A stretch of 64,000 bases of DNA, taken from positions 1,733,631 to 1,797,630 of the forward strand of contig NC_134033.1 of NCBI RefSeq assembly GCF_964204645.1, read 5' to 3'. Below, in pieces: positions 1 to 64,000 of the stretch. Every line of letters starts with the position of its first letter. The stretch's first letter is position 1. The notes under the pieces were generated by a model, which was given only the letters and a program-made list of their open reading frames with translations, was not told the origin of the DNA and did no database searches. This DNA is from Tubulanus polymorphus. Its lineage: Eukaryota > Nemertea > Palaeonemertea > Tubulaniformes > Tubulanidae. Both the position numbers and the translations under genes were made by a program.

Positions 1-165
1 TTGCGTTTGGTGACATTTTCTCATTTGCTGGAAAATTTATTTTCACTTTTTACGTCGCAACAGGTGTATACAATGGGGCTGGTATAGACAACAGCTAAAC
101 AAGGACTTTTAAGGAGATTGAATTATTCGAGGTACAGTCGACTCCACTCAATTCGCACCCAAAAT
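1..165 (-). promoter_or_regulatory. 5' flank of an off-window Gly/Tyr-rich paralogue
   Basis: These bases align almost base for base with 3291-3455, the region directly upstream of the TATA box of gene A, and with about 7046-7145 upstream of gene B. In A the matching segment begins about 45 bases upstream of the TATA box, on the minus strand. The window therefore opens inside the upstream region of another minus-strand family member whose TATA box and coding region lie to the left of position 1. The match is seen directly; the existence of the gene is inferred. Confidence 0.6.
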
Positions 166-1539
166 TAGAATCCTATATACAATGCCTTTTTCAAAAAGAG
201 AACAAAGAAAGACATGATGCGCTATGATGTTAAATCAAGAATTTTTTCCAAAAAGAGGGAGCACGTTCCACGTTGTTCCTCCTAAAATCCACCCCTGATC
301 GGTTTAAGTGATAACTATGTACATTTATATATATTTACAGTAAACTAATGAACCAATGTCGACACCGGCAAGAATTAGGAAAATAAGTCCGTATGATGGC
401 CAGATCTAGGTGTCAACATTAGAGCCACAATTAATCTTTTGCCGAGTAAACCGACTTCATCGACTAGCAACATGGTGACACCTGATCCCACGATGAAAGT
501 ACTTCAGAGGCACCAACCTGACATCCAGAATTACCCAACAAAAATGTTGTATTGATGGCATTGTGTGATTGATCACCATTGATTCAAGTATGTCTCTAGT
601 AGCTCCTGTAGTTCTTTCAGTTGGCGCAAGATTAGAATCTGCGGTGCTCGTGGAATAAAAGATAAACTTTGGAAGCTCTTTTAGAATTCGATAGACTGAC
701 ATTCTGATAGTTCATGGACTTTGTACTGGGAGCACTTATCACATTTTCAAAATGTCGTTACATTAAAAACCTTAAATATAATGATGTATGAAGATTGAAA
801 TTTCAACAGATCAACTTTTTATTCCCCTTCGGTGGAGATTCGAACCTGGCGACATTGCTAGACTCAGCCACGCATTAAACCGTGCCACACTAGACACAGA
901 ACGCAGGTACCTGTGCAGGTTTACCACCAGATTGCCCGTTCGCTGAGACAAATTTTACGGAAGAACCATAAATGGAAACACCTGGGCATTTAGCTGCACA
1001 CTTGGTCTACACTAGTGTCGCAGGGTGGCGATACCATCCGGTTAGAATCCCTGCCAGGGGATAAGGGTGCAACTCTTCGAACTGCATCTTTACGGTGCAT
1101 TACAACATCAGCCATCAGCAATTAGTCATAACGTAGCAATAAGCAAACGATATTTCCTGTCGAATGTGTTTCGTGTGCTCCGACTTGGTTTTGGTTATGC
1201 CATTATCAATGCGTCCTAAACGTATAACCAATCGTAAGATTGAAACCCAGCCTTAACTAAGATCTTAAAGAAGGTTAAGTTCTGCTCCTCTAACCAATCT
1301 GAATCCCAGTTTCAATCGTTCATATTGTGTTGAGTTGACTACACTTGACCAACCGCTCTTCACTCCAATGCCAACTCGGAATTACCTAGCATACATCACG
1401 AAGGGCGAAAGAGACTTTACTACGTGCAAGACCAGTTGCACATTTTTAGACTATTCTAAGCTCTTCTTAGTTTTATATCCAATCTAGTACCTTGTAATGC
1501 AAATAAAATTGCCACGAGTGAATAATTAGGACATGTATT
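166..1539. other. Intergenic spacer between gene A and the left edge
   Basis: No convincing gene is visible. It contains a tRNA-derived SINE remnant (828-903) and, from about 1120, sequence duplicated at 4880-5130 (part of the A/B tandem duplication). Short open frames such as the one at 457-702 on the minus strand show no signal peptide, domain or plausible splicing. Confidence 0.5.
828..903 (-). repeat. tRNA-derived SINE remnant (family S1)
   Basis: On the minus strand there is a B-box-like GGTTCGAATC at about 835-846, preceded by a GTCTAGTGTGGCA-type head. A related copy on the plus strand at 13491-13548 shares the same head and spacing. The tRNA fold is not intact, so this is a SINE fragment and not a tRNA gene. 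Confidence 0.5.
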
Positions 1540-1627
1540 CCACGAAGAAGGAGAGAGGAGATACAGATCAAAAAGATTTTTAAAAACGTCAAATAATGTA
1601 AGGTGTTTTAAAAGTGCTATGCGGAAT

Positions 1628-2049
1628 TTTATTCAACCGAGTCGTCCAGAGAGAAAATTCAATTCAATTCATTAACAAATTGATTTTTGAATCAATACCA
1701 ACAACAGCAACAATGGTAACTACAGCAACAAACAGAAACAGTACACGCCAAAACAAAACCACAAAATCACACATTTTCAACTACAACCTAAAAAATAGAA
1801 AAACATAAAAATTTGAATTGAAGCTGCACCTCTGCTTATGAGCATAAGTGATTAATGTGAAACACGTATTCATTTTATCCATTCATAACCAATTTTATCA
1901 AGTTACCCAATCAAGACTAAGGCCACTCGAAATTGAAATATTTCAGTATTTGCTATTTACGTGGCGAAATTTGATGACTTAAAAAAAACGTTTCATTCGG
2001 ATTTTACCTTTTATATCTAACGAAGGAATGAAGTTTTTCAAGTATGAGT
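1628..2049 (-). other. 3'UTR of gene A with 3'UTR intron and poly(A) signal
   Basis: After the stop codon at 2050-2052 a donor (AAAG|GTAAAA) lies at 2008/2007 and an acceptor (TTTTTTAG|GTTG) at 1788/1787. The terminal exon runs to an AATAAA on the minus strand at 1628-1633. The same donor, acceptor and AATAAA are conserved in gene B. The splice sites are read from sequence; no transcript was available. Confidence 0.55.
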
Positions 2050-3067
2050 TTAGTAGTAACCGCCAGCATGACCGCTGTTGCCATAGGCATCGTTGGCGTA
2101 TCCACCTTGGGCTCCGTAACCTTTGTTGAAACCACTAGCACCTCCGCCTTTAGCGAATCCGTTCTTGTATCCGGCAGCTCCGCCATTAGCGAATCCAGCG
2201 TGACCACTGGCAGCGCCGTAACCTCCTTTGGCGAATTGGGCGCCTCCGGCAGCGTGGGCATTGTTGGAACCTTGAGCTTTAACACCTCCGTAACCACGAC
2301 GAGCTCTCAAGCCAGCTCTGTTATTCCAGGCCGTATCGACAGACTTAAGATGTCCGGCTCTTTGGTTGTATGTGTCGAGGTCGTTGTAGCCTCGGTTGGC
2401 GGCGAAAGATCCTTGGGCAGCTTGTCCGCGGACGTACCCTCGACTACCTTTAGCGCCATGTCCTCCAGCTCGGTTGAATCCACCATAACCGCGGTTACCG
2501 AATCGGTTGTAGCCAGCAGCATTACCTCTGGCGCCATATCCTCGGTTGAAACCGGCAGCATGACCTCCATGAGCACCACCTCCGCGGTTGCTGACTCCAA
2601 AGTTGTTGTGACCGCTTCCATATGCACGCGGGGCATAACCATAGCCGCCTCCGTAGCCACCACCTCCTCCGTAGCCACCACCGCCTCCAGCTCCGTAGCC
2701 ACCACCTCCTCCGACTCCGTAACCACCGCCTCCTCCGGCTCCGTAGCCACCACCTCCTCCGACTCCGTAGCCACCGCCTCCTCCGGCTCCGTAGCCACCA
2801 CCTACTCCTACTCCGTAGCCGCCGCCTCCTCCGGCTCCGTAGCCGCCGCCTCCTCCGGCGCCGTAACCTCCTCCAGCTCCGTAGCCTCCGCCGCCTACAA
2901 TGTGATAGATTGGAAATGTAGACGAAAATTATCTTTAAGATATTCGACCGGAGAAAATTCGAAAGCAATGACACATTCAGGTCGGAATAAATGAAGAAAG
3001 GATACTATTTACCGTAATAGCTAGCGGCCACCGTGGAAATGATACACAGGATCACTGCAAACTTCAT
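2050..3067 (-). CDS. Secreted Gly/Tyr-rich repeat protein, gene A
   Basis: Two coding exons, complement(3013-3067, 2050-2894), give 299 residues with no frame break. Exon 1 encodes a signal peptide (MKFAVILCIISTVAA, then SYYG) and ends in phase 1 at a GTAAAT donor. Exon 2 starts after TTGTAG with about ten Y-G-(A/V)-G-G-G-G repeats. It continues through an Arg/Asn/Gly region (FNRGYGARG, YNRFGNRGYGG) and ends in a conserved block with DTYNQRAG, DTAW, NNAHAAGG and a GGYY C terminus. The protein is probably exported and part of an extracellular matrix or fibre; this rests on the signal peptide and composition only. It is a tandem duplicate of gene B. The product lacks cysteines after the signal peptide, so crosslinking through Tyr is conceivable but unproven. 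Confidence 0.85.
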
Positions 3068-3247
3068 ATTGGATGCCTGAAATAGAGAGACTGAGATGAT
3101 GTACGTGTATTCAACAACTAATCACTAAATACACAACCACGATGTCGAATCTCGATACAGTATTTTTTCCAGTTGTGCCGGTGAACATACCTTTAAACTG
3201 CGACACAAAACAATGCACTGACCTGCTCAACCACAGGTCTTTTTATA
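3068..3247 (-). promoter_or_regulatory. Gene A TATA box, non-coding exon 1 and 5'UTR intron
   Basis: A TATAAAAA on the minus strand lies at 3240-3247. About 30 bases downstream a short 5'UTR exon ends at 3191 with a TTTAAAG|GTATG donor. The acceptor CTATTTCAG|GCATCC leaves nine 5'UTR bases (3068-3076) before the ATG. The donor and acceptor are identical in gene B. Confidence 0.65.
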
Positions 3248-3455
3248 CTCTTTCCAGCAAAGCTATTAATTATGATTGATAATCGCTACTTTGCGTGTGG
3301 TGACATCTTCTCATTTGCTGGAAAATTTATCCACACTTTTACGTCGTAACAGGTGTATACAATGGGACTGGTAGGCAACAGCTAAACAAGAACCTTCAAG
3401 AAGATTTAATACTTCGATATACAGTAAACTCCGCTCAATTCGTACCTAAAATCTC

Positions 3456-4880
3456 ACTTGAGAGTGATACGTGAATTGTGTAATTTCATATCAAATTGTT
3501 TCATTAAGGTATTTCGTCAAACATCTGAGTTACCTACGAGTTGATAAAACATGGCCTGGAGGAGTCTTCTGTATGTTCTTCACGAGGTTCCTCATTTCGA
3601 GCACATCTATTGCGAGACTTGGAACATGTTCTCCACTAGACTCCATCCGTTTTAACCTAGTTCAACGGTCAGAACTTGGAGGCCACATTACAAGCGAAGA
3701 AATTCGGACAACTTTATCAACATTTTAACGCTACATTCTGATTTAAGACTAAACTGGAATTCAAAGGCATTTGCAGCAAACGTGTAGGTTTACTCGAATA
3801 CTCGAATGACCTACATACACGAATGACCTTACAAATCAAATCCCGAGACCTGAATCTTGAAAAAAAATTAATCTATCGTTTAAGCCTTTGTTTGGGAACC
3901 TTTGCAGCAAGGTAAATAACGCCGCAACGTCTCGTGTATTTCCCTACTTGTCAGTGTGAAAATTCGAAGCATAGTTCCATTGGAAAAAAAAACATATCCG
4001 TTATTTGAAAGGTTAACTGTGATTGGTGGTCGATTGGACCCAAGACCTCGCCCAAATGATGTTGTTCGGTAGTAGGTTCATTACACACAAAGATACCACC
4101 ATTATACCTTGCATTATATCCCCGCATGAAAACCCGGTTACTATTTATAGTGAAATTCTAGATATTCCGTATTATTGGAAAACAATTCCGCGAGTCTACG
4201 TTTCCGCGTAATGACAACCCCGATCGTACACACCGACGATGACGAGCGAGTTGTCTCCAAACGTTTAAGTCAGAGCTATAATTGTTATCGATACTTTCAT
4301 TACTGAAATTGGTAGTAATAAGATGTTCACTACTTGTTACATTTTGACCCGTCGCATGGACGCAACCGATGTCGTCTTTATACCACGCATCTTTCACGAC
4401 CACATCGGGTATCACTGCTCCGGCCATAGAAACCAGATAGATTAATTTAGCCAACTCTGAATTTCTGAATTGAGGTCCTTCAAATAGGAACCATACGATG
4501 CACGCTCGTTCCCGGGATGCAAGGCAAAGTAGATTAGAACTCGATGATTGTATGAGGTTTACGTGCTTTCCTTGCAATTTGCAAGCTAAGTGGCTGAGGT
4601 GAATTTCACCAAGAGGGTTTCAGGGGCAGATCCAGGAGTAAACTTGGAGGAGAACCAATGAGCTTGAATTCACGATTCAAGGACAATATGGGGGTGGGTC
4701 TGCGGGCCCGCCCGAAAAAGATTTTTCAAAATGAAGCTGATTTTGAAGTCATGATTCTTGATACACAGCCACCCTATTTCAGGCAACAACACGCCAAAAG
4801 CAGAACAGCTTTATATTCTGAAAACTCTATGAGGTAACAATTCAATTCAAGTGATCTCCTTGTCCTGTTCCGCGTTTTGA
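3456..4880. other. Unique spacer between the A and B duplication units
   Basis: No supported gene. The longest open frame (minus, 4158-4577, 139 codons) begins at a non-ATG codon, has no signal peptide or recognisable motif and is not duplicated elsewhere, so I do not call it. Confidence 0.4.
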
Positions 4881-5274
4881 CATTACAATTCAAACTTGTT
4901 TTTGGTTTCGCCATTATCAGTTCGTCCTGCGCGCATAACCAATCGTAAGATTGTAACCCAGCCATAACTCAGACCTCGAGTAAGGCAAGGTTCTGCTCCT
5001 TTAACCATACAAAAACCGATAACACACGGCCCACCTACTCTTCACTTCAATGCCAACTCAGAATTGTAAAAATAAGTATACTTCATGAAGGGTGAAATAA
5101 ACTCTACTGCATGCCATGGACTAGCTTCTAAAGCTGACTTCAGTCCTATAACCAATCTATTGAATTCGAATCCAAACAAAATTATGTTGAATGATAGACT
5201 TTGACATATATTCCACTAATTGAGAGGCGAGGAGATAGAGAGAAAAAAATAAACACAAGATAATGTATAGTGTT

Positions 5275-5682
5275 TTATAAGTGCTATGCGGGTTTTATTC
5301 AACCGAGTCGTCCAGAGAGAAAATTCAATTTATTATCAAATTAATCAATTTTTTAATCAATACCAATAACAGCAACAATGGTAACTACAGCAACAAACAG
5401 AAACAGTGCACGCCAAAACAAAACCACGATATCACACATTTTCAACTACAACCTACAAAAATAGAAGTACATAGCAATTGGGTCGAAGCTTCACAGCTGA
5501 TGAGATCTAGCGAGTAGAATAAAACAAAATATCTCAGGGGACCATAAATTATCCATTTCATCAACCCGACCGATACAAACTCAAAACAATTCAACATTGG
5601 GTGAGATTTGGATGAAGATAACCTTTCATTAAGATTTTACCTTTTATTTCTAACGAAGGGATGAAGTTTTTCAAGTATGAGT
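5275..5682 (-). other. 3'UTR of gene B with 3'UTR intron and poly(A) signal
   Basis: The donor AAAAG|GTAAAA lies at 5641/5640, 41 bases past the stop codon. The acceptor TTTTTGTAG|GTTG is at 5453/5452, and AATAAA on the minus strand is at 5294-5299. An extra AATAAA at the end of the first 3'UTR segment (about 5642-5647) could allow an alternative, unspliced 3' end. Confidence 0.55.
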
Positions 5683-6794
5683 TTAGTAGTAACCGCCAGC
5701 ATAACCGTTGTTGCCATAGGCATTGTTAGCGAATCCACCTTTGGCTCCGTAACCTTTGTTGAAACCATTAGCACCTCCGCCTTTAGCGAAACCGTTCTTG
5801 TAACCGGCAGCTCCGCCATTAGCGAATCCAGCATGACCGTTGGCAGCGCCGTAACCTCCTTTGGCGAATTGGGCGCCTCCGGCAGCGTGGGCTCTGTTGG
5901 AACCTTGAGCGGCAGCACCTCCGTAACCTTTACGAGCACTCAAGCCAGCTTTGTTATTCCAGGCCTTATCAGTGGTCTTAAGATGTCCGGCTTGGTTGTT
6001 GAATGTGTCGAGATTATTGTGAGCTCGGTTGGCAGCGAAAGATCCTTGGGCACCTTGTCCGCGGACGAATCCTTGACTTCCTTTAGCGCCATGTCCTCCA
6101 GCGCGGTTGAATCCAACGTTTCCGCGGTTACCGAATCGGTTGTGACCAGCAGCATTACCTGTGGCGCCATATCCTCGGTTGAAACCGGCAGCATGACCTC
6201 CATGAGCACCACCTCCGCGGTTGTGGACTCCAAAGTTGTTGTGGCCGGCTCCATGAGCACCTCCTCTGTAGCCACCACCTCCTCCGACTCCGAAACCACC
6301 ACCGCCGCCTCCTCCGGCTCCGAAACCACCACCTCCTCCGGCTCCGAAACCGCCGCCTCCTCCAGCTCCGTAGCCACCGCCTCCTCCTGCTCCGAAACCA
6401 CCGCCTCCTCCAGCTCCGTAGCCACCGCCTCCTCCGACTCCGAAACCGCCGCCTCCTCCAGCTCCGTAGCCGCCGCCTCCTCCGACTCCGAAACCACCGC
6501 CTCCTCCACCTCCGTAGCCACCACCTCCTCCACCTCCGTAACCTCCGCCGCCTCCGACTCCATAGCCACCGCCTCCTCCGACTCCGTAGCCACCGCCTCC
6601 TCCGACTCCGTAGCCACCGCCTCCTCCGACTCCGTAGCCACCGCCTCCTCCGACTCCGCCGCCTTCAATGAAATATATTAGAAATGTAGAAAAAAATTAC
6701 ATTAAAGATATTCGACGGGAGAAAACGGATAATATTTACCGTAATAGCTAGCAGCCACCGTGGAAATGATACACAGGATCACTGCAAACTTCAT
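5683..6794 (-). CDS. Secreted Gly/Tyr-rich repeat protein, gene B
   Basis: Coding exons complement(6740-6794, 5683-6662) give 344 residues. The signal peptide exon has the same amino acid sequence as gene A and ends at the same phase-1 donor. The repeat region is longer than in A and has more F-G-V/A-G-G-G-G and Y-G-G-G-G units, so Phe replaces Tyr in many repeats. The C-terminal half parallels A closely (GFNRGYGATG, DTFNNQAG, DKAW, RAHAAGG, final AGGYY). The role is taken to be as for A. The repeat array differs in number and in the Phe/Tyr balance, showing that the array evolves faster than the flanks. Confidence 0.85.
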
Positions 6795-6966
6795 ATTGGA
6801 TGCCTGAAATAGAGAAACTGAGATGATGTACGTAAATTCAACAACTCATCACTGAAAACTAAACCACAATGTCGGATCTCGATGCAGTCCTTCTTCCAGT
6901 AGTCACATACCTTTAAACTGTGACACAAACAATGCACTGATCGTCTCAACCACTGGTCTTTATATA
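6795..6966 (-). promoter_or_regulatory. Gene B TATA box, non-coding exon 1 and 5'UTR intron
   Basis: TATATAAA on the minus strand at 6959-6966 is followed by a 5'UTR exon ending at 6911 (TTTAAAG|GTATG). The acceptor TTTCAG|GCATCC is at 6804/6803. The layout is the same as in gene A. Confidence 0.65.
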
Positions 6967-8279
6967 CTCTTTTCTAACACTTTTTATTTTTTTTTTTTTA
7001 ACTTTTTCAACATTTTTGTAATTACTTATGATTGATATTCGCCACTATGCGTTCGGTGACATCTTTTCATTTGCTGGCAAATTTATCTACACTTTTTACG
7101 TCGTAACAGGTGTATACAATGCGACTGGTATACACAACACCTGGCTGAAAGTGCACATCACAAACTGCCGCTTAATCGTTGTTGAGTTCGTAAAATTGAT
7201 AGCATTTTTGGCATACGGTGCGCGTCAACCTTTTGCACCTTTCGAGATGCGCTTGGCGAAAGAGAGTCACGATAAAATCAATTAAAAACATAATTTAGTA
7301 TCCTTCAGAGGTTGGATATCTTCATTTGGACTTTTCCAGTAGTTATACACAGAATTCACAAATGATAACAAAATTATATTTTCCAAAAAAACTCTGACGC
7401 CAAGAGTCACCTTTAACTTGATCATCCCGAGGCAAATGAGAAAGAGGTCGGTGCAAAAAAAACCTAGAGAATTGAGAGAGAAGGATCTGACTGGGGAAGA
7501 AGCAGCTCGAAGGAAAGCTGCCGATCGACAAGAATAGAATTCCCCATGATGCTTTTAAGAAAATGTAGAATGCAATTTGAATCAATTACCAGGTACGACA
7601 ATGAATGGTGTACCCACCAAAACGACAGCAATTTTTATTTTCATATATTTTAGAATAATAGCGTTAAGAAATGTTTCGTCGTTTCTTTTGCCCATTTGGC
7701 CGCACATGGAAATAACGGCAGAACCTGATATACTGAAGATAATATATGATTTTTTTTGTCGTTAGACCACGTCACAGCTTTCGTCACAACTGTTGACAAT
7801 GTTCGATAGCTAGACGAATAATAATTTGTCACATCGATTACCAAAACGACATAATGCATTAACTTTTAAGGACTAAGTATTCTATATAGACGTTATATTT
7901 TTAAAACTGACTCACATGGGCCCGTACGAGCTGTCATCTATTTTTAAAAAAAATTCGAAATTCATTTTCGTGGAAACGATAAACGTATGTGCATTTTGAA
8001 TATGTTAAGGTACGATCTTTTAGGTTAAAGATTTAAAACGACAAATATCTAAGATCAGAGTCGAGATGGAAAATGCTCCTGATGCTGCCTTTTAAACAAC
8101 GATACTGATCTGTATACAATCCAATCACACTGACATTTTGAAAATTTTCCAGCATTTCAATTTTGCACACTAGCGACACCTGGCAGATCATCGCTTGCCA
8201 CAAGTGAAATCCTGAGTCTCGGTGGATATAGGTCTTAACCGAGTAGAGGTGGATAAAGGTGTTTGACTCGGAGGTGGTG

Positions 8280-8395
8280 GTGGTGATTGCGACAGTGAAG
8301 TTACTTGCATTCACCGGTGATCGAACCCGGGTCTCGAACACAAGAAGCAAGCATCCTATCTAGTAGACCAAAGCTACTTGGCCAGTGGTTTGATG
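8280..8395 (-). repeat. tRNA-derived SINE copy (family S2)
   Basis: The minus strand reads GGTCTACTAGA (A-box-like) and then CGGGTTCGATC (B-box) with tRNA-like spacing, followed by a Gly/Thr-codon-like tail region to about 8220. There is no intact acceptor stem, so this is a SINE head and not a functional tRNA. Confidence 0.5.
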
Positions 8396-8538
8396 TCTTA
8401 TATGCTAAATACTACTAGAAATGAACCGAATGAATAATCTATTGCTATCTATAAAATGACGCGGCCGATTTGGAGAAACCATTATTTCAGCCCAAGTTAT
8501 GCACACTTTTTTACGACACGTCTGGAACTTTGGATCCT

Positions 8539-8680
8539 GGGGCCGGTTGCATAGTCATGGCTTAGACTTAAGACCAGTCTAAGACCAACTTAGTTCTATA
8601 GCCAATCTAACATCTTAAGACCAGTCTTAAGATTTAAGACTACTTTTGGACTTAAGTCACGACTGTGCAACTAGCCCCTG
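8539..8680. mobile_element. Palindromic MITE, family R1 (142 bp)
   Basis: The element begins GGGGCCGGTTGCATAGTC and ends GACTGTGCAACTAGCCCC. The two halves are inverted repeats rich in CTTAAGACC / GGTCTTAAG. There is no coding capacity. Further copies lie at 24755-24890, 25021-25163, 25164-25320, 45741-45893, 48341-48480 and 61555-61690, with expanded forms at 31909-32310, 52909-53233 and 61061-61440. Confidence 0.75.
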
Positions 8681-8689
8681 AACCTTAAC

Positions 8690-10250
8690 GCGTATCCAAT
8701 GTTCCTTACTGACGTTTTGACGCCGCACAAATCGTTGCAAAAATTTATAACTATTATGCGTTATCTAAGTGGCACTATGTGATTCGATGTGCACTTCGTC
8801 ATCAATATTTGCGTTTCAAAATGACAATTTTGCATTTTGTAATTAAATATGTTTTATGACTACAATATTCTATTAAAGCAATTTACATGTATTTCCATTG
8901 ATGAATTTTGAGTGATGTGCATTACGTCATCAATATTGGGGCTAGCCTGGTTAAACTAGTCGCCGGTCGATTCGATTCAATCGTCAATAGAATTATATTC
9001 AAATTCAAAATGACGTCATCGATCCTAAATGTTACATCATATTATTCTATATCGATAGTATTAGGCAATATGTTTCCGATCACACGACTTTATTTTTACT
9101 TTGATTTCCGATTTCAAAATCAAACCCCCTGTTTCGCTCACGGCAGGTGTGGTAGGCCTGTAAGGGACACTCAATCAAAAAATCAAACGAAATTTACCAG
9201 CCAAATAAATAACATGGACAATCCCTATTTTAAGATAAAAAATATGTTTGTTTTATAGTGTGAATAAACTTTGAAGTTAGTTTCCCCGTTTAACGATGAC
9301 AAGATGATATATAAGGTATGACCTGCGCCCAGTGTCCACTTGAGTATAATTGCTATTGGTTACTTCATGTTTTCAATGAGGACAACAATTCAAACTTAAC
9401 CGTCTTAAGCTAAAACTTTGTCACGAAACCGGACCCTTCACTAGTTTTATTTCCGTCAGTTCTTTACCTGAACATTAAAACAAAACATGGATTGGAGGAA
9501 GGTTTTGTCAATGGACTGATTGACTGGAAAACGACGTGATTCTTTTCAGTTGTGTCCCTTACATCGCGGGATAAAGTTCTGCACCTTGGACAACTATATG
9601 TATTCTCCGTCATGATCAACACCGTGCCTGTTCCAGCATCGGTTCAGTTTCTACAATAACCAGTAAAATGAGTCCATCAGGATCGAAACATGCACCCACC
9701 CTCCTTCAAAATCGAAAACGAGCAGACCTGTTACTACATTGCTTCGAGTTGGTTCACAAGCCGTTCGTTGTTTTGGTGCACGGTTTTCCCACCAGATGGA
9801 ACAGTAGACACTTAAGCGATCAACATGCTTAAGTATAATCTGACCTCCTTTTTGACGTCGTAAAAACCGTTGCAATAATGTTTATATACATTGATAGTAT
9901 GCGTTGAAGGACTTCTGAGTGAGTCGTTGTGTATTATGTCATCAATTGGTGTTTCAAAATAATATTCTGGCGGGTATTTTCAACGGATATATTACATAAC
10001 TCTTATTTCTTGTTTGATAGATTTTAACAAGTTTTCGGAGAGGATGTGCAATACGTCATCAATACCGTGGCTAGACTGGTTGCCGGTCAATTCTATTGAA
10101 TACAATTCCAAAATAACTTAGATAATCCTTAAAATTATATCATTTAGGTTATATCGTTTATTGTCGACAATATCAAGTAGTAAAATATGTGTGATTTTCC
10201 AAGGAGTCAATAAACTTTCAAGCTAGTTTTTTCGTTTTTTATTCCAGCAA
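8690..10250. repeat. Diverged direct duplication of about 0.5 kb
   Basis: Segments around 8700-8860, 8905-8990 and 9258-9290 have counterparts in the same order at 9850-9970, 10038-10110 and 10200-10240. Examples are a GTGCA(T/A)TACGTCATCAATA block, a GTTGCCGGTC / GTCGCCGGTC block and an AATAAACTTT block. The copies are too diverged to share an open frame, so I read this as non-coding. Confidence 0.5.
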
Positions 10251-12205
10251 TGAATTTTAAGGATAGTTTGATACTACTGGAGCACCTGGCGGATCCTCGG
10301 CTGCCAGGGGATGAATCCTCTGCAATCACAGTAGAACTAGGACCTGGAAGAGGTTCTTCAGGAACCTTATTTTCATCGCCACGGGTGATTTGTACTTTAT
10401 TCTCGGAATGAAGTAGTCAGATTCTCGATAATTTTTCATTGCGGTTGTGGCTAAGATAATGCGGCTTTGTCGATACACTGTTCCGCTCTTAAGGGTTCTG
10501 CAGTAGCGTTCAATGTTTTTTTTAACACCACGACCGTATCCAACCACATTACGCAAGGAACGTGCATCACGATTCTAGTTTTTTTTGGTTAGTTTTTTGT
10601 TTGTTTTTTCTTGCATTATCGGTTAAGCCCTATCGGTTTGTTCATTAAACCACTTAATGGTTTAAACCTTGCAATGGCCTTTGAAGTATTGCCCGCTCTC
10701 TGCAACCAGCCAGCAGGACTCGGACCTGCGTGGCTTTTCTCACGACTAACCCTATTGACTATCCATTTGACCTCACGACGGAATCATGGTCTTTGCTGTA
10801 TTGTTTGCACACTAAAAAGTAACCAACATGATACAAATCTGATTGTGTCACTCAGCACTGATAGCAGTGAATGCAACAGCATGACGTCTCGTCCCAATAA
10901 GCTAGACCACTGTGTGTCGAAACCCGGGAGGGGGAAGCCCGAAATCGCCGTCTGAGAGCGCCGCTGTTCTTGTCCGGGATGTATGCACTTCCCCTCCTGT
11001 CCTGCACGGCGATGTCGAAACCAGAGACCAAAAATAACCAACGTCTCAACTCAGGTTGATAAATGATGCAAGGATTCTATTGCATGAACTTTAGCAACTG
11101 ACAATATCCTATTACCCTTACCCCGCGTGTTGCGCTGCCTCTGCTCTGGCTCCGGCCGATGTTGCCACCAATGTTGCTCTCCCTGTTTTTTCCCCCAGAG
11201 TACAGTTTGTACCGTGCATTTATTCTATAAATTTATCGTTATCTAATTCCGGGTTTTATTAGAAAGCTTTTAATTATTCCATAATACTAGACGTCAGGAA
11301 TTGTCCCACAAGCTGGAGATAGCGTAATAGCAGACAGTGATACGTAGTTAAATTGATTAGAATTCCTATGTCACAACAGTATCTATGTAGGTGTCGTGTA
11401 TGGCCATCACCGGCTCATATCGTCTTCTTGGCATAAGCCCTAGTTCGACTGCATAACGTTTCGTTCTGATGTAGATTGGTGGCAAAGGTTTTTTATCTGC
11501 CTTGTACAAAACTTTTTTAAATCGCGATCAGGCTAACCATAACATACCCGGTAGTTACAGAAATGAATTGATTACTGTTATTACAGTTAATCTTATTGCA
11601 GTTTACGAAAGCGACCCGAGCGATGGGGAAAAACAAGGTATCGTTTTTTACTCCTCGTGAAAAAAAGCCAATAACATTGAAGCAAGATACGTTTGATTCT
11701 ATTTAAAAAAAAACTTCATAATTCGTTTATTGTTTTTCGTCATATAGATCTTTTCGACAATATACAAACACAAAATAGAAGCACAAAGTAAAGAGGATCC
11801 CAATTGGACGTGAAGAACTGGTTGAAATCTGTTTGGCATCTCACTTGAAATCTGCAACAAAAACAACGAAGAATCTTTGTAATTAAAAAACTCTTTCTGA
11901 GAAAAATGGCTGCATCCATTAGCCTAGGGATTTAATTCTAAACAGCCTTTGGGAACACACTTTTGACATCATCAAAATGCGTAAGGTGACCTATAGAACC
12001 TTCCACAAAAATGGCTGCCTTCATGAATTCCCCTATGCCATCATTTAAATGCTTTATATGAAAAATTATCTACTCAAATAGACGGAAAAAGATCGATGCC
12101 TTCGTTGGTACAAATCTTCCAACTCAGTTAAAAAGCAACGCTTTTGCTATTGATATTTGTATGAACTATGTTTGGGCGTACCTCTGTTTAATGCCATCTT
12201 TCTGT

Positions 12206-13308
12206 TTATGCGTATCCGTAATTTTTAGCGTTGTTGCCGTAAGCTTTGTTGGCGTAGTTGCCTTTAGCACCGTAACCTTTGTTGTAACCGTTGGCATTAC
12301 CCTGATTGGCGTAACCTTTATTGTATCCGGCAGCTCCGCCATTAGCGAATCCACCGTGACCACTGGCGGCACCGTATGCTCCTTTCTTGAATTGGGCGCC
12401 ACCGGCGGCGTGGGAGTTTTGGGAACCTTGTCCAGCAACTGATCCATAGCCATTCCGAGATTTCAAGCCAGCGCGTTCATCCCAGACCTTATCGACAGCT
12501 CTAAGACTTCCGGCTCGTTGATTGTATTTGTCGAGGTTGTTGTAACCTCCACGTTGGGCAAAGGAACCCTGTGCACCGGAGCTTTTGACAGCTCCATTGC
12601 TGCCGCTGGCGCCGTAACCTCCGGCATTCTTGTATCCGCCATGTCCTTGGTTACCGTACTTTTTGAAACCTTGGTCGTGACCTTGGTTGCCATATCCTTG
12701 GTTGTAGCCGTTACCGTAGGCACCGTAGGCCTGAGCTCCACGGTTGCTGCCTCCGTAGGCGTTGTAAGCGTTTCCATATGGACGTGGCTGGTACATTATT
12801 CTTCCTCCTCCGTAGCCACCACCTCCTCCCCTTCCGTAGCCACCTCCACGTCCCATTCCGTAGCCGCCTCCGTATCCTCCGGCTCCACCGCCTCCGTAAC
12901 CTCCGCCTCCACCGCCTCCGTAACCTCCGCCTCCACCACCTCCGTAACCTGCGGCTCCACCGCCTCCGTAACCTCCGCCTCCACCGCCTCCGTAACCTCC
13001 GGCTCCACCGCCTCCGTAACCTCCGCCTCCACCGCCTCCGTAACCTCCGGCTCCACCGCCTCCGTAACCTCCGGCTCCACCGCCTCCATAACCTCCGGCT
13101 CCACCGCCTCCGTAACCTCCGGCTCCACCGCCTCCGTAACCTCCGCCGCCTACGGGCATGTAGCCTCCTATAAGTTAAAAGTGAATTTAAGAATGAAGAT
13201 AGCGAAATAATGAACAGAAATGTGACAGAGCGAGAGAGAGAGAGTGCATCAATATTTACCAGCATATACAGCAGCAAACAGCCCAATAAAAGTAATAGCA
13301 ATCTTCAT
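12206..13308 (-). CDS. Secreted Gly/Tyr-rich repeat protein, gene C
   Basis: Coding exons complement(13260-13308, 12206-13167) encode 336 residues. Exon 1 gives the signal peptide MKIAITFIGLFAAVYA and ends in phase 1 at GTAAAT; exon 2 starts after AACTTATAG. After GGYMPVG come about fifteen near-perfect G-G-Y-G-G-G-G-(A/G) repeats, then GYGMGRGGGYGR, a Tyr/Asn/Gln middle (YNQGYGNQG) and the conserved block with YNQRAGSLRAVDKVW, NSHAAGG and a YGYA end. It is a more distant relative of A and B, on the same strand, and has its own TATA promoter. The GGX repeat resembles glycine-rich silk, cuticle and shell proteins in composition. No enzymatic motif is visible. Confidence 0.85.
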
Positions 13309-13490
13309 TTTGTAGCTCTGGAAGTAAATTCAACCCAATAGTTTAAAATCAAACAATTTCTTTTAAACCATCTGAGACTATAACCGTTCTAAAAAGTGCA
13401 GTGTTAGTAGCCTCAATCGTTGGCGGTATCGCAACACCAGCTATCCCGACAGATTGCGTGATAAACACTCAGCGTAGCGCTGCGCACTCG

Positions 13491-13548
13491 GTCTAGTGTG
13501 ACAGGGTTTCGTCACGCGTTTAGCAATGTCAACAGGTTCAAATCTGCC
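13491..13548 (+). repeat. tRNA-derived SINE remnant (family S1)
   Basis: A GTCTAGTGTGACAGGG head and an AGGTTCAAATC B-box with intervening TAGCAATGTC match the minus-strand copy at 828-903. It lies in the 5'UTR intron of gene C. Confidence 0.45.
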
Positions 13549-13887
13549 GGGAGAGGATGATGTGCGTGGAACTCAATGTTTTGATAACTGGATCCCAAAA
13601 ACTTGAATTCGACCACAAGGGTCTGCAGTTGCACTAAAGCCAGTTGAAGTTAACTGGTATTAAAATGCCAAAGTGACAACTGAAATTGCAATATCACTAC
13701 GGAATTTCGTCACCAGTTAACCTTAAACAATTTTTGACTAAACTAACCCACGGATCAGATTCGAATTGATACAAAGAAGTTGGGTACCAGGTTATCCAGT
13801 ATTTCCAAATGTATAAGTTCACATTAACAAGGCTGAAAACGTCCAAAGACAAGTAGCCAACGATCCTTAGGATTCAATTCTTCTTAC

Positions 13888-13948
13888 CTCTTTATTCAGC
13901 GACAGAAAATGGTTGTATCCAGTCGAGAGAATATGAGCCTCTTTTATA
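13888..13948 (-). promoter_or_regulatory. Gene C TATA box and non-coding exon 1
   Basis: TATAAAAG on the minus strand at 13941-13948 is followed by a short leader ending at 13888 (AAAGAG|GTAAGA). The presumed acceptor TTACTTCCAG lies just upstream of the ATG at 13308. This repeats the leader-exon design of A and B with an unrelated sequence. Confidence 0.6.
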
Positions 13949-16480
13949 CCAGTGTGATCTCACCCACCTGACACTGTGCACACCTGTGCCTGACTCATTC
14001 GATTAAGGCGAAACAATTGAACATGAGTCAAAAGAAAATTCGTCACCTCTTCTTTTGTCTCTGAAGGTATGATAGATTTCACCTGGTGCCCACGTTTGCA
14101 ATGTCATCTGCGATGCGTCCGAAAAGTTGAAAAGGTAACGCGCGCATAACAAAGTTGAAAAGTTGAAAATACGTGAACCTATTCTACTTATTCCAGTTAA
14201 GAATGCGGCTATCATGAAGGCAAAAGCTGAGTTAGACCTAAAAAAGATCATCCATGGAGGTTAGACAATTGAAGAGGTTTCTATAAATTTGGAGTTTATA
14301 TATCTTTAGCAATCTCCATACTTGGACGGTCAAAGGGTCAAAATGATTACTTAAATGATGAAGTCAATAGAATCATCGTTGATTCCGATATATCTAACAT
14401 TGGTGTCGATCAACTTAAGATTGGGCCTACATGAATATCTTAAAATAGATTTTTCCAACTTTGTTCATTTTTCCGAGATTAAAATTCCTAATCTTTTTTC
14501 TTGTACGACAAAAATTTGGAGCCACCTAAATACCGTTGAACGGATTTGGGCCTTCTTTATATACCCCACTCCCTTAATGAATCAAATCAAAGCCACCTAC
14601 AGTTTTACCGATTACGTCATAAGAAAATACATATATTTGATTCTTGTCGTCATAGGTTTTGCATGACTATATACGGAATTCTACGAAGGCGTTTCTGAAA
14701 TGCGCTCGGGAAGGAGCTTCGTACGCGCAGGTTTCCTTAACGTTGATGGATGGTTGTTTAGCACGACCACGTTTGTCGATCCAGAACCGCGGTTAAAACC
14801 GGTACATTCATCACCGAGTCAAACGTGTGTTCGTGACGCCCGACAAGATGGGCCTGGTAGTAGTAACGCAAAAAGACAATAGAATTGCGGAGGACGTCAC
14901 CAAAATTGGGGAATTACATTCATAAAAACGGATTCTCAGTGTCATCATTTACTTCTTCAAGTTCGATGATTTTTGAGCAGATTATTTACTCTGAAGTAGT
15001 ACGTGATTGGCCCAATTCAGCGGTTGCTTTATTCTGGCTTTCGTGTATGTTTCATAGTGGATGCAGTGACGTTGCAAGGGGTTCTGCCAAACTTAACAGT
15101 TAAATACAAGGAGGAGACATATATTTAGAGAATCCCACACTGATATAATGAAAGTCGGAAATATTTTCATCCAGCTATAAATTTATTCATCCGACGTGAC
15201 GACTAATCCTAATGCTAATAGTCATCTTCAGGAATACCGAGTAAAACAAAATACGAGGTATATATACAACATCGAGGCTTCTATACCCCGTATTTTGTTT
15301 CACCCAGTATTCCTGAAAATGACTGTAAGGATATAGTCGAAACGTTGAATAAACTACACTAGCTCAAGGAATACAGTATTCCTGAAGATGACTATTAGAA
15401 TATAGTTGAAACTTTTTGGACATCATCTTTCGTTATATCAGTTTGGGATTCTCTATATCGCCAAAACACGGCAAAGTGTTTCATCGGTTATCAAGGAGAC
15501 GTGTTTAGATGGCCCTATTCGTCGTGTGAACCATATTTGGCACACATAGATGAAGAAAAACGGTTCGCTACGATTTTGATGATATCACTAAAAAGAAAAC
15601 ACAATACGTGTTCTGTTGTTAAGACAATGATATAGAATCCCATACTAAATAAAAAAGAGTCCAAAATGTGTCATTGAGTTAATGCTTTAATCCAATGTTT
15701 CGATCATCAGGATCATCGATGCCTTGCTACTAACGTCGGCGATATCTATTCTTACAAATCAACCCGTGTAAACAACTTATACAACAAACTAGGACCAATT
15801 AAAATAATGACGAAGAACTCGTTCTTTTTTACTCTAAATGATGTTCTGTCTGTCTGGGCGGGAATGGTGGCTGCCACAAGGTGTGCGTAGGGCATATGGT
15901 AACATGTGTTGTTATTGTTCGCTTTGCATTTTCGAGTAAATCGCAATTCTATCAACATTGTGAAGGTAAATCATAGTAACTAAATCAAATTCGTGATCGC
16001 GCTCTGACAAGTCGACATTGAAAACCTATTCTTCAATTAAACGTCAATTTCTGGAGCTAGAATCTCATCTAGAATACTGTTCCTTGTTGTTTTATTGTGG
16101 TAAGATCTGGAATAATTTCTGGAATAATTTTTTGCGCGTAACTAAATTCGGGACTATCCTGGTGATATTACCTTTCGTGGATTATGAACTTATTTTTCTG
16201 AGAGGTAACTAAGGGAGGTTGGGATTGTCCTCTCCGAATTCCGGAATTCTAATCCAAGCTGGACGTTCGTTTCTACCAGAATACGAATCGATATAGTTCA
16301 TAAACGGAATACGTTCAGTCGAAACCTGCCTAGATTTAAATCTGTAGAATTTGTTTCAAATCTTAACTTAAAACTCGAAATAGATCTACAAGAAAGAAAA
16401 TCATGCCTCGCCCTATTGTTGTGGTATCTAAACCTGCCTTAGAATCCTGATTTCGAAGATTGTTTCCTTTAAGGCTGAAC
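13949..16480. other. Intergenic turning point of the cluster (minus genes left, plus genes right)
   Basis: No supported gene. It contains a Penelope-like terminal remnant at 15195-15420, a related fragment near 15660-15720 and scattered short open frames without homologous features. The cluster changes strand here: C reads left and D reads right. Confidence 0.45.
15195..15420. mobile_element. Penelope-like/retroelement terminal remnant
   Basis: Three copies of a CCTGAA(G/A)ATGACT motif occur here, one inverted. The plus-strand copies at about 15313 and 15381 are each followed by an ATAGT(C/T)GAAAC sequence, with GTTGAATAAACTAC after the first. Similar ends recur at 24085-24200 and 43148-43200. 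Such CTGANGA...GAAAC ends are known from Penelope-like elements, which carry hammerhead-type motifs. Here there is no reverse transcriptase, so these are terminal scraps. The family assignment is inferred from the motif. Confidence 0.4.
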
Positions 16481-17975
16481 ATGAAGCAGAAAATGAGGTG
16501 TATTATTCTGGTTCTGATAATAACATTCAGCAACATCGTCTATCGCCCTATCAATGCATCGTACTACAACGTAGGTAGGTATCTTATCCTATAGAATAGA
16601 TCCACGTTCTTCAATTTCATTTTTACCCTTTTCTCCCGTTTATACCGTCTTATTCGGTAACATCCTGATAGAAAAGTAATCCATTGTATTCCATTCTATA
16701 ATATGCTTGCTTTGAAATTTCATCCACATCTTAAAATCTCTAATTTCATTCTAATTACTTTATTTATCGTCCATTACCTCCTAGCCCTACTCCATAATTT
16801 GCCATTATATACATGCTTTGTAATAAAAATTTCACCAAACTTCATCCATAGATATCGTTATTTTTTTTCATTGCCTCCTGCTATTTAACCTACTAAACAT
16901 AAGTTTGGATATCCTAGTGAAAAAAGTAACGCAAATTCTAGTTTAAATGCAAGATCGACAGTTCCGTTTTCATGCAAAAGTTTGAGCTCAAAACGGTTGA
17001 GGTTGAATGATTGCCTTTTTTGAAAACATATGCAGTAAAGACTTAGTAATTATACCAAAATTTTAATTTTTTTGTGAAATTGGACCTCGATAATGAAATT
17101 TGATTAATACAATGAATAATTTCTGCAAATTGACTCCGTCTCCGATATCAGCATTAGGTGGTAAATTCAAAATATTCAGAAATACAATATTCTATAATTT
17201 TCTCTCTTCTCTAGCATCTTTGCCAACCGCTTCCTACGGCACTGGTTCCACTAACAGCGGGCTGGGGAAACAAGCCACTAGCGGGTCCTACAGTAACGGG
17301 AACGCCGCTGGAGAATCTACCGGCGGAAGCCAAGCACAATCCGCCACCATCGGCAATCAGGGAACTACGAGCTATAACCAAGGCGGTTCGACCGGAGCGT
17401 CGACGACATTCGGGGGTACCCAAGGGCATTCCTCGGGGGCAGGGAACGGCCAGAAGACCGGTTACGGAACATTGACCGCGTCCGGATCGAGTGGAGGCTA
17501 CGCTAAATCAGCGAATACCGGCTGGGGCAGCCAGGGCGATATATTCACCAAAGGGGGCTACACGGTCCAGAAAGCGTACGCCGGTAAAACGGGTCACGGC
17601 GCTGGGGGTGGAACGAATACCGTATCGACCGCTGGCTCGGCTTCCGGGGTCGGGGCAACGAATAACTACGCCGGAGGCGGTGTAACGCAAACTGTGAAAA
17701 ATGGCGGCTACACTGGTGGACAAAACGTCAACTACGGCACGCAAACCAACGCTGCTAACGGACATACCAACAACAACTTTGGATCGTCGCCCGGCTACAC
17801 AACGGGATACCGGTATCCGGTAAACTATGGAAACCAAGGGAACTACGGTAATAACTACGGCGGATATGGAAACAACTATGGAAACAACTATGGAAACAAC
17901 TATCCCATTTATGGTAATAACTACGGAAACAACTATGGAAATTATGGCCGAGGTAATTACGGAGGTTACTACTAG
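16481..17975 (+). CDS. Secreted Gly/Asn/Tyr-rich protein, gene D
   Basis: Coding exons 16481-16574 and 17215-17975 give 284 residues. Exon 1 encodes a longer signal peptide (MKQKMRCIILVLIITFSNIV...) ending in NASYYN, with a phase-1 donor TAG|GTAGGT; exon 2 starts after TTCTCTAG. In place of Y-G-G-G-G repeats, D starts with Ser/Thr/Gly/Gln sequence. It then has the plus-strand family block (YNQGGSTG, GSSGGYAK, NTGWGSQGDI, TKGGYTVQKAYAG, NGGYTGGQ) and ends in (Y/N)-G-N-N-Y repeats and GGYY. The GGYY end recalls A and B while the block matches E to I, so D looks intermediate between the two arms. Codon use is richer in GCG, ACG and GGG than in its neighbours. An AATAAA at 18022-18027 sits close to the stop, so this member may lack the 3'UTR intron. 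Confidence 0.8.
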
Positions 17976-18021
17976 TAAAGGATGGTAATGAACATCCCGA
18001 ATCCATGTCATCCATAGTCTA

Positions 18022-18027
18022 AATAAA
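18022..18027 (+). terminator. Poly(A) signal of gene D
   Basis: AATAAA lies 47 bases after the stop codon, in the expected range for a short 3'UTR. Confidence 0.5.
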
Positions 18028-18979
18028 ACTGTCGAGAAAGAAAAATAGAAATTAATGTTATCCAAATGTGTCTTTATTGTTTTGTTGTCTTGCTTTATTG
18101 CTTCATGTTGAGAGGGAGGAGAAGGTCGCCGCCCTTGGCAGATCAAGTAAAATCGAGAGACCAGGATCCAGAAGGAAATGAAACACATTTCTCGGAAAAG
18201 CGGCCATGTCAAGGGCAACTAGCGGGGCGTTACCCTCGGTATTGAAATGTTTCTGAAGAATTACACAACTACGATAGGATGTCATCATGAGTGTCAAATT
18301 TGCAGGTCCTAACTAGCTGACAAAATAGGCAACCTTAGTAAGCAGGAGTCCTGACCTCGAAACCAACCCCTAATCCACGCCGAGATATTTTTGGCTTCCG
18401 CTCATAACATGAATCCAAATGACTGTACTGGGAGACGTAGTGATGCCGTTTACAAATACCCCACAAATCAGAAACAATACATGGCATACTATCTATCTAT
18501 CTGCTTTGTAAAACGTGAAAACGAATATTCTCCAAAATATGCCGATAAATTACGATAATCAGTCGTTTGAAAATTCGATGACGTCATACGGGGGATTCAC
18601 GGAGCCGAATATCCTTCCTAACACGAGCTACGCATCTTAACGTTCTTTGAGAAAAAAATATCCGTTTACTCAATTGCTCGTTTATCTAGACACGTGACCC
18701 GTATGCGTGTGCGTACTACTGTGGTAAAAATGAACCAATCAGGATCGATTAGGTTTTGAATCAGCGGTCACGTGGGCGATCCGTATGGATGACTAAAAGG
18801 TGGGTGCGATAAATCCGAATCGAGTGACGCGTTGGACATCAATATCTGACAATTCAAACAAAGACGATGAAACAAGCTGTTTCGTAGCGGGGCGATAAGT
18901 CACCGACGCTGTCCCAGCTTAAAGGAACATCCACTGCCGGTGGTATCCGCCGCGCAAAACTGCCTATGATTCACCGTTT

Positions 18980-19495
18980 TCATTGTCTATATAATAACCG
19001 TTCGCTTTACCTCTGCCGTTCACTAAAGCGCTGCATCCGAAGCAAGGTTCGTAACATTATCTCGAGTCCCGATTTTCGTGACTCTTTGTACAGTGATCTT
19101 TCGTTTACGTCCGAATGTTTTAATCATTTAAAGTAAAATGAGAAATGAAATATCGTTACCATTACTGAAACCTTTGGTAAAACTGAGCAGGATTCGACAG
19201 TCATTATTAACTTCATGTAACTTCACTGGAATCGTTGAAGTTACTGGTAATGAGAAGATCGTCGTTAGTAGCTTACCAAAATCTTACCGAAGCGTTAAAG
19301 TCATTTGAAATAAGAATTGCGTTGTTACTGCTCGAATATCTAATGTTTAATTGCGCCTCGATCATTCTATCCATTATTAAATTAGGCCAATCATTCTATG
19401 GAATGGTTGAACCTATTAGCTATAGCCGGTATATCGAATTACGACGATTATCAATGTAAATTTTATTTCAAGGTTCAGCACTGGACAACATCACG
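18980..19495 (+). promoter_or_regulatory. Candidate promoter, leader exon and 5'UTR intron of gene E
   Basis: A CTATATAATA motif at about 18987-18996 is a candidate TATA box. A leader exon could end at the weak donor GCAAG|GTTCGT near 19044, with the acceptor TTATTTCAAG near 19473 shortly before the ATG. The spacing fits the family pattern but both sites are weaker than in the other members. Confidence 0.35.
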
Positions 19496-20754
19496 ATGAA
19501 ATTGGCAATCTTGGTCATCAGTTTGGTATCGACGGCTAGCGCCGGCTACTATGGTGGTATGGGCGGTATGGGCGGCTATGGTATGTACCAAAAAGGGACA
19601 ATAGTTTTGGTAATATGGATGAGTTGGGGATTAATTAGTAATGACATACTGGGACACTTTTGTCTACCTTATGGAACATTTTTCTGGGGACATTTTTGCA
19701 AGATTGCAAGGATGGCAAGAGAAGTGTTGGTGGTAGGGAGGCTGTTGTAAGGGATGTAAATAGTAATCGCTCGCGTCCATCATACTCATCCATTTTTTTT
19801 CAAATTAAATCCCGAAATATTTTGCTTCTAATTCAAGGCACTGGTGGATACAGTGGCGCCGGGTACGGAGGAGCCGGTTACGGAATGGGCGGTTATGGAG
19901 GAGGTGGATACGGAGGAGGAGGATACGGAGGAGCCGGATATGGAGGAGCAGGAGCTGGATACGGAGGAGCAGGAGCTGGATACGGAGGAGGAGGATACGG
20001 AGGAGGAGGATACGGAGGAGGTGGATACGGAGGAGGTGGATACGGAGGAGGTGGATACGGAGGTAAATAGTTTTTTCACCAACGGCCTAAGGTCGATTCG
20101 GTGAATTCTGCGATGACGATTCAAATGTTTCAGATATAAATTTACTCATTTTCAGGCTATGGAAGAGGTGGGTATTATCCTGGTGGTGGAGCTTATGGCG
20201 GCACTTACGGAGGTCAAGGAACTCGTGGCGTCTACCAAAATAATCAAGCTGGAGCGCAAAATAGCGCTGCCGCACAAAACCAATATGGCGGCGTTGGAAA
20301 CAAGAACCAAAACACCTACAATCAAGGTGGTGCAACCGGTGCCAAAACTAACTACGGAGGAGTTCAATCGCACGGTGCTATGGCTGGCAACAAAAATAAA
20401 CAAGGTTACGGCGCTATGAATGGTCAGGGATCAAGCGGAGGATACCACAAGACTACTGATACCGGTTGGGGAAGTCAAGGATCCATCGGAACCAAAGGAG
20501 GATACGTCGACCAAAATGCTTATGCCGGCAACAACGCTTACGGTGCTGGAGGCGGTGGTCAATCTCACGGATCTCACGGTCACGCAGTCGGAGGTGGAAC
20601 TCAAAATAACTACGCCATGGGAGGAACCTCACAAACTCAAAACCAAGGAGGTTATACCGGAGGTCAAACTGCAGGAACCGGTGCACAAGGCAGCAGTAGC
20701 AGTGCTAATGGTGGTACTAATTGGGGAGCTATCGGTGCCGGCTTTGGTCGTTAA
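19496..20754 (+). CDS. Secreted Gly/Tyr-rich repeat protein, gene E
   Basis: Three coding exons (19496-19580, 19838-20062, 20156-20754), all joined in phase 1, give 302 residues. Exon 1 encodes the signal peptide MKLAILVISLVSTASA and GGMGG repeats. Exon 2 is a self-contained 75-codon Y-G-G-(A/G)-G array. Exon 3 encodes the family block: NQYGGVGN, NTYNQGGATG, GVQSHGAMAGN, KQGYG, GSSGGYHKTTDTGWGSQGSI, KGGYVDQNAYAGNNAYGAGG, SHGSHGHAVGGG, NNYAMGGTSQTQNQGGYTGG and a final GAGFGR. A 3'UTR donor (AAAAG|GTAAAT) follows the stop by 4 bases; the acceptor at 20979/20980 and AATAAA at 21162-21167 complete the transcript. The function as an extracellular structural or adhesive protein is inferred. Confidence 0.88.
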
Positions 20755-20979
20755 AAAGGTAAATTCTACGTGAAATTTCAGTGCGATAACCAGAGCCAAG
20801 TTAGAATCGATTTTTACTTATGTTTACATCGACTCTGGATACAGTTACGCTGTATCTTCACCCTAGATGTTCCACAAATCAAATACACTCAAGAGCATAG
20901 GAACTATTGAGAAATAGGTCTACAGTGAAATGGAATCGAAGTCTGAAACAAACGTTTAATTGATTTGAATTTATTTCAG

Positions 20980-21167
20980 ATTGCTTCGTGTGTCACGTGG
21001 AGCCGGTTCTAATACTGCATTGAAACATCGACCTTGACATTGCACACAGACGATACAAACACGACGTAAACACAGGCTTCAAATGCTCACGAGAAAAAAA
21101 AACGAGATTTACCAACGAAAAGTTACATTATTTCAAAAACGATATATATTCTAATTCGTAGAATAAA
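20980..21167 (+). other. Terminal 3'UTR exon of gene E
   Basis: It follows the acceptor TTTATTTCAG and ends at AATAAA (21162-21167). It has the same position and role as the terminal exons of A, B, F, G and H. Confidence 0.5.
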
Positions 21168-21227
21168 GTTTATATATTTATTTGATAAATTTTTCGTTCG
21201 GAGTATACTGTAAGCATTGTTTCGTAA

Positions 21228-21325
21228 TGGGGGGGGGGGGGAATTCAGGGGTCGGGCTTTCATAGTCAACCAACTCATGGGTCGGGCTTTCATAGTCAAC
21301 CAACTCAGGGGTTGGGCTTTCATAG
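21228..21325. repeat. Poly-G run and 29-bp tandem repeat
   Basis: A run of about 13 G residues is followed by three copies of a GGGTCGGGCTTTCATAGTCA-type unit. It lies between gene E and the GPCR and is non-coding. Confidence 0.7.
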
Positions 21326-21916
21326 AGATCGAATAGAGATAACTACCTTCAAAGCGGATAGGGGTGCACATAACAGTATCGTATCGCTTGGACCCGAATC
21401 CTTTCGGACTTCATCACTCACATATCAGTGTGTCAAGAGGAGAGTTGACTGAAGTTCAGTTAGTAACCGAACTGCAGTTTACTCAACAGCTGGACTGCAG
21501 GTTTAGTCAGCAGTTGGACTACAGGTTAAATCAGTAGCAGGATCGATTAGGAAACTTTCTGGATTTCAACTTTATTGTTAAATCAGATTGAGATTCTCTG
21601 TGACTCAGGGCGTTTCACAAATGGTCGTCTTGGTGATGATTATCGCAGCCTCGAAACTTTCATCACATCAGTGTACGCTAACGTTATGTAATTTCAGCAA
21701 AATTATCATCACGAAGCTTTTCTCCCAAATTATAACCATCCGAACAAAGCAGAAAATCGATTCAAGAAACTTTAGTTCGCTGATTATAGAAAATGACTGA
21801 CTATTATGTATAACTAGTCTGGGTGTCGTCGGATAGTTGCCTGTTGATATCGGAATCGATCTTGTAAGAGCGGCGTATCGAAACATCGCTTCTAATATTC
21901 TTCAAGAAATCAAGAC

Positions 21917-23002
21917 ATGAAGACGTCATCGAACACAACGACGATGACAACGCCATCTACCAGCAGGTGTGATCTAGAGAAGGGCAAACCGATCAAAGAG
22001 GACCTTATGATCGGGGTGAATTTGTATATGAGCGTCTATCTAGTGGGTTCGATTGTGGGTATTGTTTTAAACGTTTTAACTATAGCCGTTATTCGTCGAA
22101 TGAAACACAATTCGGCCTACTATCTGATCAAAGTTTTAGCCGTTAACGATATGATGTATTTATGGGGCATTTTCATTCTATATCCGCTTCGTACGAGTTA
22201 CTTATTTGCGGTTTTAGGCGACATTTTGTATCGCGTTGACGACTGGAATTTCGGGAAGGTTTTCATAATGATCGGTATGCCTTTGTATTACGTCTGTTCG
22301 ACGACTCGAAGCTGGTCTCTCGTTTTGTTGAGCGTCGAACGTCTTGTGGTCGTCGGTTTTCCGTTGAAACACCGTCGTTTTTGGACGAGAATTACAGTAA
22401 ATTGCGCAATAGGCGCCATCGTTTCTGTATCAATCGGCGGCCATTTTATTCACCTCCTGCCGGAAATACATATAAAGATTTTAGGATGCCCTTCTTATTG
22501 GCCGTACATAACTACCTACAAGTCTAGGATCACGTATCCATTGTTATCCATGGGTAAGCTATACCAGTGGCGCGTTTGGCTGTCGGAAGTTGTATTCTTC
22601 TTTTCGATTTCCATGTTTGTACCGATGGTTGTCCTGTTGGTGACCAATTCGATCCTAGTCGGCGTCGTAGTCGTCGAGAAAATTCGCAGACGATACATCA
22701 CGGCCGCGGCGGAAGAATCGTTCGCGAAGGAGTGGCGAATTCTACGAATGACCTTGACCGTCGTTATGGCGTACGTGCTACTGGAATTCATGGCGTTAAT
22801 CGATCGAATGTCTACATTTAAAATCATTCACATCTCGTATACAAAAATTGTAAGACCGCTTCTCATAAGGAAGATCGGCATAGCGCTATCAATAGTGGAT
22901 TCTTCGGTGAATTTTCTACTGTACTGCACCACAAACCGACAATTCATTAAAAATACGAAAGCCTTATTTTCATCGGGGAAATCCTTTCAGCAAGCCTCCT
23001 GA
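21917..23002 (+). CDS. Rhodopsin-class GPCR, peptide/FMRFamide-receptor-like, single exon
   Basis: An uninterrupted 361-residue frame from an ATG shows seven hydrophobic segments: about 35-58 (with N52 of the GxxxN motif), 67-91 (LAVND, D78), 118-146 (ending in ERL where DRY is usual), 160-178, 222-252 (FVP proline), 276-296 and 318-337 (NFLLY in place of NPxxY). The short extracellular N terminus carries an NTT glycosylation sequon. The third loop is basic (EKIRRRY). The overall pattern resembles invertebrate neuropeptide receptors of the FMRFamide-receptor-like group, which are often intronless and expanded in lophotrochozoans. The ligand is unknown. It would signal through a G protein at the plasma membrane. 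It is unrelated to the flanking Gly/Tyr-rich genes and interrupts their array. Confidence 0.8.
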   Translation: MKTSSNTTTMTTPSTSRCDLEKGKPIKEDLMIGVNLYMSVYLVGSIVGIVLNVLTIAVIRRMKHNSAYYLIKVLAVNDMMYLWGIFILYPLRTSYLFAVLGDILYRVDDWNFGKVFIMIGMPLYYVCSTTRSWSLVLLSVERLVVVGFPLKHRRFWTRITVNCAIGAIVSVSIGGHFIHLLPEIHIKILGCPSYWPYITTYKSRITYPLLSMGKLYQWRVWLSEVVFFFSISMFVPMVVLLVTNSILVGVVVVEKIRRRYITAAAEESFAKEWRILRMTLTVVMAYVLLEFMALIDRMSTFKIIHISYTKIVRPLLIRKIGIALSIVDSSVNFLLYCTTNRQFIKNTKALFSSGKSFQQAS

Positions 23003-24084
23003 TGCCATGTTCAGGAGCCATCGTTCGACCGAAAAATACAGTTAAGTTACGTTCACTAAAGTTATGGATGCCAGCCGGTCAAGATAAACCTACGGTGAGA
23101 CGTTATTAAAATCACACCGAGTATCCTAGCCGAGCATCGTTTTAGCACTGCCAATTACACTATTAATAATAGCGAATCGTGGATTCATAGATAGTTTAAA
23201 AAATTCTTGAAGGGCACTAGATAATTCTCAAAGATTCAAATGACGACTCAATTCAAAAAGGGTAGACCAAAATTGTCAAAATATATACGATAAAGTGTGT
23301 TACATTCTGCCAACAGTTCAGAATGAGCTCCCCGATATTTTGTTTAGATGACATTTCTCACGCCCGCACTAAAGAGGTTAAAGCAGCGGGAAATTATTAT
23401 TCAGTTCTAGAATCCCTCGATTTGATACACAGAAAATGAACCATTTTTCCAAAGAATTTCATGGGTTTGGACACCAAACACCGGCGTAAAAGGGCTAAAT
23501 GGTTGGATGATACGACCAAATGATTTTTCGCGAATCCTCTTCAATATGCCTTGCCTTTGCCCCCGTCAGAAAATACACGTGCCCTTTTAATTAGTTCCAC
23601 CTGTCTGGATCCGCCCAAGTAATCGTTGGTCTATATATATTTTCCGGGGAAACCGACGATAGTATACTTGCAAGCCGAGTACGACAAATCACAAAAGATG
23701 GCGACGGGTAATAGAATTCGGAAAATCATTTGAAAGTATCTCCGAATCGTTTCTGAAAATCTCCACCTTATAGCACCAAGCAACTCTCGAATGAAATAAA
23801 ACGACTTAAACTCATCCGACGTTGTTCTCGATTTTGTCTTGTATATTCTTTCACGATCAAAACGTTCATAGCGTTACAATAACAACTTACGTTCCTGTTC
23901 AATGTGCTGCCATTTTGTGAAACACCGGGTACATACTCAGGTATGGGAACTTGCTACCCGGGTATGAACTCGGTCGTGCTCAACAGCTATAATCAAATAC
24001 TTACTTGGAATCAACTAAACAAGCTCATGAAAACAATAATCTATTAAAGAATTGCGCGAAAAGATAATAAAGGCTGAAAACATT

Positions 24085-24200
24085 TCCTTAAGCTAGTGGT
24101 GTTTATTCGACGTTTCGACTATATTCTTATAGCCATCTTGAGGAATACTGTTCACGGAGACTATACTAGAATAAAGTCGAAACGTTGAATAAACTACTAG
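24085..24200. mobile_element. Penelope-like terminal remnant (inverted pair)
   Basis: GTTTATTCGACGTTTCGAC and, inverted, GTCGAAACGTTGAATAAAC face each other across about 50 bases that contain a CCATCTTGAGGAATAC motif. The ends match those at 15195-15420. Confidence 0.4.
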
Positions 24201-24523
24201 TTAAAGGAAACATTTTCGGACTTGATATTTTTTTCGTTACTATTGTGGGAGTTTCTACATATTATCGTTACAACACGGATATTATAGTGTTTTATCGATG
24301 GCTCTCGTCAAAACGCCTGAGGCCTGACACAAAACCCTACAGAATTGAGATCTCCGTCATAATTCTACAAGCCACCTTCGATGAAGCTTCGTCCAAATAA
24401 CATTGCGTCTCAAGCTGAACCTATATATAAATACTGCTGTGTGTGCTACAGGTGTTCACTGCGTAGGAATGCGCGTTATAAATCACACCTGGTCCCCGCG
24501 CAACATATTGTTAGATTAAGAAT

Positions 24524-24712
24524 ATGCTGTTCATGAAATGTAATTTAGAATTTTGTGTCATCAGTTTTTTTCTAATCTTTTCTTCGGCCGAATTAATTGC
24601 CAGATTTAATAGAAGAGTAGAAGAATTCACAAAGTCTTTATTACGTAATCGAGAACTGATCTCAGTTCTGACAACCAGGACTAAGGTCATAGATAATGAT
24701 GTAAAAATCTAG
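24524..24712 (+). CDS. Possible small secreted protein, 62 residues
   Basis: The frame starts with a signal-peptide-like N terminus (MLFMKCNLEFCVISFFLIFSSA) followed by a charged, possibly helical tail (RRVEEFTKSLLRNRELI). A TATATAAATA motif lies at about 24424-24433, roughly 100 bases upstream, and a TATAAA at about 24475. No homologue is recognised and no splice or poly(A) site is obvious, so this could be chance. Confidence 0.3.
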   Translation: MLFMKCNLEFCVISFFLIFSSAELIARFNRRVEEFTKSLLRNRELISVLTTRTKVIDNDVKI

Positions 24713-24754
24713 ATGATTGAGAAAAGAAAAGCATTATGTACTACTAGATAAAGC

Positions 24755-25320
24755 TAGGCCAGTTTTCCAATTATGGTTTAGTTTTAACATAGGTCTAAGA
24801 CCATATTTGTTACAGTGCCAGTCTAATAGCTATAGGTGAGTCTTAAGATTTGAAGACCACTTTTTGACTTCAAATTACACCGTGCCCTAGTGTCGGTTAC
24901 ACTAAATTCTAAGACCATCCAAGTTCTGAAGCCAGTCTAATGATTTAAGACCACTTTTGGAGTAACGACTCAACTATGGAACGGTTCTTCGTGACCCAGT
25001 TCCGAAGTACTAACGACCATGAGGCCGGTTGCATAGTCATGGCTTAGACTTAAGACCGTTCTAAGAACAATTTAGTTCTATAGCCAATCTTACAACTTAA
25101 GACCAGTCTTAAGATTTAAAACCACTTTTGGACTTTTAAGTCACGACTGTGCAACTGGCCCCAGGGGCCAGTTGCATAGTCATGGCTTAGACTTAAGACC
25201 ATTCTAAGAACAACTTTTCATCTTAAAAACTGAAAAGTCTTAAGATTTAAGATTTTAAGACCAGTCTTAAGATTTAAGACGCACTTTTAGACGTAAGTCA
25301 CGACTGTGCAACTGGCCCCA
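24755..25320. mobile_element. Cluster of three R1 palindromic MITEs
   Basis: A degenerate copy (about 24755-24890) is followed by two well-preserved copies, 25021-25163 and 25164-25320, placed end to end at a shared CCAGGGGCC junction. Each starts GGCC(A/G)GTTGCATAGTCATGG and ends with the inverse. Confidence 0.75.
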
Positions 25321-25616
25321 GGGCATCAGCCAATCTGACTGGTAAAACGACCAGTCTTAGGATTTAACGCCGGCTGCTCTGAATTTCTTGAATGATAATT
25401 TCAAACAAGACAAAACAGAAAAAAAAGTTTCTGTGTCTAAAGTCACCGGTAACAGTTATGAATTAGGCGACGCAAACTGCACGTGTCATTTGCAGAACTG
25501 GAACTAGCCCACACAGAAGCGTCACATGTACCGAAAACAATATACGGCCATTTTTTATCGTGTCATTTGTTGACGATCGTTACGACTCGAATATTAATCA
25601 GTTATCGACTCTCTTG

Positions 25617-25680
25617 TGTATATAAACCCGCGACGAGCAGACGGATTCTGTATCGAAAAAGCGGCGTTAGGTGTTTTCAG
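25617..25680 (+). promoter_or_regulatory. Gene F TATA box and non-coding exon 1
   Basis: TATATAAA at 25618-25625 is followed by a leader exon that ends at 25680 with TTTTCAG|GTAAGC. The acceptor TGTTTTACAG lies two bases before the ATG at 26130. A palindromic R2-type element (about 25848-25932) sits in the 5'UTR intron. Confidence 0.6.
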
Positions 25681-26129
25681 GTAAGCACAATATATAGAGC
25701 GACACAAGTCAGATACATACGTATGTAGGCCTACGCTGGATGGCTCCATTCCGCATTGGATGCAAACCGGATCCAGGGTTCGAAAGTTGTGAGTTGAGTT
25801 TTGAGTCAGAGTTAACATTCAACTAAACTTTAGCCCTGATCTGAGGAACTGGAGGCCGGTTCTTTCACAGTCGTGAGTTTTGACTTGACTCACTGACAGA
25901 GTTATTAATTCACAACTGTGGAACTGGATCCTGGGCTTCGCAAAAAATTCGCAAATTCTAAGTAATCTATCGGGAGCGAATTCAAATTTAAAAGATTCAA
26001 TAATTCGGAGTTGAACAATTTTTTTCCGGTGAAATTAGCCGAATTTTATCGATATTATCATTGTATTCTGGAGTTTCCTATTCTTGTGAAATTCTCAGAT
26101 CTCGAATCGTTATTTTCTGTTTTACAGCA

Positions 26130-27535
26130 ATGAAATTAGCGATCTTCGTCTTAGGCCTGGTGTCCGTCACCAGCGCCTCATACTACGGTAAACCATTCAT
26201 CCCCTTTACTGAAATACTCATTTCATCAACATCAATTCATATTTCCTTACGAAGATCCTTTAATAATAATCATGCTCATATCACAGTTAGAATTTTTTAA
26301 ACATTATTTGTATTCAGGCTACAGCCCTGGTTACGGCGGTGCGTACGGTGGTAGTCAGTACGGATATGGAGGAGCAGGAGCTGGATATGGAGGTGCAGGA
26401 TATGGAGGAGGCGGATACGGAGGAGGTGGATACGGAGGAGCAGGATATGGAGGAGCAGGATATGGAGGAGCAGGATACGGAGGTTAGTTGCAAGCCCCTA
26501 CGAGCAAATTATCCTATTGATATCAAAAGATGGTTGCTTATATCGTGTCAAATAGATATGCCTTGTTTCTTATTTCCGGGGGATGGAATATTGGCAGAAA
26601 TAAAAAGAGGGCGATTAGTTCCAACTAAGCCCAATTGGCGATTTTAGAAATAAAAACTGAGAATTCGCTGGCTTGCTAAAGGGGTCTTTTACTGTTAATT
26701 TTGTTTCCAACTTCACAAGATCGGCCATCGATAGCCGGGCCACCGAAATTGGAGGAAACGAAATTTTCGAAGAATCTGATGATCCACCCAGAAACATTTG
26801 AGTACCATATGATTTGTTCCGTCAACCAATTTCCTAAACCTTTTTGAGATAACGGTCTTATATGAGCACAACATTGTTTCTTTTGTTGATTGACTGAACC
26901 ATAATGTTCCTATTTCAGGATATCCTGGGTACGGAAATGGTGGATACTACTATCCGGGAGGACGCGGTGGTGGTGCTTATGGCGGAAACTACGGAGGCCA
27001 AGGATCCCAGGGCGGCTACCAGAACAGTGGAGGTGGCGGCTACCAGGGAGCGGAAGCTCAAAGCCAATACGGCGGCATTGGAAACCAGAACCAAAACACC
27101 TACAATCAAGGTGGTGCCACTGGTGCTCAGAGTAACTACGGAGGAGTTCAATCGCACGGTGCTATGGCTGGCAACAGAAATAAACAAGGCTACGGCGCTA
27201 TGCACGGTCAGGGATCGAGCGGAGGATACCACAAGACTACTGACACCGGTTGGGGAAGCCAAGGATCCATCGCCACCAAAGGAGGATACGTCGACCAAAA
27301 CGCTTATGCCGGCAATAATGCTTACGGTGCTGGAGGTGGAAGCCAATCTCACGGATCTAGCGGTCACGCAGTCGGAGGCGGAAGCCAAAACAACTACGCC
27401 ATGGGAGGCACTTCGCAAACTCAAAACCAAGGAGGTTATACCGGAGGTCAGTCTGCAGGAACCGGTGCACAAGGCAGTGGTGGTGGTAGCTATCACGGTA
27501 CTAACTATGGTGCCACTCCTGGTTACTATGGATAA
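26130..27535 (+). CDS. Secreted Gly/Tyr-rich repeat protein, gene F
   Basis: Three phase-1 exons (26130-26187, 26318-26482, 26919-27535) encode 279 residues. Exon 1 carries the signal peptide MKLAIFVLGLVSVTSA then SYYG. Exon 2 is a 55-codon Y-G-G-A-G array. Exon 3 carries PGYGNGGYYYPGG and the conserved block, nearly identical to gene E (GVQSHGAMAGN, GSSGGYHKTTDTGWGSQGSI, KGGYVDQNAYAGNNAYGAGG, NNYAMGGTSQTQNQGGYTGG), ending GYYG. A 3'UTR donor (TTTTA|GTAAGT at 27552) and acceptor (CATTTCAG at 27663) flank a 112-base intron, with AATAAA at 27732-27737. It is the closest relative of E by sequence and exon structure. Confidence 0.88.
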
Positions 27536-27737
27536 AAAGCGCCAGATTTTAGTAAGTAGCGATCAACAAGCAGTTTATCTAACTAACTCAATACCAGTGG
27601 GAGCATTTCTTAATCACTCGCCCTCGGTAGGTTATACATTACCTAGGCTATGATCCATTTCAGGAGTGAACGTTATCAAAGAAAAGACGAAACAGCCAAT
27701 TACGATTTCAAAAATTGTTATCTATCAAAAAAATAAA

Positions 27738-28974
27738 ATTGTTGAACCGCAAAATATCTTCGTATTCATGTGGCTCGTATGTTCTTGGCCAAACTGATAC
27801 TTTCATTTAAAATATGGAAAATTCCGCCAGTCACGATATCTCAAGACGAAAGCGTCTCTGCCCATATCAATCCTGAAACCCCCTCGAAGCGGTCGCAGGT
27901 TGGACAGGCCAGGAACCTGTTAATCCCTTAGAGCTGTAAATGCTGTGGAGTGCAGGATCCTTAATAGTCTGGAGCCACTCTCGCGAACAGTCGATACTCT
28001 ATCACCATTCTTAGTTATTCGGAGCCATCCCCTTAGAATTTACGGTACACTATCAGCATTCCAGGTATACAAGTCTCCGCCTCACACATTTCGAATCGCA
28101 AATGGAATACAAACGCATTATTGACTGTCAAGATATCATGGCAAACACCGAAGAAGCTTAAACTACAGAAACAAAAAAATCAATGAAATTGAACGGTTAG
28201 AACAAACATTTCACACAACAGACTCATATAGGTTGTTTCTACCAGAAAATCATCGCCATCTTTGGATAATTGGAAGGCCGAGGTCCAGACGAAATAATGG
28301 CATTTCTCGAAAAGAGTAGCCACGTTAATGGCCTCAATTGGGATTGCATCCTCGGTTTAAAATTTTTCCGAAGAGATTCATCCTAAAAAGATGCAGTTTC
28401 CAAGAGGATGAGTGCCAAATTCACGCGGTTTAACAATTTTCATCTGGACGAAAAAGTGCCACCTCAATGGGAAAGCAGGGGTCCGAACCCAACCCCTGAG
28501 ACCACCCCCTAAATCCGCCCCTACAATATCCACGAACCATGAAGACTGGAACAGTGACCGTATCTAAAACTAGGACCTAATCTACAACTGACCACCGATC
28601 TAAAACTAGGACCTAATCTACAACTGACCACCGATCTAAAACTAGGACCTAATCTACAACTGACCACCGATCTTAAACTGTCCCCTTCGGTCGACATACT
28701 GTTTACCGAACGCCATTAATCCTTACACCACGTTACGTAAGCACGCACTTTTAGTAAACGACTTCTCGGAAACAACAACACGTTTCACTATAATAATTGC
28801 CAGTAGTAAATCTTACCCGGTTAGAACCTACATCTTACAACATGTGATATTGAAATGAACTAAGTGGAATACAAGCTGCACGCTCGCACCAGCCGAATGG
28901 AGAAAAACTAAAACTAAAATCCCTTTGATTTATTCCACATATTGAGGTCATCGTCGAGCACATAAAAAAGATTC
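27738..28974. repeat. Intergenic spacer with a 36-bp minisatellite
   Basis: About 3.3 copies of a 36-base unit containing CTAAAACTAGGACCTAATC occupy 28562-28680. A TGGCCTCAATTGGG / ATGGCATTTCTCG stretch at about 28270-28440 belongs to the dispersed R4 repeat family. No gene is seen. Confidence 0.6.
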
Positions 28975-29117
28975 ATGTCCGAACGACCATTGTCTAGTGC
29001 TGTCGGTAACAGCCCTTTCACACAATGAATCAACGATGTTTATTGATGCGAAATTGTATAAATACCCAGTGTTTGTTTCATTAGACAGTGACTAAGCGCA
29101 CACTACAGATCGTATAG
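28975..29117 (+). promoter_or_regulatory. Gene G promoter and non-coding exon 1
   Basis: TATAAATA at 29057-29064; the leader exon ends at 29117 (TATAG|GTAAGT). The 80 bases upstream (GACCATTGTCTAG, GCTGTCGGTAACAG, CAATGTTTAT-like) match 33048-33120 upstream of gene H, so the promoter was duplicated with the gene. The 5'UTR intron contains two to three R2 repeat units (29210-29345). Confidence 0.7.
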
Positions 29118-29441
29118 GTAAGTTTGTAACGCTTCTTCCGTCGGTTATCAAGGACATCATTAGGCTGATGATACCTTCTTGATATAAAAAGCTGGACTCA
29201 GTTCCATAGTTGTGGATTTAATTTGAAAATAAGCCAAGTTTTCGTCACGGTAATGTGGGTTCAATTCGTCCACAGTGTTATGGGTTCAATTTGGCTCTGG
29301 AACCTCATCCACAGTTGCGTGGGTTTAATTTGGTTCATTTATATTCCTTAACGAACTATTTGACGACTCAAACTCTGACACCGGTAGAAATGGGTTCTTA
29401 TGTACTGTTATTGTGCGCTGGATTTGTTTCAGTTTCGCAAG

Positions 29442-30970
29442 ATGAAGTTGGCCTTGCTACTCGCAGCCCTCGTGGCCGGAATCAGTGCATCATACTATGG
29501 TAAATGACGTTTAAGAAAAAAATGTTCATTCAGTAACAACCAAAACTAACGAGGAGGGTAATCCTCGTCATCTCCTCAACTTGATTAATGTTGTCGTGAC
29601 GGTTTCCATATCTAACGGTTGAACGTAGGTAGACAAATAGTACTTTGAGGGTTAACTTGATTTTTATCCAAACGTTCGGGCTTAAAGCTATTATTAACTT
29701 CATCGGGCATATCGGCATCGAATACGGTCAATGCAGAAATAAAAACGGTAATTGTAGGAAGTTGAGACTAGTTAGAGAATATTGAGTGGGCGGAGTAATT
29801 ATGAATGAATATTTGAAGTAGCTGTCTGTCCTTCAGATTAACTGAATCGATGCAAGGTTAACACAGCTCATGTACAACACACTCATCGTATCTAACATTG
29901 GAAATAAAGTGTGAAAATACAAGAATCCTAGATTGACTAATGCCCCATTTACCTCTCCGTGAAGACTATTGTTCATTGGTCATGTTTACTGTCAATAACT
30001 GAATATCCTTATTTTTGCAGGGGGAATGGGAGGTGGATATGGCGGAATGGGAGGTGGAATGGGCGGATACGGTGTAGGAGGGGGAATGGGCGGATATGGT
30101 GTAGGAGGTGGAATGGGCGGATACGGTGTAGGAGGTGGAATGGGCGGATACGGAGTGGGAGGTGGAATGGGAGGTGGATACGGAATAGGAGGTGGAATGG
30201 GCGGTGGATACGGAATGGGAGGTGGAATGGGCGGTGGATACGGAATGGGAGGTGTAGGAGGTATGGGAGGTATGGGTGGTGGATACGGCATGGGAGGTGT
30301 AGGAGCAGGAACTGGAGCAGCTGGAGCTGGTACTGGAGGATATGGAGTGGGAGGAATGGGAGGTGCTGGAGGATACGGAGGTGTGGGAGGTGGTCTGGTT
30401 GGCGGTGCTGGAGGAGGATCTTATGGAGGCCAAGGCAGTCAGGGTGGATTCACCCAATCAGGAGGTGGAGCTCAAGGCAGTGCTGGTGCCCAATCCCAAC
30501 ATGGCGGTGTCGGAAGCCAAGGCCAGGGTGGATTCAGCAACGGCGGCGCTCAAAGCGGCCAAAGCAACTTCGGAGGAGTCCAATCGCACGGAGCTATGGC
30601 CGGTAACAAAAATCGCCAAGGCTTCGGCATGATGACAGGTCAAGGATCAAGCGGAGGATTCCATAGAAAGAGTGATACCGGTTGGGGAAGCCAAGGATCT
30701 ATCGGCACCAAAGGAGGTTTCGTCGACCAAGCCGCTTATGCTGCTAATAATGCTCACGGTGCCGGAGGCGGAAGCCAAGCTCACGGATCTCACGGTCACG
30801 CAGTCGGAGGCGGAAGCCAAAACAACTACGCCATGGGAGGAACCTCGCAAACTCAAAACCAAGGAGGTTATACCGGAGGTCAAACTGCAGGAACTGGTGC
30901 ACAAGGCAGCGGCGGTGGTTCTTTCGGTGCTAATAACTTTGGCGCCACTGGTTACGGTTACGGCCGTTAA
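29442..30970 (+). CDS. Secreted Gly/Tyr/Met-rich repeat protein, gene G
   Basis: Exons 29442-29499 and 30021-30970 give 335 residues. The signal peptide is MKLALLLAALVAGISA. Exon 2 starts after TTTTTGCAG and combines the repeat array and the conserved block that are separate exons in E and F. The array is G-G-G-M-G-G-Y-G-(V/M) and so is rich in Met. The block carries GVQSHGAMAGN, GMMTGQGSSGGFHRKSDTGW, KGGFVDQAAYAANNAHGAGG and NNYAMGGTSQTQNQGGYTGG, ending GYGYGR. The donor of the 3'UTR intron is 19 bases past the stop (30989|GTAAGT). G and H are recent duplicates. Confidence 0.88.
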
Positions 30971-31539
30971 TAAGTTATAAAACAAACGTGTAAGTACGAA
31001 AAACAACTAAACCACAAAAACCTCAGAATTTCATCATCCAAATTCTAATTGTTTTTATCTAACATCGACATCATTAAATTATCTAATGATTCTATAGATA
31101 CGTTAAAGGCTACTTTCATGAAAGTGCCTATAACATCACGATATGGCTAACTGCCTTCGTTTAAAAGAAACAGCAGCCTCTACCAAACTCCCAACTCCCT
31201 GATTGATTCATCTAATGATTTTAACGCACTCTTCCACAAAGGATGGTTGACTCTGATCGCCCCAAGGCATCAAGAACTGATCCCTTCCAAGTATCATATC
31301 ACGGCCAGTACTTGTGGAAACAAGACAAAAAGAAAACCAATTTGAAAATGCTAGAGCCTTCCATAAGAAAATTGCCATTTACGTCATTATCAAACTTCTT
31401 GCCTTTCTCCAAAAATATTGTTACCACCATAACTATGCCTATGACATCGTTAAATTGTCAGTAATTGCATATAACGAAATAACTCGGGCAGCCTCATATT
31501 TGATTATTCTCATGTGCCCTGTGTTAATCTCTTTTCCAG

Positions 31540-31701
31540 GGTTAGTACACTTTTGATTCTCACTTCTTTCTCAGCACGGACACTACTCCTTAGTTCCGTT
31601 ATCGTGATGCGTGATGCAGTGTGGACGTTTCAGTCGTCGAACGTTTTCAATTGTGCACTCTCTTTCTTTATCTTTGGTCGTCTCAGAATGAGATAAATAA
31701 A
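31540..31701 (+). other. Terminal 3'UTR exon of gene G
   Basis: It follows the acceptor CTCTTTTCCAG and ends at AATAAA (31696-31701). It aligns with the terminal exon of gene H at 35197-35349 (TCTCAGCACGGAC / TCTCAACACGGAC, GATGCAGT / AATGCAGT, CGCACTCTC-like / CGCGCTTTCTC). Confidence 0.6.
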
Positions 31702-31908
31702 ACAAGAATTTGAATTAAAAAAAACTACGACGATGATATTCAGTTTGTTCAGTTGTTTTGATTTTCTGATTAAGTGGTGATTCGGCTTGAGGAACATGGC
31801 GACGACGTTGGTTGTACAATTCAGGAGCTCGAAACATTGAACAGCAACTTGATGACCTCAAAGGAAGGACAATCAATAAGCCGGGGCCATTTGCAAAGGC
31901 AGCGTAAC

Positions 31909-32310
31909 TTAAGACCGTGTCTCAACTCATTTTGGTTCTATAACCGATCTAACAACTTAAGACCAGTCTAAGCTCATTTTGGTTCTATAACCAATCTAGC
32001 AACTTAAGACCAGTCTCGGCTCATTTTGGTTCTATAACCAATCTAACAACTTAAGACCAGTCTAAGCTCATTTTGGTTCTATAACCAATCTAACAACTTA
32101 AGACCAGTCTCGCAGCTCATATTGGTTCTATTACCAATCTAACAAGTTGAGAATATAGCCCAAACAATTCATGGTTCTATAGCCCATAACAACTTGAGAC
32201 CATGTTGTGCTCAATTTGGTTTTATAGCCAATCTAACAACCTAAGTCCAGTCTTAAAACTCACATTATTAGTTCTATAGCCAATCGAACAACTTAAGACT
32301 ACCCTTCGAT
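31909..32310. repeat. 47-bp minisatellite grown from the R1 MITE interior
   Basis: Seven or more copies of TTCTATAACCAATCTAACAA - CTTAAGACCAGTCTAAGCTC units (about 47 bp). The unit is the middle of the R1 palindromic element. Similar arrays lie at 52909-53233 (intron 3 of ATG3) and 61061-61440 (intron 4 of PCID2). Confidence 0.8.
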
Positions 32311-33040
32311 TTAAACCAAATTGGGCGTAATTAACTGTTTTATTCAATCCATTTCGACCCAGACAAAGCAGAAATGAGCTTCTCAGAGCTTAAACTTCAG
32401 CGGTACTGAAAACATGCCATGCCTCGTCAGCCGACACTTTTGTTAGTGTTGCACTCATCAATTAGTCTTGTAGATAAAATGTACTAAAAATGTTTAAAAA
32501 AGAGGTAGAATATGTCCTAGCTAGACGTGAGCATACGTCGCTTGGAGTGCCATGTTGGAAATAAACTATAACACGCCATTCAAGCAAATCATCTTGTCTG
32601 TCTGTAATTCCCAAACCTGTTGAAGGTTTCAGACGACTATAGACCGAAGCCAGCCTCAAACTCACGCAGGCGTGGGATACTGTATAACGGCTTAACGAGC
32701 GAAACGAGTGCGGTAAAACAATCATCACTGAGTCGCGCGATTTCAATCAAGTCTTTCACTAAACTAAATGGTTACCACGATCCGAGTTGTTCTATAGGTT
32801 AACTATCTTATTTGACGCACAAGCTTTCGCTAGGTAGAGTACAGTAGCTTCATCTGGTGAATGAGTGAGTGTGATATTCTACGAATCTATGACAATGTTG
32901 CTATCATTGAGAAACAGATATTTCGAAGTAAAGCACTCATTCGAAAGTGAACTACTCCTTTAAAGCGTCTGCAGAGAAATGAAAGGGGAAGAATGTTGTG
33001 GATTTATTACGCAAACGGAGCCCATTAAAGAAATTCGTGC

Positions 33041-33180
33041 CCTAACGACCATTGTCTAGCGCTGTCGGTAACAGACCTTTCTACCATGAATCAAGGCAAT
33101 GTTTATAGGCGGCAAATCGTATAAATACGACACCTTGATTTTATCTCATAGTGACGAAGCGCGCACTTTACTGAACATAG
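33041..33180 (+). promoter_or_regulatory. Gene H promoter and non-coding exon 1
   Basis: TATAAATA at 33120-33127; the leader exon ends at 33180 (ACATAG|GTAAGT). It shares its upstream sequence, a GACTAAGCGC / GACGAAGCGC start region and its donor with gene G. Confidence 0.7.
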
Positions 33181-33249
33181 GTAAGTTGGCAAAATCTTTT
33201 CTAAAGGTAAAAAAGTAATTAAGTCGAGGTCCTTTTGGAAACGCAATCA

Positions 33250-33460
33250 AAATCGCGGGGTGATGTTCTGGACCCAGTGTGTGGGTTTTATTTGACTCGG
33301 GATCCAGTTCCACAGTTGTGTGGGTTTTAATTTCACTCTAAATCCAATTCGACAGTTATGGAGATTTGGTTTGCCTCTGGACTCAGTTCCACAGTTGTAT
33401 GGGTGTAATTTCACTCTAGATCCAATTATATAGTTTTTCTGGGCTTAATTTGATTCCAGT
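33250..33460. repeat. R2 minisatellite in the 5'UTR intron of gene H
   Basis: Four to five units of about 39-40 bp containing CCACAGTTGTGTGGG, TTTAATTTGACTC and GGATCCAGTTCC. It sits at the same place in the 5'UTR intron of gene G (29210-29345), so it predates the G/H duplication. The largest array is at 41425-41825, in the opposite orientation. Confidence 0.75.
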
Positions 33461-33567
33461 TTATTTTGATTATTCATTCTTTTCCTAGTCGAACATTTCA
33501 AAGTCTGCTTGATGTTTAGTACGAATGTGTACTTTAAAAAGGTGCAATTTTGTTTCAGTTTCACAAG

Positions 33568-34774
33568 ATGAAGTTGGCCTTGCTACTCGCAGCCCTCGTG
33601 GTCGGTATAAATGCTTACTACGGTACATACTGAATCTATAATCAGTCTTGGTCACTCTTAGACTAATGTTACAATGAACTATGATGGATACGCTACATCG
33701 ATCCGTGACATTGATCCTTTTTAAAATGTGAATGCTAAAATGTATTTTCGTTATTTTTCTACAGGCTATGGCGGAATGGGAGGTGGATATGGCGGAATGG
33801 GAATGGGAGGTGGAATGGGAGGATACGGAGTAGGAGGTGGAATGGGAGGATATGGAGTTGGAGGTGGAGGAGGATACGGAATGGGAGGTGGAATGGGAGG
33901 ATATGGAGTCGGAGGTGGAGGAGGATACGGAGTAGGAGGTGGAATGGGAGGATATGGAGTTGGAGGTGGAGGAGGATACGGAATGGGAGGTGGAATGGGA
34001 GGATATGGAGGTGGAGGAGGATACGGAATGGGAGGTGGAATGGGAGTAGGATATGGAGTCGGAGGTGGAATGGGATACGGAATGGGTGGTCAAGGTGTTG
34101 GAGCAGCCACCGGAGCCTCTGGAGCCGGTGTTGGAGGTTATGGAGTTGGAGGTGCTGGAGGAGTTGGAGGTGTTGGAGGATATGGAGGTGTAGGAGGTGG
34201 TCTAAAGGGCGGTGCTGGAGGAGGAACTTATGCGGGTCAAGGTAGTCAGGGTGGATTCAACCAAGCTAATGCTGGAGCTTATAATGGCGCTGCTGCCCAA
34301 GCACAATATGGCGGCGTTGGAAACCAAGCCCAAAACACTTTCAATCAAGGTGGTGCCACTGGCGGCCAGACTAACTTTGGAGGAGTCCAATCGCACGCTG
34401 CCCAAGCTGGAAACAGCAATAAACAAGGCTACGGCATGATGACAGGTCAAGGATCAAGCGGAGGGTTCCACAAGACTACTGATACCGGTTGGGGAAGCCA
34501 AGGATCCATCGCCACCAAAGGAGGATTCGTCGACCAAAACGCGTATGCCGCTAATAACGCTCACGGTGCCGGAGGCGGAAGCCAATCTCACGGATCTCAC
34601 GGTCACTCAGTCGGAGGCGGAAGTCAAAACAACTACGCCATGGGAGGAACCCAACAAACTCAGAACCAAGGAGGTTATACCGGAGGTCATAGCTCTGGAG
34701 GTGGCGGACAAGGTAGTGGCAGTGGTTCTGTTGGTGGTACTAACCACGGTGCCACTGGTATATACGGCCGTTAA
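33568..34774 (+). CDS. Secreted Gly/Tyr/Met-rich repeat protein, gene H
   Basis: Exons 33568-33622 and 33765-34774 encode 354 residues, the longest of the family here. The signal peptide is MKLALLLAALVVGINA. The array has a higher-order unit of roughly 22 residues built from GGGMGGYGVGG and GGGYGMGG. The block is QYGGVGN, NTFNQGGATGG, GVQSHAAQAGNSNKQGYGMM, GSSGGFHKTTDTGWGSQGSI, KGGFVDQNAYAANNAHGAGG and NNYAMGGTQQTQNQGGYTGG, ending IYGR. The donor of the 3'UTR intron is 18 bases past the stop. The paralogue is G, with the promoter and 3'UTR duplicated as well. Confidence 0.88.
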
Positions 34775-35196
34775 TAAGTTGTAAACAAGCGTGTAAGTAA
34801 AAATCAAAACAACACAGACCTCAAAAACCTTATCCTCATAATATCCATTATCGTTATCTACAATATACAAGTTTTTCTTATCTTATTGCGAAATTATCCA
34901 ATCGTCTAGCATCTATGGACTCTTCGAAAGCAGTCAGTTTTTTTATATTCAAATGTGGAAACAAAAACAGAAAGGAAAGGAATTTGAAACGCCTTCTCGG
35001 AAGAATGGCTGTCTGCGTAATCAAACTGTCTTTTTACTTTTCCCAAGGAGATGGGTACCTCATTAACTATATGCCTATAACATGATTGACTTGCCATTGA
35101 TTTCATACGATCAAGTCACTTCCATTTCTCGACCTCTTCCGGCAACCGCCTCGTAATTTGCGTATTCTGATGTGCCGTGTGACTGTCTCCTTTCAG

Positions 35197-35349
35197 GGTC
35201 AATTAACAGATGTTCTCACTCCTCTCAACACGGACGACTTTCGTCAGGTCTGTTTGCATGATGTGTAATGCAGTTTGGAAGTTTCTGTTCTCATTAAAAT
35301 GTTCGATCGCGCGCTTTCTCTAACTATGGTCAAAAATGAGTAGAATAAA
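35197..35349 (+). other. Terminal 3'UTR exon of gene H
   Basis: It follows the acceptor CTCCTTTCAG and ends at AATAAA (35344-35349). It is conserved with gene G. Confidence 0.6.
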
Positions 35350-36123
35350 CTTGAACGTAACAAACACGATGTATTTCGTTATTTTACTTTACTGTTGCCA
35401 ATGACTGAGAACCTAAATCGGATGTGGCGATGTATCTGTAGGATAGTCGAGCCTCCGGAGAGGGCATTGTTTGATCTAGGTGTACCTCCTCTGAGAGCGT
35501 GACTCTATGATCTATGCACACCTTCTCTGTAGACCTGCAGTAAAACATGAAAGGCGTCGTGGGTTGGGACCTGAAAATAGCGACGAATTCAGTGATTTTC
35601 CTGATGACCATAACCAAGTTTTACTGTAGGCAGTCACTGTGGGTTCTATGCGTACTTTCTGTACTAGTTGTGAGGACCATTATGCTAACGACTTTGTTCA
35701 AACGACGATCTACACAAAAATTGAGGTTATAGTCAATGTAAGTGAACCTCCTGGAGTATCATTTATGTCGGGTAATTCTACTAAATCGTTTTCTCCCCGA
35801 GAATGACTTCATCATTAGTCAATAATCGTCATTTTATTGGAACCGGAATGAGAAATGGTTGTCAATACGTAATGTGCAAAACATAATTCAAATCGGTTTA
35901 GTTCTATTGAATTGTGGTCGTTGATGATATATAGAAATATGTCGCAACAAGTTGCCTTTCGGCGTCATTTGTTTCTGACGACTTTAAAAATCCAAAAATA
36001 TTTCCAAAAATGTAATTTTCGATCGCATTTCGGTGTTGGCACCTGCGGTTTATGTTCTGCGCTGTTTCAGAAAACGGTCACATGGTACGATATAAATTAG
36101 ACGCCATTTGGAGCTGTGTTACG

Positions 36124-36227
36124 TATAAAAAGGCCAAGCGCACATCACCAATCAGCTCAAATTCAAAACAACAGTACGATCTAAGAAAGTTCCGAGAGTC
36201 TTGTTGGTGGTTGTCTTGCTGATCAAG
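36124..36227 (+). promoter_or_regulatory. Gene I TATA box and non-coding exon 1
   Basis: TATAAAAA at 36124-36131 is followed by GGCCAAGCGCACATC, similar to the start region of G and H. The leader exon ends at 36227 (ATCAAG|GTGAGT). The acceptor ACATTTTAG lies one base before the ATG. Confidence 0.65.
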
Positions 36228-36669
36228 GTGAGTGCATCCGTTTGCAACATCAGAGATCAAGACAAGCGTTCGGTTTTTGAAAAGTTGCTTCCACACTGTA
36301 AGCAACTTCGAGCAGCTTGTCACTTAAAGCACTGAGTGAATGCAACAGAACCACGCCTTCTATCCAATTTAGCTACTGGGCAAACATTGTCTACCTCGGA
36401 AAAAAAGTCCTAGTTAAGCTCGGAAATTAAGAAAGGAAGCTAGAAAATAATTTCGTTTTTGTTCGAATTTGCCCTACCCGAGTTAGGCGATGTTTGACTG
36501 TAGCTACTGATGACGAGTTTCCAAACGCATTCAACACAACCTCGATTGTCAAAACACCAAAAGCTATTACATCCAGATAATTGGGGATGAGTTTCTTTGA
36601 ATCCTTTAGGAGCTTTCCAAATTCGTTTCATTCATCCATACATTGACTACAATCTTCATACATTTTAGG

Positions 36670-37775
36670 ATGAAGTGTCTTAGTCTTCTTCTGATAGGTG
36701 TTGTTGGTAGCGTTTCGGGTAAGTCGTACGCTTTTTCAAATTCTTGTATCGAGAACGAAGTCCTTTACATTTAGGAGGCAATGAATTCAAGGGAACAGTT
36801 TAGGTTCCGTAACCAATCTAACTTGGGACTGCAGCGCAAACACAGTATGGACGTATTGCTAGACGTAGATTAGGTCTGTCTAATATCATGTGATTCTAGA
36901 TCCTTAACCTATTGTAGGTTCCCTTTTCTGAACCCTAACATCTCAGGCTTAACATCTAAAAATGTTTTGCAATTCACTAACAAATACGTGTAGAAAGAAT
37001 TCCTATAAACCAAAGAACGTCTATGAAGGTTTTTCTGTGAGTCCCCACACGGAACCACCATTTGTTCAAATAGTGTAGGGTATCTATCTACTGCGTCAAT
37101 TTTCTGACTTTCTTTATTCAAATTTCTGTTGTAGCGTACTACGGGTATACGTATCCAACTTACGCTGGATACTACGGAAATCCTGGAAGAGGTGGTGGCG
37201 CCTACGGAGGTACTTACGGAGGTCAAGGAAGTCAAGGTGCTTACTCTAAAGGTGGCGAAGCGGGTTACAGCGACGCTGCCGCTCAAAGCCAATATGGCGG
37301 CATTGGAAATCAAGCTCAAAACACCTACAATCAAGGCGGTGCTACTGGTGCTCAGAGTAACTACGGAGGAGTCCAATCGCAAGGTGCTATGGCCGGTAAC
37401 AGCAATAAACAAGGTTTCGGCGCTATGGAAGGTCAAGGGTCGAGCGGAGGATACCACAAGACTTCTGATACCGGTTGGGGAACTCAAGGATCCATCAGCT
37501 CCGTAGGAGGCTTCATCGATCAAAACGCATATGCCGGTAACAACGCTTACGGTGCCGGAGGTGGTGGTCAATCTCACGGATCTCACGGTCACTCAGTCGG
37601 AGGTGGAAGCCAAAATAACTACGCCATGGGTGGAGTCCAACAATCCCAACAACAAGGAGGTTATGCTGGAGGCCAAAGCTCAGGAGGTGGCAGACATGGC
37701 GCGAGTAACAGTGCTAATGGTGGAGTGAATTGGGGACTTATGGGCGCTGGATTTGGCTGGCCGTATGGAAGATAA
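36670..37775 (+). CDS. Secreted family member without a Y-G-G array, gene I
   Basis: Exons 36670-36718 and 37135-37775 encode 229 residues. The signal peptide is MKCLSLLLIGVVGSVSA; the mature protein starts YYGYTYPTYAGYYGNPG. The repeat exon seen in the others is missing, and the conserved block follows at once: GGTYGGQGSQG, QSQYGGIGN, NTYNQGGATG, GVQSQGAMAGNSNKQGFG, GSSGGYHKTSDTGWGTQGSI, GGFIDQNAYAGNNAYGAGG, NNYAMGGVQQSQQQGGYAGG, ending WPYGR. A weak donor (AAAAG|GTTGGC) follows the stop, with an acceptor at 37996/37997 and AATAAA at 38104-38109. This shows that the block is a unit that can exist without the array. Confidence 0.85.
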
Positions 37776-39409
37776 AAGGTTGGCAGTCCTTGATATTTTG
37801 CTAATTTCTGTTAGCCATAACTGTATGAAACACGTGTTTAAAGATAACAAATCCGACCTCAACAAACTGCTAGTTGAGCTGCAAAAATCATTTTGATATC
37901 GAAAAATTGAAGTAGAATTTTTCAATGAGTAATGATCGATTTTCAACCGCATGAAAAACAAAACTGAATGAATTATGTGCTTTGTTTTTGTTTCAGGAAA
38001 TTTAAAAAATGGATATGATTAAGAATTTTTTCTCAACATCTTTGGAAATGGTTTCATCAAAATTCGCAATTTTCTATCATTTGGATTCATATCTTATTAA
38101 TGAAATAAACAGAATCGAATTGAACATCTAAATGTTTATATATAGTTGAAATATGGATTTGATTCCTAAAGTGTTTCAGTTCGGGCTATCCAGACGACAT
38201 CTTGGACGAAAATTGGTCTTACTGCAATCCGAGTCTTTTCTGAGGCGCTAGGTCTCTGAAAACCACCACCATCTTACCGTTATCAACAACCGAACATCGG
38301 TCAGTTCGTTCGCTGTGGGGGCGAATTCAAATCTCCTTGGCGGCCATCTTGAATTGTTTTTTTATTCCTCATGCCGTAAATGAACATATTGAAACACGAA
38401 TCGATGACTCTCAAGCCGTACGATCAATGATCAGTATTTCCTCAGTTTCTCGGGATTCTTTTATACAGAAGTTTTGCAAATTCGCAAGCCGAGCTTTAAA
38501 CGAGATATAACAAATGACTGAAGCGGGAGCCATTTTGAAGAAAATAAAATCTGCTCTTTTGACGACCCATTCACGATGGTCGTGACCAAAAATATGTCTT
38601 CGCTGGTCTTACCAACGATTAGGGTGTAGCTGAATTTACAGACACAAACATTTAACTAGGTCCACCTTAACGTTGTTCTGGTACGTGCCATTCTCTCCGT
38701 CGTCCGTTCATCCTGGCAGCTGTCCAAAAGGAGACTGTTCCTATCAAACAGGCGGGGTAGATTTCCTCAGATTCCCATTATATAGCAAGACCTAGAGTTG
38801 ATATGGAATATACAATTAGTGAACTATACATCTTCTGCACTCAGTCTCACTGATGGAGACAGAATTGCCACAATCATCAACATCCAAGCTACAGTGCGAG
38901 ACTACTCACAGTTCAGGAGGTGGAAGTACTGGTAATGCAGGCGATCATAGTTCTCACGCGGCACTGCTCCAAGGTGGCCCAAAATGACTACACCCCACTG
39001 GAGCAACCTAACATAATGATACTTTTCGATACCCTTGATATCTATTCTAACTGACCCGGCCTTTGTTCGTCTCCAGACAGAGAAGACCAACAACAACCAC
39101 GACCTAATCCGTTTCTTCTTACGATAAAAACTAACCTACTTTGGGGTGTACCGGTGGTCATTATTCTTTGAGGATTCAATAAAGCATTAGACAACCACGA
39201 AACGACTTGCGTCTTAGTTCGATCGTCATGGTCTATTTGCGGCCAGGGTCCCTCTGGAAATAAGGAGTTTAATTGGAGAACATTTTTTCTAATATCGAGG
39301 AAGCGTCTGCATTATCTTCAAAATGAAATTAGAATCGAATGAAATAAAAGGAGTTACAAGCACCTTCAAAAGTACTTTCTGCGGACATTGAGGAGCTTCT
39401 TACACCAAA

Positions 39410-39590
39410 TCAGATGCAGTCGACTGTGACGAGTCATACTCAAATCTTTAACCCGCCACCAGCTCTGGCAAAACTTCTCTCAAACACTAAGTCAGTCATC
39501 AATCTAACCCTAGCCCAGGACTCGAACCAACAGCCCGTAGACTACCAGCACCACACCATAACCACTAGACCACAGAACAGTAGTGATTCA
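39410..39590 (-). repeat. tRNA-derived SINE copy
   Basis: The minus strand reads GTGGTCTAGTGGTTATGG (A-box region), then GTTGGTTCGAGTCC (B-box), then a non-tRNA body reaching to about 39410. The A/B-box spacing is tRNA-like and the 3' half does not close an acceptor stem. Confidence 0.6.
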
Positions 39591-40009
39591 CCGCGTTTGG
39601 AAATTTGCCTGGTCAGTGTGTTGACCCATTGAATGCCCTCTCTAATATGTCCGCTAGTCTTTTGAATCCCTAGATTGAATGCCCTGACTTACGTTTGACC
39701 AGATACCATTTCATGGTTTGGGGTCGATCGAAACCCCTAGTCCTCTCACTATAAAGAGGACTGGTTCCTCATTTACATTAGCTAATTATCAGGAAATCAA
39801 CTCGAAGAAATCTGATTTATACAAACATGTTTTTTTTATTGAACTATAACAAATTTCATGCCGTTTTCTTTAGTGGAAATATCTTGAAACTTTACACCCT
39901 TCTGGTATTGAATATTGAATAAATAATAATATGTGCGAGTATCTGTCATCCCTTTAAAGCCATTGTCACTACTCTTCCAATTTCTTATTGTCCACACTCT
40001 ACATGTGTT

Positions 40010-40310
40010 CAGTACTTCAACCGGGACAATATTTTTGAAAATGAACTACAAACACCTGACATTAGACTTTTTATCAGCATCCTTTCAAAAACTGATCATC
40101 CACACTTCACATGTGTTCAGTGCTTCACCTGAGACAATCTTTTTGAAAATGAACTACAAACACCAGACATTAGACATTTTATCAGCACACTTTCAAAAAC
40201 TCATCATCCACACTTCACATGTGTTCAGTGCTTCACCTGAGTAAATCTTTTTGAAAATGAACTACAAACACCTGACATTAAACATTTTATCAGCACATTT
40301 TTCCAGGACT
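40010..40310. repeat. Tandem repeat, unit about 107 bp, three copies
   Basis: Each unit contains TTGAAAATGAACTACAAACA, GACATTAGACATTTTATCAG and CACATGTGTTCAGTGCTTCA. Short open frames through it are repeat artefacts. Confidence 0.8.
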
Positions 40311-41016
40311 GGGTTAACTTAGATGGGCCCTAAAAACCGCTAGCCATCACGCCTATTTCTCACTCTGGTGTTCTTGAGACAAGCATTCGTCAGCTGTCTA
40401 CGAAATTGCATTTGTTAATTGTTAACTCGAAAACGAACTGTTTTGGGTCAATATATGCAGTATATATAAATCTATAAAATTTCCATATAAAATATTGGAA
40501 TAATCATCATCAATATATTAGCACCAATATTATATACTCTTTCAGAAAGTATCAGGTATAGATATACAAAATATATATATATTTATGAATAATTTAATCA
40601 TGAATCTCACATGTGCATGTTTCATAATCAGTGTTGTGCTCGAAGAACGTATCACGGTGGACTTAACACAAATATAGAAACGATTTTTAGACATTTCTCA
40701 AAGCGAGCATTGCATAGGAAAATTTTTCAATGAGGGATCGAAGGGAACCCCTCGTTCTTCCAACTCTAATCCACGCGATAAACCATCATCGCTCCGATTG
40801 CCAGCCCCGCCAGAAAAACCGATCGGGTGCAAGCACAGAGTTTACTGTATCTTTTATGTCTAGTTCTTTGATGAGTCTTCAGTATCTTTAACTTATGTTG
40901 CACTGTCTAGAATAACATATCGTTTGGTTATTAAAATTCCGACTGAAACTGGGCCCGGATCGTCAAGGCGTCTAGAACAATCGGCAATTTTTTAGTTTCT
41001 GAATTTTTCTCATGTA

Positions 41017-44000
41017 TTACGTTTCGTCTGTCGATAAATCTGGCAGCGCCGACTTGCGCTGCGCCGGAGTCACCCGTCTCGGAAGAATAGGTGGCACTGT
41101 CAGTCCGTCCGGGGTCGGATTACGCGCTTTACGCGGTAACTGCGGGCAAGGACGGTTCGGCGGTGGAATTGAATTGTCGCCCGCGGATCCGCCCGCCGGG
41201 TTACCGCCGGTGAACATTGTTGTATGACGGCGACTGTCGGACGTCCTGCGGTTGCTGTCGACGCTCTGATACAGTGAATTTTCGACAGAATTCAGATTTT
41301 GGTCGTGATCGGTTTTCACGCATTCTAAAAGTAAAGAAATTGTTGTTAAAAACGCCTAGAATCCCTGACGCCTAATTTCGAAAAATATTCTTAAGGGTTT
41401 GTGTTGGCTTAATTTCTTTCTGGGGAACTGGATCCTAAGTCAAATTAAAACCACACAACTGTGGAACTGGGTTCAGAGTCAAATTTAACCCACATAACTA
41501 TGGAACTGGGTTCAGAGTCAAATTTAACCCACACAACTGTGGAACTGGGTTTAGAGTCAAATTAAACCCACACAACTGTGGAACTGGATCCAGAGTCAAA
41601 TTAAACCCACACAACTGTCGAACTGGATCCAGGGGCAACATTTAACCCATACAACTGTGAAACTGGATCCAGAGTCAAATTAAACCCACACAACTGTCGA
41701 ACTGGATCCAGAGTCAAATTAAACCCACACAACTGTGGAGCTGGATCCAGAGTCAAATTAAACCCACACAACTGTGGATCTAGATTCAGAGTCAAATTAA
41801 ATCCAAGTGTGGAACTGGATGAATACGTACCATAAATGCGTTGACTGCGTTGTTTGGTCAATAATTTGCTGCTAGCGCCCTCTATAGGAGCCGTTAGATG
41901 GATACTTCCTCGTATAACGCCCGATTCTACGGCTTGATGAGTCAATATATATTTAAACGGCTGCGGAAATGTACTGAGCACTGGTTTCAAAGCCAACACG
42001 CATTCACCTACAGAAAATAGCAGACGATCATCAAAGATCGATAAAATTCGTCCGTATGATCTGAAACTTTACACCAAATTTTACAGTCATGGAAACATGA
42101 TTGTTTAACTTGATTTATTTCAATAAATTGAGTCTCTTTTTTCTGATTCAATTTGATTAAAAGAAGTCCTTTTGGGCAATTCTTCAATACAATGGATTTA
42201 AAAGGCGATGTTTTAGTTCAGCAGCTCATTTTTGCTGGTTTGGTTAAGACCTGAGGTACGTACAACCAAAACTGACTGAGGTTTGGCATCTGACATGAAG
42301 ATTAAATAGACATTAAATCCAATGGGTCCTGGAGGAAACTGGGCCTACATCCGTTAGGTCCTAAAGGATGGACTGGGTTCTGGAGGCAACCGAAATCCAC
42401 AAAACTAACCGTACGACTCGTCCCCTTCGACCGATTTCACCATTATCAGAATATGTTGATCCTCGAGATACGACCAGTCGGCGACGATCGGCTCGAGTTG
42501 CGGCAGGAAATTACCGGACCATTTCGGACGACAGCTCGTCTCCTTCTGCTGCGCCTGCAGGAACGTCATGTTCGGTTTACTTTTAACCGGCGCTGAAATC
42601 ATACGAGGAAAAATAGAGAAATCATGAAAAAAAATGTTTGAAATAATATTGCCTGGGTTTCACAAAAAGGTTTAACCTATTCAGTGCGTCTACACCGCAG
42701 TGCAGTGTATGAATCAGTGAGGGACTTTGCTAGTACACTGCATCGTGGTGTACTGATGTTATCAGTTTCTATCTCTATTGAAAGATGGTAGCACCTGTCA
42801 AACATAGTGAAATATTACACAGCACCGTGGTGTAGTGCAATGCCTGTTATTCCACACACTGGGATGGAATTTTTTCTTTTCAATTTCAAATATCTCCAGC
42901 ACTTTCAGGTATTAATGAGTCAGCACTGAAAGCGTTAACTCTCAAATCGATTTGATTTTTAGTTTGCTATTACATACCTTCCAAACAGAGTGAATGGAAT
43001 TCTAACAGGAATGTCGATTTAGAAGTTGTTATCATCTGCAAAAACGAATGAATTACAGAAAAGATTTGAACATCGATGAAACGCTCTGAGCTCTGAGTCC
43101 GTGTTGTAAAGATACAATCCTGCACTAAGAATATGTTTCCTTCAGCTAATTCAGTTTATTCGATGTTTTGACTTTATCGTAAAAGTCATCTTCAGGAATA
43201 CCATCCTCAATATTCCCCAAGATGAATTAATCATTGAATGTACTATAGTAAACAGCATGTTTACACAAGATGCACATGTACTATAGTGCATGTTCATGTA
43301 TGTATAGTATATACATGTACATGTACTAAAGTACATATGCATGTTATATATGCTATAGCACATACGTGTACATGAACTATAACACAAGTGGATGTATATA
43401 ACATGCCCATGTACTATAGCGCATGTACATGTATGTACTATAGCATATATAACATGCACATGCACTGGAGTACAAGTACACGTAGTGCATAACATCCACA
43501 TGTATTATAGTACATGTACATGTATGTACTATAGCATGTACATGTACTATAGTACATGTACATGTGTGTACTATAGCATATATAGCATGCACATGTACTA
43601 TAGTGCGTGTACATGTATATGAAACACTAACCTCTGCGTCGATGTCGCCGAACACAATTTTCAGACCGTGACGCATTGAATCGTCTTTCTCCGACGGCGA
43701 CGTGGAGGAGACGTACTGCGTGGCGATCGCGACGTTAAAACTCGAGAAAACCGGTTTATGATCGCTGGATAGAATCTTATCGGAGCAGCCGTACGACGTG
43801 TTCACCACGTACGTATCCGGATACGACTTCCATAGAACTCGATCGCACCACGACGGTACATTGATACGCACCTTCAAATATACAAACAATAACAAGATAA
43901 TGATGGATTCCCCCTATGACATCACCATCAACGTATTAACTATTTAGCAGCAATGAATCAAGTGAACTGGTTATTTGATGGTGTTATAGGTGGATTGATG

Positions 44001-47000
44001 GAGGCAGCCATCTTCTCTCCAAGTTAACTTTCTATAGATAATGCCATCAGGCAAGTTTATGAGGTCATTATTGCCATCAGGCAAGTTCATGATGTCATAG
44101 GAGGATTTATGGAAATAGCCACGTTTGCTAGGAGAGTATAGATTGAATCATAAGATAATCTAATGTCATAAAGTGATTTATGGAAACAGCCATCTTGAAC
44201 TGTCCATGGATAATATAAAAAAGTTCTTGAAGGTAGCCATGTTTTTAGAAAGGTATATCATCCAATTCATTTTGATTTTTCTTTAATAAATAGACTCAGA
44301 TTTTGCACAGAGATTTTAGGGTTCACTTACACCGGTTTTCTTAAATTTTTGCCAGACGTATTTCGTGCCGTTGCCTTTTTCCAAACGATACGTCGGTGGA
44401 AACAGAATGTGTTCTTCATCTATACATGCACAATGTGTTTATTCCACGACAGCAGACGGAATAAATTCAATAAATATACGAAAACATGCTGTCAGTATTT
44501 TCAAATATTTGAATATGATTTCAGTTAGAATTTCATGCGAGGAATTTTTACGAGAGCCTGATTTCATAGACTTGATATCAAAGTAACCCTTAGGGGTAAA
44601 TCCTCAACCTAGGTGACAACGAACATTGAAAACACAGTAAACCTAGCCTTTCTCCAACGCAGCCATCTCGGACATTCAACTACCGGAAACTCTGACAAAA
44701 TGTAGATCATTTTTGTACCTGGCTGACATATTTTTCTTAGCCTTAACTCAAGACTTTCGCTTGCCCCAGTAAAATTTTGCCGGGCCCAGTTTGTCCGAGT
44801 TAGGTGAGGTTTACTGTAGTAATAACTGACTAATTCAAAATGTTCCCAGGGATTCTTTTGCCCAAAAATCTATGAAACTCAGCCAGAGGAATCATCACAT
44901 AAAATATCGATTTGAGGAAGGAAAATGCTTGGATCACAGTGAAAATTAATATAAATGTATTAATACATAAATAAGAAATTGCGTAAAACTGATGTATTAT
45001 TTTGGGGAGGAGACATTCTCGAAATCGGCGAAAATAAAAGACCGGCGATAAATTACCGAATAGATAAAACGCTTTCTTTTCCCGCTGCGTTTTGAGCAGT
45101 TGATCTTTCGCCAGCAACGGTTCGAAGTCTTTGTGCTCGATCTTTTTCAAAATTACCTGAAAACCCGGGAAAAAAATATGGATACAAAATAGTTTACGCA
45201 GGGGAGCACGGCAAATACGACTGTGGAACGAGGCCTAGTAGCTCATTTTTAGAAACCAGGCTAAGCTCATTCAGGTTTTAATTTAGAGGGGCCAATCTAT
45301 GGGGAGGCGGTCCAAAAATTGGACACCTTTTACTTAGAAAATATCGAAATTTCTTCAATGTTAACGAAAAGGCCCAAGACTGGTCTGATGACTTCCTTCA
45401 GTGAAGGCTAAGTCTTAACCAATTTTGGTCCCGTAAACAATCTAACAACTAAGACCAGTAGAAATGTAGGCGAAACAATGCCTCATTATTTATTACATGT
45501 GGATCGTCATCCAATCTATAGTTGAGATCTCCGAACCAGAAAACGTGATGGAACTGCTTCGTCAAGTCGAATTGACCGCTATGGACCTTCAGTTTCTGTG
45601 ACAGACAACGTAGAATATCCTTAAAATTCTGGATCCTCCTGGAAAATAAACAGCAAAAGCGAATAATATCAGATTCATCGATTCATTCGAAGATTATACT
45701 GAATACCTTAACATAATAAAAATCTAGTCATCCAGTAGACATGAGTCCAGGGTTCAGTTCCATAGTTAGGGCTCAGACTTAGACTGTTCTAAGACCAACT
45801 TAGTTCTATAGCCAGTCTAACAACTTAAGATCAGTCTTAAGATTTAAGACCGCTTTCGGTATAAAGTCTTGACTATGAAACCAGCCCCTGGGACTGCAGT
45901 TTCTCAAAATTTGGTTAAAAGTTAACTGTTGGACAAATCCCATTGTGAAATTTGAAATTACCATGGTATTTGTAAACTAAATTAGTCAATTTAGTCAACT
46001 GTAACCAACTTTCGAACAACCGACGAGTTAATATTCATTGATCAAACTTCGTAGGTTCAAGTAAGATCCGAATCTTCAATGTTTAAACGGGACTCATAGA
46101 TTTATACGCTTTTTTAATTGATACCTCGCATTCTTTTCTGCGCCCGACGTCAAGTGGCAGTTCACGAAACAAAACGAAGTTCCACAGAATGAGAAAGTAA
46201 TCGCTACAGCTCCTTTATTGCCTGCAACCGTAAACAAAGAGAGAACTTTCAAATTCCTAAACCTCTCTTCTGTTCTTAGAATCAAAAGGTACCAATCCTG
46301 GGGTCTAGATATACATGCAAGCCACTGAAATAAGCTGAGTTCCACTAAATTCAGGAAATGCATATAAATATAATAATATCAATATAAAACTTTATTTTAA
46401 TATGCGAATTCAATGATTTGAATATGCACATTCAAATATTTGAATATGTAAATTCAAAGATATGCAAATTCGAAGATTTCAATATGCAAATTCAACGATT
46501 TGAATATGTAAATTCAAAGATATGCAAATTCGAAGATTTCAATATGCAAATTCAACGATTTGAACATGCAAAATTCAATAATTCGTATAATACTCACCCA
46601 AGGTGTTAGCGATGCCCGTTTTAACCGATGCGCTTTCAATATGGCTGATTTTATTTTTGTGTTCGAGTCGCGCGAGAATCACGAGTCGAATGTCCCACAA
46701 TACGTGCGAAACGACCTAAAAATAAACCGCAAGAGGCAAGTGCTCATCAAAAACCAGGATGGAACCACTTTTATCTGACTTGCTTTTACCCTGACTATTC
46801 CCTGACATGCACGTTGTTTTCCCTGAATTGATCTGTTAAGAATCCGATCAATTAACACATTCAAATACATAAGACATAGACCGAAACTGTTTGATCTTAC
46901 ACGCGATCTAACAATCTCAACAAATTTCCCTGACTATTCCCTGACATGCTTGTTGTTTTCCCTGACTCGATCTGCTAAGAATCCGATCAATTAACACAGT

Positions 47001-50000
47001 CAAATACGTAAAAAAATAGACGGAGACTGATTGATTTTACATGCGATCTAGCTGTCTCAACATAGTTCACCGAATTTCCCTGATTTTTAGCTTATCAACA
47101 AAAAGTTTCTTAACGAAAACTTACGATATAAAAGTCGGAGAGGAATAGGCCTTCGAGTGAATTTTTTAAGCGCGACGCCCATTCTTTTTCCGTAAGCGCC
47201 GACTCCTGGAAAACCGCAAAAACAAGATTTCAATTCTTTTAATATTGATAATCGATAAGATGAATTCACAAGGGTCGATTTAGGACACGTGAGTATACCT
47301 GAGTGCCGATGATGTAAATGTCGTGCGAGATTTGCAGCAGGCAATGGTCTCGCGTTTTACCGGTTCCTTGAGATTTGAGCCACGTCGACAGGTTCCATTC
47401 CGGTTGACTATCAGCTGAAACGATGATAGGCATCGTTCAAATTTCACAAAAACGGTCACGGGCTGCAGTTGCTCAAAAGATTTTCGCCGAACAATTAGCT
47501 ATTTATCACCACCGAACTCTGACCACTCACCCATATTCCAGGTTCCGATGAATAGTGATATCGTGCCGATGTCAGTCGGCGACGATGAGTGCATGTTTTT
47601 CATCTGCTGCGCGAGTTGACAGAACAGCTCCCTCTGGCGAATGTCTTCGAAAACGTACGTCTCCTTTTGTTGACCTTCGATGAAAATGTCCAACTTGCAA
47701 TTGTTCGCCATATGTTTGACGAGCTGTTCAACTGAAAACAGAAAAACATGGCTTCCTCCATAAATCCTCCAATGACATCATAAGATTTACGATCTACAAA
47801 AGTCTGTCTGCCTCGATAAAACCCCCCAATGACATCATCAGATTTCCATAAACCCTCCAAGAAAAGATGGCTGCCTCCAAAAATCCCCCTATAGCACCAT
47901 GAAATTAGCTACTACCTATTTGATCTATAGACCCTCAACAAAAGGTGCCTGCCTCCATAAATTCTTCTGTGACCTGATCAATTGTTCAGTGATTAATTGG
48001 AAGATTAATAACTCAAAAGCTTAATTACTGTTACTTAATGTTAATTTGATGATGTCATAGGGTGATTTCACGGAGGTGGCCATCCCGTGTATATGCGACT
48101 TACTTTTATCGTGTAGGAATGTGTTACGAGAATCTAACAATTCTGTGTGAGGTTTGACGGCGAACAATTTCCCACCTTGCAAATCAATCGTCAACGTGAT
48201 TGCCTTCTGCTGCATCAACGATCCAATGACCTTCACCTTGATGTTATATAATAGCTATATTGTTGTATATTGTTTTGAAAAAAGCTTACCATAGATAAGC
48301 CATATGATACTGTTTTTCATCATCCATTTCATAGTCATCAGGGCCCAGTTGCACAGTCGTGACTTAAGTCCAAAAGTGGTCTTAAATCTTAAGACTGGTC
48401 TTAAGTTGTTAGATTGGCTATAGAACTAAGTTGGTCTAAGACTGGTCTTAAGTCTAAGCCATGACTATGCAACCGGCCCCTGGGCTCATAGTCCACTCTG
48501 TGTACAGAGCTACAGCCTTCAGGCTCTGGACGGGTCCTTCATGAGTTCATCTCAGTATCTTGGAATATTAGTGATTTGATTCATATTTGTAAATTCCAAG
48601 TAAAAAACGTCGTCCTTGTTTTAGTGTTATACGTACGTTGAACGATTTCTCCGGAATCGATGAACGTGGTTTCATCGACGGGTTCCTCGGAACGTTTTTC
48701 ATACTCGACGAAGTCTCCGCCGATTGACTCCTCATTGTCGTCGGCGATGATGCCCCCGCATTTTGAGGCCTCACTTTGTTGACTAAATCCGAGATACAGG
48801 TATTTGCCTGAAAATTTAAACATGAAAAAAATTGTTTTTAAGCCGTCATTCTATTTTCAAGTGGTGGTGATGTGAAAATTCATGGAAGATTCCGACCTAA
48901 GTGTGTTGAATAACGGGCACACCGCTACAGTGCATCTGCACTGCGGTGCGGTGTATCATTAGTTACTCATATCTAACTGTGTTCGACAGGTGCTGCCATC
49001 TTTCAATAGAGATGATAATAACATCAATACTAATAAGATGAATACACCACGGTGCAGTGTACTAGAAAATTACATCACAGATTTATACACCGCACTGCTG
49101 TGTAGACACACTGAAAGGGTTAATTTATTTTAATCATCATCATTTCAGTTTCTTATTTTTCTTTTAAAGCAGACGTATTTTTTGAATACGAACCAATTTT
49201 TCGACGGTTTGAATTTTTTTCCGAACTTCCTCGAATTTTTTGGATAAATCTTCGATCGTCATTTCATCCATTTGAGTTTCATTCTGATATTACAAAAAAA
49301 AAAAACATGTAAATAGATGAGTCCAAATGTCCGTATGAGCATGAAAGTTTACGACCCATGTACTTAGACATACAACATGTTCATGTAAATTGAACACATG
49401 TACGCACATGTAGAAACAGAGACAACTTATACAGGTACATTATATGGAGAAAAGATGTACAGAAATACACACAACATGCACATGTTTATAAACATGTAAC
49501 ATGTAAATGTTAACAGACATGTAATTTACATATTTATAGATAGATGACATGCACATGATTATAAACATAACATGCAAATGTTTAAAGAAAGACTGATTAC
49601 ATGAGCATGTTTATAAAGACAGATGACATGTACATGTTTAAGGACAGATGATAAGCACATATTTTCAGGGGAGATGACATACACATATTTTCAGACAGAT
49701 GACATGCACATGTTCATAGATGGATAACATGTACATGTTAATGATCGCACTGACCTCGTGAGAAGAAGGTGAAGTCGGTGAATTCTGATTGGTCGAGAAT
49801 AGATTACAACACAGTTCTAGTTTACTCATGTAGTCGGTTAAACTGCGGTGAACGGGTCTCGCCGCGTACGCGAGCAGACGGCGTATTTCCGTCTGGCTGG
49901 AATCATCACCGTCCCTCGAACCGCCGCGCTCCGTGTACTGACGCAACGCGTTCATGAAATCACCGTCGATACTAAAACAACGATAATCATAACTGTTTAT

Positions 50001-51227
50001 AATTCGAAATTTGAAACTTTTAAGCGCTGAAATTCTCTACGACCTACCAAGAGAAATCTAGTTGACTGAAACGATTGGTCAGTTCGCAAGTGACGAGATC
50101 ACAGTTCGAATTTGAGTCGTCTTCATCTTCTAAAATAGAAAACAAAACTCTCTAAGACTGGTCTTAAATCTTAGTAACAACTTAGGGTCAGCACAGGACC
50201 TGCGCAGGACCAAATTCTACAGTTTTGAAAAAAATTCTGAATTTTAAATTCAAAAAGATTTTTCTAATGAATTGCGATTGCGACTTTTCGGATTTACGAC
50301 GTACCTGATTCCTGGTCGCTGTCATCGATGGCTCGTTCGACCGGGAATCGTAAAGCGGTGACCAGTCCGTTACAACCTCCACGACGAATATAACCGGCTA
50401 TTAGTGAACACAGATCCGGGAACTTCCTCTCAGCCACGCCGGCTTCTGCCTGAATAGATGAATAATAATGTTGAAAATAACCCAAAAATACACCTCGCTA
50501 TAACAAACTATCTTCATAATGAGTAAGAATCCCACAATGTGTGGACGAATCTTAAAAGTTAGAAATATTTAGGGTCGTTGCTACCACCCTTCTTCGGTCT
50601 AAAATGGATATATATCCTCATAATGAACTGCTTTTCCTTATTAGTAAAATGTCCTAGTTCATTTACGAGTAAGAGAACCACTTTACAAAGAACATCTTTC
50701 TAGTAAGAACCACAGACACTTGAATATGGGCTTTTATACTGAAAAAAATAATTGATAACCCACTAGCGATAGTTTTTATGTCAGAGAGTCAAAAAGTTGA
50801 TTTTTGTGAATTTGAAAATGAATTTAAAAAATTGGTCAATAAATCTGCCAGATGGTCTAGCGCGAGTTTAAGTTAATACCAGTCCCTAGAATCCTGTCCT
50901 AGAAGGCAGGGTCTCTAACCTGTGTTGACAAAAAACCAGCTTCATCTGGTAAAATTCTGTACTGATGAATACGTCCTTGATGACTGAAAAAAAATGACAA
51001 AAATTAAATATAGCTGCCAGGCAGCAATGAAAGTTTCTGCAAACCACTCTCAATCCGCAGATGGTGACGGCGCTGCCTCCTGCTGGTACTCACAATAAAC
51101 AGAGCGTGTAAGCCCCGCTGATCGACTCGCTCGCCCGCACCAAGAACGAACCATCGTTTCCGTTGTTACGCAATAATTCTTCGGCTTCGAGGCGGCTGAT
51201 GCCACCGTGGTAGAACGGCAAATCCAT
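41017..51227 (-). CDS. INPP5D/INPPL1-like: SH2-containing inositol polyphosphate 5-phosphatase (SHIP type), 21 exons
   Basis: Coding exons, minus strand in order: 51094-51227, 50920-50983, 50305-50449, 50048-50129, 49755-49971, 49194-49283, 48637-48807, 48104-48236, 47531-47731, 47299-47414, 47125-47205, 46598-46715, 46125-46221, 45497-45638, 45057-45156, 44331-44419, 43632-43871, 42978-43035, 42410-42592, 41831-42007, 41017-41324. All phases agree and give 981 residues. The SH2 domain opens the protein (YHGGISRLEAEELL, FLVRAS with the phosphotyrosine-binding Arg31). The 5-phosphatase domain spans about 400-715: GTWNMG, GNKGAVAI, NCHLTSG, FWFGDLNYR (583-591), PSWCDRVLWKSYP and SDHKP (696-700). 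A C2-like region follows to about 880, then a Pro/Arg-rich tail. The family removes the 5-phosphate of PI(3,4,5)P3 at the plasma membrane, damping PI3K signalling. No SAM domain or NPxY motif is seen, unlike vertebrate SHIP2 (SAM) or SHIP1 (NPxY). Confidence 0.92.
41425..41825. repeat. R2 minisatellite, 39-bp unit, about ten copies
   Basis: Units such as GTGGAACTGGATCCAGAGTC - AAATTAAACCCACACAACT lie in intron 20 of the SHIP gene. Smaller arrays of the same unit, inverted, are at 29210-29345, 33250-33460 and 57005-57215. Confidence 0.85.
42667..42850. mobile_element. Palindromic MITE, family R3
   Basis: Ends of the type CAGTGCGTCTACACCGC and their inverse enclose GCACCTGTCAAACATAGTGA. Copies also lie at 48917-49122 and 59826-60020, always in introns here. 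No coding capacity. Confidence 0.65.
43148..43200. mobile_element. Penelope-like terminal fragment
   Basis: CAGTTTATTCGATGTTTTGAC followed by AGTCATCTTCAGGAATACC repeats the end sequence found at 15195-15420 and 24085-24200. It is in intron 17 of the SHIP gene. Confidence 0.35.
43240..43622. repeat. Self-complementary CATG/TACATG minisatellite
   Basis: Roughly 30-40-base units built from ACATGTACATG and GTACTATAGTAC are each near-palindromic. The array fills the 5' part of intron 17 and stops ten bases short of the exon 17 donor. Cys/Tyr-rich open frames on both strands are artefacts of the repeat. Confidence 0.8.
43930..44250. repeat. Dispersed repeat R4 copies (TGATGTCATAGGNGGATTTATGG)
   Basis: Several units combine a GATGTCATAGG(A/T)GGATT core with GCAGCCATCTT. 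Other copies are at about 11895-12060, 18130-18300, 28270-28440, 34950-35100, 47740-47960, 48045-48090 and 53522-54115. Confidence 0.6.
45741..45893. mobile_element. R1 palindromic MITE in SHIP intron 13
   Basis: It has the GACTTAGACTGTTCTAAGACC start and inverse end, more diverged than the copies at 25021-25320. Confidence 0.6.
46390..46575. repeat. A/T-rich tandem repeat in SHIP intron 12
   Basis: Units of about 21 bases (GATTTGAATATGCAAATTCAA) are arranged in a higher-order repeat of about 63-65 bases that is exactly duplicated. Confidence 0.8.
48341..48480. mobile_element. R1 palindromic MITE in SHIP intron 7
   Basis: It starts GGGCCCAGTTGCACAGTCG and ends CATGACTATGCAACCGGCCCC; it is in the opposite orientation to the 8539 copy and well preserved. 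Confidence 0.75.
48917..49122. mobile_element. R3 palindromic MITE in SHIP intron 6
   Basis: It has inverted ends with CACCGC(A/T)...GCGGTG motifs and contains GACAGGTGCTGCCATCTTTC, the reverse of the 42667 copy. Confidence 0.6.
49330..49750. repeat. ACATG-rich degenerate tandem repeat in SHIP intron 5
   Basis: Repeats of GACATG(C/T)ACATGTTTATA type, about 28-40 bases per unit. Less regular than the array at 43240-43622 but similar in motif. Confidence 0.65.
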
Positions 51228-51888
51228 TTACAAACTGAACAACCTGGAATTCAAATAGACCGACAGTGATTGCTAATATCTGGAATTTGAATGATAAACT
51301 GGAGACGGATTATAGCAGGTTAGAGGCTGACGTTGTTGGTAAGAGGATACAGTGATCCGGCTTAGAGTTAAGTGAAGAAGCTTTAGATTCATGCCTATAA
51401 ATAGGATAGATGGCTACTTAAGGGGGAGAGGCTAAAATTAGGGGTAGACCCATCACACCATCAGTTGATAACTGTTTTGGGTAAAAGTGCAGATCCGCAC
51501 CTCTCCGTGTAAAAACGGTCAGTTACATTAAATATCATTGTTTCAGATTCAAAATTCAGCAATTTAGTACATTGCGTTTTTACACGGAGAGGTGCGGATC
51601 TGCACTTTTACCCTGTTTTGGGCTTTTAGTGTCATGCAATGGTCTAAAAGCAATCAGCACATAACGATAAACACCTCCTTACCACACATACATTATCACG
51701 GAGAGCTGAAATGAGTTGAAAAGTTGCTAAAAACTCAGGAAATTAACGAACGCGGAAGTAAAAACACTCGGGAAAAACCCAGAATTTCGTTGATTTGTTC
51801 GCGCGCGGCTGTAACGAAACCGCAGCTAACCAGGAAGTGAAAAATCTGGTCAATTTTCCGGGTGATTTCTTCTTCTGCAGGCTTGAAA
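51228..51888. promoter_or_regulatory. Shared head-to-head promoter region of SHIP and ATG3
   Basis: The SHIP start codon (51227, minus) and the ATG3 start codon (51889, plus) face away from each other across 661 bases. No TATA box is obvious, unlike the Gly/Tyr-rich genes, as expected for broadly expressed genes. A foldback element occupies 51479-51613. Confidence 0.55.
51479..51613. mobile_element. Foldback MITE with perfect 39-bp terminal inverted repeats
   Basis: Left arm 51479-51517 (GGGTAAAAGTGCAGATCCGC...) and right arm 51575-51613 are exact reverse complements of 39 bases around a 57-base loop. A TGTTTT direct repeat at 51473-51478 and 51614-51619 could be a target-site duplication. 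It lies midway in the SHIP-ATG3 intergenic region. Confidence 0.75.
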
Positions 51889-54800
51889 ATGATGCAAAAC
51901 GTGATAAACACGGTGAAAGGGAAAGCGTTAGGAGTAGCCGAATATTTGACACCAGTTTTAAAGGTAAATTCAGCGACTATTCGACCTTAAAGAGTCCTCA
52001 TCAATTCAATCCAACTCGATTCAATTAAGATATATTGTCCATTCTTAAGTTGTCGATTTGATCGGAATTCGCCGCGTCTAAACTAAAACTGTGCGTTCTG
52101 CGATCAGTCTTGTTTTTGATGTTCTTTATTACGCAATCAGTAATTTATTCTATTTTTTTTAGGAATCGAAATTTAAGGAGACTGGAGTCATAACCCCTGA
52201 AGAGGTAGGTTTCTGAAGCCCATCTATTTATACTAGGCTTAGCAAATGACTACTGATTTGTTTCTAATGCTCTGCCAGGTCCTTGTCTCTGGCCATTATT
52301 GGTAAGCCCTGCCCTATGACCACTGCTAGGCCCTAGTCTATGTACAACTTGCTAGGCCCTGGTCCATTATCACTGCTAGACCCTGGTCCATTATCACTGC
52401 TAGACCCTGGTCCATTATCACTGCTAGGCCCTGGTCCATTATCACTGCTAGGCCCTGGTCCGTTATCACTGCTAGTCCCTGGTCAATTATCACTGCTAGA
52501 CCCTGGTCCATTATCACTTCTAGTCCCTGGTCCATTATCACTGCTAGTCCCTGGTCCATTATCACTGCTAGGCCCTGGTCCATTTACTGCTAGTCACTAA
52601 TCCCTGACTGTTCTGCTAGATCTTGGTCTATGAACAATTTGCTAGGCCATCGGCTATATGACTAATGGTTGCTCTTGTTTCAAACTAATTTTTATCAAAA
52701 ACTCCGTTTTTATGAAATGATTTAATTTTCGTCGGTGCGTTTTAGTTTTTAGCGGCCGGTGATCACCTGACCCATCACTGCCCGACGTGGCACTGGGCGA
52801 CCGGCGACGAATCCAAAGTGAAAAGTTATTTCCCTAAAGAGAAGCAATACCTCATCACGAGAAACGGTGAGTTCAGCGTCACTGATCACTGATCATATTA
52901 GTGTGGGCCCAGTTCCATAGTCATGGCTTAGACTTGAGACCAATTTAAGACCATCTTAGATTTACAACCAATCTAACAACTTAAGACCAATCTAAGCTCA
53001 TTTTGGTTCTATAACCAATCTAACAACTTAAGACCAGTCTAAGCTCATTTTGGTTCTATAACCAATCTAACAACTTAAGACCAGTCTAAGCTCATTTTAG
53101 TTCTATAACCAAACTAACAACTTAAGACCAGTCTAAGCTCATTTTGGTTCTATAGGCAATCTAACAACTTAAGACCAGTCTTAAAATCTAAGACCATTTT
53201 TGGACTTAAATCTCAACTGAGGAACCGGCCCCTGATGGTTTAAGACTGGTCCTAGGCTAAGCCATGACTAAAGAACTGGCCCCTGTTATCTTTAACCCTT
53301 GGATTAGAAATATTAGCTCAGCTATTAAACGGGCCTCTATTCTTGTGTGAGAAAATATATGTAAGTGGTGTTAATTTTTCAGTACCATGTTATAAACGAG
53401 TGAAACAAGTGGACAGTCATCAGGAAGAGTTTGAGAAAGTGATTGATGAAGATGATGGAGAGGGAGGCTGGGTCGATACTCATCACTTCGCCGGTTAGTT
53501 CTACTACTCCTACCGCTGTCAGTTCGACGATGATGTCATAGGGGGATTTATCAGCAACTATCATTCACTGGGAGACCTTATAGACCTAAATCAATCCGAT
53601 GATGTCATAGGGGGATTTATCAGCAACTATCATTCACTGGGAGACCTTATAGGCCTAAATCAATTCGATGATGTCATAGGGGGATTTATCAGCAACCATC
53701 GTTCACTGCTGGAAGACCCTATAGGCCTAAATCAATTTGATGATGTCATAGGGGGATTTATCAGCAACTATCATTCACTGGAAGACCCTATAGGCCTAAA
53801 TCAATTCGATGATGTCATAGGGGGATTTATATACATGTATTTCACTTTGCCGGTTAGTTCTTCCACTGTCAGGCAGCCATCTTTTCTGTGAATGGCAATT
53901 TGATGATGTCATAGGGGGATTTATGGTGGACAGCCATCTTTCCTCAAATAGTGTATAATTCAGTTAATTAGAGGATTTGATAATGTCAAAGGGGGATTGA
54001 AGGTGTCCGCCATTTTTCTAGAAGGTTCTCTATAGATAATTTTTTGTCCCTGTTCCTAAGTTACCTACGTTTGTAAATGATGATGTCATAAGGTGATTAA
54101 CGAATGCAGCCATGTTGTTTCATGTTATTGATATAGATTCCACGTTGACAGCCATTGCCGATCAGGTCGGTGAGATGACGTTATCGTCGTCCGCGGCGAC
54201 GGCTCAAGCAGACGCAGGAGCAGACGGACGGGTTACCGGCGACGCGAACGCAAACGACGATGACAGCGACGGCGATGATGACGAAGAGGCCGGCGATATG
54301 GATGAATTCGCGGATAGCGGTTTGTTAGAGGCAGAAGATAATGTGAGTATCTTACGATCAGGGTTTAGGGGTAGAGGTCAGTCGGTGTAGCGAGATACAC
54401 AGCAGTTTTTGGATCTGGATCCACTGTTAACTCTGGATACGAGGTGCACGGAGTTCTTTTACCAGTGAACTTTGAATAAGAACTCATATCAAATGAAAAG
54501 GCACTGGTCTAACGATCAACCAGGTCCGTGGAATGTAAAAACTAGACTTTGGTTTAAAAAGGTCTATTGCGGTGATTTTGTAAAGAGCTGATAGTGGTGC
54601 TATCATTCCAACCGGGGGGAAGACCAGAGTGCTTTGATTGACTATCGATAAGAAGCAGATCTATAGCAATAAAAGGCTTTGGCATAAACTAACCTGAAAA
54701 AAATGGCAAGAATCTGAACCTGATCTGGCAGAGTATGAAAGCTTCAGGCAGGATTTGAACCTGATCTGGCAGAGTATGAAGACCTCAGGCAGGATTTGAA

Positions 54801-56725
54801 CCTGAGTATGAAACAGGATTTGAACCTGATCTGACAGAGAATGAAGCAGGATTTGAACCTGAGTATGAAACAGGATTTGAACCTGATCTGACAGAGAATG
54901 AAGCAGGATTTGAACCTGAGTAAGAAACAGGATTTGATCCTGAATCTCTCAAATATTGCTTAAATACTTGTAATTTATGGTTGTAGGTGTTGCTAGACCT
55001 GGTGAGCAGGATTTGAATCCGAATATATCGATCTCTATTTCTAGGCGTTGTTAGACCCGGCGTCTGTTCAGAGTGAAGTGAAATCAGGTGACGCAGCAGG
55101 AGCAGACGACAGCGGAATATTACAAACACGCACGTACGATTTGTATATTTCATACGATAAATATTATCAGACTCCTCGACTCTGGCTGTACGGGTACGAT
55201 GAGGTAAGATGCATCAACGATTCATTACTGATGACTTCAATGATTCAATAAAATTATTATTAGTTACTTATGACTACCTTCTCATTGTAAATTTCGACAA
55301 TTCAGTAAAATTATAATTAGTTACTTGTGACAACCTTCTCATTCTCGATGACTTCAACGATTCAGTAAAATTATGATTATTTACTAATGAAGGTCTCATT
55401 CTACATGACTTCATTGATTCAGTAAAATTATGATTAGTTACTTATGATGACCTTTTTATTCTCAATAACCTCAATGATTCAATAAGATTTTAATAAGTTA
55501 CTAATGCCAACCTTCTCATTGTCAATGAGTTCAACAATTCAGTAAAATTATAATTATTTACTAATGAAGATCTTCTTATTTTCAATAACTTCAATGATTC
55601 AGTAAAATTATAATCAGTAACTAATGAAGATCTCATTCCCCATGACTTCATTGATTTAGTGAAATTATGATTAGTCACTTATTTCTGACCTTCTCATTCT
55701 CAATATGTTCAACAATTCAGTAAATTTATAATTAGTTACTAATGCCAACTTTCTCATTCCCAATGAATTCAATGATCCAGTAAAATTATGATTATTTACT
55801 AATGAAGATCTTCTCATTCCCCATAAATCCAACGATGCAGTAAAATTAAGATAACTGTTGTTTCTACTTCAGAATCGCCAGCCGTTGACCGTCGAACAGA
55901 TGTACGAAGATTTCAGCCAGGACCACGCGAAAAAAACAGTCACCATGGAAAACCATCCTCACCTGCCAGGGCCGCCGATGGCATCAGTACATCCTTGCCG
56001 GTGATACAACCGCCTAGAAATTCATTTGTAGTTTTCAAGAATTTGTCCAAAGTTGTGAATTTTTTATGTTTTCCTTTTGTTTTCAAAGGCACGCAGTCGT
56101 AATGAAGAAAATCATACAAACAGTAGCAGACGGAGGCGGTGAACTAGGCGTGCATATGTATCCTTTATACTTTGATTAAACGAAATTAATTTTTTTCCTG
56201 GGAAATCCGACTCTTTTCTTGAAAACCACAAAACTTGGGGGGTTTGAATTTTTGGCGTCCAGTGGTTCTTGCTGATGATGAGTGCGACTAGGACTGTCTT
56301 GAAAAACTGCCCACACTGAGGATATCTTATGAATTAATCGGAGAATATTTGCTCAAGGGTCAGGGAAATATCAGGACAATTGCCCCTGGACAATTGCCCC
56401 TGGACAATTGCCCCCTGGACAATTGCCCCCTAAATTAATCTTTTTAATATTATCAGGAGATTCTGTTTTCTTAAAAATCAGTGGAAAGTTGGGGAATTTG
56501 AATACTTGTGATAAGAAACAGCCCCAACTGAGGATACCTTGTTATGATATCTAATCAGGTAATTTTTGTTCAAGGGTCAGGGTAATATCAGGAAATTTTG
56601 GACCTGTCAATAGTTCATTCTCCTTGACCGCGTGTGGCTTCAGGTATTTGATGATATTTTTGAAGTTCGTTCAAGCTGTCATTCCGACGATCGAATACGA
56701 TTATACTCGCCATTTTACAATGTGA
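51889..56725 (+). CDS. ATG3: Autophagy-related E2-like enzyme ATG3, 9 exons
   Basis: Exons 51889-51963, 52163-52204, 52746-52866, 53383-53493, 54137-54342, 55045-55203, 55873-56000, 56089-56157 and 56644-56725 give 330 residues (human ATG3 has 314). The N-terminal region ([18 protein letters not shown]) is the membrane-sensing amphipathic helix. Then come [17 protein letters not shown], an acidic flexible insert ([18 protein letters not shown]) longer than in vertebrates, the E2-like core ([20 protein letters not shown]) and the catalytic HPC with Cys280. The C terminus reads [12 protein letters not shown]3 transfers ATG8/LC3 from its own cysteine to phosphatidylethanolamine during autophagosome growth. 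A second ATG follows immediately at 51892, so the start could be one codon later. AATAAA at 56936-56941 ends the 3'UTR. Most introns are filled with minisatellites. Confidence 0.95.
52335..52610. repeat. 24-bp minisatellite in ATG3 intron 2
   Basis: About eleven copies of CCCTGGTCCATTATCACTGC - TAGG. Open on both strands (a Leu/Pro/Ser frame and an inverse MDQGLAVI frame), which are repeat artefacts. Confidence 0.9.
52909..53233. repeat. R1 MITE with internal 47-bp expansion, ATG3 intron 3
   Basis: The outer ends are R1 ends (GGGCCCAGTTCCATAGTC and ...GAACCGGCCCC). The middle is amplified to about five 47-base units identical in motif to 31909-32310. Confidence 0.8.
53522..54115. repeat. R4 repeat array in ATG3 intron 4
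   Basis: Four to five copies of a roughly 69-base unit (GATGATGTCATAGGGGGATT, TATCAGCAACTATC, CACTGGGAGACC) are followed by single R4 units containing CAGCCATCTT. Confidence 0.8.
54690..54950. repeat. Tandem repeat in ATG3 intron 5
   Basis: Units of about 33-52 bases built from CAGGATTTGAACCTGA and TCTGGCAGAGTATGAAG. Confidence 0.8.
55250..55860. repeat. About 60-bp tandem repeat filling ATG3 intron 6
   Basis: About ten diverged units of GATTCAGTAAAATTATGATT, AGTTACTAATGA and TTCTCATTCTCAATGA. The array runs from just after the donor to just before the acceptor. Confidence 0.85.
56220..56590. repeat. Repeat region in ATG3 intron 8
   Basis: Four copies of GACAATTGCCCCTG (56375-56432) are flanked by two diverged copies of an ACTGAGGATATCTTAT block. 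The block also occurs at 63890-63915 near the right edge of the window. Confidence 0.65.
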
Positions 56726-57004
56726 TCGTTTCGCGTGATTCTAGTCAAGTCTTCGTCGTCGTCTTCCCTTCGCTATAGGGGGCGCTGTGTGTGTCGTGTA
56801 AGTCGATTCATTCCGATTTTCTCAAATTGCGGCCGAATTTTTTTTGATTTTTCTGCGTCTATTGTTTGCGCGATGACGACGCTTTGTGGCTTCAACAAGA
56901 TACGTGATGTTTGTACAAAGAAAAATTGGCTTCGAAATAAACCTGGGACTGTTTTATAGACTTGGTATCAAATCCCAGCCCAACTCCCAGTTCTACAGTA
57001 CTGG

Positions 57005-57215
57005 CAGTTGACCCTTAATCCAGTTCCACAGTTGTGTGGGTTTAATTTGACCCCTGAACCAGTTCCACAACTGTATGGGTTTGACTCTGGAACCAGTTCT
57101 ACAGTTGTGGGGGATTAATTTGACTCCGTATCCAGTCCAACAGTTGTGGGGGATTAATCTGTCTCTGGATCCAGGGTCACAGTTGCGTGGGATTAATTTG
57201 TTCCTGGATAAAATT
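57005..57215. repeat. R2 minisatellite downstream of ATG3
   Basis: Four to five units with CCAGTTCCACAGTTGTG and GGGTTTAATTTGACTC motifs, in the same orientation as 33250-33460. Confidence 0.75.
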
Positions 57216-57579
57216 CCACATTTGTTTGTAACCACCAGACAACACGCAGCTGATTGGTTTCAAGTTTTTGGATTCGAAAAATAGAAACCAAAATGGGCTT
57301 AACTCGCTGCGGAAAAAGGCCCGGGAGTTTATAGGTTTTACCCAGTCTATAAAACCAGCCCCTCTACGCGCACTTTCTGACGATTAAGTGAAGTAAGCAA
57401 TCAGATGTGAAAGGGTTAATGATTATTTTTGTAAATAAGTAAATGTGCCGCTATCATCGCGCTGAATTTGTCGAAGTGAAAAACTATTTGAGTCGTTAAA
57501 AACATTCTGAGAGCTAAAACTGATTATGATAATATATTCCAGTAATGTTGATTTCTAAATAATTCAGTTCTTGGTTTGT

Positions 57580-57790
57580 TTTTGGATTCCGTCTGTGCCC
57601 CTTGTATCCGTCTGCTCTGTTCCCCTTGTATCCGTCTGCTATTCAAATTCCCCCTTTTTCTGCTCTGCTCCCCTTTTATTCATCTGTTCTGCACCCCTTG
57701 TTTTTGCTCTGCTCCCCTTGTGTCCGTCTGCTCTGCTCCCCTTGTATCTGTCTGCTGTTCCCCTTGTTTTTGCTCTGCCCCCCCATCTAG
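57580..57790. repeat. Pyrimidine-rich minisatellite between ATG3 and PCID2
   Basis: Units of CCCCTTGTATCCGTCTGCTC type, about 22-24 bases, lie between the convergent 3' ends of ATG3 and PCID2. Confidence 0.8.
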
Positions 57791-57974
57791 TTACATGAAA
57801 TTGAAGAAAGACCCAATTTCCAATTAAATGAGTGTCAATTTGTAGGTTTACTATCTTTCTTGATGAAGAAGGAAGGCTGGGCCTGGACCCCTACATCCGC
57901 CTCTGCTCGGGTTCCATAGTCTCCATCAAAAAAGTCTCAAATCTCAAGATACTGTACAAAATAGTAGACGATTC

Positions 57975-57980
57975 TTTATT
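57975..57980 (-). terminator. Probable poly(A) signal of PCID2
   Basis: AATAAA on the minus strand, about 275 bases past the PCID2 stop codon. Confidence 0.4.
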
Positions 57981-58254
57981 CATAGAAAAATTACAATTAC
58001 AATAAATACAGAATGTTCACTTCATGATCATTCAGATCGACACTTTCCGAGAAAACCACCTTCACGGTATTTGAACTAAGAAGAAGTTTTCAAACAGCTC
58101 AATATCCGGTACATCAAACTATGTCGGCACTTTCCGAACAACATTTCCTCCCAAACTCGAACCAGAGTTCTCCGGAGTAAACTGTTTATTGAGGTTGGCC
58201 CCAATAACCCGTGTGTCATATACGTACAGTCCTTCAACTTCAATCCGTCTGCCG

Positions 58255-61200
58255 TTAAACTGCTGATAGTTGAGGAAACGGATTTTGTTTACTGACGACA
58301 AGTTTCTGATGTTGATGACTGATGTAGCCTTTTATTCGACCCTGAAACAAAAAACAAATTTCAAAATCATATTCTTCGGTTTCGGTAGCCATCGCCTCAT
58401 CACAGATACTTGAGATCAAAGGATTTCAAGTAAAACCAGGATCCAGTTCCACAGTTATGAGTTAAGAGTTAACTCCGAGTTAAAATCAGATCATTTTCAA
58501 TGAGTCAAATCTTAACTCGCAACTGTGGAACTGGGACTTGGTCTCTCTTCGAAGACCTCACATTTTATTAAAAAGTTTTTGAATTTTTGCTGAAAAACTG
58601 ATCCATCTTAATTGACCCACTTTAATAAGTTCAGTACTTACTTCATAGATAAGATTAGCCACAATGCAACAGACCTCATCACTGTCAATATCTTCAACCT
58701 TAAAAAACAAAAATAATTTTTTATTTTCCTAATTTTCAATTTTCTACGTGCTTTAGTACGAAGTACCTCAAATCGCGAGACATACCTTCATCATTTTCAA
58801 GGCGACCACGAAAGCGTCGATGGGCAGTTGATGGGTTCCCATTATCGCGTACCTAAAAATAAGATTGCAGATAACGCAGGATTTAAGTCTCAAAACGTAT
58901 CCTTCGTTTAGAGAATAGGAAAGAATATAAAAGAGTGAATTGGAAAAGCAACTTTGAAAATCCACAATCCACACTCCAGGAGCCAAATCTTAAAAAGGTC
59001 GGACATATTTTCTCGCTGTAACATTAGGAAAAGATCTTACACTTTTTTGAATAGATTTCGATACGTGATGATTTTCAGTTTTTCCAGGATCAGATAAATT
59101 CCGGATTTGATGAAAAATACTTCGTGTTTCTGCAACGCGTCGTTTAATTGCAGCAAATTACCAGTACTAGAAAAAATATAGTTAAATATTACTTCTGGAC
59201 TGCATCATCCAACTCAGTCTCAAGTCAAATTACAACCTAAAATCATCTCATTTGAAAATCTTTGTTTTAATACATTTACCTGACGGCTTTTGAAACGTCT
59301 ATAAATTGAGTAAGATCGTATTTTTTCAGTATTTCTAGTGTCGGCATATGACCCTGTAAACATGAAACATGTACATGTTTAAAGGGTGACATGCACATGT
59401 CGAATCATCTACATATCCACATGTTACGTTAATTATAGCGTCTGCTACTTACGAGCAACATTTTCACGGGCAGAAGATAAATCAGAATGAGGCGTTTGTT
59501 GACTTTTGAGGATTTGTGACACCGGTCGAACGCGAACATCAAACAATCCTCGGCTAGAGAAAGATATGAGCAGAATTTAGGATTAAGGAACTTACGGCGA
59601 GAAACTTGATGAAAATAAAAGGCAGGGGTCCAAAACTCCTCTCCCTATTTTCACTATTGAATACCTGTTTTAAAGTCGCCATCAAACATGGCCTTCCTTC
59701 CAACATAATATCTGAAATTTAAATCAAAATAGATGTATTTATTCAGATATTTAAAACCCGAATGATGCGTAATGTCAGTGCGCCCAACCCCTCAGGAGGT
59801 TCAACTCAATTGACTGTAACCAGAGTTTAACACTTTCACTGCATCTACACTGCACGGCGGGGTATTAATCGGTGATGGACTTTGCTAATACACCACGATG
59901 CGGTGTATTGGTGTTATTGGTTATTCTAAACATTTCTATTGATAGAAAGCAACACCTGTCAAACATAGTGAAATATTAGTAACTTACAATACACCGCACC
60001 ACAGTGTAGATAGCGGTATTATCTAGACAAACTGCAGTGGAATTTCTTTATTTTCAAATTATCTCCTGCATTTTCAATATTATTAACCATTCAGCTCTGA
60101 AAGATTTAAACCCCCCGGGCTCAAGTTAAACCCAGTTCACGCGGTGTATGCAGTACCTGTAGGTGATTAGTTGAGACAGAGAGAATTCATCTTTCATCGG
60201 CAGCGAGTCGACCGCCCGGATCAACGGTTTACACAAATGCATTTTATTGATCTGAAATTAACAACTAATTCTAACGACACGTAACGTGAAGGGGTCGACT
60301 TCGATCGGAGCGCGAAACACCATTTTCATACCGACCTTAAAATATATTTTGAATAGCTGATTGACGAGATGTAACATTCCCCATTTCTTCGAATCTTCAG
60401 ATGCAGCGCGACTGTAAATATTTCAAGAAAATTCTTTTTTCTCTCGTTTTAACGAGAAATAAAAAAAACAACCTAAATCATTAAATCGTGCCAATATTGG
60501 TTTTATGAAGTTTTGGATGAATTTTTGTCTTTATAAAACTCTTACTTGTCACTAGCACAAATTCGGAAACAGCCCATAATCAGGTCGGCAGCTTTCTCTA
60601 AAGTTTCGCCCGGCTTTCCACGACCTTTTTTAGTCAATTGAATATCGGCCTGTTTTCACAGAAAAAAATTGATTGAATTGATTTACGATGAATTGAAGTG
60701 ATGGAGAAATTGAATAGATTTACGAGTTTAATCTTTTCAACGAAATATAACTTGGTCAAAATTTGATTAGGCCTACATGTACACAGCAGGTTTGCAATGT
60801 TCATGGAAAATGAACTGATTTGAACTGGGTCAAATCAAACTTCCGAAAAAACTAAGCCACCATCGGCAGCATTATCTCAAAGCATCGCTGAACTCTGGCA
60901 AGGGAGGATGAGGAACTTACGCTGTTGGCGAACAGTCTCAAATCCAGACACACGACGAACATCACCGGTAACGACCAATTCTCATCTTTCTGACTCGATA
61001 ACGCTTTAGTGTACGCCCTGTGATAGTTCATCGTTAAACGAAATTAACATAGAGGCAGCTAGTTTTACAGTGAGTTACACAGTCTACACTTAGATCTAAG
61101 ACCAGTCTAAGCTAATTCTAGTTCTAAAGCCAATCTAACAACTTAATTCCAGTCTTAAGTCATTTTGGTTCTATGACCAATCTAACAACTTAAGACCAGT

Positions 61201-62316
61201 CTTAAGTCATTTTGGTTCTATAACCAATCTAACAACTTAAGACCAGTCTTAAGTCATTGTGGTTCTATAACCAATCTAACAACTTAAGACCAGTCTTAAG
61301 TCATTTTGGTTCTATAAACTGATGTAAAAAGTTGAGACCAGCCTCATTTTGTTTCTATAACCAATAATCTAATAAGACCAGTCTACATGTAAAAATAGAC
61401 CTGGACTTTAGTCACGACTGTGTAACTGGAGTCATGGCTCAGATTTGAGACCAGTCTAAAACGAACTTAGTTCTAATTCAACAAATTAAGATTTCTTAAG
61501 TCTTAAGATTTAAGAGCACTTTTAGACTTTTTAGTCATGAGTGGCACAAGGATGGGCCAGTTGCACAGTCGCGCCTTAAGTCCAAAAGTGCTCTTAAATC
61601 TTCAGACTGGTCTTAAGTTGTTAGATTGTCTATAGAACTAAGTTGGTCTTAGACTGGTCTTAAGTCTAAGCCATGACTTGGCAACCAGCCCGTGGTTTGT
61701 TAAGTCGAAGCTAAGGTTAGGACACGTAAAACCCTTAAGTCTAATTTAGGGATTCAGGTTAAAGAAATAAAAGGATACTGTACGAGGACTGTTTGACAGG
61801 TGTAGGCTTCGATGAAATCATGATCGTTCACGGCCCAGGTACATCTGAAAAAAAGCAAAACAACCAAAAATTACGGTAATTTCAACTCGAGATTGGTCGA
61901 TAGAAATTACATTCGCGGCGGAGTTTCTGAATTTACCGTAAATGAGCAGCGACGATCTCCTCCCACAGAGGATCGAAACATCTTTGTTCGACCTGTGATT
62001 CGGGATTCGGTAAATGCAGCCGATAGTTGGCTATGTGAGGATCTTTGAACGACAATAGTTCCTGTGAGCGAGGAATAAAAAAGTTTTGAAGTTAATTTTG
62101 GATATTTTTAAAGACAATTCAGGAACCATTTTCGTCAATTTACCGATAAAGCTAATCCGTCTCTTTCAGCTAAACTATCTTCAAGCTAAAAAGATTAAAT
62201 AAGCAAAATATTGAAATCAGTTTTAGTCGACCCATTTCGGTAATTAGTACGAGTGATGGAGTGAAAAATCGATATTCTACCTGTTTTAAATAGTTGTTTA
62301 AAGACAAAGTCACCAT
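58255..62316 (-). CDS. PCID2: PCI domain-containing protein 2, 15 exons
   Basis: Minus-strand exons in order: 62281-62316, 62144-62185, 61937-62061, 61779-61844, 60921-61017, 60546-60649, 60336-60411, 60157-60251, 59665-59711, 59453-59553, 59280-59353, 59041-59166, 58786-58852, 58642-58698, 58255-58341. They join in frame to 399 residues, the same length as human PCID2. Recognised blocks are [86 protein letters not shown], the PCI core with [14 protein letters not shown], and the C terminus [20 protein letters not shown]. The family (yeast Thp1) joins GANP/Sac3 in the TREX-2 complex for mRNA export at the nuclear pore. The gene is head to head with TXNDC17 and convergent with ATG3. Introns carry MITEs R1 (intron 4) and R3 (intron 8). 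Confidence 0.95.
58435..58535. mobile_element. Palindromic R2-type MITE in PCID2 intron 14/15 region
   Basis: GGATCCAGTTCCACAGTTATGAGTTAAG is mirrored by CTTAACTCGCAACTGTGGAACTGG. It has the ends of the R2 minisatellite unit (CCAGTTCCACAGTT) and may be the parent element of those arrays. A similar palindrome lies at about 25848-25932. Confidence 0.6.
59826..60020. mobile_element. R3 palindromic MITE in PCID2 intron 8
   Basis: CACTGCATCTACACTGCAC at one end, ATACACCGCACCACAGTGTA at the other, with CACCTGTCAAACATAGTGA inside as in the 42667 copy. Confidence 0.6.
61061..61690. repeat. R1-derived array plus complete R1 MITE, PCID2 intron 4
   Basis: 61061-61440 has about six 47-base units (TTCTATAACCAATCTAACAA, CTTAAGACCAGTCTTAAGTC). 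61555-61690 is a complete palindromic R1 element (GGGCCAGTTGCACAGTCGC ... GGCAACCAGCCCG). Confidence 0.8.
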
Positions 62317-62878
62317 TTTATCGCGAGTTAAGACCCGAAGATTGCGAAAATTGAGCTTTTAGAGTTTTTATGCCCCTATAGACGAGAAAATCAACTTTGA
62401 GGCGAAGCGGTTTAGATTTTTTATTCCGAAGATATGATCAACGACCTTGAGATTTACGGCGAAGAGATGGCCGTATTTCTACTAGGAAAAGAATAGGATG
62501 TCTTAAATAACCTAGGAATCGTAATATCATTTTAAATTTATTTTCACGGAAAAGCGTAACATTATTACAAGTTAGAAAATATATAAATTTACAAAATAAA
62601 TCGCTGCAACGCTGTTAGTGTTGGTGCGGTAGATTTGAGTGAGGAACTGACGATGGCCAAAAATCAAGATCACATCTCCTCGAAATGATACCATGTAAAT
62701 TACGTAAGAAGCAATGAATTAAATTTTCAGGCATCTATATGCAAGAAAAAAATTAGTTTAGGTTGCTTGAAAAGAAACAATAAATCGCATTGAATGGGAT
62801 TCGAACCCACATTCAGCGACCAACATTAATTCAAATTTAGAATTTATTGACTCTTCATTAGCACCTGACGTTGCGAAA
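62317..62878. promoter_or_regulatory. Shared head-to-head promoter region of PCID2 and TXNDC17
   Basis: 562 bases separate the two divergent start codons. No TATA box near either start. A lone GGTTCGAATCC (minus, about 62790) is a B-box-like match without a tRNA fold. Transcription start sites cannot be placed from the sequence. Confidence 0.5.
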
Positions 62879-63828
62879 ATGTCTAAAGCCAAGCAAATAG
62901 GAGTAAATAGCCTGGACGAATTGATGAAAGCGGTCGATGACAACAAGGAGAAGCTATTGTTCGTATTATTTACAGGTGCCGCTGATCCGGCGTCTGGTGA
63001 AAGCTGGTGCCCCGATTGCGTAAAAGGTAAATTTCAACAGAGCCAAAAAAATTAAATTGGCCCAAAAAAAGCCGCGGAAGAGGACCCCGGTCCGGCGGAA
63101 CAATCTTAGGCCTAACAATGGCAACGGTTTTACGTCTAAATTTATATTTTTTATCTTTTATTTTTTAAGTACGGTAATATATTTTTATTCCCCAGGTTGA
63201 AAATATGCAGAGCCAAACACAAAAGCGTCAAACTGCATTTTTGAATTAGACTAATCATTAATTTTATGCTGTTTCTGTTGAAAGTGTTTAATATTTTCAG
63301 TTCCCAAGTCAATCCTATAATTAATCTATTTATTTTGCAGCTGATCCTGTGATTGAACGAAATTTGGCTCATCTTCCCGAAGATTCTGTGTTTGTTAAAT
63401 GCATAGTTGGCGACCGCCCAACGTAAGTCACTTGTAGCTCAACCGGCACCCCCACAACCCTCCCCCTTTCAATAAACCAGTCAGCCGCATAAACCACATG
63501 GGCTCGCATTTGAAGCTTGGGGCTGAAGATCGCTTAGATCGTCCAATATCCAAGGTACTTTCTTTTTATTGAGTAGGCCTACCTTAGATATTGGATGATC
63601 TAAGCAACAGTTCACCTTCAAACTTCAAATTCGAGCCTCTGTTGCATAAACCATCTGATTTTAGGCTAGGAAATGATACCTGTTTCTCCTAATTAATTTG
63701 TTTGTGATTGTGTTGTGATTTTTTGTTTTTAACTTTTTTTCTCCAGGTGGAAAGATCCTCAAAATGAATTTCGTAAGCACCCGAAAACGTTGATAAAAGG
63801 AATTCCAACTCTGCTGAAATGGGGCACT
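62879..63828 (+). CDS. TXNDC17: Thioredoxin domain-containing protein 17 (5' part; cut by window end)
   Basis: Exons 62879-63026, 63341-63422 and 63747-63828 encode the first 104 residues (human protein 123). They carry a thioredoxin-like fold with the diagnostic WCPDC active site (residues 43-47 in GESWCPDC), then DPVIE, CIVGDRPTWKDPQNEFR and IPTLLKWGT. The last exon lies beyond 64000. TXNDC17 (TRP14) is a cytosolic disulfide reductase that accepts electrons from thioredoxin reductase and modulates NF-kB and redox signalling. The donor after exon 3 is GTAAGT. Intron 2 contains a palindromic MITE. Confidence 0.95.
63490..63655. mobile_element. Palindromic MITE in TXNDC17 intron 2
   Basis: CATAAACCACATGGGCTCG at the left is mirrored by CGAGCCTCTGTTGCATAAACC at the right in inverse. 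The inner arms GATCGTCCAATATCCAAGGT and ACCTTAGATATTGGATGATC are also inverted. The arms are about 70 bases with mismatches. Confidence 0.65.
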
Positions 63829-63856
63829 GTAAGTACATAGTTCCTCCGGAGGCTGG

Positions 63857-64000
63857 AGCCGGAGCGACACGAGGAACCTCTTGATAAGAAACAGTCCTCA
63901 CTGAGGATATCTTATAATTTAATCAGGCAATTTGAATTTTTGGTGTCTTGTTGTTCTTGCTGGTGACGAGTGGCACGAGGAACCTCTTGATAAGAAACAG
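63857..64000. repeat. Direct repeat at the right edge
   Basis: A CACGAGGAACCTCTTGATAAGAAACAG block occurs at about 63869 and again at the window end, about 105 bases apart. The spacer contains the ACTGAGGATATCTTAT block also found in ATG3 intron 8. Confidence 0.6.

Follow-up and report, generated by a model that had tools for sequence, protein, structure and literature searches.

A tandem cluster of putative silk-like structural protein genes in two divergently transcribed subfamilies

Introduction

What is made by a tandem array of genes for secreted Gly/Tyr-rich proteins whose shared C-terminal block carries no family name? The question is raised by a 64,000-nucleotide stretch of DNA, here called the window (C9:1733631-1797630), in which an earlier note had recognised nine gene models and, at the left edge, the promoter of a tenth. 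Glycine-rich secreted proteins can serve other roles than a structural one, such as immunity and mucus. We modelled the genes of the window, searched the 267.8-Mb, 77-contig assembly for further members, and analysed the composition, promoters, selection and kinship of the resulting family.

Results

Gene models and cluster layout

All nine models splice to single open frames behind signal peptides, as the earlier note had proposed. The intact genes occupy positions 2,050-37,775 of the window, each with one open frame to the stop, canonical GT-AG splicing and a phase-1 intron directly behind the signal peptide (9 of 9). They fall into two subfamilies, B leftward and A rightward, with transcription diverging from ~14-16.5 kb of the window. 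The minus strand carries B3 (window 2050-3067; exons 3067-3013 and 2894-2050; 299 aa), obtained by genome search and a splice model devoid of internal stops, B4 (5683-6794; exons 6794-6740 and 6662-5683; 344 aa) and B5 (12206-13308; exons 13308-13260 and 13167-12206; 336 aa). The plus strand carries A1 (16493-17975; exons 16493-16574 and 17215-17975; 280 aa), likewise from a splice model and genome search and the most diverged member of subfamily A (58% identity over the block), followed by A2 (19496-20754; exons 19496-19580, 19838-20062 and 20156-20754; 302 aa), A3 (26130-27535; exons 26130-26187, 26318-26482 and 26919-27535; 279 aa), A4 (29442-30970; exons 29442-29499 and 30021-30970; 335 aa), A5 (33568-34774; exons 33568-33622 and 33765-34774; 354 aa) and A6 (36670-37775; exons 36670-36718 and 37135-37775; 229 aa). 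A2 and A3 have one extra intron, placed between array and block. Soon after the stops of A4 and A5, inspection by eye revealed an apparent 3'-UTR intron on the plus strand (window 30970-31540 and 34774-35200), with similar 3' exons in the two genes.

Other features share the window with the family. Between A2 and A3 lies an intact single-exon rhodopsin-type GPCR frame (21896-23002, plus strand; PF00001, E 5e-8), the best PDB matches of which are biogenic amine receptors, all weak. The cluster is flanked by a gene with an exon resembling inositol polyphosphate 5-phosphatase (43377-43913, minus strand; PF22669, E 9e-10). A repeat-built frame at 53499-53891 (plus strand) matches Spo16_C, an identity that looks spurious, no stretch of the frame passing alone.

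The left-edge promoter indeed belongs to a tenth gene, B2. Genome search and a spliced model place its coding sequence at C9:1733416-1732204, with the ATG 215 bp left of the window and the TATA box 43 bp outside the left edge; by eye, its upstream promoter region (window 1-160, minus strand) resembles the DNA upstream of B3 and B4. The same search uncovered an eleventh cluster member, B1 (C9:1726227-1727659), bringing the cluster to eleven genes within 45 kb. A satellite group, 1.15 Mb away at C9:568-583 kb, comprises A7, B6 and two silk-like genes that lack the block, and C9 carries two B singletons as well, at 13.85 Mb and 15.66 Mb. The genome searches, whose counts are lower bounds, found no family members on contigs other than C9, and a search using B8, the most diverged member, returned no further relatives. 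Both block-less genes are single-exon: one, at C9:568188-569414, is Gly/Ala/His-containing (GHGVGHGAGMGYG...; 48% Gly, 20% Ala), and the other, at C9:571893-572450, is Gly/Met-rich (61% Gly, 14% Met). A 47-bp minisatellite (AACTTAAGACCAGTCTAAGCTCATTTTGGTTCTATAACCAATCTAAC) adjoins both gene clusters (window 31906-32299 and near C9:570 kb).

Composition, arrays and secretion

Nearly all full-length models begin, as judged by eye and by pattern, with an N-terminal hydrophobic leader ending in A-S, A-G or A-Y. The mature chains contain 25-55% Gly and 6-14% Tyr, no Cys, and at most 2.2% Asp plus Glu. The SLSP (SilkSlider) rule calls for a signal peptide and at least 25% Gly in an 80-residue window (McDougall et al. 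2016, PMC4944945); the family proteins combine both features, the maximum Gly fraction per 80 residues ranging from 0.31 to 0.79 in the 13 of 13 full-length models that pass the glycine rule. Subfamily B is basic (net charge +11 to +19) and subfamily A near-neutral (+1 to +8).

The Y-G-G-x arrays of the earlier description are a feature of most genes, but not of all: A6 is nearly array-free, and in A1 the array, an NNYG repeat, sits at the C terminus rather than the N terminus. Where present, the arrays consist of Gly/Tyr(/Met/Ala) repeats and vary in length between copies, with a period of 8 in B, 5 in A2 and A7, and 9 in A4 and A5. In B3, for example, the signal peptide is followed by a YGAGGGGG array, the block and a C-terminal AGGYY. 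Despite their closely similar blocks, B2, B3 and B4 are 375, 299 and 344 aa long, a spread that would be expected from repeat slippage or unequal exchange.

A conserved block in two diverged versions

The C-terminal block, exemplified by window 20197-20712 (plus strand) in A2 and by 2053-2616 (minus strand) in B3, is rich in Gly, Asn, Gln and Ala, lacks Cys and is almost devoid of Asp and Glu. The motifs listed for it previously (YNQGGATG, D-T-G-W, GGYVDQNAYA and others) hold for subfamily A but are absent from B, whose block has diverged; identity between the A and B blocks is about 25-27%, and the tree separates the subfamilies with full support. Direct comparison of the two profiles with hhalign gave a probability of 16% (E 0.0016). 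The best ungapped alignment of the A and B profiles built from all members, however, spans 103 columns with no indel and scores 18.1, a value reached in 0 of 1000 column permutations (null 9.15 +/- 1.22, maximum 15.2), and residue shuffles of single A-B pairs yielded z = 3.1 to 9.3. Because the 103-column alignment outscores every permutation and the pairs stand out from their shuffles, common descent of the A and B blocks, beyond composition alone, is well supported. Anchors common to both include GGV-x-S-x-G, GY-x-x-[LM], K-x-x-D-x-x-W and AGG.

No named family had been recognised for this block, and database searches agree: block-carrying proteins matched 0 Pfam families at E<=1, and a PDB profile search with the block returned nothing at E<=10. 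AlphaFold models of the A and B blocks had pLDDT of 36 and 37 with no confident element; coming from shallow alignments (6 and 3 rows), such low values argue for disorder, short of proof. Given a pLDDT of about 36 and the empty Pfam and PDB searches, the term 'domain' used in the earlier note needs softening: a homologous C-terminal region is common to A and B, but it is low-complexity, unfolded in the AlphaFold models and strongly diverged into two versions, so that 'conserved low-complexity region' in two diverged forms describes it better.

Promoters and selection

B2, B3, B4, B5, A2, A3, A4, A5 and A7 share one promoter layout, in which a non-coding first exon has its splice donor 56-68 bp downstream of a TATA box. 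Within the window, TATA boxes were located at 3247 (B3), 6966 (B4) and 13948 (B5), the latter two with their 5'-UTR donors, and at 18988 (A2), 25619 (A3), 29057 (A4), 33120 (A5) and 36124 (A6); in A6, as in B1, the TATA-donor arrangement has a wider spacing. A Markov model predicts 1.3 occurrences of the combined TATA and UTR-donor pattern across 111 kb; there are 10, and nine of these sit at starts of family genes. The TATA promoters reported earlier are present at eight of the nine in-window genes; upstream of A1, no TATA box was found.

These features bear on whether the locus encodes secreted proteins at all. The arrays alone are simple repeats, open on both strands, as would be the case for chance frames in GGN-type minisatellites without a gene, and glycine-rich composition could equally denote intracellular or RNA-binding proteins. 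Either reading is hardly credible in the face of signal peptides, conserved in-frame splice sites, a promoter architecture at fixed spacing and a C-terminal block that is not repetitive and evolves under purifying selection. Indeed, block dN/dS is 0.22-0.36 among A2-A7 and 0.17-0.45 in older B pairs; at about 0.2-0.4, the older pairs evolve under purifying selection. The ratio rises to 0.59-0.85 in B2-B4, which are the youngest copies.

The elevated ratio in B2-B4 (about 0.6-0.85) is of the kind seen in fast-evolving defence genes, and the basic charge of subfamily B (+11 to +19), almost without acidic residues, would also suit tandemly expanded, secreted glycine-rich antimicrobial proteins. 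Nevertheless, relaxation alone can produce a high dN/dS in copies so young, and the long regular GGYG arrays, the near-neutral charge of subfamily A (+1 to +8) and the purifying selection in older pairs are all better suited to a structural role, making a defence function very unlikely. The intact signal peptides, the composition, the purifying selection and the promoter architecture together support the earlier view of the products as secreted, Gly/Tyr-rich structural proteins.

Genome markers and the eggshell alternative

A reproductive product would belong to the same class of proteins. Eggshell genes of flatworms and insects form clusters encoding Gly/Tyr-rich secreted proteins, and the tandem arrangement and strong TATA promoters of the present genes would fit precursors of a tyrosine-tanned eggshell or egg capsule as well. 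Outside the C9 contig, two tandem MIR-1992 hairpins were located at C1:25379119 and C1:25379396, both with the variant end GATGTG, using a query that we take to be the mature MIR-1992 sequence; each contains a one-mismatch mature copy, and they fold at -44 and -42 kcal/mol. MIR-1992 is spiralian-specific (PMC6468455), which places the animal in Spiralia; the zero count for the arthropod cuticle model PF00379 in the genome agrees with this placement, and an arthropod is rejected on that count. Spiralia include flatworms (PMC6468455), which is compatible with an eggshell product. The sequence, however, contains no pointer to eggs, and we regard this alternative as unlikely. The mollusc markers PF14830 and miR-1985 were not found in the genome, weak evidence that does not thereby exclude a mollusc. 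The assembly contains no COX1, and searches for rRNA recovered fragments only.

Discussion

The signal peptides, Gly/Tyr composition, purifying selection and promoter architecture, together with the two block-less silk-like genes adjoining the satellite cluster (C9:568-572 kb), lead us to consider it likely that the locus represents lineage-specific silk-like structural protein genes for a tanned, probably chitin-associated secreted material. Tandem duplication of one ancestral gene would have given rise to the two divergently transcribed subfamilies, the products of which may be released in large amounts from an epithelium or gland as two components of one material. The flexible arrays could provide an extensible, water-holding matrix, associating with chitin and being tanned at their tyrosines through quinone or dityrosine. 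Consistent with such chemistry, the Gly/Tyr-rich part of Pinctada KRMP-3 binds chitin, and quinone tanning has been proposed for GY regions (PMC4498902). The block, with its Asn/Gln, His, K/R and one Trp, and with extra positive charge in B, might dock chains together or to partners. Judging from composition, candidate materials are tube, cuticle, shell framework, jaw or chaeta, and eggshell. A bolder version, which we consider rather improbable, is that the ~100-residue block constitutes an undescribed assembly module controlling condensation or cross-linking of the Gly/Tyr chains as they are secreted, in a role akin to that of spidroin terminal domains; A and B would then be obligate partners.

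That a fast-evolving silk-like family of this kind is nameless is unsurprising, because silk-like proteins typically belong to lineage-specific families that have no relatives in databases: only 22% of those surveyed resembled another taxon's protein (PMC4944945). By separating length-variable arrays from a conserved block, the two-subfamily cluster makes a useful case for examining the growth of structural protein families and could also be of use in biomaterial design.

Comparison with known systems

RR cuticle genes form tandem arrays of secreted proteins with a short signal-peptide exon. The present locus resembles those of arthropods in this respect but differs in that Chitin_bind_4 (PF00379) matches neither the family proteins nor anything else in the whole genome, a zero count to be read with the fact that the control genomes all lack this family. 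Collagen-type Gly-X-Y triplets are likewise limited, the longest G-x-x run with non-Gly x being 12 residues. Pearl-oyster shematrins share Gly/Tyr-rich repeats, a signal peptide, several paralogues and a proposed framework role. Their hallmark is a basic, [KR]-rich C-terminal tail ending in Y (RKKKY type), and the present family is set apart by the absence of this tail, the [KR]KKY form of which occurs in 0 of 13 proteins. KRMPs also have a Gly/Tyr-rich region, chitin-binding in KRMP-3 (PMC4498902), but their lysine-rich basic domain is missing here, with at most 5 K/R per 20 residues. The nereid jaw proteins Nvjp-1 and Nai11527 are similar in forming sets of paralogous Gly-rich proteins that are secreted and structural; they are His-rich, however, whereas the present chains contain 1-3% His compared with 16% in Nai11527, and never more than 4 His per 20 residues, where Nvjp-1-like proteins are defined by at least 8 (PMC13120676). 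The SLSPs similarly combine a signal peptide with a Gly-rich domain; they too are lineage-specific and bear little resemblance to proteins of other taxa. The name denotes a class defined by composition rather than a family, whereas here a homologous non-array block spans two subfamilies. The kind of protein is thus already known as silk-like, and this A/B cluster is a further member.
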